From: Anaeromicrobium sp.
GTDB lineage: Bacteria; Bacillota; Clostridia; Peptostreptococcales; Thermotaleaceae
Assembly: GCF_025210435.1 (NCBI RefSeq)
Contig: NZ_JAOART010000060.1
Coordinates: 1 to 45,742, forward strand
Length of the DNA: 45,742 nt
Direction: 5' to 3'
Part shown: positions 1 through 45,742 of the stretch, in pieces
Layout of the letters: each line of letters begins with the position of its first letter
Numbering within the stretch: position 1 is the first letter of the stretch
Position numbers and translations under genes: made by a program
Notes under the pieces: model-generated
Seen by the model: only the letters and a program-made list of their open reading frames with translations
What the model was told of the DNA's origin: nothing
The model's database searches: none

Positions 1-17
1 ATCGCTGGTCTACCCAT
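1..17 (-). CDS. 5' fragment of a mobile-element gene (M-G-R-P-A...), cut by the window edge
   Basis: Read on the minus strand, AAAAGGAGTCCTAATC is followed by ATG and codons for M-G-R-P-A before the window ends. The same start and upstream sequence occurs in inverted orientation at 45612-45742, so this is a repeated gene. Its upstream region ends in the terminal sequence shared with the family A repeats, which suggests that it is the autonomous element, for example a transposase. An M-x-R-x-A start is compatible with REP-associated Y1 transposases, but five codons cannot establish a family. Confidence 0.4.
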
Positions 18-33
18 GATTAGGACTCCTTTT

Positions 34-61
34 CTTATACTATAGATATCTATAATATAAG
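34..61. promoter_or_regulatory. 28-bp near-palindrome upstream of the mobile-element gene
   Basis: CTTATACTATAG-ATATCTATAATATAAG reads almost the same on both strands, with one mismatched pair. It lies just upstream of the ribosome site of the minus-strand fragment, and the inverted copy is at the right end of the window. It could be an operator for self-regulation or a cruciform. No function is proven. Confidence 0.4.
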
Positions 62-119
62 TTTTTGGAGAAAAAAATTTTATATTCAGTATAAAGCAAT
101 TTTAAAACCAAGAAATCTA

Positions 120-354
120 TATAGATTTCGTATTTATAAACCAGCTTTATGTGGGCCTACTTCAGGAAACTATTGAAAATCTTTTCCACCCAAGTCCTTG
201 TCACAAGCGAAAGTGTGAATCTTCGTATATAGGTTCATGTGTCATGTTTAAGTAGCATAGGATGTTGTGACGTTCCAGGGTTCCAAAGATTTTCAATAGT
301 TTCCCTTGTAGGCAAGTTAATGTATAAAATAAATTTAAAACCAAGAAATCTATA
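120..354 (+). repeat. Family A repeat, copy 1 (MITE-like, structured core)
   Basis: The copy begins TATAGATTTCG and ends AAATCTATA. The inner arms GGAAACTATTGAAAATCTTT and AAAGATTTTCAATAGTTTCC are perfectly complementary over 20 bp. Between them is the conserved core, including CTTGTCACAAGCGAAAGTGT and GGATGTTGTGACGTTCC. Within the core GTCACAA can pair with TTGTGAC, and GAATC with GGTTC. It separates the left mobile-element fragment from the diguanylate cyclase gene, so any promoter of that gene must lie within or beyond the repeat. Confidence 0.85.
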
Positions 355-383
355 TACTTCATATAGGGAAGAGGAAATAGTTT

Positions 384-1997
384 ATGATTAAGCGGAGTAT
401 ACGAGTTAAAATACTAATGTACTTACTATTAATAAGTATCATACCTCTTATGTTTATACAATATGTAAGGTTTACAGAAGTAAAAAAAGTCATAGAGGAG
501 AAGGAATTTAGTAAAATAGAAAACTTTTATGAAAATATAGAGAATATATATAAGTCATTTTTAGTTTATTGTGAGGCAGATTTAAATACTTTAACAGAAT
601 CTATAGAAAATAGTATGATAAAGGACATAGATGAAGAACATATATATGACAAACTACAAACCTTCCTAAATGATAGACAATATTATAATGAAGTAGCTTA
701 TATAGATAAAGATGGAAAAGAGATTATGGCCATAGAAAAGAAACCAGATGGCTTAGGGATTATTTCTACTTGTAAAAATGGAGTGGTTTATGAAAATCTT
801 AGATCCCTATTAAAAAACGAAGAAATATATATGGCAAATATAGAAAAAAGTGAAAAATACCATGGGGATCTTTTAATAAAAGCCCTATACAAAGAAGATC
901 AATTAATAGGATATGTAAAGGTAAAATTAAAGATGAAGATACTTTTAGATAGAATAAAAGCTTACTCTAAAAGGAATGGTTATGAAAACGCTCCCATAAT
1001 GATAAATCCAGAAAAAACATATGTTTTTCATCCAAATAACAATAAAATATGGACTAAAGTTCAAGATGAAAAAATACTTAATATGATAAAAAGCAATAGT
1101 AAGGATATGTTAGTCTATAAGGAAAATAAACAAGTAGTTGTGTTTAAGAAAAGTAAATTAACTGATGACGGAAAACAATCCATATATATGCTTTTGTGTA
1201 TGGATGAAGATAAGTATATACACGAAGATTTAAACACTAAGATTTTATTTGAAATAATTTATGCAGGAGCCATATTAATAACCCTAGGAATATTAATAAC
1301 TATTTATTTGGCAAAACCCATATTAAAGCTAGCTGATACAGTAGAAGAAGTTGGACGAGGGAATTTTAATGTGGCTATAGATATTAAAAGTGGAGATGAA
1401 ATAGAAGTACTAGGAAATAAGATACAAGAAATGGCTAATCATTTAAAATATATGTATCATAATATGGAAAAACTAGTAGATGAAAGAACTAAAGAACTAA
1501 AAATGGCCCATAAGGAGTTAAAGGAGTTAGCCAATACAGACTCATTAACAGGTCTTTATAATAGGCACTACTTCAATAGATTTATAGAAACACAGGAAAA
1601 AGCAATAAGACATAATAAAAATTCCTTTGGTATATTCATAATAGACATAGATAAATTTAAATATATAAATGATTTTTATGGTCATAATGTGGGAGATGAA
1701 ATATTAGTTCAAGTGGCCAATATACTAAAGAACTCCACCACTAATGAGGATGTGGTAGTTAGATATGGTGGAGATGAATTTTTAATAGGTCTTGTGGACA
1801 GCAATGAAGAAAGGGTAAAAAATATTATAAACAATATAAACCATGGAGTTAATATATTAAATAGGGACAGTTCATTTCTTAGTCGTGATATTTCCCTAAG
1901 TATAGGTTATGAAGAATATGACTTTAAATCTACTATAAATGAATGTATTAAAGGGGCAGATGAAAAAATGTATAAAGATAAAAGAAGGAAGGGATAA
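384..1997 (+). CDS. Membrane diguanylate cyclase with extracellular Cache-like sensor, HAMP and GGDEF
   Basis: The protein (537 aa) is predicted to make the second messenger cyclic di-GMP from two GTP. It has an N-terminal membrane helix (about residues 8-28), an extracytoplasmic sensor region of about 250 residues that looks like a Cache fold, a second helix (about 285-308), a HAMP linker, a short coiled coil and a C-terminal GGDEF domain with intact GGDEF at 462-466. The usual inhibitory I-site RxxD just before the active site reads TNED, so product inhibition at that site is probably lost. No EAL domain is present. The ATG at 384 has GAGGAA upstream. A family A repeat ends 30 bp before the start. 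Sensor ligand unknown. Confidence 0.9.
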   Translation: MIKRSIRVKILMYLLLISIIPLMFIQYVRFTEVKKVIEEKEFSKIENFYENIENIYKSFLVYCEADLNTLTESIENSMIKDIDEEHIYDKLQTFLNDRQYYNEVAYIDKDGKEIMAIEKKPDGLGIISTCKNGVVYENLRSLLKNEEIYMANIEKSEKYHGDLLIKALYKEDQLIGYVKVKLKMKILLDRIKAYSKRNGYENAPIMINPEKTYVFHPNNNKIWTKVQDEKILNMIKSNSKDMLVYKENKQVVVFKKSKLTDDGKQSIYMLLCMDEDKYIHEDLNTKILFEIIYAGAILITLGILITIYLAKPILKLADTVEEVGRGNFNVAIDIKSGDEIEVLGNKIQEMANHLKYMYHNMEKLVDERTKELKMAHKELKELANTDSLTGLYNRHYFNRFIETQEKAIRHNKNSFGIFIIDIDKFKYINDFYGHNVGDEILVQVANILKNSTTNEDVVVRYGGDEFLIGLVDSNEERVKNIINNINHGVNILNRDSSFLSRDISLSIGYEEYDFKSTINECIKGADEKMYKDKRRKG

Positions 1998-2014
1998 TTC
2001 ACTTCCTTCTTTTA
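1984..2014 (+). terminator. Intrinsic terminator of the diguanylate cyclase gene
   Basis: GAAGGAAG and CTTCCTTC form an 8-bp stem overlapping the stop codon, followed by TTTT. Family B copy 1 starts directly after it. Confidence 0.7.
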
Positions 2015-2172
2015 GGCATATTCAAAAGATAAATTAGTCATTTCACTGGTTATTTGAATTATTTTCTTCGTTATGGAATCGCTTACATATGTTTAATATG
2101 CTTGCTCACCATGCCTTGAAAATAATCCAAATCCCTCAGAGAACTGACTGGTTTATTTCTTTCATATGCCTT
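2014..2172. repeat. Family B repeat, copy 1
   Basis: About 160 bp bounded by terminal inverted repeats. The left end reads TAGGCATATTCAAAAGATAA and the reverse complement of the right end reads TAAGGCATATGAAAGAAATA, both running on to a CAGTCA/TAGTCA block. An inner pair, ATTATTTTC with GAAAATAAT, extends the fold. A near-identical copy is at 13335-13494. No coding potential was seen, so it looks like a small non-autonomous transposable element unrelated to family A. Confidence 0.8.
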
Positions 2173-2282
2173 AATTACTTTATTATTATACTAAATTTTG
2201 CTGAAAATAAAGACCCTTTAATGAAAAGTGTATATATGCACTAAAATATACAAAAATAATAATTGGAGATGTCTAAATATTC

Positions 2283-2311
2283 TTTACAAATCACATGGAT
2301 TTTTGTATAAT
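2283..2311 (+). promoter_or_regulatory. Sigma-A promoter of the 53-codon gene
   Basis: TTTACA (-35) and TATAAT (-10) are separated by 17 bp, and a purine-rich ribosome site and ATG follow about 50 bp downstream. The match to consensus is close, so the small gene is probably transcribed in vegetative cells. Confidence 0.7.
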
Positions 2312-2362
2312 GAAATACATAGAGTTGTGTAGAAAAAAGTCGAAAAGGAAGGAAGTTCTATA

Positions 2363-2524
2363 ATGGAATATGTTAAGATGTTGACCAAGAGAAGAAACAA
2401 TTTAATGGATCGATATACTGACTTAATAAATCGTAATAATTTATCTGAAAAAGAATTGATGATAAAAAGGGAATTAAGAAAGCAGATTATGGATTTAGAT
2501 TTTGAAATAGAAGAGATAGAATAA
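2363..2524 (+). CDS. 53-aa charged helical small protein, function unknown
   Basis: ATG at 2363 follows a strong site (AAGGAAGG, good spacing) and a near-consensus promoter, and the frame closes exactly before a terminator. This is good evidence that the short frame is real. The product is highly charged (many Lys, Arg and Glu) and looks like two helices joined at N-N-L-S-E. Size and spacing recall Spo0E-like aspartyl-phosphatases, but the diagnostic SQELD motif is replaced by K-R-E-L-R, so that assignment is only a possibility. It is convergent with the zinc-ribbon gene. Confidence 0.7.
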   Translation: MEYVKMLTKRRNNLMDRYTDLINRNNLSEKELMIKRELRKQIMDLDFEIEEIE

Positions 2525-2563
2525 AAAAAGACGCTAAGTAAAATTACTCAGCGTCTTTTTCTT
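2525..2563. terminator. Bidirectional terminator between convergent genes
   Basis: GACGCT-A-AGTAA and TTACT-C-AGCGTC form a stem flanked by A- and T-runs, so it can stop transcription from both sides. It overlaps the last codons of the minus-strand gene. Confidence 0.85.
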
Positions 2564-3113
2564 CACATTCACAGGGTTCTAAATTATCCTCTATCTTATC
2601 CTCTTCTAAGGATGGACATTCTTCTACCTGCAAAGATTCTTCCAAGAAATCTTCATTTTCTTGTAAGGGATCTTCTTTTTTTTGTGATTTCTCACATCCA
2701 CAGTTACAATCACAATCACATTTGTTACCATCTTTACAATTACAAGTGTCCTTTATGGGATGACCACAATTAGGACAGTAGTTTACATGATCATCTAGTT
2801 GAAATTGGCATTGAGAACATTTAAAAATTCCCTTTAATTGATCCATAGTATTTTTACTTTCTTCGATTCTAGAGTCAATTTTGTTCATTTCTTCTAAAAG
2901 AAATAGGGATTCTTCAGATAAGTTTTCAATATTATATTTTTTAAAATCCTTATACAGTGCTTTACCAAGGTCATAATAAAGGCTATCTAAACTAGCCATA
3001 TCCTTAGAAAGACCCATTTTCAATTTAGTCATTTCCGTCACATCAAAGGAAATGTCCTTAATTACTTTAGTACTGTCGATCATACCTTTTTTTACCTTGT
3101 TAAAGATACTCAT
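2544..3113 (-). CDS. Zinc-ribbon protein with cysteine-rich and acidic tail
   Basis: The protein (189 aa) starts at ATG with AAAGGGGG upstream. Residues 1-95 are predicted helical and cytosolic, with no signal peptide. A zinc ribbon follows (C-S-Q-C ... C-P-N-C, about residues 99-117), then a short stretch with about nine cysteines including C-D-C-D-C-N-C-G-C, and finally an acidic tail of about 45 residues with a further Cys pair. The ribbon is typical of small clostridial proteins of unknown role. The extra cysteine run could bind metal. It is a single-gene unit ending at a shared terminator. No specific function is proposed. Confidence 0.75.
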   Translation of the reverse strand: MSIFNKVKKGMIDSTKVIKDISFDVTEMTKLKMGLSKDMASLDSLYYDLGKALYKDFKKYNIENLSEESLFLLEEMNKIDSRIEESKNTMDQLKGIFKCSQCQFQLDDHVNYCPNCGHPIKDTCNCKDGNKCDCDCNCGCEKSQKKEDPLQENEDFLEESLQVEECPSLEEDKIEDNLEPCECEEKDAE

Positions 3114-3246
3114 GTGATACCCCCTTTAAAATCATTTCTATATTATTTTATTGACAATAAATTATATATATGCTAAAATGTCAGAAATAAAAAACTTTTA
3201 TTGAAATTTTGATAAAAGGCACTATTCAATTAAATATGTCAGTTTG

Positions 3247-3433
3247 TGTGTTATGAGGTTGCAATGATTATAAGTACCAAAAGTGAGAGATAGGGACTCT
3301 AGGATCTTATGGGAAAGGAATCATTGCCGAAATGTGTAAATCATCTCTAAATTTACATGTTGGGCATATGCTTAATAGGTATATGACTGTTATTGATAAA
3401 TTCACCACTTTATCAATAAGGCGCTGATACACA
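3247..3433 (+). promoter_or_regulatory. Lysine riboswitch (L-box aptamer)
   Basis: The leader of the aspartate kinase gene contains L-box landmarks: GAGGTTGCAATGATTATAAG followed by AGTACC, then AATCATTGCCGAAAT, then GTTGGGC, and a hairpin ACTGTTATTG/AATAACAGT. The P1 stem can form between TGTGTTATGAG (3247) and CTGATACACA (3424). A terminator hairpin follows. Lysine binding would be expected to favour termination and lower aspartate kinase synthesis. The assignment rests on remembered consensus and on the downstream gene, not on a covariance search. Confidence 0.85.
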
Positions 3434-3459
3434 AAGGGTGAAAAGGAAAAATAACAGTC

Positions 3460-3495
3460 AATGGCCTTTTTACGCTTTGGCTGTTTTTTATTTTG
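3460..3495 (+). terminator. Riboswitch expression platform terminator
   Basis: AATGGCC can pair with GGCTGTT (with G-U pairs), followed by TTTTTTATTTT. The 5' side begins just after AACAGTC, which the aptamer-side hairpin also uses, so termination and antitermination can compete. Confidence 0.75.
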
Positions 3496-3506
3496 CAAAA
3501 AACCAT

Positions 3507-3562
3507 ATAAAAGCTTTAATAAATGATCATATAGGAAAATATAAATAAAAGCTTTAATAAAT
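3507..3562. repeat. Pair of identical 18-bp direct repeats
   Basis: ATAAAAGCTTTAATAAAT occurs at 3507-3524 and again at 3545-3562, between the riboswitch terminator and the aspartate kinase start. The purpose is not evident. It may be a local duplication. Confidence 0.7.
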
Positions 3563-3590
3563 ATGTATGAGAATAGGGGAGGTAAATCAT

Positions 3591-4796
3591 ATGGCCGTAG
3601 TAGTACAAAAATATGGTGGAAGTTCAATTGCTACATTAGAAAAAATAAAAGCCGTAGCAAGTAGAATATCAAAGAGAAGGGAAAGGGGAGATAAAATAGT
3701 AGTTGTTGTATCAGCTATGGGAAAGACCACAGATAGCTTGATAAATATGGCTAACTCCTTAAGTGATAATCCTGACAAAAGAGAATTAGATATGCTCATA
3801 TCTACTGGAGAGCAGGTATCCATATCCTTAATGAGTATGGCCCTTCAAAATGAAGGTTGTGAGTCCGTATCCTTAACGGGAATGCAAGCAGGTATACAAA
3901 CTAAAGGTTTCCATTCAAAGGCTAGGATTGAACATATAGATTTGACTAATTTAAAGAATCATCTAAATGAAGATAAAGTTGTAGTTGTGGCAGGTTTCCA
4001 AGGGGTAAACCATAATGGTGATATAACTACCTTAGGCCGTGGTGGAAGTGATACTACTGCAGTGGCCTTGTCAGCTAAATTAAATTGCAATTGCGAAATA
4101 TATACGGACGTGGATGGAATATATACAGTAGATCCACGATTATTTCCTACAGCTAGAAAATTAAAGAGTATATCCTATGAAGAAATGCTTGAAATGGCAA
4201 GTCTAGGTGCAGGAGTTATGGAAACTAGATCCGTTGAAATTGCACAAAAGTATGGGGTCAAAGTTTATGTGGCATTAAATACAGGGCAGTGGGAAGGGAC
4301 TTATATAAAGGAGAGTGACAATACTATGGAAAGTAAAGCAATAACAGGACTATCTTTGAGTGATAAGGATTTAATGGTTACTATAGATAATGTTAAATAT
4401 GATATACAAAATATAAGCTATATTTTTAATGAGTTGGCAAGTAAGGATATTAATATAGATATGATAAGTCAAACGGCTCCAGCAGGAGGTCATGTGAGTT
4501 TATCCTTTACAGCCCCTAAGACAGATGAAAAAACTATACTAGATATATTAGAGGATGTGGAGAGAAAAATAGGAAATATAAACGTAGAAATAGAGAAAGA
4601 TATAACAAAGTTGTCCGTTGTAGGAATAGGTATGAGAAGTCAGTCAGGGGTTGCTGCTAAGGTATTTCATATACTGGCTAGCAATAATATCCAATTTAAG
4701 CAAGTAACTACTTCAGAAATTCGAATTTCATATACTATAGATACGTCAGATAGGCAAAGGGCTTTAGAAGCTGTGGCCAATGAATTTAATTTATAG
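3591..4796 (+). CDS. lysC: Aspartate kinase
   Basis: The enzyme phosphorylates L-aspartate, the first step to lysine, diaminopimelate, threonine and methionine. The protein (401 aa) opens with the kinase signature K-Y-G-G-S-S (7-12), has the amino-acid kinase domain to about residue 240 (including TTLGRGGSDTTAVALSAKL), then two ACT domains (about 260-330 and 345-400) that normally bind the feedback amino acid. The ATG at 3591 has GGGGAGG at good spacing. An earlier in-frame ATG at 3567 would overlap that site. The lysine riboswitch upstream indicates the lysine-responsive isozyme. Monocistronic, closed by a strong terminator. Confidence 0.95.
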   Translation: MAVVVQKYGGSSIATLEKIKAVASRISKRRERGDKIVVVVSAMGKTTDSLINMANSLSDNPDKRELDMLISTGEQVSISLMSMALQNEGCESVSLTGMQAGIQTKGFHSKARIEHIDLTNLKNHLNEDKVVVVAGFQGVNHNGDITTLGRGGSDTTAVALSAKLNCNCEIYTDVDGIYTVDPRLFPTARKLKSISYEEMLEMASLGAGVMETRSVEIAQKYGVKVYVALNTGQWEGTYIKESDNTMESKAITGLSLSDKDLMVTIDNVKYDIQNISYIFNELASKDINIDMISQTAPAGGHVSLSFTAPKTDEKTILDILEDVERKIGNINVEIEKDITKLSVVGIGMRSQSGVAAKVFHILASNNIQFKQVTTSEIRISYTIDTSDRQRALEAVANEFNL

Positions 4797-4810
4797 ATAA
4801 AAAATTAAAG

Positions 4811-4867
4811 ATAGGTAAGGTCAAACATAAAGTGATAAGGTGTTGACCTTACCTATTTTTCTTTTTT
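4811..4867 (+). terminator. Terminator after lysC
   Basis: ATAGGTAAGGTCAA and TTGACCTTACCTAT form a 14-bp stem followed by TTTTTCTTTTTT. Confidence 0.9.
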
Positions 4868-4964
4868 CGGAATAATTAGAAAAGAAAATAGAAGGATTTG
4901 TTATATATTTAACGAATATAACATTAGACAGGTTATATTTATGGGAAACATAAGAAAATAGATG

Positions 4965-4993
4965 TTGGTATTTCTATGTAAAAGAGGTATAAT
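4965..4993 (+). promoter_or_regulatory. Sigma-A promoter of crt-hbd
   Basis: TTGGTA and TATAAT are separated by 17 bp, with the start codon about 30 bp beyond the -10 box. Confidence 0.6.
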
Positions 4994-5025
4994 TTCCTTG
5001 TAGGCTATAATTGGGGGGGAAAGAT

Positions 5026-5805
5026 ATGAACTATGAAATGTTAATTCTAGAAAAGAAAGATAGAATGGCTATTTTAAAGTTAAATAGACCAAATGCATTA
5101 AATGCATTAAATTCTCAGATATTATTGGAATTAGATAAAGCTATTGATAATATAAAGGAAGACGATTCTGTAGATGTACTTATATTAACTGGAGAAGGGA
5201 AGGCCTTTGTGGCTGGAGCAGATATTTCTCAAATGAAGGATTTAAATGCAGAAGAAGGAAGAAAATTTGGTCTATTAGGTCAAAGGGTCTTTAGAAAAAT
5301 AGAGACTCTAGAAAAGCCATCTATAGCTGCTGTTAACGGTTTTGCTTTAGGTGGAGGCTGTGAGCTTGCTATGAGCTGTGATTTAAGGATCGCAAGTGAA
5401 AGGGCAAAGTTTGGTCAACCAGAAGTAGGTTTGGGTATTACACCAGGTTTTTCAGGTACTCAAAGATTACCAAGACTCGTTGGTGTGGCTAAGGCAAAAG
5501 AGTTAATATTTACAGGAAACATAATTAAGGCTGAAGAAGCTAGGGACATTGGATTAGTAAACAAGGTTGTAGATAAGGAAAGCCTATTAGATGAAGCTAT
5601 TAGTATGGCTCAAAGTATAATAAAAAATGCTCAATTAGCCGTAAGATACTCTAAGATGGCAATAGATAGAGGAATGCAAGGTGATATTGATACAGGCATT
5701 GAAGTAGAAGCAAATTTATTTGGTTTGTGTTTTGCAACAAAGGATCAAAAGGAAGGTATGACTGCTTTTGTTGAGAAGCGTGAAGCAAATTTTGAAACTA
5801 AATAA
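5026..5805 (+). CDS. crt: Enoyl-CoA hydratase (crotonase family)
   Basis: The enzyme hydrates crotonyl-CoA (or a similar short enoyl-CoA) to 3-hydroxyacyl-CoA, the substrate of the next gene's product. The protein is 259 aa, normal for the family. The oxyanion-hole segment FVAGADI (61-67), GGGCE with Glu113, and GQPEVGLG with Glu133 carry the expected catalytic residues. ATG at 5026 follows GGGGGGAAAGAT. The in-frame TTG at 5011 lies inside that ribosome site and is unlikely. The hbd gene follows 18 bp later. The usual partners (acyl-CoA dehydrogenase, etfBA, thiolase) are not in this window. Confidence 0.92.
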   Translation: MNYEMLILEKKDRMAILKLNRPNALNALNSQILLELDKAIDNIKEDDSVDVLILTGEGKAFVAGADISQMKDLNAEEGRKFGLLGQRVFRKIETLEKPSIAAVNGFALGGGCELAMSCDLRIASERAKFGQPEVGLGITPGFSGTQRLPRLVGVAKAKELIFTGNIIKAEEARDIGLVNKVVDKESLLDEAISMAQSIIKNAQLAVRYSKMAIDRGMQGDIDTGIEVEANLFGLCFATKDQKEGMTAFVEKREANFETK

Positions 5806-5823
5806 TTTTAGGGGGAACAGCAT

Positions 5824-6672
5824 ATGAAAAAAATAGGTGTTTTAGGAACAGGTACAATGGGTGCTGGAATTATCCAAGTTTTTGCTCAAAAGGGTTATGA
5901 AGTTTGTGTTAGAGCTAGAAGAGATTCTTCTATTGAAAGAGGATTAGCTACAGTATCTAAAAACTTAGACAGATTAATCAAAAAAGAAAGATTAACTGAA
6001 GAGCAAAAAAGTGAAGTAATGGGTAGAATACATACGTCTACAGATATTAGCATAATGAAAGATTGTGATCTAATAGTAGAAGCTGCCACTGAAAATATGG
6101 AGGCTAAAAAAGAGTTATTTGCTCAATTAGATGAATTATGTAAAGAAGATACTATTATAGCTACAAATACTTCTTCTTTATCTATAACTGAAATAGCATC
6201 AGCTACTAATAGACCAGATAAGGTTATTGGTATGCATTTCTTCAACCCAGTTCCAGTAATGAAGTTAGTAGAAATTATTAAGGGTATTGCTACTTCTGAT
6301 GAAACTAAGGAAGTAATAGTAGAATTAACTAAGGAGATAGGAAAAACTCCAGTAGAAGTAGATGAAGCTCCTGGATTTGTTGTAAATAGAGTATTAATTC
6401 CTATGATAAACGAAGCTATAGGCATATTAGCTGACGGTGTAGCTACTAAGGAAGACATAGATGAAGCTATGAAGCTTGGTGCAAATCATCCAATTGGACC
6501 TTTAGCTTTAGGTGATTTAATTGGTCTTGATGTATGCTTAGCTATTATGGAAGTATTATATAATGAATTTGGTGATTCTAAGTATAGACCACATCCATTA
6601 TTAAGAAAAATGGTTAGAGCTAATCTATTAGGAAGAAAGACTAAAAAAGGATTCTTTGATTATAATAGATAG
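5824..6672 (+). CDS. hbd: 3-hydroxybutyryl-CoA dehydrogenase
   Basis: The enzyme interconverts acetoacetyl-CoA and 3-hydroxybutyryl-CoA with NAD(P)H, next to crotonase in butyrate formation or beta-oxidation. The protein (282 aa) has an N-terminal Rossmann fold with G-T-G-T-M-G (8-13), the catalytic segment M-H-F-F-N-P with His138, and a C-terminal helical domain with the GFVVNR and [12 protein letters not shown] segments. The start has GGGGGAA upstream. It shares the promoter of crt and ends at a clear terminator, so the unit is a two-gene operon. Confidence 0.94.
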
Positions 6673-6676
6673 AGAT

Positions 6677-6707
6677 AAAAAATGCTGCGAAAGCAGCATT
6701 TTTTATT
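6677..6707 (+). terminator. Terminator after hbd
   Basis: AATGCTGC-GAAA-GCAGCATT followed by a T-run. The stem is perfect and GNRA-capped. Confidence 0.92.
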
Positions 6708-6884
6708 TTTGCTTCAAATATGATTTCTACATATATTGCAATTTGTTTTTGGCAAAAATAGTTAATAAAAAATTACAAAAGTAATAAAAAAATGAATAGA
6801 AAAGATTTGTAATATATTTTTAACTATTATATTTTTAACATATGTTACAATAGATATGGACATGTATTTGAAAGGGAGATATAT

Positions 6885-7826
6885 ATGAAGACATTTATGA
6901 AGGTATTTTTCATAGGATTTCTATGTTTTACAATTGTAATGGGAGCTGGTGTATGGGCCTTTACAAAGTTTTATAATCCTCCAGAGGAAATTGTAGTACA
7001 AGAGCCAAAGGAAGAAGTAAAGGAAAAAGAAGTACCAAAGGAAGATCCAAAGAGTGAGTTAGAGCTCTTAATAGAAAAAAGTGATAGAATAAACTTTTTA
7101 TTATTAGGTATGGAAGGTCCTAGAACGGATACTATAATGTTTGCAAGTTTTGATCCAGATACTAACAATATAGATTTAGTATCTGTACCTAGGGATACTT
7201 ATTATGAGAGAAATAAAAATCATTCTCCAGATAAGAAAAAAATAAATGCAGTTCATGGAGATGAAGGGGTAACAGGAACTAAGACAGCTATTAGTAAAGT
7301 TCTTTGTAATGTACCTATAGATTATTATATTAAAGTTAGATATGAGGGTGTAGAGAGTGTAGTAGATTCATTAGGGGGAGTAAAGGTGACTATTCCTATT
7401 GATATGAAATATGATGACCCTTATGACAAGCCACCTCTTCATATAGACTTAAGAAAGGGTACACAAGTATTAGATGGTAAAAAGGCTATTCAATTCTTAA
7501 GATTTAGAAAGGGTAATGATGGAAAGGGGTATCCAAATGGAGACCTTGGACGTACTAAAGCACAGCAACAGTTTATAAAGGCTGCCTTAAGGAGGGCATT
7601 AGGCTTTAGATTACCAGTAGTTGCCAACACCGTCATGAAATATATTGATACGGATCTGTCTGTAGTGGATGGAGTAAAACTTGCTACAGATGCTATTGGT
7701 ATGAACAGTGATAGTTTAAAGACATATTCTATGCCTGGAGATACTGTAATGAGAAACAGATTATCATACTTTATACATGATAAATCTGGAGCTGAAGATA
7801 TAATAAAAGAAATATATTCAAGATAA
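6885..7826 (+). CDS. LytR-CpsA-Psr (LCP) family cell-wall glycopolymer ligase
   Basis: LCP proteins transfer lipid-linked anionic glycopolymers to peptidoglycan outside the membrane. The protein (313 aa) has one N-terminal membrane helix (about 8-28), a Glu/Lys-rich linker, and an LCP domain from about residue 75 with family segments INFLLLGMEG, TDTIMFASFD, SVPRDTYY and LRFRKGN-D, including conserved Asp and Arg residues for pyrophosphate binding. The ATG has AAAGGGAG upstream. The exact glycopolymer cannot be inferred. The next gene encodes another single-pass anchored protein and then murC lies on the other strand, so this is a cell-envelope neighbourhood. Confidence 0.88.
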   Translation: MKTFMKVFFIGFLCFTIVMGAGVWAFTKFYNPPEEIVVQEPKEEVKEKEVPKEDPKSELELLIEKSDRINFLLLGMEGPRTDTIMFASFDPDTNNIDLVSVPRDTYYERNKNHSPDKKKINAVHGDEGVTGTKTAISKVLCNVPIDYYIKVRYEGVESVVDSLGGVKVTIPIDMKYDDPYDKPPLHIDLRKGTQVLDGKKAIQFLRFRKGNDGKGYPNGDLGRTKAQQQFIKAALRRALGFRLPVVANTVMKYIDTDLSVVDGVKLATDAIGMNSDSLKTYSMPGDTVMRNRLSYFIHDKSGAEDIIKEIYSR

Positions 7827-7950
7827 GGGATGCCATGTGCACCCTTATTTATATTTAGGTCTTATTAGACTATATAACTTTTTAAATTAAATTAATATAA
7901 TGATAGTGAGAAGAAGGACTTTTAAGGCATATGCAGAATATGTATAAAAA

Positions 7951-8022
7951 TATAGTATATGTAAACTTGCTTTATAGACAAGTTAGTGCATAAATAGAGC
8001 TTAATATTGATAAATTCATATA
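7951..8022 (+). repeat. Degenerate remnant of a family A repeat (core deleted)
   Basis: GTAAACTTGCTTTATAGA resembles the family A left end (TAAACTTGCTTTATG) and is followed directly by CAAGTTAGTGCATAAAT...GAGCTT, like the right end (CAAGTTACTGTATAAAG...AGCTT). The arms and core are missing. The rest of 7827-8056 shows nothing recognisable apart from A+T-rich sequence. Confidence 0.4.
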
Positions 8023-8056
8023 TAAACATTTTATAATTAACTAGGAGTGGTAAACA

Positions 8057-9199
8057 GTGAAAAATACGAAAGTAATAGTAAGGTTAATAATACTGTTTTT
8101 AGTACTTGGAAGTGTAAGTGGATCTATTACTTTCTTTGTTTTAGATAAAAAGAAAGAAGCAGATGAAAAAAGTACTATAATAGTGGAGGAAGTTAAGGAA
8201 GAAGTATCAGTAGTAGAGGAAAAGGATCCTTTTAAAGAAGTTGTTGAAAATATTGATGAACTATATATAGAATGTAAATCTTCTCCTGATAATGTAATAG
8301 AAGTGAAGACAGAAGAGTGTAGTAGAATTGTAGATCTCTTAAAGGGATTAGAACTTAATTTACTCATGTCATCTAAGGAAGATAAGGAAAAGTATATGGA
8401 GAATTTGTATACTCTTCATGTTAAAAGTGAAAATGTGAAAATAAAATTAAATAAAAACTATATAATAGTGGATAATCCAACTGGTGGAAGTAGTGTATAT
8501 GAAGGAAATAAGGAAGACATACAAAGGGTTATAGAGGAACTAGGGATCATATATGTGGATGAATATGCTGATCATTTGAGGTTTAAAGATGTGGATAAAA
8601 TAAGCATTTTAGCTAAGGATATATCTCGTGTATGGACTCTTAACAAGGATGAAATTGAAGGGTTTTTAGGAAATATTACTTTGAAAAATCCAATAGTTAT
8701 GGAAGAAAACATGAATTTAAGTGCCATATTTCCAAACTATTATATAGAAGTGGCCATAGGAGATAGGGTCCATAATGTAAGACTGTTAAATAAAAAAACC
8801 ATATTAATCGATTCCTATGATTCTAAGGAATTTTATGAATATGATGGAAAACTTTGGGATTATCTAATGGATAAATATAAAATAGATAAGATCACTAATA
8901 GGGATTCAATGGAATATTTATTAAATAGTACAAAGGTAGTAATAGATGATAGGGAGAATATATTTGATTTAGAAGATGAAGTGTTTTATCCTAGGGAATT
9001 AGCTAGAATGTTAGTAAACTCCATAAAGTCAGAAACAATGGTAACTCCCTATGAATCAGAATTAAAATACACTTTAACCTTTAATGTGTCAGAAGAGGAA
9101 CTTGTGGTAAAGATATATGAAAATAGTATTACCTATAGGGATAAAACATATTATAGTGAAAATATAGGGGAAATAATTAAAAGTACTATGAGTATATAA
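8057..9199 (+). CDS. Membrane-anchored extracytoplasmic protein, function unknown
   Basis: The gene starts at GTG with AGGAGTGG at good spacing. The 380-aa product has an N-terminal membrane helix (about 7-28) without a lipobox, then an acidic linker, and a long region outside the membrane with no motif I recognise. The remaining sequence looks like alternating strands and helices with many Asp and Glu. It follows the LCP gene on the same strand 230 bp downstream and converges on murC. An accessory role in the envelope is a guess from context only. Confidence 0.8.
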   Translation: MKNTKVIVRLIILFLVLGSVSGSITFFVLDKKKEADEKSTIIVEEVKEEVSVVEEKDPFKEVVENIDELYIECKSSPDNVIEVKTEECSRIVDLLKGLELNLLMSSKEDKEKYMENLYTLHVKSENVKIKLNKNYIIVDNPTGGSSVYEGNKEDIQRVIEELGIIYVDEYADHLRFKDVDKISILAKDISRVWTLNKDEIEGFLGNITLKNPIVMEENMNLSAIFPNYYIEVAIGDRVHNVRLLNKKTILIDSYDSKEFYEYDGKLWDYLMDKYKIDKITNRDSMEYLLNSTKVVIDDRENIFDLEDEVFYPRELARMLVNSIKSETMVTPYESELKYTLTFNVSEEELVVKIYENSITYRDKTYYSENIGEIIKSTMSI

Positions 9200-9204
9200 T
9201 TTGA

Positions 9205-9225
9205 GGCTAGGATAAAATCCTAGCC
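9205..9225. terminator. Bidirectional terminator between the 8057 gene and murC
   Basis: GGCTAGGAT and ATCCTAGCC pair around a 3-nt loop, with T-rich sequence on the + side. It overlaps the murC stop codon (TAG at 9220-9222, minus strand). Confidence 0.8.
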
Positions 9226-10611
9226 CTTTAATTTTTGTACTAACTGTTCTCCAATGCTGTTCACATTTCCAGCTCCCATAGTGATAACCAGATCATTTGG
9301 TTTAGCATTTTCATAAATGTAATTTACTATGGAATCAAATTCTTTCATGTATTTCACTTTATCATTATGTTTTTTAATCTTTTTAACTAGATCCTTAGAG
9401 TGGATTTCTCCCGTGTCCTTTTCTCGAGCTGCATATATGTCTGTGATAATAAGATTATCTACTTCAGCAAGGGCCTGTGAGAACTCATCTAAAAGGCATA
9501 GGGTCCTAGTAAATGTATGGGGTTGAAAAACACACCATAGATTATTGTGATCCATATTAGATAGGGCCTTTAATGTGGCCTCTATTTCTGTTGGATGGTG
9601 AGCATAGTCATCTACTATTTTTATATTGTTAATATGACCAAGTAAATCAAATCTCCTATGGGTACCACCAAAGGTATTTAAAGCCTCATTTATATGATCA
9701 ATATCTATTCCAAAATGATGACAGCATGCAATGGATGCTAGGCTGTTGAATAGATTATGCTCTCCTGGAACTTTCAAATTAATTTTTCCTAGGAATTCAT
9801 CCCTTTTATACAAGTCAAAAGAAGGATATCCCAGGTCATTGAAAGAAATATTCGAAGGATAGTAATCTGAATTATTATCTTTACCATAAGTAACTAAATT
9901 ACAATGGACATGGTCTATTATACTTTGTATATTAGGATCATCACCATAGGCTATTAAAAGGCCATCCTTTGGAATTAAATCTATAAATTCTTTAAAAGTT
10001 TCTTTTATATGATCTAAGTCTTTGAAGTAATCTAGGTGATCTTCTTCAATGTTTAAAATAATTCCAATGGTAGGGAAGAATTTTAAGAAGCTTCCCACAT
10101 ATTCACAAGCTTCTGTAACAAAATAATCTCTAGAACCAACTTTAACATTACCGCCTATGTTATCTAGTTGGCCACCAACTAATATGGTAGGAGAGTATTT
10201 GTTATAGTCTAAAATTACAGAAATCATAGATGTGGTAGTGGTCTTTCCATGGGTACCTGCTACGGCTATGTTGTTTTTGAACTTTTTCATAAGAAGGCCT
10301 AACATTTCTGCCCTAGATAGGATAGGAATTTCCTTAGTCCTAGCTTCCACAAGCTCAGGATTATTTTCTTTTACTGCAGCAGTATATACTACTAAATCTG
10401 GATTAGATATGTTATTCTTATTATGGCCCATGTGTATAGTGGCCCCTTGAGATGAAAGTTTTTTAGTGATTTCTGAATCATTCATATCTGAACCAGTTAC
10501 CTTATAATCGAAGTTAATAAGAATTTGTGCTAAGGCACTCATACTTATTCCACCTATTCCGATGAAATGTATGTGGTTTATACTATGTTTATCTAAATCA
10601 AAATCAAACAT
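9220..10611 (-). CDS. murC: UDP-N-acetylmuramate--L-alanine ligase
   Basis: MurC adds L-Ala to UDP-MurNAc with ATP, the first amino acid of the peptidoglycan stem. The protein (463 aa) shows the N-terminal substrate-binding fold (HFIGIGGISMSALA), the ATP P-loop GTHGKTT (119-125), the central Mur-ligase segment around NIEEDHLDYF, and a C-terminal domain with DDYAHHPTEI. On the minus strand GGAGG lies just before the ATG at 10611. An upstream in-frame ATG at 10653 has no ribosome site and would make an unlikely 14-residue extension. It is divergent from purR with about 210 bp between. Confidence 0.94.
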   Translation of the reverse strand: MFDFDLDKHSINHIHFIGIGGISMSALAQILINFDYKVTGSDMNDSEITKKLSSQGATIHMGHNKNNISNPDLVVYTAAVKENNPELVEARTKEIPILSRAEMLGLLMKKFKNNIAVAGTHGKTTTTSMISVILDYNKYSPTILVGGQLDNIGGNVKVGSRDYFVTEACEYVGSFLKFFPTIGIILNIEEDHLDYFKDLDHIKETFKEFIDLIPKDGLLIAYGDDPNIQSIIDHVHCNLVTYGKDNNSDYYPSNISFNDLGYPSFDLYKRDEFLGKINLKVPGEHNLFNSLASIACCHHFGIDIDHINEALNTFGGTHRRFDLLGHINNIKIVDDYAHHPTEIEATLKALSNMDHNNLWCVFQPHTFTRTLCLLDEFSQALAEVDNLIITDIYAAREKDTGEIHSKDLVKKIKKHNDKVKYMKEFDSIVNYIYENAKPNDLVITMGAGNVNSIGEQLVQKLKG

Positions 10612-10820
10612 TACAAAATCCTCCAATAAAACTTTATTGTTAATTATAACCATATTTATATATATTTATTAAAATAATGTGAAATGATAAATATGAAGAA
10701 AAAGTTTTCTTAGAAAATTATAACATAAAAAGATTTATTAGAAGATAAATGTATTGAATAATTGTGTAAAAAGCAATAATATAATATTAAACGAAAAAAT
10801 TGAATGGAGAATGGAAAAGA

Positions 10821-11636
10821 ATGAAAATAAAGAGAAATGAACGAATCGGAGCATTAGTTAAAATATTGACTGATAATCCAAATCATTTATTTAATCTTAG
10901 TTATTTTACGGATAAATTTAATGCGGCCAAATCTAGTATTAGTGAAGATATTGTAATAGTAAAGAAACTAATGGAAGATCTAGAATTGGGCAAGGTAGAA
11001 ACGGTGCCAGGGGCTGCAGGAGGGGTAAAATATATACCTGTCTTAACTAAAGAAGAAACTAAGGAAATATTAGATAAAGTGTGTGATAAACTTAAAGATC
11101 CAAAAAGAATCATACCAGGTCCATTTTTATACATGGCAGATATAATATATAACCCTGCAACCATGAGAAAGGTTGGGAATATTTTTGCTAGCCAATTTAT
11201 GGATAAGGAAATTGATTATGTAATCACAGTAGAAACTAAAGGTATTCCCATAGCCATGATGACGGCAAATGCACTTAATGTACCCCTTATAATATTAAGA
11301 AGGGATAGTAAAGTTACGGAAGGATCTACTGTTAGCATTAACTATCTATCTGGATCAACGGGTAAAATCCAAACCATGTCCATATCTAAGCGTGCCATTA
11401 AACCTGGGTCTAATGTAATCATAATAGATGATTTTATGAAGGCTGGAGGAACGGCTAAGGGTATGGTAGATATGATGCGTGAATTTGACGCAAATGTGGT
11501 AGGAATAGGAGTACTAATAAGTACAAAGGAACCAGAAGTTAAGGTTGTAAAAGACTATATCCCCTTACTTGTATTAGATCATATAGATGATAAGGAAGAA
11601 AATGTAGTAATATATCCTAATGAAGATTTAGTTTAA
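10821..11636 (+). CDS. purR: Purine operon repressor PurR
   Basis: PurR of Gram-positive bacteria binds DNA through an N-terminal winged helix and senses PRPP through a phosphoribosyltransferase-like domain. The product (271 aa) has the helix-turn-helix region at about 8-70 and the PRPP-binding motif VIIIDDFMKAGGTAKG (from residue 199). I prefer the ATG at 10821. The in-frame TTG at 10800 lacks a ribosome site. I saw no clear PurBox pair (CGAAC/GTTCG) upstream, so autoregulation is not supported by the sequence. Its place before spoVG-glmU-prs matches B. subtilis, without yabJ. Confidence 0.9.
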   Translation: MKIKRNERIGALVKILTDNPNHLFNLSYFTDKFNAAKSSISEDIVIVKKLMEDLELGKVETVPGAAGGVKYIPVLTKEETKEILDKVCDKLKDPKRIIPGPFLYMADIIYNPATMRKVGNIFASQFMDKEIDYVITVETKGIPIAMMTANALNVPLIILRRDSKVTEGSTVSINYLSGSTGKIQTMSISKRAIKPGSNVIIIDDFMKAGGTAKGMVDMMREFDANVVGIGVLISTKEPEVKVVKDYIPLLVLDHIDDKEENVVIYPNEDLV

Positions 11637-11662
11637 AAGGTTAGCCTCGGCTAACCTTTTTT
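11635..11662 (+). terminator. Terminator after purR
   Basis: AAAAGGTTAGC-CTCG-GCTAACCTTTT plus a short T-run. It separates purR from the convergent EamA gene. Confidence 0.9.
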
Positions 11663-11692
11663 AAAATTTTTTAAGAATCTGTTTAAAGATAT

Positions 11693-12637
11693 TTAATCCT
11701 TTGCCTTAAGCAAGAATTTCATTGGTGCTAGGTCAAAATTAGATATGACTATACCAAGAACTATTACCAAACCGGCTACTAATTGTAGTACTGAGAGTTT
11801 TTCTCCAAGGACAAGGCCCGCTGTAATAAGTCCAGTGACAGGAACCAATAAGGATAATGGTGCTACTCTACCTGTAGAATATCTAGCAAGTAATCTACTC
11901 CATGTGCCGTATCCAAATAATGTTGAGAAAAAAGCAAGATATAAGACAGCGAAAATGGATATGCCATTTAAATTAGTAATTGAGTGTAATAATGTTTCTG
12001 GTGTGTCAAACATAAGTGCAAGAATCATAAGAGGTATGGGAGGTACAAGACTTGACCATACAACAAGGCTAAGCATATCCAATTTTTGTCCCTTAGAAGT
12101 TGCACGGGCAACAGCATATCTTATTACTATATTGGATCCACTCCAAGAAGCGGCAGCTAAAAGGCTTAATGAAAATGCTCCAATGGGAATAGATAAGGTT
12201 CCGTTAGAACCTCCATTTGTACCTATGAGGTAAAGACCTAGTGAAGCAATTATAAGACCTATTATTTGCCTTGTTTTTAGTGGTTCTTTTAAAAGAACTG
12301 CCCCAAATAAGATCGTGAAAAATGCTTGAGATTGAAGGATAACAGAAGCAATACCAGCAGGCATTCCTATATCCATAGCATAAAACAAGCAACCAAATTG
12401 TCCAACACCTACTGCTAATCCATAGGCAATACAATATTTCCATTCTATGGTGGGACGACTTACAAAAAAAATAGCTGGAAATGCAGTTAGCACATAGCGC
12501 AAAACGGCTAATAGCATGGAAGGCACTCCAGCAAGACCCAATTTAATCACAGTGAAATTAGCTCCCCAAACTATAACCACAAGAAAGGCAAGGCCAATAT
12601 CTTTTTTACTCATTTTTTCATTTGTAATAATTCTCAT
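11693..12637 (-). CDS. EamA-family (DMT superfamily) transporter
   Basis: The product (314 aa) is a polytopic membrane protein with about ten predicted helices in two homologous EamA halves (about 12-145 and 160-300). Family segments such as WGANFTVIKLG and LYLAFFSTLFGYGTWSRLLA are visible. Such proteins usually export amino acids or other small metabolites, but the substrate cannot be read from sequence. On the minus strand GAAGGGAG precedes the ATG at 12637. It is the only gene breaking the purR-spoVG neighbourhood and is opposite in strand, which suggests a later insertion. Confidence 0.88.
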   Translation of the reverse strand: MRIITNEKMSKKDIGLAFLVVIVWGANFTVIKLGLAGVPSMLLAVLRYVLTAFPAIFFVSRPTIEWKYCIAYGLAVGVGQFGCLFYAMDIGMPAGIASVILQSQAFFTILFGAVLLKEPLKTRQIIGLIIASLGLYLIGTNGGSNGTLSIPIGAFSLSLLAAASWSGSNIVIRYAVARATSKGQKLDMLSLVVWSSLVPPIPLMILALMFDTPETLLHSITNLNGISIFAVLYLAFFSTLFGYGTWSRLLARYSTGRVAPLSLLVPVTGLITAGLVLGEKLSVLQLVAGLVIVLGIVISNFDLAPMKFLLKAKD

Positions 12638-12976
12638 CTCCCTTCTATTATTAAGTCATTAAAATTATGTTCTTATTCTTATTATTAATAGATTCAATTA
12701 TACCACGGAGCCCTTATCTTAATAGATATAAATCTTAAAAAATATTAATAAATTTATTTCTTTCATGTGTGTAATTTAAAAATCTTTGTTCTTTTAATAT
12801 ATTCAACTACTATACTGTATCATTCTAAAAATAAAGAATATTTGAAAATACAACTTCCATCATTCAGAAAATTAAAATTTTTTAAAAATTTTCAAAAATA
12901 AAGAAGGAAATATTAAATATTTGGAGAACATGTTAAATAGCTTATTTTGTATGAGACCAGGAAGGAGGTAATAGGT
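12638..12976. other. A+T-rich intergenic region upstream of spoVG
   Basis: This 339-bp gap holds the divergent starts of the EamA gene and spoVG. Apart from a candidate sigma-H promoter near its right end I see no ORF, RNA fold or repeat in it. Confidence 0.6.
12905..12930 (+). promoter_or_regulatory. Candidate sigma-H promoter of spoVG
   Basis: AGGAAAT (-35 like) and GGAGAAC (-10 like, consensus RNNGAAT) are separated by 11 bp, about 45 bp before the spoVG start. spoVG is a classic sigma-H gene in B. subtilis. One mismatch in the -10 element keeps this tentative. Confidence 0.4.
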
Positions 12977-13246
12977 ATGGAAGTTACAGATGTTCGTGTA
13001 AGAAAAATTCAAGATGAAGGAAAAATGAAGGGGATAGTGTCAGTTACTTTCGATAATGAGTTTGTAGTACATGATATTAAAATAATAGAAGGATTAAATG
13101 GACTATTTATTGCTATGCCTAGTAGAAAGATAGGAGAAGGTGATTTTAGAGATATAGCCCATCCTATTAATTCAGAAACCAGATCTAGATTACAGGAGAA
13201 AATATTTGATGCCTATGAAAAGGCAAAATTAAATCAAGACGAATAG
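12977..13246 (+). CDS. spoVG: Septation/sporulation regulator SpoVG
   Basis: SpoVG is a small nucleic-acid-binding regulator of asymmetric septation, capsule and stress genes. The 89-aa product starts [10 protein letters not shown], the family signature, and contains [10 protein letters not shown] and [12 protein letters not shown]. The ATG at 12977 follows GGAGGTAATAGGT. An in-frame ATG ten codons earlier would place the ribosome site inside the coding region. It lies upstream of glmU as in most spore formers, but a terminator and a family B repeat separate the two genes. Confidence 0.95.
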
Positions 13247-13272
13247 GGTACAAGCCTAATTTTTTAAAGTTT

Positions 13273-13328
13273 AAAACCTTTATGATGAAAATACTCATTG
13301 TAGTTTTCATCAGTAAGGTTTTTTTTAT
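13273..13328 (+). terminator. Terminator after spoVG
   Basis: AAAACCTTTATGATGAAAA and TTTTCATCAGTAAGGTTTT form a long stem with a few mismatches, followed by a T-run. Confidence 0.85.
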
Positions 13329-13334
13329 GTGTTT

Positions 13335-13494
13335 TAGGCATATTCAAAAAATAAATTAGTCATTTCACTGGTTATTTGAATCATTTTCTTCGTTATGGAA
13401 TCCCTCACATATGTTTAATATGCTCACTCACCATGCCTTGAAAATAATCCAAACCCCTCAATGATCTGACTAGTTTATTTTTTTCATATGCCTT
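13335..13494. repeat. Family B repeat, copy 2
   Basis: Nearly identical to 2014-2172, including the terminal inverted repeats (TAGGCATATTCAAAAAATAA at the left) and the internal block GTTATTTGAATC...CTTCGTTATGGAATC. Both copies have the same orientation and lie just after a terminator. It fills most of the 416-bp gap before glmU. Confidence 0.8.
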
Positions 13495-13662
13495 ATCTTA
13501 AAAAAATTATAAATATTAAGTTTATTATTGGTTATATCTCATAAAAAGTGATATACTATTTATCGGAAAAAAGGAAAAAATAAGGACGTATAACTTGTCG
13601 AAAAATAAAGTTTTGTGTTCTATAGTATATATAAATGATGTATAATAGGGAGTGATTGTAAA

Positions 13663-15039
13663 ATGGAAAAGACTACAGCCATTATATTGGCAGCTGGTGC
13701 AGGTACTAGAATGAAATCTAAGTTTCCAAAGGTAGTGCATAGGGTATGTGGAAAATCTATGGTAGAACATGTTATACATGTGGCTAAATGTTCGGATTGT
13801 GAAGAGACAGTAGTGGTAATAGGTCATGGTGCAGATGTGGTAAAAGAAACGGTTAAAGAGGATGTACATTTTGTTTTGCAAAGGGAGCAATTAGGAACAG
13901 GTCATGCTGTAGCCCAAGCAAAAGAATATATTAAAGATGAAGGATATGTACTTTTATTATATGGAGATACTCCTTTAATTCAAGCACACACATTAAAAGC
14001 AATGATAAAGTATCATAAGGAAAACAGCTTAGGAGCAACAGTTTTAACAGCTCATGTGGATAATCCTTATGGATATGGAAGAATTGTGAAGGATAGTACA
14101 GGGTATGTGGAAAAAATCGTTGAACACAAGGATGCAAATGAAGAGGAACTTAAGATTACTGAAATAAATTCTGGAATGTATTTATATGATGCAAAGCTTT
14201 TAAAAGAATCCTTAGGTCTATTAAATAATAATAATAGTCAAAGGGAGTATTATATAACAGATGTGGTAGGAATACTAAATGACAAGGGACATAAAGTTGG
14301 TTCTTATGTATTAGAAGATATGGAAGAAATTTTAGGAGTAAACTCAAGAGTTCAGTTAGCCCAAGCTGAGAAGATAATGAGGGACAGAACATTAAACAAA
14401 CTAATGGACAATGGAGTTACATTGATAGATCCTAACAATACGTATATAGATGCCCATGTGGAAATTGGCCAAGATACTATAATTTATCCAGGTGCAATAA
14501 TAAAGGGTAATACTATTATTGGAAATGAATGTATTATAGGACATAATACTAGAATTGAAAACTCTACTATTAAGGATAAGGTGGAGATTCAAAGTTCTAC
14601 TATAATAGATAGTTTTGTAGATGAAGAGACTATTGTAGGACCATATGCATATTTAAGACCTAATAGTAAGATAGGTAAAAAAGCTAAAATAGGAGACTTT
14701 GTTGAAGTTAAAAATGCAACTATAGGAGATAATTCTAAAGCATCCCATCTAGCTTATATAGGAGATGCACAAGTTGGATCAGGTGTTAATATAGGTTGTG
14801 GGGTAGTATTTGTTAACTATGACGGGAAAAATAAGCATAAAACCATAGTTGAGGACAACGCTTTCGTGGGAAGTAATTGTAACTTAGTAGCTCCAGTAAC
14901 TATAAAAGAAAATTCTTATATTGCTACAGGTTCTACTATAACTAAAGAAGTTCCAGAGGGAGCATTATCAGTAGCTAGACAAAAGCAAAGGAACATAGAA
15001 GGATGGGTAGAGAGAAAAGGACTTCTAAAAAACAAATAG
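13663..15039 (+). CDS. glmU: Bifunctional UDP-GlcNAc pyrophosphorylase / GlcN-1-P acetyltransferase
   Basis: GlmU acetylates GlcN-1-P and joins it to UTP, giving UDP-GlcNAc for peptidoglycan and teichoic acids. The protein (458 aa) has an N-terminal nucleotidyltransferase domain with LAAGAGTRMKSKFPKVVHRV (about 10-29) and YGDTPL, then a left-handed beta-helix of hexapeptide repeats from about 255 with the acetyl-CoA region GDFVEVKNATIG...SHLAYIGDAQVG. The ATG has GGGAGTGAT upstream. prs follows after 17 bp, so the two genes are co-transcribed, as in B. subtilis. Confidence 0.96.
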   Translation: MEKTTAIILAAGAGTRMKSKFPKVVHRVCGKSMVEHVIHVAKCSDCEETVVVIGHGADVVKETVKEDVHFVLQREQLGTGHAVAQAKEYIKDEGYVLLLYGDTPLIQAHTLKAMIKYHKENSLGATVLTAHVDNPYGYGRIVKDSTGYVEKIVEHKDANEEELKITEINSGMYLYDAKLLKESLGLLNNNNSQREYYITDVVGILNDKGHKVGSYVLEDMEEILGVNSRVQLAQAEKIMRDRTLNKLMDNGVTLIDPNNTYIDAHVEIGQDTIIYPGAIIKGNTIIGNECIIGHNTRIENSTIKDKVEIQSSTIIDSFVDEETIVGPYAYLRPNSKIGKKAKIGDFVEVKNATIGDNSKASHLAYIGDAQVGSGVNIGCGVVFVNYDGKNKHKTIVEDNAFVGSNCNLVAPVTIKENSYIATGSTITKEVPEGALSVARQKQRNIEGWVERKGLLKNK

Positions 15040-15056
15040 CCTAAGGAGGATATTAA

Positions 15057-16004
15057 ATGAATACTAATAGACAAAAGATCAAAGTATTTGCAGGAAATGC
15101 ATCTAAAGAATTGGCTTCTAAAATCTGTCAGGAATTAGAGATTGAGTTAGGAGATGCTCATGTTGGAACTTTCAGTGATGGAGAGATTTCAGTAAATATC
15201 AATGAAACTGTAAGAGGTGCAGATGTATTTGTAATTCAATCAACTTGTGAACCAGTAAATAATAACTTAATGGAACTTTTAATAATGGTAGATGCATTAA
15301 AGAGAGCTTCTGCAGGAAGAATTAATGCGGTTATACCTTATTATGGATATGCAAGACAAGATAGAAAAGCAAAAGCTAGAGATCCAATCACAGCAAAATT
15401 AGTAGCAGATTTAATAACAGCAGCAGGAGCAGACAGAGTACTTACTATGGACTTACATGCTGCTCAAATCCAAGGATATTTCGAAATTCCACTAGATCAT
15501 CTTTTAGGTGTGCCAATACTTGCTAAACACTTTAAAGAAAGAGGTATTGAAGATTTAGTAGTAGTATCTCCAGACTTAGGAAGTGTAACTAGAGCTAGGA
15601 ATTTTGCAGGATACTTAGATGCACCTATAGCTATAATTGACAAGAGAAGACCTAAGGCTAACGTATCAGAGGTAATGAATATTATAGGGGATATAGAAGG
15701 TAAAAATGTAATATTAATTGATGACATGATAGATACGGCAGGAACTATTACAAATGCTGCTAGTGCTTTAAAGGAATTTGGAGCTAAAGATGTTTATGCA
15801 TGCTGTACTCATCCCGTATTATCAGGTCCAGCAATAGAGAGAATTAATAATTCTGCTATTGATGAATTAGTAATACTTGATACTATTGAACTTGATGAAA
15901 ATAAGAAAATAAAAAATATCAATTCTCTATCAGTGGCCGGCATATTTGCTGAGGCAATAAAGAGAATATATGGAAACCAATCTGTAAGTAAATTATTTGA
16001 TTAA
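15057..16004 (+). CDS. prs: Ribose-phosphate pyrophosphokinase
   Basis: The enzyme makes PRPP from ribose-5-phosphate and ATP for purines, pyrimidines, histidine, tryptophan and NAD. The protein (315 aa) shows FSDGEISV, the ATP-binding region [20 protein letters not shown], the catalytic [27 protein letters not shown], and the PRPP loop [14 protein letters not shown]. The ATG follows AAGGAGGATATTAA. PRPP is also the signal read by PurR, encoded upstream. A strong terminator closes the glmU-prs unit. Confidence 0.96.
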
Positions 16005-16006
16005 TA

Positions 16007-16036
16007 AAAGGTGGAAGACTTGTTCTTCCACCTTTT
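16007..16036 (+). terminator. Terminator after prs
   Basis: AAAAGGTGGAAGA and TCTTCCACCTTTT form a perfect stem with a short loop. Its T-arm acts as the tail. Confidence 0.9.
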
Positions 16037-16062
16037 GCTCTTTTAGAAAAGAGTATTAGTAA

Positions 16063-16115
16063 AAAAGGAACTGTCTTAGAATAATAATTAATATTATTTT
16101 AAGACAGTTCCTTTT
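16063..16115. terminator. Long 53-nt hairpin, probable terminator of the convergent DUF805 gene
   Basis: AAAAGGAACTGTCTTA and TAAGACAGTTCCTTTT are exact complements, and the A+T-rich interior continues the pairing almost to the centre. It lies just past the stop of the minus-strand gene. The stem is longer than a normal terminator and could also be a small mobile palindrome. Confidence 0.65.
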
Positions 16116-16131
16116 ATGAAATTTCTATTAT

Positions 16132-16494
16132 TTAATACTGAGTATCAGTTAAAGATAATGGGTCTTCACCATATTGATTTGGACCATCAGTTCCTTTAAC
16201 AAATGTAAGTACAATTGATGGATATAAATTAACCAATGGAATTAAACAAAGCAATATGAAAGAACCAGATTTATTAAGATCATGAGACCTCTTTATATAT
16301 AAACATGCCATGGGATAAAGTGAAGCTACTCCAACAATACCAGAAAGCATTAAGCCAACTGAATTCTGAATAAGACTATTAATTATAAATGAGATTATTC
16401 CAGAAACAGCAGAAAGTAAAATATTGTAACCAAAAAACTTAGCTCTATTAATTCTTCCATCATAACTAAAAAACATTTCTTTCAATTTAGTCAC
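16132..16494 (-). CDS. DUF805 family small membrane protein
   Basis: The product (120 aa) matches the DUF805 pattern: F-S-Y-D-G-R-I-N-R near the start, three to four membrane helices, the K-R-S-H-D-L-N-K-S-G segment, and the end G-T-D-G-P-N-Q-Y-G-E-D-P. Members are inner-membrane proteins of unknown function. The minus-strand ATG has AGGAGGTGACTAA upstream. It stands alone between prs and pth, where B. subtilis has ctc. Confidence 0.88.
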   Translation of the reverse strand: MTKLKEMFFSYDGRINRAKFFGYNILLSAVSGIISFIINSLIQNSVGLMLSGIVGVASLYPMACLYIKRSHDLNKSGSFILLCLIPLVNLYPSIVLTFVKGTDGPNQYGEDPLSLTDTQY

Positions 16495-16667
16495 CTCCTA
16501 ATCTAAAAAAACAAATATATACATAATATTACAATAAAATCAAAAATATGTAAATAGACCTGAGGGTATATTTTGTATATACAAGGAATTTAAAGTGAAC
16601 ACATATTTAGGATTACTACCTAACTATGATATAATTAAAGAGTTGAATGTTTAGGAGTGTGATAAAA

Positions 16668-17225
16668 GTGTACGTAATAGTTGGTCTTGGAAACCCAGGT
16701 AAAGAATATAATAAAACTAGACATAATGTTGGGTTTCATGTTATAGATAAAATTGCAGAAAATAATAATATAGATATTAATAAGGTAAAACATAAAGCTG
16801 TAGTAGGACAGGGAAGAATAAATAATGAAAAGGTAATCCTAGTAAAGCCTATCACATATATGAATTTAAGTGGTCGTAGCTTAAAGGAGATAGTGGATTA
16901 TTACAAAGTGGATATATCTAAACTAATTGTAATATATGATGATATAGATACTCAAGTGGGAAAAATGAGAATAAGAATGAAAGGAAGTGCAGGAAGTCAC
17001 AACGGTATGAAATCCATAATATATGAATTAGTATCGGATAAATTTCCAAGAATAAGAATAGGCATAGGAAAGCCTCAGTATGGAAAACTTGCCGATTTTG
17101 TTTTAGGAAAATTCTCAAAAGAGGAAGGTCCCCTAATAGAGGAAATTGTAGACAAGGCAGCAGATTCTGTAGAAGTAATAATAAAAGATGGTATTGATTT
17201 AGCAATGAATAGATATAATGGTTAA
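16668..17225 (+). CDS. pth: Peptidyl-tRNA hydrolase
   Basis: Pth frees tRNA from peptidyl-tRNAs dropped by ribosomes. The product (185 aa) begins [11 protein letters not shown], with conserved Asn9 and catalytic His19 (TRHNVGFH), and contains [10 protein letters not shown] and [12 protein letters not shown], all typical. I chose the GTG at 16668 because TAGGAGTG lies at good spacing. The ATG at 16647 would overlap that site. The gene is called spoVC in B. subtilis and has the same place before mfd. Confidence 0.94.
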
Positions 17226-17230
17226 AGAGT

Positions 17231-17258
17231 CTAGCCCAAATACGAAAATTTGGGCTAG
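17231..17258 (+). terminator. Hairpin between pth and mfd
   Basis: CTAGCCCAAAT and ATTTGGGCTAG form a perfect 11-bp stem around ACGAAA. The following T-run is weak, so it may only attenuate or protect the transcript. Confidence 0.6.
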
Positions 17259-17289
17259 GTCTATTTGACTTGGTGAGGTGATGGTTTTA

Positions 17290-20200
17290 TTGAAAGATAA
17301 TGTTTTTATTAATGAGATAAGAAAAATAAAGGCCTATGATGAGATACAAGATTCCATAAATAGGCTAGAGAGCCCAATACAAATAGGGGGTACCATAGAT
17401 TCTCAGATTTCTCATATAGTATCTTCCTTATATGAACTTAATAAGAAAAAGTGTTTGATAATTACTCATAGTCAGATAAAGGCAAAAGAAATAGTTGAAG
17501 ATTTAAAGTTTTTTATAGATAAAAACGTCAACCTGATTCCTAATAAGGAAATATTATTTTACAATTACGATGCCCATAGCCATGAAAATTTAGAAGAGAG
17601 GCTAAAGGCACTAATTAGTATTAATAAAGATGAACCTTCCATATTAGTTTCATCTATTGAAGGTCTATTATATAGACTTATTCCTAGGGAAGAATTTAAT
17701 AAAAATATATTTTCACTAGAATATGGTCAGATAATAGAGAGAAATGAGATTATCAAAAAACTTTTAAGTTTAGGCTATGAACAAGCCTCCATGGTAGAAG
17801 GCAAGGGCCAATTTAGCCTAAGAGGTGGAATCATAGATATATATTCTTTCCATGATAAATTACCCTATAGGATTGAATTATTTGATGATGAAGTAGATTC
17901 CATAAGGTTGTTTGATATAAACTCTCAGCTATCTAAAGAAAAACTAAAAAAGATAAGTATAGAGCCTGCTAATGAAGTTTTATTAAATATAGACTATAAA
18001 GAGTCCATAGAAAGACTAAAAGTGGAGATGAATGGTCATCTTAATAAGTTAAAAAAGGGACCTAAGGATAATCTTAGGAGTAAGATAAATGGATTAATAG
18101 AACAATTAGAAAATGGCATTTTGCCACAGGGAATAGAAAATTATTTAAATTATTTTTATGAAGAAACTAATTTAGTAACAGATTATATGAGTGATGATAG
18201 CTTAGTATTTATAGATGAACCTTCCCGTGTGGAAGAGAGGTCTAAGTTTATAAATGAAGAATTTAGAGAGTCCTTTAAGGTTTTGCTAGAAAAGGGGGAA
18301 GTACTACCAAGTCAAGCTAATATAATGGTCACCTATGATCATGTGGTAGAGAGTATAGAAAAAAAGAGACTTTTCATATTTAACAATTTGCCTAAAAAAG
18401 ATGACAAATTAGTTCCTGTAAAAAAGATTAATATATTATGTAAGATGGCTCCTGTGTTAAATGGAAAAAGGGAATTGCTTTCTAAGGAAATTAAAAATTT
18501 TAAATATGATGGATACAAGATTATTTTATTGGCCTCCACTGTAGATAGGGTACAAGCCATTAAAGAGTCATTAGAGGAAAATCATTTAGAGTCCACTTAT
18601 TTTAAAGACTTAAATATTTCTATAAAACCAGGCCAAATAATTATTTTACAGGGGAGTTTAAGTAGTGGATTTGAGTATGTAAAGGATAAGATATTACTTC
18701 TTACGGAGAAGGAAATATATGGTGCAGTAAAGAAAAAGAGAAGAAAGAAAAAGAAAAAAGATGGAAAGCCTATTAAATCTTTTAGGGATTTAAAGGTAGG
18801 AGACTATGTGGTCCATGAAAACCATGGTATAGGAAAATATATTGGAGTAGAACAATTAAGTGTTCAAGGAGCTAAGAAGGACTATTTAAAGGTAAAGTAC
18901 TTAGGTGAAGATATATTATATGTACCTATAGAACAAATGGATATGGTTCAAAAATATATAGGCTCAGATGGAATTAAACCTAGACTAAACAAATTAGGCG
19001 GTTCTGAATGGAAAAAGACTAAGGCAAAGGTTAGGGGAGCCATAGTTGATATGGCCAATGAACTCCTTAGATTAAGTGCCATAAGAAAAACTGCTAAGGG
19101 GCATAAGTTTGATCCAGACACCACATGGCAAAAGCAGTTTGAAGACATGTTTCCCTATGAAGAAACTCAGGATCAATTAAGATGTATTGAAGAGATAAAG
19201 GGAGATATGGAGCAAGAAATGCCAATGGATAGGCTTTTATGCGGCGATGTGGGATATGGAAAAACGGAAGTTGCCATAAGGGCCATATTTAAAGCAGTTA
19301 TGGATGGAAAACAGGTTGCTTTTTTAGTTCCTACTACCATATTAGCTCAACAACACTATAATACCTTAAGTGAAAGGTTTAAAAAATTTCCTGTGAATTT
19401 GGAAGTTTTAAGTAGATTTAGAACAGCTAAGCAACAGCAAAAGACCATAAAAGAATTAAAGGTAGGAAATGTGGATGTAATAATAGGAACCCATAGAATA
19501 TTGTCTAAGGATTTACAATTTAAAGACATAGGATTATTAATAATAGATGAGGAACAAAGATTTGGAGTACAGCACAAGGAAGCATTAAAGCAACTTAGGA
19601 AAAATGTGGATGTACTTACTTTGACAGCCACACCCATACCTAGAACCCTTCATATGTCTTTAATTGGCCTTAGGGATATGAGTGTAATAGAAGATCCTCC
19701 AGAGGATAGGCAACCAGTACAAACCTATGTTATGGAGTATAACGAAGATATGATAAAAGAGGCCATATTAAGAGAAGTAAATAGAGGTGGCCAAGTATAC
19801 TTTGTGTTCAATAGGGTAAGGGGAATAGAAAAAATCGCATTAGATTTAATGAATCTAATACCAGAAGTTAAAGTGGGTGTGGCCCATGGACAAATGGGTG
19901 AGAGAGAATTAGAAAATGTAATGTTAGATTTTATGGAAAAAGAGTATGATGTACTAGTATGTACTACTATAATTGAAACGGGATTAGATATATCTAATGT
20001 GAATACGATTATCATATATGATGCAGACAAAATGGGACTATCTCAACTTTATCAATTAAGGGGTAGGGTTGGTAGAACTAATAGAAGAGCCTATGCATAT
20101 TTAACCTATGAAAAAGATAAGATACTAACAGAAATTGCTCAAAAGAGACTAAGGGCCATAAGGGAGTTTACAGAATTTGGTTCTGGTTTTAAAATAGCCA

Positions 20201-20793
20201 TGAGGGACTTAGAAATAAGAGGTGCTGGTAACTTATTAGGTGGAGAGCAACATGGCCATATGTCTGCTATAGGATATGATCTATACTGTAAGCTCTTAGA
20301 AGAAACTGTGAAAGAATTAAAGGGTGAAGAAGTGATAGATGATATAGAAACAAGTGTAGAAATAAATATAAATGCCTTTATACCAGGTAGATATATTCAA
20401 GATGAAAAACATAAACTTGAAATATATAAAAAAATTGCAACCATAAGATCTAAGGATGATTCGGAAGAAGTTGAAGAAGAGATTTTAGATAGATTTGGTA
20501 CTTTGCCAAAGGAAGTGTCAAATTTAATAGACATAGCCTATATGAAGGCCATAGCTCAGAAACTGGGCATCATAAACATATCTGAAACTAAAACCCATGC
20601 CAAGTTAATATTTAAGGATGCAAAATATATGAATCCTATGATTTTAGCAGAGTTAATAAGTTTTTATAAAAATAGGATAGAGATAAATGGTGGAAAAGAA
20701 CCTTATATTAGGCTAAAATACTACAATGATGCTAGAAAATATAGTGATTTGAAGCAACTATTAGATAAAATAGATAGTTTGCAGAAAAAGTAA
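17290..20793 (+). CDS. mfd: Transcription-repair coupling factor Mfd
   Basis: Mfd removes RNA polymerase stalled at lesions and recruits UvrA. The protein (about 1167 aa) has the UvrB-like N-terminal part, a very Lys/Arg-rich linker, the RNA-polymerase-interacting domain (VGDYVVHENHGIGKYIG), an ATPase with Walker A GDVGYGKT (652-659) and DEEQ (753-756), and the C-terminal TRCF domain. The start is uncertain. TTG at 17290 has AGGTGAT at about 8 nt, as at the mazG start, whereas ATG at 17281 and GTG at 17278 overlap or abut the ribosome site. B. subtilis has fin before mfd, and it is absent here. Confidence 0.95.
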   Translation: MKDNVFINEIRKIKAYDEIQDSINRLESPIQIGGTIDSQISHIVSSLYELNKKKCLIITHSQIKAKEIVEDLKFFIDKNVNLIPNKEILFYNYDAHSHENLEERLKALISINKDEPSILVSSIEGLLYRLIPREEFNKNIFSLEYGQIIERNEIIKKLLSLGYEQASMVEGKGQFSLRGGIIDIYSFHDKLPYRIELFDDEVDSIRLFDINSQLSKEKLKKISIEPANEVLLNIDYKESIERLKVEMNGHLNKLKKGPKDNLRSKINGLIEQLENGILPQGIENYLNYFYEETNLVTDYMSDDSLVFIDEPSRVEERSKFINEEFRESFKVLLEKGEVLPSQANIMVTYDHVVESIEKKRLFIFNNLPKKDDKLVPVKKINILCKMAPVLNGKRELLSKEIKNFKYDGYKIILLASTVDRVQAIKESLEENHLESTYFKDLNISIKPGQIIILQGSLSSGFEYVKDKILLLTEKEIYGAVKKKRRKKKKKDGKPIKSFRDLKVGDYVVHENHGIGKYIGVEQLSVQGAKKDYLKVKYLGEDILYVPIEQMDMVQKYIGSDGIKPRLNKLGGSEWKKTKAKVRGAIVDMANELLRLSAIRKTAKGHKFDPDTTWQKQFEDMFPYEETQDQLRCIEEIKGDMEQEMPMDRLLCGDVGYGKTEVAIRAIFKAVMDGKQVAFLVPTTILAQQHYNTLSERFKKFPVNLEVLSRFRTAKQQQKTIKELKVGNVDVIIGTHRILSKDLQFKDIGLLIIDEEQRFGVQHKEALKQLRKNVDVLTLTATPIPRTLHMSLIGLRDMSVIEDPPEDRQPVQTYVMEYNEDMIKEAILREVNRGGQVYFVFNRVRGIEKIALDLMNLIPEVKVGVAHGQMGERELENVMLDFMEKEYDVLVCTTIIETGLDISNVNTIIIYDADKMGLSQLYQLRGRVGRTNRRAYAYLTYEKDKILTEIAQKRLRAIREFTEFGSGFKIAMRDLEIRGAGNLLGGEQHGHMSAIGYDLYCKLLEETVKELKGEEVIDDIETSVEININAFIPGRYIQDEKHKLEIYKKIATIRSKDDSEEVEEEILDRFGTLPKEVSNLIDIAYMKAIAQKLGIINISETKTHAKLIFKDAKYMNPMILAELISFYKNRIEINGGKEPYIRLKYYNDARKYSDLKQLLDKIDSLQKK

Positions 20794-20887
20794 ATTAATA
20801 TATAATACCTAGTATAGGCATGTTAAAGGAGTAATGCTTTAATATAGATTTTAACTAATAACCACTAAGGATAAAGGAGCGATTAAA

Positions 20888-21910
20888 TTGAATTTTAAAA
20901 GACTAAAAAAGAAATCAATGTTAATACTAACTTTAATATTAACATTGGTATTTTCAGTAGGATGTGCTGAAAAAGTGCCAGCCGATGCGGTGGCAAAAGT
21001 AGGAGATACTTATATAAAAAAGGATGTATATGATAGACAACTTTCCATATTTAAGAAAAGATATGAACAAATGTATGGAGATAAGATTTGGACTGTAGAT
21101 ATAGGTGGAAAAACATTCCTTCAAGCCGTTGAGGAAAATGTATTAGAAAAAATGATTAATGATGAAGTTATCAAAAGATATATGGAAAAGGAAAAAATTC
21201 AAATAACAGATGAAGAAGTACAAAAGGAATATGAACAATACAAGGAAAGCATAGGAAAAGATCAAGATTTCAATGACTTCTTAAAGGCAAATAATATGGA
21301 TGAAGAATTTGTTAAAGAAGAAGTAATTAGAAGTGGTCTTTATGCTAAGAAATTCCAAGAAAAAGTAATTGGTGATACAAAGCTTGATGATGAAAAATTA
21401 AAGAAACACTACGACGAAAATAGTTCTGTATATAATATAGAACAGGTTAGAGCAAGACATATACTTATAAAACAAGATGAAAAAGACGCTGAAAAAAAAG
21501 CTAAGGAAATTCTTGAAAAGCTAAAGGCAGGAGAAGATTTTGCAGCCCTTGCAAAGGAGTTTTCTAAGGATCCAGGTTCAGCTGCGAAGGGCGGAGATTT
21601 AGGATTTTTCCCTAAGGGAGTTATGGTTCCTGAGTTTGAGCAAGCAGCATTCACATTAAAGCCAGGTGAAATTAGTGAATTAGTTAAAACTCAATTTGGA
21701 TATCATATAATTAAAGTTGAAGAGAAGAAAAATGAAGTAATAAAGTTTGAGGATGTTAAAGAAGAAATAAAAAGTAAGCTAACAGATGAAAGCATAGTGA
21801 ATAAATTAGAATCATTAAAGAAAGAATACAAAGTAGAAAAGTATGAGATAAAAGCAGAAGAAAATACAGAAGAGAGCAAGGAAGAAAAGAAAGAAGAAAA
21901 GAAGGAATAA
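20888..21910 (+). CDS. PrsA-like lipoprotein, parvulin peptidyl-prolyl isomerase
   Basis: This is an extracellular folding factor anchored to the outer face of the membrane. The TTG start has AAAGGAGCG upstream. The N-terminus is a lipoprotein signal peptide with lipobox ending at Cys26 (V-F-S-V-G-C). A SurA-N/PrsA-type helical domain follows (about 35-180), then one parvulin domain (about 185-280, with [15 protein letters not shown] and FGYHIIKV). The tail is highly charged (Glu/Lys repeats). Located directly after mfd, it may serve secretion of envelope or spore proteins. The prsA name is likely but PrsA-type paralogs are common. Confidence 0.9.
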
Positions 21911-21933
21911 AGAATTAAAAATTGTTTAAATAA

Positions 21934-21963
21934 GAAAATAGCCTACACGTAGGCTATTTTCTG
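21934..21963 (+). terminator. Terminator after the prsA-like gene
   Basis: GAAAATAGCCTAC-ACGTAGGCTATTTTC is a near-continuous palindrome ending in a T-rich arm. Confidence 0.85.
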
Positions 21964-22120
21964 CTTTCTGAAGAAAAATGTTAGTATTTCCTAAAATTGG
22001 AATATTAAGGGAGGGAATTAAGCTTAGGAAGGATAGCCTATACATGGGCTATTTTCTGTTTTAAGGGTGAATGCTAATATTTTCTATAATTATGAAAAAA
22101 GAGGGAGGTAATATGGAAAA
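21934..22120 (+). repeat. Tandem imperfect duplication of about 90 bp carrying two terminators
   Basis: Two units (about 21937-22030 and 22031-22120) share the order: hairpin ATAGCC...GGCTAT with TTTTCTG, then a block like GAATGTTAGTATTTTCTA, then GGGAGGG/GAGGGAGG. The first hairpin (21934-21961) is the terminator of the prsA-like gene, and the second (22031-22056) is a diverged copy. The second unit ends with a ribosome-site-like GAGGGAGG and a 7-codon frame (ATG at 22113). The rest of this 348-bp gap before spoVT is A+T-rich without other signals. Confidence 0.6.
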
Positions 22121-22258
22121 GAGCAAGTATTTTTAAAATAAACTTTTTAATAATAAAAGATTTCCAACCATGTATAAAAAAAGTATAAGAGTAAAATAAT
22201 AAAGCTATAAGAGGATGGAATAATAAAAGTTGATTACAGTACTAGGAGGGAAGTTATT

Positions 22259-22810
22259 GTGAAAGCAACAGGTATTGTTAGAAGAATTGACGATTTAGGA
22301 AGAGTAGTAATACCGAAGGAAATAAGAAGAACTTTGAGAATAAGAGAAGGAGATCCTTTAGAAATATTTACAGATAGAGATGGGGAAGTTATTCTAAAGA
22401 AATATTCACCTATAGGAGAATTAAGTGAATTTGCTACAGAATATGCAGAAGCTTTAAGTGACTCTTTAGGGTGTATGGCCATGGTAGCAGATAGGGATAC
22501 GATCATATCCATAGCTGGAGGCTCTAAAAAAGAGTTTTTAGAAAAAAGAGTAAGCAAAGCCTTTGAAAGGATAATGGAGGATAGAAAACCTGTATTATCA
22601 ATAGAAAAAGAAAAGGTTTATCCATTAACATCAGATTTTAGCGATGAACAAAAATATTCTTCTCAAATTATAGCTCCAATAATTACACAAGGAGACTCCA
22701 TCGGTGCGGTAGTCCTAATGTCTAAGGACGAAGATAAGGAACTAGGAGAAATTGAATTAAAAACTGCTGAAACGGCAGCTAGTTTCTTAGGAAAACAAAT
22801 GGAACAATAA
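22259..22810 (+). CDS. spoVT: Stage V sporulation protein T
   Basis: SpoVT is an AbrB-like DNA-binding regulator acting in the forespore under sigma-G control. The product (183 aa) has an N-terminal swapped-hairpin AbrB domain (ATGIVRRIDDLGRVVIPKEI, about 2-21, continuing to 50) and a C-terminal GAF-like domain (about 58-180). The GTG start follows AGGAGGGAAGTTATT. I could not identify a convincing sigma-G promoter by eye. A strong terminator follows. Position after mfd matches B. subtilis except for the intervening prsA-like gene. Confidence 0.95.
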   Translation: MKATGIVRRIDDLGRVVIPKEIRRTLRIREGDPLEIFTDRDGEVILKKYSPIGELSEFATEYAEALSDSLGCMAMVADRDTIISIAGGSKKEFLEKRVSKAFERIMEDRKPVLSIEKEKVYPLTSDFSDEQKYSSQIIAPIITQGDSIGAVVLMSKDEDKELGEIELKTAETAASFLGKQMEQ

Positions 22811-22818
22811 TACATAAT

Positions 22819-22855
22819 AAAAGTAGTAGCTGAGCTTGGCTACTACTTTTATATT
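22819..22855 (+). terminator. Terminator after spoVT
   Basis: AAAAGTAGTAGC and GCTACTACTTTT pair around a short loop, followed by ATATTT. Confidence 0.88.
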
Positions 22856-22887
22856 TATGTTACAATTGATATAATGTATTTGTTATG

Positions 22888-22966
22888 GATTTGTTGATGA
22901 CTAAGCAGATTTACCTTCCTAGGCAATCTACTATGTAAGGAAAGCTTTTGATTAACAAATTTGTAA
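22888..22966 (+). repeat. Degenerate remnant of a family A repeat
   Basis: TTTACCTTCCTAGGCAA...TGTAAGGAAAGCTT matches the right arm end of family A (copy 4: TTTACCTTCCTAGGCAAAGG...TATAAGGAGAGCTT). It is flanked by GGATTTGTTGATGA and TGATTAACAAATTTG, which are mutually inverted like family A ends. The core and left arm are lost. It lies directly before the start of the flippase gene. Confidence 0.45.
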
Positions 22967-22989
22967 ATATGAAATTTGGAGGATTTTTG

Positions 22990-24597
22990 ATGAGTAGTAA
23001 ATCGTTTTTAAAGGGAGCGGCCATATTAGGGGTAGCAGGTATAATAATTAAAATAATGGGAGCTTTTTTTAGGATACCACTTACAAACATAATTGGGGCA
23101 GAGGGAATGGGATATTATCAGGCTTCTTATCCCATATATGTATTATTGCTTGTTGTATCTACAGCAGGGATTCCAACGGCCATATCTAAACTTGTGGCAG
23201 AAAAGAATGCTGTGGGGGACAGATATGGAGCCCATAGAATATTTAAAGTGTCCTTTAGACTTCTGTTAGCAGTGGGGATAGTAACCTTTTGTATACTATT
23301 CTTTGGAGCCAATATATTAGTTAAAATTATAAAAAATGAAAATGCATATTATTCTATGAAAGCTGTAGCACCAGCTCTCTTGTTTGTACCTGTTATGGCA
23401 GCTTTCAGAGGTTATTTCCAGGGACTCCAAGATATGTTTCCAACGGCCATATCACAGATATTTGAACAATTTGGTAGGGTAGTAATAGGAATAGCTTTAG
23501 CCATGTTTTTACTTCCAAGGGGAATAGAAGTGGCAGCAGGAGGAGCTTCCTTCGGAGCCGCATCAGGAGCCATAATGGGAACTATAGCAGTAGCTATTAT
23601 TTATTATAAAAAGAGGAATAAAATTCTAAATGAAATAAAAAATAATAAGGTAGGAGAACAAGAATCTGCTGGATTTATAATAAAAAGGATTTTGCAAATA
23701 GCCATCCCCATAACTATAGGGGCTGCTATACTTCCTGTAATGAATACTATAGATGCAGCATTAGTAATGAGAAGGTTAACTTCAGTAGGATATACTCAAG
23801 AAGTGGCAAATAGTTTATATGGGCAGTTTACTGGTATGGCAGCACCACTTATAAATTTACCACAAGTTTTAACGGTGGCACTAGCCATGAGTTTAGTACC
23901 AGCCATATCCCATTTTTATAAGAAAAATGATTATAAGGGTTTGGAAGATACGGTTTTATCAGGTACTAGGGTTGCTTTACTAATAGGATTGCCAGCAGCA
24001 GTGGGATTAGTAATATTAGCAAAGCCTATAATGTTGCTTTTATTCCCACTTCAGATGGATAGTGCAGCTAGTGCATCAGAGATTCTTAAAGTCTTAGGTT
24101 GGGGAGTTATATTTTTAACTTTAGTTCAAACATTTACAGCCATACTTCAGGGCTTAGGAAAACCAATCATACCTGTTATTAACTTGTTTATAGGTGCCAT
24201 TTTTAAGGTGGGTTTTACATATACTTTAACAGCTATACCTTCTATTAATGTTAAAGGAGCAGCATTAGGTACTGTGGTAGCCTACTGTGTAGCTAGTATA
24301 TTGAATTTTATACAGGTGAGAAAATATACTAAAACTAAATTTAGTCTTGTAAACTTTGTTATAAAACCTGCAATAGCCGTAGGGGCCATGGCCATTTCTG
24401 TAATGTTTATGTATAATACAATCATAAATTTTGTAGGAAATAAAATAGCCACATTAGGTGGTGTGGCAACAGGTGGAGTTATATATGTACTGATGTTATT
24501 ATGTTTAGGTGCTGTAACGAGTGAAGATTTTCAAATGGTTCCAGGTGGAAATAAAATAAGTAAGATATTAAATAAAATAGGACTACTAAAGAAATAG
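22990..24597 (+). CDS. SpoVB/MurJ-like polysaccharide-lipid flippase (MOP superfamily)
   Basis: The product (535 aa) is a 14-helix membrane protein of the polysaccharide biosynthesis branch of the MOP exporters, related to B. subtilis YabM and SpoVB, likely flipping lipid-linked wall or cortex precursors. Family features include the N-terminal FLKGAAILGVAGIIIKIMGA, FRIPLTNIIGAEGMGYYQ and PTAISQIFEQFGRVVIG. The ATG at 22990 has TTTGGAGG at good spacing. In-frame ATGs at 22948 and 22969 lie before or within that site. It keeps the yabM position between spoVT and mazG. Which lipid it moves is unknown. Confidence 0.92.
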   Translation: MSSKSFLKGAAILGVAGIIIKIMGAFFRIPLTNIIGAEGMGYYQASYPIYVLLLVVSTAGIPTAISKLVAEKNAVGDRYGAHRIFKVSFRLLLAVGIVTFCILFFGANILVKIIKNENAYYSMKAVAPALLFVPVMAAFRGYFQGLQDMFPTAISQIFEQFGRVVIGIALAMFLLPRGIEVAAGGASFGAASGAIMGTIAVAIIYYKKRNKILNEIKNNKVGEQESAGFIIKRILQIAIPITIGAAILPVMNTIDAALVMRRLTSVGYTQEVANSLYGQFTGMAAPLINLPQVLTVALAMSLVPAISHFYKKNDYKGLEDTVLSGTRVALLIGLPAAVGLVILAKPIMLLLFPLQMDSAASASEILKVLGWGVIFLTLVQTFTAILQGLGKPIIPVINLFIGAIFKVGFTYTLTAIPSINVKGAALGTVVAYCVASILNFIQVRKYTKTKFSLVNFVIKPAIAVGAMAISVMFMYNTIINFVGNKIATLGGVATGGVIYVLMLLCLGAVTSEDFQMVPGGNKISKILNKIGLLKK

Positions 24598-24599
24598 AA

Positions 24600-24838
24600 T
24601 ATGGATTTATAATTTATAAACTTGCTTTATGTGGGCCTACTTCAGGAAAATATATTGAAAATCTTTTCCACCCAAGTCCTTGTCACAAGCGAAAGTGTGA
24701 ATCTTCGTAGATAGGTTTATGAGTCATGTTCAAATAGCATAGGATGTTGTGACGTTCCTCAATTTGAAAAATTTTCAATATATTTTCCCTTGTAGGCAAG
24801 TTACTGTATAGAGAAAGCTTTTAGTTCATAAATTTATA
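24600..24838 (+). repeat. Family A repeat, copy 2
   Basis: The ends have drifted (TATGGATTTAT / ATAAATTTATA), but the arms GGAAAATATATTGAAAAT and ATTTTCAATATATTTTCC are perfectly complementary in a form different from copy 1, and the core is nearly identical. It starts two bases after the flippase stop codon and ends about 30 bp before mazG. Confidence 0.85.
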
Positions 24839-24866
24839 ATCTAAAGAAAAATAAGAAGGTGATTTT

Positions 24867-26324
24867 TTGAATAAATTAACTGTTGTAGGATTAGGGCCTG
24901 GGAGTAAAAATTATTTGACTATAGGGGCATTAGATAAACTAAAAGAGTCAAAGAAAGTGATTTTGAGGACTAAAAAACATCCTGTAGTTAAATATTTAGA
25001 TGAAGTAGGAATAAAATATGAAACCTTTGACCATATTTATGAAGAAACAAAGGATTTTAATGGGGTATATGAGAGTATAGTAGATAATATATTAAAGTTA
25101 CTTAAGGATGATGAAATAACCTATGCAGTGCCTGGGAGTCCATTTGTGGCCGAATCTACTGTGACCCTTTTAGAGGAAAAGGGTATAGATATAGATTATG
25201 TGGAATCTAGCAGTTTTATAGAAGCCATGCTTTATGTCCTTAAAAAGGATCCTGTAGAGGGATTAACTATAGTGGATGCTTTAAGACTAGATGATCAAAT
25301 GCCTAATAGGAGAACTAATGTTATAGTAACTCAAGTATATGACAAAATTACAGCTTCTAATGTGAAACTTAAAATGATGGAATATTATGAGGATGATCAT
25401 GAAATCATAGTTATAAGGGGAGCTGGAATTGAAGGGATAGAGGAAATACATCATATAAAGTTATATGAAATAGATCATTTAGACATGTATGACTATTTGA
25501 CTAGTATATATATACCAAAAATCGAAAATAATATAGAAAACCCTAGAAATATTAGCGATTTAGTGGATATAATGAAATTATTAAGAAGTGAAGATGGTTG
25601 TCCTTGGGATAGGGAACAAAGTCATGAGAGTCTGAAACCCTACGTAATTGAAGAGGCCTATGAAGTGGTAGAGGCCATAGAAGAAAAGGATTCCATATTA
25701 CTTGAGGAAGAACTTGGAGATTTACTTTTACAAGTGGTATTTCATGCTCAAATAGCCCATGAAAACCATGAGTTTGCTTTAAATGATATAATTAAAGGAA
25801 TTAGTGAAAAACTAGTATCTAGACATCCTCATGTATTTAAAGATTTAAATATTAAAAATTCAGATGAAGTAATAACAACTTGGGAAGAAATTAAACGTGA
25901 AGAGAAAAAGGAAGAAAGTTATACGGAAGGTTTAAAGAGAATTCCAAAGAGTTTGCCTGCTTTAATTAAAAGTTATAAGGTACAAAAGAAGGCTGCAGGT
26001 GTGGGTTTTGATTGGGACAGGGTAGAAGATGCCATAGATAAAGTTCATGAAGAATTAGGTGAATTACTAGAAATTTACAAATCACAGAAAAGAGAAAAGG
26101 TAGAAGAGGAATTGGGAGATCTGATATTTGCCGTTGTAAATGTGGCAAGATTTTTAAAGATAGACCCGGAAATTGCCTTAAATAGAACTACAAAAAAGTT
26201 TATAGAAAGGTTTGCATTTATTGAAGAATGTGCTAAAATACAAGAGAAAGACCTTAAGGACATGTCTTTGCAAGAAATGGACAAACTATGGAATGAAGCA
26301 AAAAAAATAGAAAAACATACATAA
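24867..26324 (+). CDS. mazG: MazG nucleotide pyrophosphohydrolase with N-terminal tetrapyrrole-methylase domain (YabN type)
   Basis: MazG hydrolyses NTPs, including abnormal ones, to NMP and PPi. The protein (485 aa) fuses an SAM-dependent tetrapyrrole-methylase-like domain (about 1-220, VVGLGPGSKNYLTIG) with tandem MazG units. The first has E-E-A-Y-E-V-V-E and E-E-E-L-G-D-L-L-L-Q, the second V-H-E-E-L-G-E-L and E-E-E-L-G-D-L-I-F, so the metal-binding ExxE and ExxD residues are intact. TTG start at 24867 has AAGGTGAT upstream. Gene order matches B. subtilis yabN. The methylase substrate, if any, is unknown. Confidence 0.94.
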   Translation: MNKLTVVGLGPGSKNYLTIGALDKLKESKKVILRTKKHPVVKYLDEVGIKYETFDHIYEETKDFNGVYESIVDNILKLLKDDEITYAVPGSPFVAESTVTLLEEKGIDIDYVESSSFIEAMLYVLKKDPVEGLTIVDALRLDDQMPNRRTNVIVTQVYDKITASNVKLKMMEYYEDDHEIIVIRGAGIEGIEEIHHIKLYEIDHLDMYDYLTSIYIPKIENNIENPRNISDLVDIMKLLRSEDGCPWDREQSHESLKPYVIEEAYEVVEAIEEKDSILLEEELGDLLLQVVFHAQIAHENHEFALNDIIKGISEKLVSRHPHVFKDLNIKNSDEVITTWEEIKREEKKEESYTEGLKRIPKSLPALIKSYKVQKKAAGVGFDWDRVEDAIDKVHEELGELLEIYKSQKREKVEEELGDLIFAVVNVARFLKIDPEIALNRTTKKFIERFAFIEECAKIQEKDLKDMSLQEMDKLWNEAKKIEKHT

Positions 26325-26422
26325 AAACAGAAAAAATATAAAAAATACTAGTTAAAAGAAGGATTTTAAAATAAAAGATAGAATATGCATATACGTATTC
26401 TAAATAAGAGGAGGAAATTATT

Positions 26423-26701
26423 GTGAATAAAGCGGAATTAGTAGCAAGCATGGCTGACAAGGCTGGATTAACTAAGAAAGATGCTGAGGCTGCATTAAAT
26501 GCATTTATGAAAAGCGTTGAAGAAGCATTAGTTGATGGAGGAAAAGTTCAATTAGTTGGATTTGGAACTTTCGATGTTAGAGAAAGAAAAGCTAGACAAG
26601 GAAGAAACCCAAGAAATCCAGAACAAGTAATTGAAATCCCAGCTTCTAAGGCACCTGTATTCAAAGCAGGAAAAGCTTTAAAAGACATGGTAAATGCTTA
26701 A
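26423..26701 (+). CDS. hup: DNA-binding protein HU
   Basis: HU is a dimeric histone-like protein that bends and compacts DNA. The 92-aa product has the normal length and the family segments MNKAELVASMADKAGLTKKD, FGTFDVRERKARQGRNP (the DNA-binding arm) and KAPVFKAGKALKDMVN. The GTG start follows GAGGAGGAAATTATT. The 98-bp gap before it holds a near-palindrome GAATATGCATATACGTATTC (about 26380) that could be a regulatory site. Closed by a terminator, so it can be expressed separately from mazG. Confidence 0.96.
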   Translation: MNKAELVASMADKAGLTKKDAEAALNAFMKSVEEALVDGGKVQLVGFGTFDVRERKARQGRNPRNPEQVIEIPASKAPVFKAGKALKDMVNA

Positions 26702-26711
26702 TAGATTATAA

Positions 26712-26738
26712 TAAAAAAAGCAGCTAGTCTGCTTTTTT
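26712..26738 (+). terminator. Terminator after hup
   Basis: AAAAAAGCAG-CTAGT-CTGCTTTTTT, short stem with T-run. Confidence 0.88.
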
Positions 26739-26820
26739 ATTGTACTAGAAGATATTATTAAAAAAGTCAGCCTTGAGAGTTTGTCTAAAGGAAGGCTTTT
26801 TGTCATATGGGAGGAAAAAA

Positions 26821-27063
26821 ATGAGACTAGATAAATTTCTTAAAAATTCTAGGTTGATTAAAAGAAGAACTGTAGCAAAGGAAGCCTGTGAACAAGGTAG
26901 AGTGAAAATAAACGATAAATTAGCTAAACCTTCATCAATAGTAAATATAAACGATAATATAAGTATTACATATGGTGAAAGAGAATCTGTTATAAAGGTA
27001 CTAGAATTATTAGACCATGTAACTAAGGAAACTTCTAAGACCATGTATGAAGTGATTAAGTAG
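26821..27063 (+). CDS. rqcP: S4-domain RNA-binding protein RqcP (YabO/Hsp15 type)
   Basis: RqcP binds stalled 50S-peptidyl-tRNA complexes and helps RqcH add alanine tails in ribosome quality control. The product (80 aa) is almost only an S4 domain: MRLDKFLKNSRLIKRRTVAK, then ACEQGRVKIND. ATG at 26821 has GGGAGG at good spacing. An in-frame ATG at 26773 lacks a site. It sits after hup as in B. subtilis. Confidence 0.92.
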   Translation: MRLDKFLKNSRLIKRRTVAKEACEQGRVKINDKLAKPSSIVNINDNISITYGERESVIKVLELLDHVTKETSKTMYEVIK

Positions 27064-27100
27064 AAACCTAACTTAGAAATCTAATGTTAGGTTTCTTTTT
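27063..27100 (+). terminator. Terminator after rqcP
   Basis: GAAACCTAAC and GTTAGGTTTC pair, followed by TTTTT. Confidence 0.88.
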
Positions 27101-27166
27101 ATGTAATAAAAATCCATATTCTTTCATAACTTTAATTAAGAAGAAGGCTTTAAGAAGGGTGATAAT

Positions 27167-27457
27167 ATGGAAGAAAGAAGAAGTATAAAGGGAAGAAGTC
27201 AAAATATTATTCTTGAAGATAGAGAAAAAATCAGCATATCGGGAGTTGAACATGTACATAGTTTTGATGAAAATGCCGTAATACTAGAGACTATTAAAGG
27301 AATTTTAACCATAAGAGGCAGTGAACTTGATATGAACAAATTAAACTTAGAAGATGGGAATGTGGTTGTTAAAGGTATTGTAGATTCTATGGTATATACA
27401 GATAAGGAATCCTTAGGAAGCAAAGGTGTAGGCTTTTTAGGTAAAATGTTTAAATAG
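27167..27457 (+). CDS. yabP: Sporulation protein YabP
   Basis: YabP is a spore-coat-assembly protein made in the mother cell under sigma-E in B. subtilis. The 96-aa product is a small beta-rich protein with the family core ISISGVEHVHSFDENAVILE and LTIRGSELDMNKLNLEDGNV. The ATG follows AAGGGTGATAAT. The yabQ gene normally follows within a few bases, but here a family A repeat begins at the base after the stop codon and, with a terminator, separates the two genes by 321 bp. Confidence 0.93.
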   Translation: MEERRSIKGRSQNIILEDREKISISGVEHVHSFDENAVILETIKGILTIRGSELDMNKLNLEDGNVVVKGIVDSMVYTDKESLGSKGVGFLGKMFK

Positions 27458-27694
27458 TATAGTTTTCGTATTTATAAACGGACTTTATGTGAGCCTATTT
27501 CAGGAAACCATTGAAAATTTTTTCCACCCAAGTCCTTGTCACAAGCGAAAGTATGAATCTTCGTATATAGGTTCATGAGTCATGTTAAAGTAGCATGGGA
27601 TGTTGTGACGTTCCAGGGTTCCAAAGATTTTCAATATATTTTCCCTTATAGGCAAGTTGCTGTATAAGGAAAACTTAGTGTTACGAAATCTATA
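27458..27694 (+). repeat. Family A repeat, copy 3
   Basis: TATAGTTTTCG starts directly after the yabP stop, and the end is CGAAATCTATA. The left arm GGAAACCATTGAAAA resembles copy 1 but the right arm TTTTCAATATATTTTCC is the copy 2 form, so the arms pair imperfectly and the copy looks chimeric. The core carries GTATG in place of GTGTG after the GAAA loop. Confidence 0.85.
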
Positions 27695-27731
27695 GACTTA
27701 TTAAATCCTAGATTTAACATGAAAAATAAAA

Positions 27732-27765
27732 AATAACAGATGACCGCCTAGCGGTTATTTTTTTT
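27732..27765 (+). terminator. Terminator between yabP and yabQ
   Basis: ACCGC-CTA-GCGGT with outer AAATAAC/GTTATTT, followed by TTTTTTTT. It lies between the family A repeat and yabQ and would stop read-through from yabP. Confidence 0.75.
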
Positions 27766-27778
27766 AAGAGGTGATTAT

Positions 27779-28279
27779 ATGTGGACATATGTATCTGAGC
27801 AGACCTACGTGTTTTTAGTAACTTTATATGGTGGAATAATAATTGGATTCATATATGATCTATATCGTATATTTAGGCTCATATTTTCACCTAAGAAGAT
27901 AGCCACTATGGTGGAGGATTTCATATTTTGGATACTCATATCCATAATAGCCACATTAGTATTAGTATTTGGCAATGAGGGGCAAATTAGATTTTATACT
28001 ATAGGAGGATTCTTTGTAGGGGCCCTATCATATAATTTACTTTTAAGTAAAATCATAATTACATTTATAGTAAGAACTTTAGTTAAAGTGAAAAAAATTA
28101 TTATAAAGATAATAATAAACCCTATAAAAAAATTATTTCATATGGGTAAAATTCCTCTTAGGAAGATACAAAAAATCACAAAACCCCATATGAGAAAATT
28201 AAAGAGAATAAAAAAGATACCTAATAGGGTAATAAAAGATACTAGAAAATATTTAAAATACATTAAAGATAAAAAATAA
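27779..28279 (+). CDS. yabQ: Sporulation membrane protein YabQ
   Basis: YabQ is needed for cortex formation in B. subtilis. The product (166 aa) has three predicted membrane helices (about 9-30, 42-62 and 68-96) with the conserved GFIYDLYRIFRL segment after the first, then an extremely basic cytosolic tail (Lys/Arg/Ile-rich, about 100-166). The ATG follows AAGAGGTGATTAT. It stands before divIC as expected. The long basic tail may touch nucleic acid or phospholipid, which is a guess. Confidence 0.9.
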   Translation: MWTYVSEQTYVFLVTLYGGIIIGFIYDLYRIFRLIFSPKKIATMVEDFIFWILISIIATLVLVFGNEGQIRFYTIGGFFVGALSYNLLLSKIIITFIVRTLVKVKKIIIKIIINPIKKLFHMGKIPLRKIQKITKPHMRKLKRIKKIPNRVIKDTRKYLKYIKDKK

Positions 28280-28350
28280 AGAGGATTTTTTAAAAATCCA
28301 TAGAAATGTTCTAATAAATATGTATATTGAATGCTAGGAGAGATTAGGGT

Positions 28351-28647
28351 ATGCAAAAGAGAAAAAGAAAAAAAATTAAAGTTTTGCATATAATTTTTAT
28401 ATTGTTGTTATTATATGTAGGAGGGACCTTTGGGTATTGCAAAATGAAAATACATAAATTGGAAGAAGAAAAAATAATTTTAGAAGAAAAATTAAAAGGT
28501 CTAAAGGAAGTTAAGAAATCCTTAGAATATGAGTATGAAAATAGTAATAGTATAGAGTTTGTGGAACGGGTTGCCAGGGAAGAACTAAAAATGGTTCAGG
28601 AAAATGAAATTATATACATAGATGCAAATAAATCCATAAAACCTTAG
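28351..28647 (+). CDS. divIC: Septum formation initiator DivIC (FtsB-like)
   Basis: DivIC works with FtsL and DivIB in the divisome. The 98-aa product has a basic N-terminus, one membrane helix (about 11-28) and an extracellular coiled coil (about 32-65), ending in the family-typical FVERVAREELKMVQENEIIY. The ATG has TAGGAGAG upstream. Its place between yabQ and the S1-domain gene matches B. subtilis. Confidence 0.92.
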   Translation: MQKRKRKKIKVLHIIFILLLLYVGGTFGYCKMKIHKLEEEKIILEEKLKGLKEVKKSLEYEYENSNSIEFVERVAREELKMVQENEIIYIDANKSIKP

Positions 28648-28659
28648 AAATTACTTATA

Positions 28660-28688
28660 TTGACACTAGTATAAATATGACATATAAT
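28660..28688 (+). promoter_or_regulatory. Perfect-consensus sigma-A promoter of the S1-domain gene
   Basis: TTGACA and TATAAT match the consensus exactly with a 17-bp spacer, just after divIC. The S1-domain gene should therefore be strongly transcribed on its own. Confidence 0.85.
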
Positions 28689-28733
28689 TGTATCAGCAAT
28701 TGTTTATTATTTAAAAGGAGGAAGATTTTACTT

Positions 28734-29192
28734 ATGCCCGTTGAAATAGGTAAAGTTGTAGAGGGCACTGTTACAAGTATAACTAGCTTTGGTGCTTTTA
28801 TTCAACTATCAGAAGGAAAAACAGGTTTATGCCATATCTCAGAGGTGGCAGATGGATATGTAAAGGATATAGCTTCTCATTTACAGGAAAACCAAAAGGT
28901 TAAGGTTAAAATTATTGGTTTAGATGAAAAAGGAAAAATAAGTTTATCTATTAGAAAGGCTATGCCTAATACTAACTCTAATAATTCTAATGCTACTAGT
29001 GGTAATAGGCCAAAGAGATTCAAGAAACAGGATGGCCCTCAATGGAAAAAGAAACCACAAGAAAGGGCTTTGAGTTTTGAGGATAAGCTTTCTCAGTTCT
29101 TAAAAGATAGTGATGAAAAACAACAATCCATGAAGAAATCTATGAAGTCTTCTAGACGTTCAAATGGACATGGAGCAAAGAGAAGTAGCTAG
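28734..29192 (+). CDS. S1 RNA-binding domain protein (YabR-like)
   Basis: The product (152 aa) has one S1 domain (about 4-75: VEIGKVVEGTVTSITSFGAF ... GLCHISEVADGYVKDI ... VKVKIIGLDEKGKISLSI), then a polar, Lys/Arg/Ser/Asn-rich tail. Such general-stress-13/YabR proteins probably bind RNA or ribosomes. The start ATG at 28734 is preceded by AAAGGAGG at a longish spacing of about 12 nt. A perfect promoter overlaps the upstream gap. Terminated by a clear hairpin. Confidence 0.9.
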   Translation: MPVEIGKVVEGTVTSITSFGAFIQLSEGKTGLCHISEVADGYVKDIASHLQENQKVKVKIIGLDEKGKISLSIRKAMPNTNSNNSNATSGNRPKRFKKQDGPQWKKKPQERALSFEDKLSQFLKDSDEKQQSMKKSMKSSRRSNGHGAKRSS

Positions 29193-29200
29193 ATAATAAT

Positions 29201-29224
29201 ACCGAGACATTTTGTCTCGGTTTT
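29201..29224 (+). terminator. Terminator after the S1-domain gene
   Basis: ACCGAGACA-TTTT-GTCTCGGTTTT, perfect stem. Confidence 0.92.
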
Positions 29225-29258
29225 ATAATGTATAGGAACGGTTAGCTATATGTCTAAC

Positions 29259-29495
29259 TATAGATTTCTGGTGTATAAACTTGCTTTATGTGAGCCTATT
29301 TCAGGAAACTATTGAAAATCTTTTCCACCCAAGTCCTTGTCACAAGCGAAAGTGTGAATCTTCGTAGACAGGTTCATGTTTCATGTTGGAGTAGCATAGG
29401 ATGTTGTGACGTTCCAGGGTTCCAAAAATTTTTAATATATTTACCTTCCTAGGCAAAGGGCTGTATAAGGAGAGCTTGGAGCTACGAAATCTATA
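29259..29495 (+). repeat. Family A repeat, copy 4
   Basis: Begins TATAGATTTC and ends GAAATCTATA, the cleanest terminal inverted repeat of the family. The left arm has the copy 1 form (GGAAACTATTGAAAA), the right arm the copy 7 form (AATATATTTACC), so the stem is partly broken. The core is conserved. It lies between the S1-domain gene and ppx, ending 31 bp before the ppx start. Confidence 0.85.
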
Positions 29496-29526
29496 ACCTT
29501 AATTTAAATACTAAGAGGTGTTTGAC

Positions 29527-30450
29527 ATGGATAAATATGGAGCTATAGATGTGGGGACTAATTCCATAAGGCTTTTAATATGGGAAGAAAAAGATGGTAA
29601 AGTAAATAGAAAAAAGATGCTAAATAGTACCCGTATTGGACAAAGGGTTGATCATACAGGTTGTTTATCTCAAGAAGGAATAAATATTAGTGTGGATGCC
29701 ATAGAAGACTTTGTATCTAGGGCAGAAAATGAAGGAATTAAAAATATTCCCATAATAGCTACTAGTGCCGTTCGGGATGCTAAAAATAGAAATGAATTTG
29801 TAGATGCTGTATTTAGTAGAACAGGTAAAAAGGTCCATGTGATAAAAGGTGAGGAAGAGGCCAGATTAGGATATTTAGGAGTCATAATGGGTCTAGGGCA
29901 AGTGGGGAATATTCTCATAATAGATATTGGTGGAGGAAGTACAGAATTTATTTATGGAGATAGTAAAAATATTAAACTATTAGAAAGCATAAACATAGGT
30001 GCTGTTAGGTTAACGGAAAAATTCATAGAAAATCAATTGGTTACAAAGGCAGAGGAAGAAAAACTTATAGATTATATAGATGAGAGTATAAAAGATATAA
30101 TAGACATTATGAAGGATAAACCTATAGATTGGCTTGTGGGAATAGGTGGTACAGCCACAACCATGGTATCTATGGATAAGAAAATGATAGTTTATAATGA
30201 AGATGAGGTCCATAATACTAAGCTAGAAAGAAAAAATATAGATATGATCATAGATAGATTAAAGAAAATGACTTTAGAGGAAAGAAAAGGAATAGCAGGG
30301 TTGCAGCCTAAAAGAGCAGACATTATATATGCAGGGGCTGTAATTTTAAAAAGAATATTAGATAGAATTGGAAAAGATAAGATACTTATAAGTGAATATG
30401 ATAATTTAGAAGGATTAGTACATGAACAAAAAAGGGGTAAGATTATTTAA
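29527..30450 (+). CDS. ppx: Ppx/GppA phosphatase family protein
   Basis: The enzyme is an exopolyphosphatase and/or guanosine pentaphosphate hydrolase, acting on polyphosphate or pppGpp. The product (307 aa) has the ASKHA-type fold: Y-G-A-I-D-V-G-T-N-S-I-R near the start, IPIIATSAVRDAKN, KVHVIKGEEEARLGYLG, and the phosphate-loop ILIIDIGGGSTEFIYG. At about 307 aa it is the short form without the C-terminal HD domain. ATG at 29527 follows AAGAGGTG. Not part of the B. subtilis order at this point. Confidence 0.9.
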   Translation: MDKYGAIDVGTNSIRLLIWEEKDGKVNRKKMLNSTRIGQRVDHTGCLSQEGINISVDAIEDFVSRAENEGIKNIPIIATSAVRDAKNRNEFVDAVFSRTGKKVHVIKGEEEARLGYLGVIMGLGQVGNILIIDIGGGSTEFIYGDSKNIKLLESINIGAVRLTEKFIENQLVTKAEEEKLIDYIDESIKDIIDIMKDKPIDWLVGIGGTATTMVSMDKKMIVYNEDEVHNTKLERKNIDMIIDRLKKMTLEERKGIAGLQPKRADIIYAGAVILKRILDRIGKDKILISEYDNLEGLVHEQKRGKII

Positions 30451-30470
30451 AATCTAATCCTTTTTTTATT
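30431..30470 (+). terminator. Terminator after ppx
   Basis: AGGGGTAAGATT pairs imperfectly with AATCTAATCCTT, followed by TTTTTTTATTTTT. It overlaps the end of the gene. Confidence 0.75.
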
Positions 30471-30493
30471 TTTAAAGTATACTTTAAAAATAA

Positions 30494-30725
30494 ATAGATT
30501 TCGTATTTATAAGCCAGCTTTATGTGAGCCTACTTCAGGAAACTATTGAAAATTTTTTCCTTTGAAGTCCTTGTCACAAGCGAAAGTGTGCATCTTCGTA
30601 GATAGGTTCATGAGTCATGTTCAAGTAGCATAGGATGTTGTGACGTTCCTCAATTCAAAAAAATTTCAATAGTTTCCTTTGTAGGCAAGTTACTGTATAA
30701 AACAATTTTAAAACCAAGGAATCTA
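30494..30725 (+). repeat. Family A repeat, copy 5
   Basis: Begins ATAGATTTCG, ends AACCAAGGAATCTA, the same right end as copy 1 and the window-end element. The arms GGAAACTATTGAAAATTTTT and AAAAATTTCAATAGTTTCC are complementary with one difference. The core shows TTTGAAG in place of CCACCCAAG, which can pair with TTCAAA on the other side. It lies in the 548-bp gap between ppx and the asparaginase gene. Confidence 0.85.
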
Positions 30726-30793
30726 AAAAATTTAAGGATTTAACTTTAAATAAATATGTGGTAATTTTTTTATCCATTTATTCACATCCTAAT

Positions 30794-30862
30794 TATAGAT
30801 TTATTATTTGGAAGTTGGATTTATGTGGGCCTGCTTCAGGAAAATATATTGAAATTATTTTA
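30794..30862 (+). repeat. Family A repeat, copy 6, truncated after the left arm
   Basis: TATAGATTTATTATTTGGAA, then TTTATGTGGGCCTGCTTCAG, then GGAAAATATATTGAAA match the family A left end and arm. The core and right arm are missing, and unrelated A+T-rich sequence follows to the asparaginase start. Confidence 0.75.
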
Positions 30863-30998
30863 ACCTTAAATTAAAATAATTAAGAATTAAATACTGATTT
30901 CTTAACAAATTAAAGAACTGGGACAAATTAATAGAAATAAATTGATTATATAGTAAAATAAGGATAGACACTTTAAAAGTATATAGAGGAGGATATTA

Positions 30999-31979
30999 AT
31001 GAGAAAAAAAGTAGCTATTGTATTTACTGGTGGAACCATATCTATGAAAATAGATCCTAAAATATCAGCGGCAATTCCTGCTTTATCTGGAGAACAAATC
31101 ATGTCCATGGTGACGAATATAGATAAGTATGCAGATATAGAGCCAATAGAGCTTGCTAGAATACCTGGACCACATATGTCTCCTGAAAAAATGTTGGAAT
31201 TATCAAAATTAGTAAAGAGATTGGTGGCAAGGGAAGATATAACAGGAGTAGTAGTAACCCACGGAACAGATTCTTTAGAGGAAACAGCCTATTTTCTAGA
31301 TTTATCTATTAATACGTACAAGCCAATCATTGTTGTAGGAGCCATGAGAAGTAATTCGGAGCTTGGTTATGATGGGGCTAGTAATATTTCGGCAGCCATA
31401 TGTACGGTTATTAGTGAAGAAGCAAAAAATAAAGGTGTTTTGGTAGTTATGAATAATGAAGTTAATGCAGCAAATGAAGTGACTAAAACTCATACTTTAA
31501 CATTAGATACTTTTAAATCACCAGAATTTGGACCTTTAGGAATAGTAGATAACGATGAAGTGATATTTTATAGACATATTACTAAGCATACTTATATAGA
31601 AACGGACTCTGTTGAAAGTCGAGTAGATTTAATAAAAACAGCAGTAGGTATGGACTCAAAATTGATAAAATATTGTGTTGATACAGGAACTAAGGGTATT
31701 GTACTAGAAGCTATGGGAAGGGGAAATATTCCCCCTTTAATGGTAGAAGGAGTTAAATATGCCATTAAAAAGGGTGTAAAAATAGTGATGGTTTCAAGAT
31801 GCCATATGGGAAGGGTCCTAGATACTTATGGATATGAGGGAGCAGGTAGAGAGTTACGTGAAGCGGGAGTTATATTTGGAGGAAGTCTTCCGGGTCAAAA
31901 GGCTAGAATAAAACTTATGCTTGCCCTTGCTTCTAAAGAAAATATAAAAGAAATATTTGAAAAGGATCGTTATAAGTAA
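30999..31979 (+). CDS. ansA: L-asparaginase (type I-like)
   Basis: The enzyme hydrolyses L-asparagine to aspartate and ammonia. The protein (326 aa) has the first nucleophile motif FTGGTISMK (Thr13) and the second motif VVTHGTDSLEETAYFL (Thr90-Asp91), plus AMRSNSELGYDG and GNIPP. No signal peptide, so it is cytosolic. The ATG follows AGAGGAGGATATTA. No T-box or other leader RNA was recognised in the gap before it. Its product aspartate is the substrate of aspartate kinase elsewhere in the window, though no regulatory link is seen. Confidence 0.9.
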   Translation: MRKKVAIVFTGGTISMKIDPKISAAIPALSGEQIMSMVTNIDKYADIEPIELARIPGPHMSPEKMLELSKLVKRLVAREDITGVVVTHGTDSLEETAYFLDLSINTYKPIIVVGAMRSNSELGYDGASNISAAICTVISEEAKNKGVLVVMNNEVNAANEVTKTHTLTLDTFKSPEFGPLGIVDNDEVIFYRHITKHTYIETDSVESRVDLIKTAVGMDSKLIKYCVDTGTKGIVLEAMGRGNIPPLMVEGVKYAIKKGVKIVMVSRCHMGRVLDTYGYEGAGRELREAGVIFGGSLPGQKARIKLMLALASKENIKEIFEKDRYK

Positions 31980-32083
31980 AGAAATTTCTAATATAAAAAG
32001 GATTTTGTTAGAAAAAGATAGATCATATGACAAAATAAAAAAAATATTCCATAAAAATTTTAATATAGTCAAAGAATGACAAT

Positions 32084-32120
32084 GAAAACTATGCTCAAAA
32101 TGGAGCATGGTTTTATTTTT
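32084..32120 (+). terminator. Terminator downstream of the asparaginase gene
   Basis: AAAACTATGCTC and GGAGCATGGTTTT pair, followed by ATTTTTT. The stretch between the ansA stop and this hairpin (about 100 bp) shows nothing else. Confidence 0.8.
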
Positions 32121-32205
32121 TATCTAAAAAGAAAGTAAAATAAAAAAACTCTGTTAAATATAATCAGTATATGTCTAAAATTTCTTTATATGGACCTTAC
32201 CTAAG

Positions 32206-32239
32206 TTGACAAATTATTTAAATTTCTACGTGATATAAT
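32206..32239 (+). promoter_or_regulatory. spoIIE promoter: consensus boxes with a 22-bp spacer, Spo0A-type
   Basis: TTGACA and TATAAT are both perfect but separated by 22 bp instead of 17. Such long spacers mark Spo0A-activated sigma-A promoters (spoIIG, spoIIE in B. subtilis). Near-matches to the Spo0A box TGTCGAA are TGTCTAA at 32172 and, on the other strand, TTGTCAA overlapping the -35 box. Confidence 0.75.
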
Positions 32240-32269
32240 TTGCACTAACAAATCAAAGGCGGTGATTGG

Positions 32270-34651
32270 ATGGAAAAATACGATGCTTTTTCATATGAAG
32301 GTCAATATGTAGATACTACAGATTCTGTTTTTAAGTATGAAAATTCGGATATATTAAAAGAGTTTTATAGGAAAGATGTGATCCTTTTCATAATAGGAGC
32401 TTTTTTATTGGGACGAGCTCATATATTAGGTGGACTAGCTCCATTTGGCATTGCATTATTTGGTTTTTTAGTTAGCCAAAATAGAAAAAATATATATTTG
32501 GCCGTGTCTGTTTTAGGAGGTATAACTAGTACTGGAATGGATTTTAATATTGGAAAATATATGTTTGGAATGATAATAGCGTATTCTGTTTTTTACTACA
32601 TGAAAAGGATAAATTATAAGGCCCATGTTATAGGAATCATATCCTCTGTAAGTATTTTAATATCAGGAAGTATATATATTTATTTAAACGGGCTATATCT
32701 ATACGATATGTTAATGTTATCATTTGAGGCTTTAGTGGTCTTTGTATTTACTTATATAGTCTACTATTGTGTACCAGTTCTTCTAAAAAGATCTAATAGA
32801 AGTATATTATCTAACGAAGAAGTAGTATGTATGGCTATTTTCGTAGCTGTTATTATTTCTGGCCTTTCGGATTTATTTATTGGAAGTTATGAAATTAAAA
32901 ATATGTTTGGAATATTAATAGTTATATTATTTGCATATAATGGGGGAGCCAGTATTGGAGCTAGTACGGGTATAACCATAGGAATTATTACTAGTATGTC
33001 TAGTGTGGATGCACCTTATATAGTGGGTATATACGGATTTTGTGGACTTTTATCTGGTATTTTTAAGGATTTAGGTAAATGGGCATCCATAGTGGGGATG
33101 CTTCTTGGAAATATAATACTTACATTCTATGTTAATGGAACTACAGAAGTATTCATACAGCATGAGGAAATGATAATTGCCTTTATAATGTTTTTGTTTA
33201 TGCCTAAGTCCTTATTAGAGTATACAAAGAATTTTGTGGGATCTAATACTACAGAGGATAGCTTGTATAGTGAAAAGATAAAGAATATAGGTGTGAAAAA
33301 ATTAAAAGAATACTCAAGTGCCTTCCTAGATTTGGCGTCCACATATAAGAATATAGCAGATAAGGAGAGGAAAATAGATAACGAGGAAGTTTCTAGGATG
33401 GTAGATGAGGTGGCTGGTAAAGTATGTTCTGATTGTGGTATGTGCAGAAGTTGTTGGCAAAATAATTTTTATTCCATGTACAATGGAGTGGTAGAGAGTA
33501 TTTCCCTATTAGAAAGTGAAGGGGTACTAAAAAACAGTAAAGTTCCTGAAATATTAAAGAAAAGATGTATTAAGGTAGAATTATTAACTCAATCCATACG
33601 AGATCGATTTGAGATATGGAAATTAAATTATCATTGGGAGAAAAAGAATTTAGAAAATAGAAGGCTAGTAGGAGAACAATTTGAAGGCATATCTGAAATA
33701 TTTAATAATTTGGCTGAGGATATGAATAACAATGTAAATTTTTTAACCCATGTGGAAGATGCGTTATACGTGGCCTTTGATAAAGCTCAAATTCAGGTGG
33801 ACAAAATAAATGTTTTAGAGAAGGAAAATAAATTTGAAATAGAAATTCAAAAAAGGACATGTTATGGTAGAGGCCAATGCGAAGAAAAAATAATTGGCCT
33901 AGTGTCTAACGTGGTCGGAAAGGACTTGGTGTGCAAAAAGCGTATGTGTAATATGGGTGATGATAAATGTGTATTTGTTTTAGAAGAGGCTCACAAGTAT
34001 AGGATAGCCACGGGAGTAGCTAGGGTTGCTAAAGATAATAGGTGGATTTGTGGAGATAATTATTCCTTCTTAGATCTAGAAGATGGTAAACATATGATAG
34101 CCCTTAGTGACGGTATGGGTTCTGGTGAGAAAGCTAATAAAGAGAGTAAAGTAACTATAAACATATTAGAACAGCTCATGGGAGCTGGTTTTGAAAAGGA
34201 TTTAGCCATAAAGACCATAAACTCCATATTAGTATTAAAATCCTCTGATGAGATATTTTCTACTATGGATTTATCCATGGTGGATTTATATACGGGGAAA
34301 GTTGAATTTGTAAAGATAGGAGCAGCATCTAGCTATATCAAAAGGAAAAATGGGGAGGTGGAGCCTATAAAGTCAACTTCATTGCCAATAGGAATTTTGA
34401 ATAATGTGGATATAGAAACCTTTGGATATAAATTAGATGAGGGTGATTTTGTAATAATGATGTCAGATGGTATTAGTGATGCGGATAAGGAAGGATGGGT
34501 ATTAGATTTCTTGAAAAATAACAAGAGTAGAAATCCTCAGGACATAGCAGATAAATTATTAGATGAGGCTATAGTTAAGTATGATAATGAAATAAAGGAT
34601 GATATGACCGTTTTAGTATCTAAAATGTGGTCTCCTAATAAGTGCGCATAG
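32270..34651 (+). CDS. spoIIE: Stage II sporulation protein E (SpoIIAA-P phosphatase)
   Basis: SpoIIE dephosphorylates SpoIIAA to release sigma-F in the forespore and also acts at the polar septum. The 793-aa protein has about ten membrane helices in the first 310 residues, a central regulatory region with a Cys-rich stretch (CSDCGMCRSCW, about 385-395), and a C-terminal PP2C domain with metal-site motifs ALSDGMGSG (Asp614), MMSDGISDADKEG and DDMTVLV. The ATG follows GGCGGTGATTGG. Lengths and motifs are normal. A terminator ends the unit, so yabS is separate. Confidence 0.96.
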   Translation: MEKYDAFSYEGQYVDTTDSVFKYENSDILKEFYRKDVILFIIGAFLLGRAHILGGLAPFGIALFGFLVSQNRKNIYLAVSVLGGITSTGMDFNIGKYMFGMIIAYSVFYYMKRINYKAHVIGIISSVSILISGSIYIYLNGLYLYDMLMLSFEALVVFVFTYIVYYCVPVLLKRSNRSILSNEEVVCMAIFVAVIISGLSDLFIGSYEIKNMFGILIVILFAYNGGASIGASTGITIGIITSMSSVDAPYIVGIYGFCGLLSGIFKDLGKWASIVGMLLGNIILTFYVNGTTEVFIQHEEMIIAFIMFLFMPKSLLEYTKNFVGSNTTEDSLYSEKIKNIGVKKLKEYSSAFLDLASTYKNIADKERKIDNEEVSRMVDEVAGKVCSDCGMCRSCWQNNFYSMYNGVVESISLLESEGVLKNSKVPEILKKRCIKVELLTQSIRDRFEIWKLNYHWEKKNLENRRLVGEQFEGISEIFNNLAEDMNNNVNFLTHVEDALYVAFDKAQIQVDKINVLEKENKFEIEIQKRTCYGRGQCEEKIIGLVSNVVGKDLVCKKRMCNMGDDKCVFVLEEAHKYRIATGVARVAKDNRWICGDNYSFLDLEDGKHMIALSDGMGSGEKANKESKVTINILEQLMGAGFEKDLAIKTINSILVLKSSDEIFSTMDLSMVDLYTGKVEFVKIGAASSYIKRKNGEVEPIKSTSLPIGILNNVDIETFGYKLDEGDFVIMMSDGISDADKEGWVLDFLKNNKSRNPQDIADKLLDEAIVKYDNEIKDDMTVLVSKMWSPNKCA

Positions 34652-34656
34652 GTTAG

Positions 34657-34698
34657 AAAAATCTTTGGATATGACGAAAAGTCCAAAGATTTTTTTTG
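34657..34698 (+). terminator. Terminator after spoIIE
   Basis: AAAAATCTTTGGA and TCCAAAGATTTTT form a 13-bp stem ending in TTTTTTTT. Confidence 0.92.
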
Positions 34699-34774
34699 TT
34701 AAAATTTATAGGCCTCTGAAAGTATAACATATGAAAAAAATGGAAATTACTTATGTTAAAGGGGAGGTGTATTT

Positions 34775-35494
34775 ATGAAGGATACATGGATAAAACAAAT
34801 TATAATAGCTACAGATGGGAAGTCTAATATAGGTGGAGATCCTGTATATGAATCTAAATTGGCGAAGGAAAAAGGCATAGTAGTTAATGCTATTGGAATA
34901 ATAAAGGCCAACGAATCTAATGAAAAGTCCTTGTTAGAGATTGAGAATATAGCCAATGCAGGTGGAGGCATGTGGGAAAGGTCTACTATAGAAAAGTTAG
35001 GAAGAACCATGTGTGTTATGACTCAAAAGACTATGAATATGACTATACACAATGTGGTTAACGAGGAATTACAAGAAATATTAGGGACTAATATGAATGG
35101 CATAAGTCCTAAAGACAGAAGTAAAATTGTAGATTATGTGGATAAACTATCTGAGAATATATCATTAAAATGCTGTATTTTGATGGACTGTAGTTCAAGT
35201 ATGGTTCATAGGATGGATAAGGGAAAGGAAAGCATCTTGGATTTGATAGATAGTTTGATAGGTAGAGTTGGAAAAAGTGAAGTTGCCCTAATAGGATTTC
35301 CCCATGGGGATGAATATTATAAGGTTATATGTGATTTTACTAGTGATTTAGATTTAGTAAAGAAAAAAGTAAATGAGTTAAAATGTGGAGGAACTACCCC
35401 TACGGCTATGGCCATAAAGGGTGCAGTAAGGCTTATGGAGGATAAAAAGGAAGAAATAGTAGAAGAGGGTTTTCTTCGAGATAATATAGTGTAG
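34775..35494 (+). CDS. von Willebrand factor A domain protein (YabS-like)
   Basis: The product (239 aa) has two VWA-like parts: an N-terminal one starting IKQIIIATDGKSNIGG that lacks the full metal site, and a second with the MIDAS motif D-C-S-S-S (Asp138) and a GGTTPTAMAIKGAVRLM segment. Its role is unknown. It is paired with a protein kinase gene in spore formers. The ATG follows GGGGAGGTG. The TAG stop codon is the first three bases of family A copy 7, so the present C-terminus was set by that insertion. The length is still close to B. subtilis YabS, so little is likely lost. Confidence 0.88.
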   Translation: MKDTWIKQIIIATDGKSNIGGDPVYESKLAKEKGIVVNAIGIIKANESNEKSLLEIENIANAGGGMWERSTIEKLGRTMCVMTQKTMNMTIHNVVNEELQEILGTNMNGISPKDRSKIVDYVDKLSENISLKCCILMDCSSSMVHRMDKGKESILDLIDSLIGRVGKSEVALIGFPHGDEYYKVICDFTSDLDLVKKKVNELKCGGTTPTAMAIKGAVRLMEDKKEEIVEEGFLRDNIV

Positions 35495-35727
35495 ATTTCG
35501 CATTTATAAACCAACTTTATATGAGCCTACTTCAGGTAAATATATTGAAAATTTTTTCCACCCCAGTCCTTGTCACAAGCGAAAGTGTGAATCTTCGTAG
35601 ATAGGTTCATGAGTCATGTTGAGCTAGCATAGGATGTTGTGACGTTCCTCAATTCCAAAAATTTTCAATATATTTACCTTCGTAGGCAAGTTACTGTATA
35701 AAGAAAGCCTAGCGTTACGAAATCTAT
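35492..35727 (+). repeat. Family A repeat, copy 7
   Basis: Begins TAGATTTCG and ends CGAAATCTAT. The arms GGTAAATATATTGAAAATTT and AAATTTTCAATATATTTACC are perfectly complementary (the match runs to 22 bp) in a sequence form different from copies 1 and 2. The core is conserved. Its first three bases provide the stop codon of the VWA gene. With a terminator it fills the gap to the kinase gene. Confidence 0.88.
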
Positions 35728-35745
35728 TAAATAGACTAAAATATT

Positions 35746-35781
35746 TAAACTCTCAAATTGTGAATTGAGAGTTTAGTTTTT
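35746..35781 (+). terminator. Terminator between the VWA gene and the kinase gene
   Basis: TAAACTCTCAA and TTGAGAGTTTA form a stem followed by GTTTTT. It lies beyond copy 7, only 15 bp before the kinase start, so the kinase gene needs either read-through or a promoter inside this gap. Confidence 0.8.
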
Positions 35782-35795
35782 ATGCGGGTGAAGTT

Positions 35796-36674
35796 ATGAT
35801 TAAGGTTATAAAGGGAAAATGGAATAAAAAAATATATAGGGTAATAGAAAAGATAGGACAAGGGGGGATTGGTGCTGTCTATAAGGTTGTGGATGAGGAT
35901 AAAAATATAAAAGCATTAAAGATAACAAAGAATATAAATTCCATAACTAGGGAGCATAAATTCTTAAATGAATTGAAAAGTTATTATACTCCAAAGGTTT
36001 ATGATATGGATGATTTTCAGATAAGAAATAAGGTGTATTATTTCATAGTAATGGATTTGTTTAGTGGTAAGAATATAAAAGAATATATAAAGGAAAATAA
36101 ATTTGATGAAGGGCATATATGGAAGATAGGTTGGGAAATAGGCTCTTTTTTAGAACATATACATGGGAAAAAATATATCTATGGAGATTTAAAGGGTGAA
36201 AATGTAATAATTACGGATGATAATAAAGTAAAGATTATAGATATGGGTGGAGTGAGTAAAAAGGGGGAGAGTATAAGGGAATTTACCCTATTGTACGATA
36301 GAAGTAAATTTAATAAAGGTATTAGGAAGGCTGAGGAAAGTTATGATTTGTTTAGTCTCACCTTGCTTATTATTAATATGATTTTGAAAAAAGATTTCAA
36401 AAAAGGAGTGGGAAAGGCAGACCTATTAATTAGGAAATGTAAAAATGTAGGCATGGGTAAGGCCCAATTGAAATTATTAGGGGATGGATTAGATGGGAAT
36501 ATTAGTCTTAAGGATTTCTTAAAGGTAGTGAAGTCTTTAGAGAATAATTATAAAATAGCTAGAATGAAAAAAATAAAATTTAAAATAGACAGGGTTGTTA
36601 ATTATATGTTAATATCTAGTATCGTATTTTTTTTAAGTGTATTAATCCTGAATTTAAAAAGGGTTTTGGACTGA
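35796..36674 (+). CDS. Hanks-type serine/threonine protein kinase with C-terminal membrane anchor (YabT-like)
   Basis: The product (292 aa) is a compact kinase: Gly loop G-Q-G-G-I-G (21-26), ATP-binding Lys42, catalytic loop Y-G-D-L-K-G-E-N with Asp131 (the usual HRD reads YGD), and D-M-G in place of DFG with Asp149. A single membrane helix lies at about 270-287, and no PASTA domains are present. B. subtilis YabT is a DNA-activated sporulation kinase, and position and layout match. The ribosome site (GGGTGAAG) is modest. Confidence 0.88.
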   Translation: MIKVIKGKWNKKIYRVIEKIGQGGIGAVYKVVDEDKNIKALKITKNINSITREHKFLNELKSYYTPKVYDMDDFQIRNKVYYFIVMDLFSGKNIKEYIKENKFDEGHIWKIGWEIGSFLEHIHGKKYIYGDLKGENVIITDDNKVKIIDMGGVSKKGESIREFTLLYDRSKFNKGIRKAEESYDLFSLTLLIINMILKKDFKKGVGKADLLIRKCKNVGMGKAQLKLLGDGLDGNISLKDFLKVVKSLENNYKIARMKKIKFKIDRVVNYMLISSIVFFLSVLILNLKRVLD

Positions 36675-36718
36675 TTATATAGAAATACTACAATATATAT
36701 GGAGTGAGGATAGAAAGT

Positions 36719-38101
36719 ATGATAGAGAAGTTTTTGCAAACTATTGAAGAACATAATTTAATCCAAGTTAATGAAAAAATAGTAGTTGGAGTATCAGGAG
36801 GCCCTGACTCTATTTCTTTGTTACACTTACTTTTTAAAATTAAAGAAAAGTATAATATTCAAATATATGGAGTTCATTTGAATCATAAATATAGGGGAAA
36901 GGCAGCAGATGAAGATGCCCAATATGTTAGTGAATTTTGTAAAAAATTAGAAATTCCGTCCTATATATATAGTGAAAATGTGGAAGAATACAGTAAAAAT
37001 AAGGGTATAAGCTTTGAAGAGGGAGGCAGAGAGTTAAGATACAAATACTTTTATGAAGTTTTGAAAAAGGTGGGGGGAAATAAAATTGCTGTAGCTCAAA
37101 ATTTAGATGATCAAGCAGAGACCATGCTTATGAGATTTATGCGTGGCAGTGGAATAGAAGGTCTTTGTGCTATGGATTATAAAAGGGATGAAATAATTAG
37201 GCCCATTTTAAATATTAGAAGAAAAGAAATAGAAAAGTATTGCCAAATAAATGAATTGAACCCACGAATAGATAAAACTAATTTAGAATCCATATATACT
37301 AGAAATAGAATAAGATTAGAATTGATTCCATATATAAGTGAACATTTTAATAAAAATATAAAAGAAACCCTATTTAGAACATCAGAGTTAATAAAAGAAG
37401 ATAAAAAATTTTTAAATGAATGTGTGAAAGAATCTTATAATAGGGTAATAAAAGAAGAAGTGGGTAAAGTAATAATAGATAGGCTAGAATTTAATAAATG
37501 CCATAAGGCCATTCAAAGTAGAATAATAAGGGAATGTATATTATACATATGTAATGATTTGAAAAATATAGAAAAAAAGCATGTGGAAGATTTAATAAAG
37601 TTTATAGAGCGTGCTAGGAGTGGAAGTTCTATAGATCTACCTAAAAACCTCATATCCCTAGTAAAGTATGAAAAAATAGTTGTTAAAAAAAGAGAAAATT
37701 CTAAGAATAAAGACTTCCTGTATACTATGGAAATAGGAAAGAAAGTTTATATAGAAGAATTAAATGGATATATTTATGGAGAAATTGTAAATATGGATGA
37801 ATATAATTCTTCTGATAATGGTAAATATAATATGTACTTTGATTTTGATGAAATTAAAGAATTATTTATTAGGAATAGGCGTAATGGAGATAAATTCAAA
37901 CCATTAGGCCTTAAAGGTACGAAAAAGTTAAAGGATTATTTCATAGACGAAAAAATTCCAAAGGATGAAAGAAGTGAAATTCCCATACTAGTAAGTGGTG
38001 ATGAAATATTATGGGTAATAGGTTATAGGAGAAGTAATTTACATAAGATAAAGAGAAATACTGGAAAAATTCTCAAAGTAAGTTATACAAAAGGGAAATA
38101 G
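36719..38101 (+). CDS. tilS: tRNA(Ile)-lysidine synthetase
   Basis: TilS attaches lysine to C34 of the CAU-anticodon tRNA-Ile so that it reads AUA, a very common codon here. The product (460 aa) has the PP-loop S-G-G-P-D-S (26-31), the H-L-N-H-K-Y-R-G region, and the C-terminal TilS domains ending near LWVIGYRRS. ATG at 36719 is used; GTG at 36704 would overlap the ribosome-site region GGAGTGAGG. B. subtilis has hprT next, but here ftsH follows after 103 bp and no hpt fragment is visible. Confidence 0.94.
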   Translation: MIEKFLQTIEEHNLIQVNEKIVVGVSGGPDSISLLHLLFKIKEKYNIQIYGVHLNHKYRGKAADEDAQYVSEFCKKLEIPSYIYSENVEEYSKNKGISFEEGGRELRYKYFYEVLKKVGGNKIAVAQNLDDQAETMLMRFMRGSGIEGLCAMDYKRDEIIRPILNIRRKEIEKYCQINELNPRIDKTNLESIYTRNRIRLELIPYISEHFNKNIKETLFRTSELIKEDKKFLNECVKESYNRVIKEEVGKVIIDRLEFNKCHKAIQSRIIRECILYICNDLKNIEKKHVEDLIKFIERARSGSSIDLPKNLISLVKYEKIVVKKRENSKNKDFLYTMEIGKKVYIEELNGYIYGEIVNMDEYNSSDNGKYNMYFDFDEIKELFIRNRRNGDKFKPLGLKGTKKLKDYFIDEKIPKDERSEIPILVSGDEILWVIGYRRSNLHKIKRNTGKILKVSYTKGK

Positions 38102-38204
38102 ATCTTTATATAATATATCTTTACTAAAGGAATCCTTTTTAAAAATTTAAAAATATGATAAAATTAAGGAATGTATAGTGAAATAATAGAAGGGAGGGCT
38201 TCTG

Positions 38205-40151
38205 TTGAAGAAGTTTTTTAAGGGAGCTAGCTTTTACATTCTAATATTCGTAGTAATAATCTTGATTGTGCAGTTTTATGGTCAGCCGACACAAGAAAGA
38301 TTAAAGATAGGGATATCAGACTTTATAGTAGAGCTTCAAAAGGGAAATATATCTGAAATTGATATTGTGGAAAATAACGTAAGTGGAACACTAAAAGGGA
38401 ATGAGCCTTTTGAAACATATATACCTTCTGTAATGAAATCAGAAGCATTGGTGCAAGAATATATACTTCCTAAAATAAAAGCAGGTAAGTTAAAGGTTAC
38501 TGCACAACCTCCTGCAAAAACTCCATGGTTCTTTGAAATACTTCCGACCATATTTATGATTTTAATATTTGGAGCATTTTGGTTCATATTTATGCAGCAA
38601 TCTCAAGGTGGCGGAAGTCGTGTCATGTCATTTGGTAAAAGTCGTGCAAAACTTCATAAGGAAGATGAACATAAGAAAGTTACATTTGATGATGTGGCAG
38701 GCCTAGAAGAAGAAAAGGAAGAGTTACAAGAAGTTGTAGATTTCCTTAAAAATCCTAGAAAATATATAGAACTAGGAGCTAGAATACCAAAGGGAATCCT
38801 TATGGTTGGACCTCCAGGAACAGGAAAAACATATCTTTCTCGTGCAACGGCAGGAGAAGCTGGAGTTCCATTTTTTAGTATAAGTGGTTCTGACTTTGTT
38901 GAAATGTTTGTAGGTGTTGGTGCTTCTCGCGTTAGAGATTTATTCGAACAGGCCAAAAAAGAATCTCCTTGTATAGTATTTATTGATGAGATAGATGCTG
39001 TAGGTAGAAAAAGGGGAGCAGGTCTTGGTGGTGGACACGATGAGAGAGAACAAACATTAAATCAATTATTAGTAGAAATGGATGGATTTGGTGTAAATGA
39101 GGGAATAATAATAATTGCGGCTACAAATAGACCGGACATATTAGACCCAGCCCTTTTAAGACCAGGTAGATTTGACCGTCAAGTAATGGTTGGAGTTCCT
39201 GATGTTAAGGGTAGAGAGGCCATACTAAAAGTTCATGCTAGAAATAAACCCCTTGCAGATGATGTGGATTTAAAAGTCTTAGCAAAAAGAACACCTGGAT
39301 TTACTCCAGCAGATATAGAAAATCTAATGAATGAAGCAGCCCTTTTATCTGCTAGAGCTAATAAAAAGACAATTGAAATGCCTATTGTGGAAGAAGCCAT
39401 AACTAAGGTTATTGCAGGGCCAGAGAAAAAGAGTAAAGTTATTACGGAAAAGGATAAGAAGCTTACAGCATTCCATGAAGCCGGCCATGCTTTAGTATCT
39501 AAAATGCTTCCAAATTCTGATCCAGTACACCAAGTAACTATAATCCCAAGGGGCAGAGCTGGTGGATTTACCATGTATCTACCTAAGGAAGAAAAGTCTT
39601 ATACTACTAAGAGTGAGATGGAAGAAAGAATTGTAAGTCTACTTGGTGGTAGAATGGCTGAAAAATTAGTTTTAGATGATATTAGTACGGGAGCTAGTAA
39701 TGACATAGAAAGGGCTACATCCATAGCTAGAGCCATGGTAACTAAATATGGTATGAGTGATGCCCTAGGTCCAATTAGTTATAATAGTGATGAAGAAGTA
39801 TTCTTAGGAAGAGATTTCTCTTCAAAGAGCAATTACTCTGAAGAAGTTGCTTCTAAGATAGACGCTGAAATAAGAAGAATTATAGATGTGGGATATGAAA
39901 GAGCAGAGCAAATTTTAACTGATAACATGGAAAAACTTTATTTAATAGCAGAAACTTTACTTGAAGTTGAAACATTAAATGCAGAAGAGTTTGATGAACT
40001 TTTTAATGGAAATAAAATAAGTTTAAATAAAGTAAACAGAGAAGTGGTAGCAGATGAAATGAAATTAGATACGGAAGAAATTAAAATTGACGATGAAATA
40101 AAAATTGATGATGAAGTTAAAATTGACGAAGATAAGAATAATGAAGAATAA
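38205..40151 (+). CDS. ftsH: ATP-dependent zinc metalloprotease FtsH
   Basis: FtsH degrades misfolded membrane and regulatory proteins. The TTG start has GAAGGGAGGG upstream. The 648-aa protein has two membrane helices (about 8-25 and 107-130) around a small outer domain, the AAA module with Walker A G-P-P-G-T-G-K-T (202-209), Walker B V-F-I-D-E-I-D and the second region of homology RPGRFDRQV, and the zinc site H-E-A-G-H (424-428) with the third ligand near Asp500. The tail contains imperfect repeats of E/D-I/V-K-I-D. A terminator follows. Confidence 0.96.
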
Positions 40152-40157
40152 TAAATT

Positions 40158-40187
40158 GGTCTCCTTTAAAAAGGAGGCCTTTTTATT
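40158..40187 (+). terminator. Terminator after ftsH
   Basis: GGTCTCCTT-TAAA-AAGGAGGCC followed by TTTTTATT. Confidence 0.9.
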
Positions 40188-40221
40188 ATAGTAAATAAAA
40201 ATAGCATGATGAAATGAATAA

Positions 40222-40252
40222 ATATTCTATATAATGTGATTATATAGAATAT
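40222..40252. promoter_or_regulatory. 31-bp perfect palindrome upstream of the sensor kinase gene
   Basis: ATATTCTATATAAT-GTG-ATTATATAGAATAT has exactly complementary 14-bp arms. It contains TATATAAT-like -10 sequence and lies 25 bp before the possible start, so it could be an operator at the promoter of the two-component genes. Confidence 0.55.
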
Positions 40253-40276
40253 AGCCACAAAGTGATGTAAAATAGT

Positions 40277-42445
40277 ATGTGGAGGGATGTGGTTTTTATT
40301 AGAAGTTTAAAGTTAAAGATACCAACAATAATAATAGTGTTAGCATTAATATCCATAGTACTAACGGCATTTGTATCCTATGGTTTGTTTACAAAAAAGA
40401 TTAGACAACAAATAATAGATAAAAATGAAACTATAAGTAATACCACATCAGACCAAGTATCTCAATATTTATCTGATGCAAAGGGTGTTATAGAGTATTT
40501 AGCTAGGAATGTGAATGTTAATGATATGGATAATGTGAAAAGAGAGATAGATAAGGCATATATAGGGTACCATTGGATTGATGTTATAATTTTCATGTCC
40601 CCAGAAGGGAAAATACTATATAGTAAACCCCATAATGACATAATATATGAAAGAAGTTATGTGGATAGGGATTATTATAATTATGTAATGAAAGAAAAAA
40701 GTAGTTACATAAGTAAAGTATTTGTGGGGAGTATTGTAAAGCAACCCCATATTATGATAGCCGTACCTATAATGGACCCTATAACTAATGAGGTAAAAGG
40801 AATAATAGGAGGGGGAGTACCCTTAAGAGCTATAAAAAATATTGTTAATAAGGCTTATGGAATATATGATGGACATATATATGTGATAGATACGGATACT
40901 AAGGTTTTAGTAAGTCCCCATGATAATGTATATGAAAAAATGTATTTAAAGAGAAATGTAGGTATAGATGGAAAAACTATAGATTTAAAGGAATTAGCAG
41001 GAAAATATGAAAAGGGCACAGGTCTTTATAGGAAGGATTTTAGTAATGTGTATATATCCTTTAATAAAATAAAAAATTATAATGGCATGATCATAGTTGA
41101 AAAGGATGAGAAATCCATATTAGATGAAATAAATGTGATCAAAAGTAAATTTCTTTCCTATCTATTAGTTATTTTAAGCTTAATATTAATCCTCAGTATT
41201 TCCCTTGCTAATAGCATTGTAAGGCCCATAAAGGATCTGGTCAATTACACTAGAAAAATTAGTGATAATATAGATAAGGGAGTTTTAAACACAAAGGATA
41301 TTGAATTGAATAATAATAGTGAAATAAGGGAACTAGAAATATCCTTTAGGAATATGGCTATAGAACTTTATAAGAAAATAGTGGCTCTTAAACTAATGCA
41401 TAAAAGGGAAAAGAATTTGAGGAAATACTTAGATAACATATTAAAAAGTGCAGGTAGTGGAATAATTGTTATAAATGACTGTGGCCACATTGCAATTTTT
41501 AATAGGGTGGCTCAAAATATTACGGGAATAAAAAGTGAAGAAATAATAGATAAATCTAGTGATGAGTTATTAAAACTGTTAGGACTATCTGAAGAAATCA
41601 TAGATCTAAAGAATAAAAAAACTACAGAAGGACAATTTGTAATAAATAATATACACAATAAAGAAATTCCTGTAGATGTGGTCATATCTCCTGTCCTAGA
41701 TAAGGAAGAAGGAATTGTGAGTATAGTATGTATATTAAGGGATTTAACGAGAATAAAGCTATTAGAAAAGGAGCTTAAAATAAAAGATAGATTAGAGACT
41801 ATGGGACAATTATCCTCTGCCATAATCCATGAAATAGGAAATCCACTAGCTGGAATGACTAATTTATTAGAAGTTTTAAGGGAGAATATAGAGGATGAAA
41901 ATGTTAGGGAAGACATAATTAGTGCTTTAAACGATGAAGTTGATGTTTTAAACACTATGGTTATTAACTTTTTAGACTTTACTAGAATTAGTAAAAATGA
42001 GAGGGTGGAGGCTAATGTGTATCATATTATTAATAGTGCCCTTAACATATTAAATTCTCAAATTAAATATAAAATGATACGTATAATAGAGGAAATATCA
42101 CCTAATATTCCTAATATAAAAATAGATCCTATGGGAATTAGGCAGGTTATTGTAAATATACTGAAAAATAGTATACAGGCAGTAGGGGAATATGGAATTA
42201 TCCATGTGAAGGTAGGGCCTAAAGGAAATAATCATGTGGAAATAGTAATTCGAGATAATGGAAATGGTATAAAAAAAGAAATGATAGATAAAGTATTTAA
42301 TCCTCTATTTACCACTAAGGAGGAGGGCAATGGCCTTGGATTATATGTGGTTCATAATATAGTCGTAGAAAATGGAGGTAGTATAACTGTAAATAGTGAA
42401 GAAGGAAAATATACAGAGTTTATACTTGATTTTAAAGGGGAGTAA
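40277..42445 (+). CDS. Membrane sensor histidine kinase (Cache, HAMP, PAS, HisKA, HATPase)
   Basis: The product (722 aa) senses an extracellular ligand and phosphorylates the next gene's regulator. Order: membrane helix (about 13-35), double Cache domain (about 40-275), second helix (about 292-313), HAMP, PAS (about 390-490), HisKA with phosphoacceptor His518 in IIHEIGNPLAG, and HATPase with NILKNSIQAV, DNGNGI and EGNGLGLY. The HEIGNPL form is that of NtrB/DcuS-like kinases. The start is uncertain: ATG at 40277 has no ribosome site before it, while GGAGGG at 40281 precedes only a rare ATT (40298) at usable distance. Confidence 0.9.
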   Translation: MWRDVVFIRSLKLKIPTIIIVLALISIVLTAFVSYGLFTKKIRQQIIDKNETISNTTSDQVSQYLSDAKGVIEYLARNVNVNDMDNVKREIDKAYIGYHWIDVIIFMSPEGKILYSKPHNDIIYERSYVDRDYYNYVMKEKSSYISKVFVGSIVKQPHIMIAVPIMDPITNEVKGIIGGGVPLRAIKNIVNKAYGIYDGHIYVIDTDTKVLVSPHDNVYEKMYLKRNVGIDGKTIDLKELAGKYEKGTGLYRKDFSNVYISFNKIKNYNGMIIVEKDEKSILDEINVIKSKFLSYLLVILSLILILSISLANSIVRPIKDLVNYTRKISDNIDKGVLNTKDIELNNNSEIRELEISFRNMAIELYKKIVALKLMHKREKNLRKYLDNILKSAGSGIIVINDCGHIAIFNRVAQNITGIKSEEIIDKSSDELLKLLGLSEEIIDLKNKKTTEGQFVINNIHNKEIPVDVVISPVLDKEEGIVSIVCILRDLTRIKLLEKELKIKDRLETMGQLSSAIIHEIGNPLAGMTNLLEVLRENIEDENVREDIISALNDEVDVLNTMVINFLDFTRISKNERVEANVYHIINSALNILNSQIKYKMIRIIEEISPNIPNIKIDPMGIRQVIVNILKNSIQAVGEYGIIHVKVGPKGNNHVEIVIRDNGNGIKKEMIDKVFNPLFTTKEEGNGLGLYVVHNIVVENGGSITVNSEEGKYTEFILDFKGE

Positions 42446-42449
42446 GATT

Positions 42450-43784
42450 ATGAAAATATTAATAATTGATGATGAAAAAAGTATTAGATTATCCTTAAGT
42501 CTTGGATTGAAAACTTTTACAGACAAAATATACTCAGCATCATCTGGAGAAGAAGGTATAAAGCTATTTGAAAAACATAAACCAGATATATTAATAGTAG
42601 ATATAAACTTAGGGGGGATAAGTGGCTTAAAGGTCCTGGAAAAAATTAGGAGGAAAAATAAGAAGTGCATAATAATAATGATTACCTATATAAGTGAAGT
42701 GAAATTAGCAGTAGAAGCTATGAAGTTAGGTGCTAATGATTATTTTACAAAGCCATTTAATATTCAAGAAATAAAGAAAACCATAGAAGATAACATAAAA
42801 TATATAAAAAAATCTAGAGAGTTATCCAAAGAGGATAATAAAAATGGTATAAGTCTAGTTGGAAATAGTGAATATACTATGAAGGTTAAGGCCGTAATTA
42901 AAAAGGTATCTAATATTCCCCACGATACTTTCATACTAATACAAGGAGAAAGCGGTACGGGAAAAGAGGTGGTGGCTAAATCTATTCACTTTAATGGAAT
43001 TAGAAAGGATAAGGCTTATATTGCTCTAAATTGTGCTGCCATACCAAAAAGTCTTCAAGAAAGTGAGTTGTTTGGTTATGAAAAGGGTGCCTTTTCTGAT
43101 GCTAAAAATCATAAGAGTGGACTTATAGAAGAAGCCAATGGTGGAACTTTATTTTTAGATGAAATTGGAGATATGGATATATTATTACAAGCTAAACTTT
43201 TAAGAGTATTGCAAGAAAAGAAGTTTAGGAGTCTAGGTAGTACGAAGGAAAAGTGTTTTGCTGCTAATATAATAGCCGCAACTAATAAAAATTTATTAGA
43301 AGAAATTAAAAAGGGGAACTTTAGGGAGGATTTATACTATAGATTAAATATCATTCCTATAAATTTAAAACCCTTAAGGGAGAGAAAGGAAGACGTTAAA
43401 GATTTAATAGGGTACTTTATAAACAGTTATAATAATAAACTGGATAAAAATGTATTAGGTATGTGTCCAGAAGCTTTAGACATATGTATAAACTACGAAT
43501 GGAAGGGAAATGTCCGTGAATTAAAGAACTTTATTGAGAGAATTATGATTTTTCAGGAAAATGACTTCATAGAAGTGGAAGACTTGCCCCAAAATGTTAT
43601 AAGTCATCATAGCGTTGAAAATACTCCAGCTATTAAGGGAATGAATTTGGAACATGTGGAAATGGAAACTATAAGTAGGGTCTTGAGGAAAAATAAATGG
43701 AATATAACCAAGACAGCTCAAGCCTTGGGCATATCTAGAATAACTTTGAGAAGAAAAATAGAAAAATATAGTATAAGAAAATAG
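42450..43784 (+). CDS. NtrC-type sigma-54-dependent response regulator
   Basis: Partner of the kinase, whose stop is 4 bp upstream. ATG at 42450 has AAAGGGGAG before it. The 444-aa protein has a receiver domain with phosphoacceptor Asp51 (I-L-I-V-D-I-N), a AAA+ domain with Walker A G-E-S-G-T-G-K-E (166-173), and a C-terminal Fis-type helix-turn-helix (ITKTAQALGISRITLRRKIE). The sigma-54 contact loop reads G-A-F-S-D-A (213-218), not GAFTGA. It probably controls the transporter gene that follows. Confidence 0.93.
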   Translation: MKILIIDDEKSIRLSLSLGLKTFTDKIYSASSGEEGIKLFEKHKPDILIVDINLGGISGLKVLEKIRRKNKKCIIIMITYISEVKLAVEAMKLGANDYFTKPFNIQEIKKTIEDNIKYIKKSRELSKEDNKNGISLVGNSEYTMKVKAVIKKVSNIPHDTFILIQGESGTGKEVVAKSIHFNGIRKDKAYIALNCAAIPKSLQESELFGYEKGAFSDAKNHKSGLIEEANGGTLFLDEIGDMDILLQAKLLRVLQEKKFRSLGSTKEKCFAANIIAATNKNLLEEIKKGNFREDLYYRLNIIPINLKPLRERKEDVKDLIGYFINSYNNKLDKNVLGMCPEALDICINYEWKGNVRELKNFIERIMIFQENDFIEVEDLPQNVISHHSVENTPAIKGMNLEHVEMETISRVLRKNKWNITKTAQALGISRITLRRKIEKYSIRK

Positions 43785-43785
43785 G

Positions 43786-43824
43786 TGGTAAAATATTTAC
43801 CAGTTACCACTGGTAAGTGGTAAA
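43786..43824. promoter_or_regulatory. Overlapping TGGTAA palindromes, candidate regulator-binding sites
   Basis: TGGTAAAATATTTACCA (43786-43802) overlaps a 29-bp near-palindrome (43796-43824: TTTACCA, then GTTACCACTGGTAAG, then TGGTAAA). Together they hold several TGGTAA half-sites, starting 2 bp after the response regulator stop. They lie directly upstream of a sigma-A promoter and about 150 bp upstream of a possible sigma-54 promoter, which fits either an operator or an upstream activating sequence. Confidence 0.65.
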
Positions 43825-43837
43825 TAATGATACATTT

Positions 43838-43866
43838 TTGACAATCTTCCAGGGGTCTGTTATAAT
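43838..43866 (+). promoter_or_regulatory. Perfect-consensus sigma-A promoter before the transporter gene
   Basis: TTGACA and TATAAT with a 17-bp spacer, about 200 bp before the start codon and 14 bp after the TGGTAA palindromes. It would give a long leader RNA containing the hairpin at 43965-43991. Confidence 0.75.
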
Positions 43867-43943
43867 ATTAACAAACCAAATTTTGTAAAAAAATATTTGT
43901 TATGCTTTTTGTCGTACTATTTACAGATAAACTCCTAAAAATA

Positions 43944-43964
43944 GTTGAAAAAACGTTTTCAAAC
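43944..43964. promoter_or_regulatory. Inverted repeat GTTGAAAA-AAC-GTTTTCAAAC
   Basis: Near-perfect dyad in the transporter leader, adjacent to the sigma-54-like site. Possible protein-binding site. Confidence 0.35.
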
Positions 43965-43974
43965 ATGCAAGTTT

Positions 43975-43991
43975 TGGAATGAAACTTGCAT
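43975..43991 (+). promoter_or_regulatory. Candidate sigma-54 (-24/-12) promoter inside a hairpin
   Basis: TGGAATGAAACTTGCAT has GG and GC separated by exactly 10 bp, as in sigma-54 promoters, and lies 72 bp before the transporter start and next to a sigma-54 activator gene. The same bases form the right half of the inverted repeat ATGCAAGTTT-TGGAATG-AAACTTGCAT (43965-43991), so the resemblance could partly be chance. Confidence 0.5.
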
Positions 43992-44062
43992 TTATATAAT
44001 CAACGTAAGGATATTGAAAAAGAATTAACAAATATTTAACAAAAATAAAGGGGGAAGTCATA

Positions 44063-45448
44063 ATGAAATTTGATGTAGTTGCCTGGTTAACCAATCCATT
44101 TATACTTATGTTTATATCAGTATTTACGGGATTATTGTTTGGTAAAATCAAGTTTGGAAAATTTAACTTTGGAGTTTCAGGAACACTATTTTCAGGCCTC
44201 TTAATAGGGTCGTGGGCCCTTGGTTATGCTAAGAATATAGGTGAAGGAGAAGTAGGTTTTAAAGCGGCTCAAAAGCTTATTAAGGCTGGTGTTGTAAGTA
44301 AGGATTTTTTCTTTTTATTCTTAATTTTATTCGTTGCAGCAGTGGGACTTTTAGCCGCTAAGGACATGGGTACAGTTCTTAAGAAATATGGCGCTAAGTT
44401 TGTTTTATTAGGATTTATAATTACCTTTTTAGGTGCAACTGCAACTTATGGAATGACTTTAGTAGGGTCTAGCTTAGGTTCTGATTCTACTCCATATGAA
44501 ATATCTGGAGTATATACGGGAGCATTAACTTCGTCTCCTGGTTTGGCCGCTGCCATAGAAACGGCTAAGGGACATGCAACTCATAAGGCAGAAATATATT
44601 CAGAAATGACAGATGTAGAGAAAAATAAGGTACTAAAAATAATAGACCCATCTGGAGAATTAAATGCACAAAACACACCAGAATTAACACCAGAATTAAC
44701 ACAACAGTTCATAACTAGTGCAGAAGCAGGTATAGGTGTAGGTCATGCCATTGGATATCCATTTGGTGTTATCATAGTTATATTAGCTGTTAACTTCTTC
44801 CCTAAAATCTTTGGTATTAATGTGGAAAAAGAACAAAAACAACTTAGAGAAGAATTTGCAAAGGCAAAGGCGGAAGTTGCCGCAGGTAAAGAGATTGAAG
44901 AAGTGCCTTTTGATTTAATTGGTTTTGCTCTAGCTTGTTTTGTAGGATATACAATAGGTAAGTTTAAAATATACCTAGGGCCATTAGGTTGGTTTGGTTT
45001 AGGTTCAACTGGGGGAGTATTAGTAGGTTCTTTGGTATTGGGACATATTGGAAAAATAGGATTTATAAACTTTAGAATGAATAATAAAATATTAGGTGTT
45101 GTAAGACAGGTAGCCCTTGCATTCTTCCTAGCTATTGTAGGACTTAGATATGGATTTAAAGTATTCTATGCCCTAACTCATGGTGGAGCATTCTTAGCAG
45201 CAGTATCTTTAGTTGTAGGTGTTGTAGCTATGTGTATAGGTTTCTTCATAGGAAGATATGTATTTAAGATTAACTGGGTTATGTTATCGGGAGCGATTTG
45301 TGGTGGTATGACTTCTACTCCTGGACTTGGAGCTGCCATAGATGCAGTTGGAAGTGATGATCCAGCAGCAGGATATGGAGCAACTTATCCATTTGCATTA
45401 TTAGGAATGGTTATATTCACTATTGTTTTACACAACTTACCAATGTAA
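44063..45448 (+). CDS. Putative AspT/YidE-family membrane transporter
   Basis: The product (461 aa) has about ten or more membrane helices in two similar halves, each with a Gly-rich motif (GLLFGKIKFGKFNFGVSGTL in the first; GYTIGKFKIYLGPLGWFGLG in the second) and TSSPGLAAAIE / TSTPGLGAAID segments, as in the AspT/YidE antiporter family. A hydrophilic loop (about 255-290) splits the halves. The likely role is exchange or uptake of an amino acid or dicarboxylate. The substrate is not shown by sequence. The ATG has AAAGGGGGAAGTC upstream. Control by the adjacent two-component system is inferred. Confidence 0.75.
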   Translation: MKFDVVAWLTNPFILMFISVFTGLLFGKIKFGKFNFGVSGTLFSGLLIGSWALGYAKNIGEGEVGFKAAQKLIKAGVVSKDFFFLFLILFVAAVGLLAAKDMGTVLKKYGAKFVLLGFIITFLGATATYGMTLVGSSLGSDSTPYEISGVYTGALTSSPGLAAAIETAKGHATHKAEIYSEMTDVEKNKVLKIIDPSGELNAQNTPELTPELTQQFITSAEAGIGVGHAIGYPFGVIIVILAVNFFPKIFGINVEKEQKQLREEFAKAKAEVAAGKEIEEVPFDLIGFALACFVGYTIGKFKIYLGPLGWFGLGSTGGVLVGSLVLGHIGKIGFINFRMNNKILGVVRQVALAFFLAIVGLRYGFKVFYALTHGGAFLAAVSLVVGVVAMCIGFFIGRYVFKINWVMLSGAICGGMTSTPGLGAAIDAVGSDDPAAGYGATYPFALLGMVIFTIVLHNLPM

Positions 45449-45455
45449 TAGATTT

Positions 45456-45486
45456 AATTCCACATAAGTTTAACTTATGTGGAATT
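45456..45486 (+). terminator. Terminator after the transporter gene
   Basis: AATTCCACATAAGTT and AACTTATGTGGAATT are fully complementary. The T-tail is short, so it may also act on the reverse strand. Confidence 0.75.
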
Positions 45487-45501
45487 ACTTAATTAAACAC
45501 A

Positions 45502-45622
45502 TATAGATTTGGTAATGATAAATTAGCTTTATACAAAAATGTTTTTGGCAATCAAAGGGTTTGTTGGATTTGGTTAGCCGTTAATCGCTAGTCGTCTTTC
45601 GTTAAAACCAAGAAATCTATAT
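45502..45622 (+). repeat. Short element with family A ends and a different interior
   Basis: TATAGATTTGGTAATGATAA, then ATTAGCTTTATAC, and the right end AAAACCAAGAAATCTATA match family A termini. The interior of about 75 bp has no conserved core or arms. It abuts the right window-end element in the palindrome ATCTATATAGAT, as copy 1 does on the left. Confidence 0.6.
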
Positions 45623-45740
45623 AGATTTATTGGTTTTAAAATTGCTTTATACTGAATATAAAATTTTTTTCTCCAAAAACTTATATTATAGATATCTATA
45701 GTATAAGAAAAGGAGTCCTAATCATGGGTAGACCAGCGAT
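45612..45740. repeat. Right copy of the window-end inverted repeat (129 bp)
   Basis: Reverse complement of 1-129 with one mismatch by eye. It contains a terminal block (ATAGATTTATTGGTTTTAAA), a T-rich leader, the 28-bp near-palindrome CTTATATTATAG-ATATCTATAGTATAAG, and AAAAGGAGTCCTAATC before an ATG. Confidence 0.85.
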
Positions 45741-45742
45741 GC
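45724..45742 (+). CDS. 5' fragment of a mobile-element gene (M-G-R-P-A-M...), cut by the window edge
   Basis: ATG after AAAAGGAGTCCTAATC, six codons before the window ends. It is the same gene start as at 17-1 on the minus strand, in inverted orientation. It is probably the coding gene of the element that supplies the family A ends. The family cannot be named from six codons. Confidence 0.4.

Follow-up and report, generated by a model that had tools for sequence, protein, structure and literature searches.

Abundant mobile repeats with a predicted secondary structure are known from the Firmicutes, where the Bacillus cereus group has bcr1 and its relatives, and the repeats described here are, at the level of description, likewise abundant, mobile and predicted to fold. 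Some transposases bind the sliding clamp, and for these a coupling of insertion to replication is known. In Streptococcus pneumoniae, RUP, which goes with IS630-Spn1, is 107 bp long and has 60.9% of its insertions on the leading strand, mirroring the coding bias (PMC3049150); like the present elements, it is a short non-coding palindrome of high copy number. Its ends are like those of an IS630-type IS of the same genome, a likeness that in the present family extends beyond the terminal repeat at the left end. At the level of description, the present elements differ from RUP in their length of 235-239 bp, their apical loop of about 60 nt and the 91% share on the leading strand. BOX of the same organism is modular, has ends like those of ISSpn2 and lies on the leading strand in 60.8% of cases (PMC3049150); at the level of description, the shared properties are dispersal, paired ends and a predicted structured transcript. 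An orientation that tracks the direction of replication has been described for IS200/IS605 and for Tn7 with TnsE, and for IS200/IS605 elements also folded single strands at the fork (PMC5371812). IS200/IS605 elements, however, transpose in single-stranded form and Tn7 relies on TnsE, whereas the elements described here resemble IS630 elements in their TA junctions and inverted terminal repeats.

The window, which is the whole analysed stretch of 45,742 nt, contains several copies of such a repeat. We consider it likely that they belong to a new and lineage-specific family of miniature transposons (MITEs) of 235-239 bp, which is mobilised in trans by an IS630-type element and inserts in a replication-coupled manner. 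The family was not found in the literature searched and may still have been published.

The MITE family and its copies in the window

The first-pass annotation had listed six near-complete copies of about 235 bp with terminal inverted repeats and long complementary arms. All six are where they had been placed, as alignment confirmed, with the ends of copies 5 and 6 refined by a few nucleotides, and the repeats and arms are present as well. The window contains the following features:

120..354, + strand: MITE copy 1, full-length, with the ends TATAGATTTC...GAAATCTATA; its left flank is the contig edge, outside the orthologous-site comparison
24600..24838, + strand: MITE copy 2, full-length, between a MurJ/SpoVB-like gene and mazG; orthologous site in the congener empty
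27458..27694, + strand: MITE copy 3, full-length, upstream of yabQ; orthologous site in the congener empty
29259..29495, + strand: MITE copy 4, full-length, between S1-domain and Ppx/GppA genes; site in the congener empty, with a single TA at the junction
about 30493..30727, + strand: MITE copy 5, full-length, between Ppx/GppA and asparaginase genes; orthologous site in the congener empty
35490..35728, + strand: MITE copy 6, full-length, between VWA-domain and protein kinase genes; orthologous site in the congener empty
22884..22965, + strand: deletion derivative, left end fused to the right arm, without core; between spoVT and the MurJ/SpoVB-like gene
30794..30861, + strand: truncated copy that keeps the left end and left arm only
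45502..45621, + strand: member of a second MITE family, whose terminal repeats are the same but whose interior differs; it served for the orientation comparison
45620..45742, + strand: left end of a multi-copy IS-like element, the same terminal repeat followed by ATG GGT AGA CCA ...; the coding part begins MGRPAMPVTTLH
1..121, - strand: the same IS-like end, reversed, at the opposite contig edge

The deletion derivatives, the second MITE with the same ends and the IS-like ends at both contig edges were absent from the first list.

A 27-nt word from the core (up to 3 mismatches) has 235 matches in the window's own genome of 3.96 Mb (G000) and the reversed control word none, and the family is thus not a product of chance. 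The elements are short (235-239 bp in most copies) and too short to encode a transposase, they are multi-copy, have terminal inverted repeats, show insertion polymorphism and are mostly intergenic, as only 2 of 200 full copies share more than 100 nt with a called ORF: they are a MITE family, that is, non-autonomous DNA transposons. Since copies were collected by similarity, decayed ones are under-counted, and a copy with a partly decayed core at L188:3067-3301 was indeed missed as a full copy by the family search. Of 138 copies in G000, 19 lie too close to the end of a stretch, and the other 119 were used for ends, pair counts and orthologous sites. A "type B" label on 36 G000 copies was rejected as an artefact of a loose word match, the consensus of these copies being type A.

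Ends, empty sites and the possible relation to IS630-type elements

The ends read TAGATTT...AAATCTA and are flanked by TA. The terminal inverted repeats TATAGATTT and AAATCTATA (each with up to 2 mismatches) were located in 111 of the 119 copies, and in these there is no target duplication beyond TA above the level of shuffles, where the TA itself is counted as duplication and an invariant TA is distinguished from element sequence by empty sites. Such sites exist: one copy is nested in another repeat at a single TA, with natural empty versions of the host repeat, and this site and the window site at 29259 agree in TA as the target dinucleotide, whereas the congener site matching 24600 reads CA. 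According to the preferred reading, insertion would take place at TA dinucleotides and nearly always between genes, and the terminal repeats would be held by transposase recognition.

For 25 of the 119 copies, the orthologous junction was located in the congener (G001); 19 of these are empty and 6 have an element nearby. All five window copies that permit the comparison have empty orthologous sites, and these copies are therefore recent insertions, not conserved regulators. A role tied to the sporulation genes, in whose block the window copies had been noticed, is thus not supported, and a retention at orthologous loci, as expected of a conserved cis-regulatory RNA, was found for none of the five. 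The family as a whole was found in 3 of 17 genomes of the taxonomic family, the window's genome included, and with stricter filters (nine candidates scored per genome) in the same three among 298 genomes of the order. The third positive genome (G009) has four matches, two of which overlap and one of which is a 53-nt match at a contig end, and it is possible that they come from mis-binned contigs; when parts of three of its contigs were compared with the fetched stretches, the 15 longest matches listed did not exceed 292 nt, roughly one repeat length. There was no match in viral contigs (searched with one pattern) or in plasmids and phages (searched with one copy).

A candidate for the mobilising system is an IS630 transposase, of which the 3' end (DDE_3, E 8e-21, G000:C114:12-347) is followed by a TATAGATTTCGTGGT... 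end. The left end of the MITE has subterminal similarity to this IS630-type end (p = 0.0025) and to the end of the other IS (p = 0.001), whereas the right end beyond the terminal repeat is unlike the IS630 end (p = 0.32) and weakly similar to the other one (p = 0.047). As a search of the assembly found neither a complete autonomous element nor the body of the IS-like element of the contig edges, we infer from the ends that IS630-type elements with similar termini would move the MITE in trans. A DDE_3 match was not found in the congener, although it carries the MITE family.

Conservation and pairing of the interior

It had been noted that the core is nearly invariant, in contrast to drifting ends and arms. 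This holds weakly: among the 119 G000 copies, mean pairwise identity is highest in the core (0.911, compared to 0.882 and 0.865 in the arms and 0.886 and 0.884 in the terminal repeats), but the gap between core and arms is not significant in G000 (0.911 vs 0.873, Mann-Whitney p = 0.10) or in the congener (0.774 vs 0.720, p = 0.095). Variation is concentrated mainly in two subterminal segments of about 16 nt (identity 0.667 and 0.607 in the 119 copies) and one 4-bp block. The copies recombine heavily with each other, and linkage in G000 decays from an r2 of 0.405 at less than 5 nt to 0.021 at 40-80 nt. Such recombination may homogenise the interior. The short segments next to the terminal repeats occur in a handful of recurring forms.

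Every copy forms a single long, imperfect palindrome that has an apical loop of about 60 nt, and one whole copy folds far more stably than 200 shuffles of it (z -5.7). In the 53 of 59 congener copies within the alignment (6 are outside it, and one of the 53 is type A), the helix that closes the core (ATCAGA/TCTGAT, ATGAC/GTCAT, GTCACA/TGTGAC) is 98.1% paired and has compensatory C-G/G-C swaps on both sides, and RNAalifold returned for these 53 only a 7-bp closing helix. Paired sites are linked with r2 values of 0.08-0.51, whereas other distant pairs average 0.03; at 3 of the 15 paired sites in the congener, including one where the closing helix ends, r2 is near 0. Another hairpin of the core, GTGTGAATC/GGTTCACA, was considered and rejected as conserved by pairing, as it is 82% paired but has an r2 of 0.0 at its one pair that is polymorphic on both sides in the congener. 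Of the suggestion that the centre is under selection, to be recognised by covariation in a core more conserved than its flanks, the maintained pairing and the covarying inner helix thus stand, whereas a centre distinct from the arms is not supported (p about 0.1).

A structured RNA had been named, next to a protein-binding site, as an example of what might be selected. As an RNA, the core would be a riboregulator, an RNase site or an sRNA that was spread by transposition, with an orientation bias that comes from a need for co-transcription, and the compensatory changes of the inner helix and the core motifs AAGTC, GTGTGAATCTT, AGCATAGGATGTT and GTTCC, which are common to the two diverged types, agree with this, as does the finding that, of the 134 copies with a leading-strand gene on either side, 126 run in the same direction as both neighbours. 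Also the count over all predicted pairs (119 G000 copies and 60 of 62 congener copies) gives more G-U than A-C cells (978 vs 158 in G000; 141 vs 110 in the congener), and in 86 of 119 G000 copies the + strand is the better-folding of the two, compared to 30 of 60 copies in the congener. However, the G-U excess is confined to those consensus pairs (eight in G000, two in the congener) that are themselves G-U on the + strand. They still count in favour of RNA, but the program that selected them permits G-U pairing. At pairs that are usually Watson-Crick, a count that omits pairs with G-U as the commonest state, changes to G-U are not preferred over those to A-C (184 vs 179), and when G-U is disallowed in the folds, A-C is the more frequent single mismatch (88 vs 48 and 45 vs 23). 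The folding energy of the core resembles that of shuffled cores, which also show nearly the same difference between the strands (13 of 119 G000 and 9 of 60 congener copies, whose core misfit the search word, were omitted). Given the equal G-U and A-C changes and a core that folds no differently from its shuffles, RNA as the selected molecule is not indicated. With the core-arm difference not significant, the window sites empty in the congener, and the skew followed also where the gene pair gives no net direction (24 of 29 mixed sites), a functional RNA is quite improbable. The core was not recognised as a known RNA family at first sight, and none of the scanned elements matches Rfam at gathering score; the matches at relaxed thresholds (one copy and three congener loci) are all far below it. 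In the window, the Rfam scan at gathering score gave only a lysine riboswitch (3244-3434), and in copy 6 there are two promoter-like signals compared to 1.1 expected and no terminator-like signal. Compensatory changes in dispersed palindromic repeats are, taken alone, no evidence of an RNA, as wobble count and empty orthologous sites here point elsewhere.

The covariation of the arms can be explained by processes at the level of DNA. Quasi-palindrome correction is template switching in a hairpin during replication, and together with conversion between copies it might keep the arms and the inner helix complementary without any selection. That the G-T and A-C intermediates are about equally frequent, and that most paired sites are strongly linked along the palindrome despite the recombination in the family, fits this, but the inner helix and the 4-bp block ACCC/GGGT-ATTG/CAAT covary although the adjoining sequence, which a template switch would be expected to copy along, is unlike between the arms. 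We regard such an upkeep of the complementarity without selection as possible, if somewhat doubtful. In the preferred reading of a transposing MITE, pairing would be kept at the DNA level, be it by the hairpin or by quasi-palindrome correction, and not as RNA.

Orientation relative to replication

The strand of positive GC skew is the lagging-strand template. With the skew of stretches of mostly 20 kb, which is no more than a proxy for fork direction, 153 of 168 copies (about 91%) in the two species point with the leading strand, the ratio of agreeing to opposing copies being 101:9 in G000 and 52:6 in the congener; omitted from the 200 copies were 30 not flanked by genes on both sides and 2 that overlap an ORF. 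By gene context, the ratio is 126:8 where both neighbours are leading-strand genes, 24:5 where they differ in strand (mixed sites) and 3:2 where both are lagging-strand genes, and due to this drop transcription may contribute to the bias. The high agreement between two leading-strand genes would also suit a random insertion with later selection, in which the opposite orientation is harmful by effects of hairpin or transcription in relation to the fork and is purged. Yet the bias is alike from the least to the most diverged tertile of G000 copies (32:4, 34:3, 35:2), and the second MITE with the same ends and another interior follows the skew in 7 of its just 8 places (omitted here are four 32-nt matches confined to the shared end and, in L230, the weaker match of an overlapping pair). 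A control family of palindromic repeats in G000 with other ends, and presumably another transposase, has a much weaker bias of 26:14 (26 of 40; Fisher p = 1.7e-4). Purging after insertion is for these reasons rather unlikely. The agreeing copies have their + strand on the positive-skew strand, which in the preferred reading would result from replication-coupled insertion. The bias in two species, together with the weaker control in the same genome, makes this family an unusually clean case for the question why some transposons align with replication.

Hairpin and orientation could also be connected more closely, in that the MITE with its IS630-like ends needs its own hairpin for movement, its insertion is locked to the fork direction, and the pairing is selected as single-stranded DNA. 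The + strand would be exposed on the lagging-strand template and fold there with the closing helix, and the apical loop of about 60 nt would be presented to the transposase or to a clamp-bound complex. We consider this improbable; if true, it would be a fold-dependent and replication-oriented mode for a DDE-type element.

Many contig starts among the listed matches fall inside the repeat, and the repeat therefore probably breaks short-read assemblies of the genus.

A MITE family with IS630-like ends

The six copies marked by the first-pass annotation (120-354, 24600-24838, 27458-27694, 29259-29495, 30493-30727 and 35490-35728) are confirmed and belong to a new family of MITEs with IS630-like ends. 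The window is the entire contig C11 of a draft genome of 3.96 Mb in 148 contigs, and in this genome a 27-nt core word with at most three mismatches was found at 235 places (126 forward, 109 reverse), its reversed control word at none. A blastn search that scored 40 of 395 candidates gave 67 matches, and 235 is therefore the preferred count; similarity searches overlook decayed copies, one of which came to light separately. The element has been found in 3 of 17 genomes of the family and 3 of 298 of the order, own genome included, namely the window's genome, the congener G001 (65 matches, mostly of the diverged type with TATAGATAAAC ends) and a third genome, G009 (4 matches, two of them overlapping). 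Viral contigs searched with one pattern, and plasmids and phages searched with one copy, had no match.

In the 111 of 119 own-genome copies for which both ends were located, target duplications longer than TA were no commoner than by chance. The copy L203_10842 is nested within another repeat family, natural empty copies of which read AAATTAGTCATTT at the junction, and the filled site reads AAAT-TA-TAGATTT...AAATCTA-TA-GTCATTT. For 25 of the 119 copies the orthologous junction was located in G001, 19 being empty and 6 having an element nearby, in a comparison that covered about 0.8 of 4.7 Mb and was biased towards 'occupied', as the G001 stretches were mostly picked for containing copies. All five window copies at testable sites face an empty site, where the projected flanks are separated by 2 to 33 bases; among all 19 empty sites this gap spans -67 to 172, and some of these junctions are therefore less exact.

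The element occurs in two diverged types, A and B. At L246:6412 and L171:3613 of the own genome, type A shares its left insertion point with type B of G001 (L166:9028-9345 and L148:14026-14147, respectively), as if one type had replaced the other. At L243:13326 and L181:4014, type A lies inside remains of type B, which is longer in G001 (L153:13017-13165 and L161:10108-10240); type A, the newer type, inserts here into the older type B.

Conservation and pairing within the element

From the outside inward, the element consists of the following parts:
Outer parts: TA, the TAGATTT terminal repeat, a subterminal segment of about 16 nt with a few recurring forms, and an arm of about 45 nt
Inner parts, after the arm: a 4-bp block (ACCC/GGGT or ATTG/CAAT), AAGTC, and the closing helix
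Centre: an apical loop of about 60 nt containing AGCATAGGATG, beyond which all these parts follow as a mirror image

Among the 119 own-genome copies, mean pairwise identity is 0.911 in the core, 0.882 and 0.865 in the arms, and 0.886 and 0.884 in the terminal repeats. It is lower around the 4-bp blocks (0.767 and 0.691) and lowest in the subterminal segments (0.667 and 0.607). The notion of an invariant core with drifting arms has some basis across the two types, where identical letters in ungapped columns reach 0.85 in the core versus 0.54 and 0.64 in the arms (with 22 of 97 core columns gapped), yet it is overstated, since within genomes the contrast is not significant (0.911 vs 0.873, p = 0.10, in the own genome; 0.774 vs 0.720, p = 0.095, in G001).

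Pairing within the element is conserved. In 53 G001 copies, a 26-pair structure is 90.6% paired and has 58 double-changed cells, where shuffles give 86.7% and 18. Pairing reaches 98.1% in the closing helix, which has C-G/G-C swaps at 45/6 and 43/8. The own-genome copies are mosaics, in which linkage decays from an r2 of 0.405 for sites within 5 nt of each other to 0.021 for sites 40-80 nt apart, and 96% of site pairs at the latter distance have all four combinations; the seven paired sites polymorphic on both sides have r2 values of 0.08 to 0.51, compared to a mean of 0.030 for other distant pairs. In G001, 12 of the 15 paired sites reach an r2 of 0.245 or higher, compared to an average of 0.051 for other distant pairs, and three are near zero, in the 4-bp block region, at the closing-helix end and at the inner hairpin's sole testable pair. 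The structural constraint is genuine.

Selection on an RNA is expected to favour G-U pairs. Over all predicted pairs, G-U cells indeed outnumber A-C cells (978 vs 158 in the own genome, 141 vs 110 in G001), but this excess arises because the consensus itself is G-U at eight and two pairs, respectively, and is partly built in by a structure predictor that permits G-U. When changes are counted on a tree, only at pairs that are most often Watson-Crick, G-U is not favoured over A-C: 14 and 29 in G001 arms, 30 and 35 in the G001 core, 121 and 97 in own-genome arms, and 19 and 18 in the own-genome core. The core also folds about like a mononucleotide-shuffled one (-18.2 vs -17.2 and -15.9 vs -13.7 kcal/mol; sd about 3.2 to 3.5), and its strand difference in folding is much alike in shuffled cores. 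Selection on the centre as an RNA, one of the possibilities raised earlier, is not supported, and the constrained molecule is more likely DNA than RNA.

Orientation and possible autonomous partners

Orientation was assessed for 200 full copies from 100 stretches and the window, 168 of them flanked by genes on both sides, the leading strand being assigned from the GC skew of each copy's stretch. It agrees with the skew in 101:9 copies of the own genome and 52:6 of G001 (binomial p about 6e-30), in 126:8 between two leading-strand genes, in 24:5 at mixed-strand sites (p = 5e-4) and in 3:2 between two lagging-strand genes. The gaps occupied in the own genome (82 leading-leading, 14 divergent, 9 convergent and 5 lagging-lagging; n = 110) are close to the background of all gaps (395, 77, 72 and 31; n = 575), and agreement does not change with copy divergence there. 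A second MITE with the same ends and another interior (45502-45621) follows the skew at 7 of 8 places, with two of these in G001, whereas a control palindromic family of the own genome with other ends reaches only 26:14 (Fisher p = 1.7e-4 versus the element); the bias thus seems to go with the ends and not the core, at small numbers. The control repeat is about 165 nt long with TTAGGCATAT ends, lies in the window at 2010-2173 and 13332-13495, and has 40 near-complete copies in the searched own-genome sequence and one in that of G001. Clamp-binding transposases with an orientation bias exist, according to PMC5371812. The leading-strand orientation is the finding worth following up.

A search for the IS630 transposase domain DDE_3 found three places in the own genome, of which two exceed the curated cut-off; G001 had no match. 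The best match is at the start of contig C114, where the 3' part of the transposase gene is directly followed by a TATAGATTTCGTGGTAAAGACTTTGTTTTATGTGAGGAAATTTC end (read inward). Beyond the terminal repeat, this end is like the left end of the element (p = 0.0025) and not like its right end (p = 0.32). Another IS-like end lies at each edge of the window (1-121 and 45620-45742) and is similar to the left end of the MITE (p = 0.001), with a weak similarity to its right end (p = 0.047); the body of this second IS-like element was not found in the assembly because the contigs break there.

Genomic neighbours in the window

According to Pfam searches of ten ORFs, copies adjoin spoVT, a MurJ/SpoVB-like gene, mazG, yabQ, an S1-domain gene, Ppx/GppA, asparaginase, VWA and protein kinase genes, and, at copy 1, a GGDEF gene. 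At 35490-35498, the VWA-domain ORF (34775-35494) has its stop codon within the left end of copy 6, which starts at 35490 and the insertion of which may have altered the C-terminus of the protein. The window also has an inverted repeat at 16043-16135 (44 nt, 5-nt spacer, 77% complementary) and a lysine riboswitch (RF00168, 110.6 bits) at 3244-3434, upstream of the ORF at 3567-4796.
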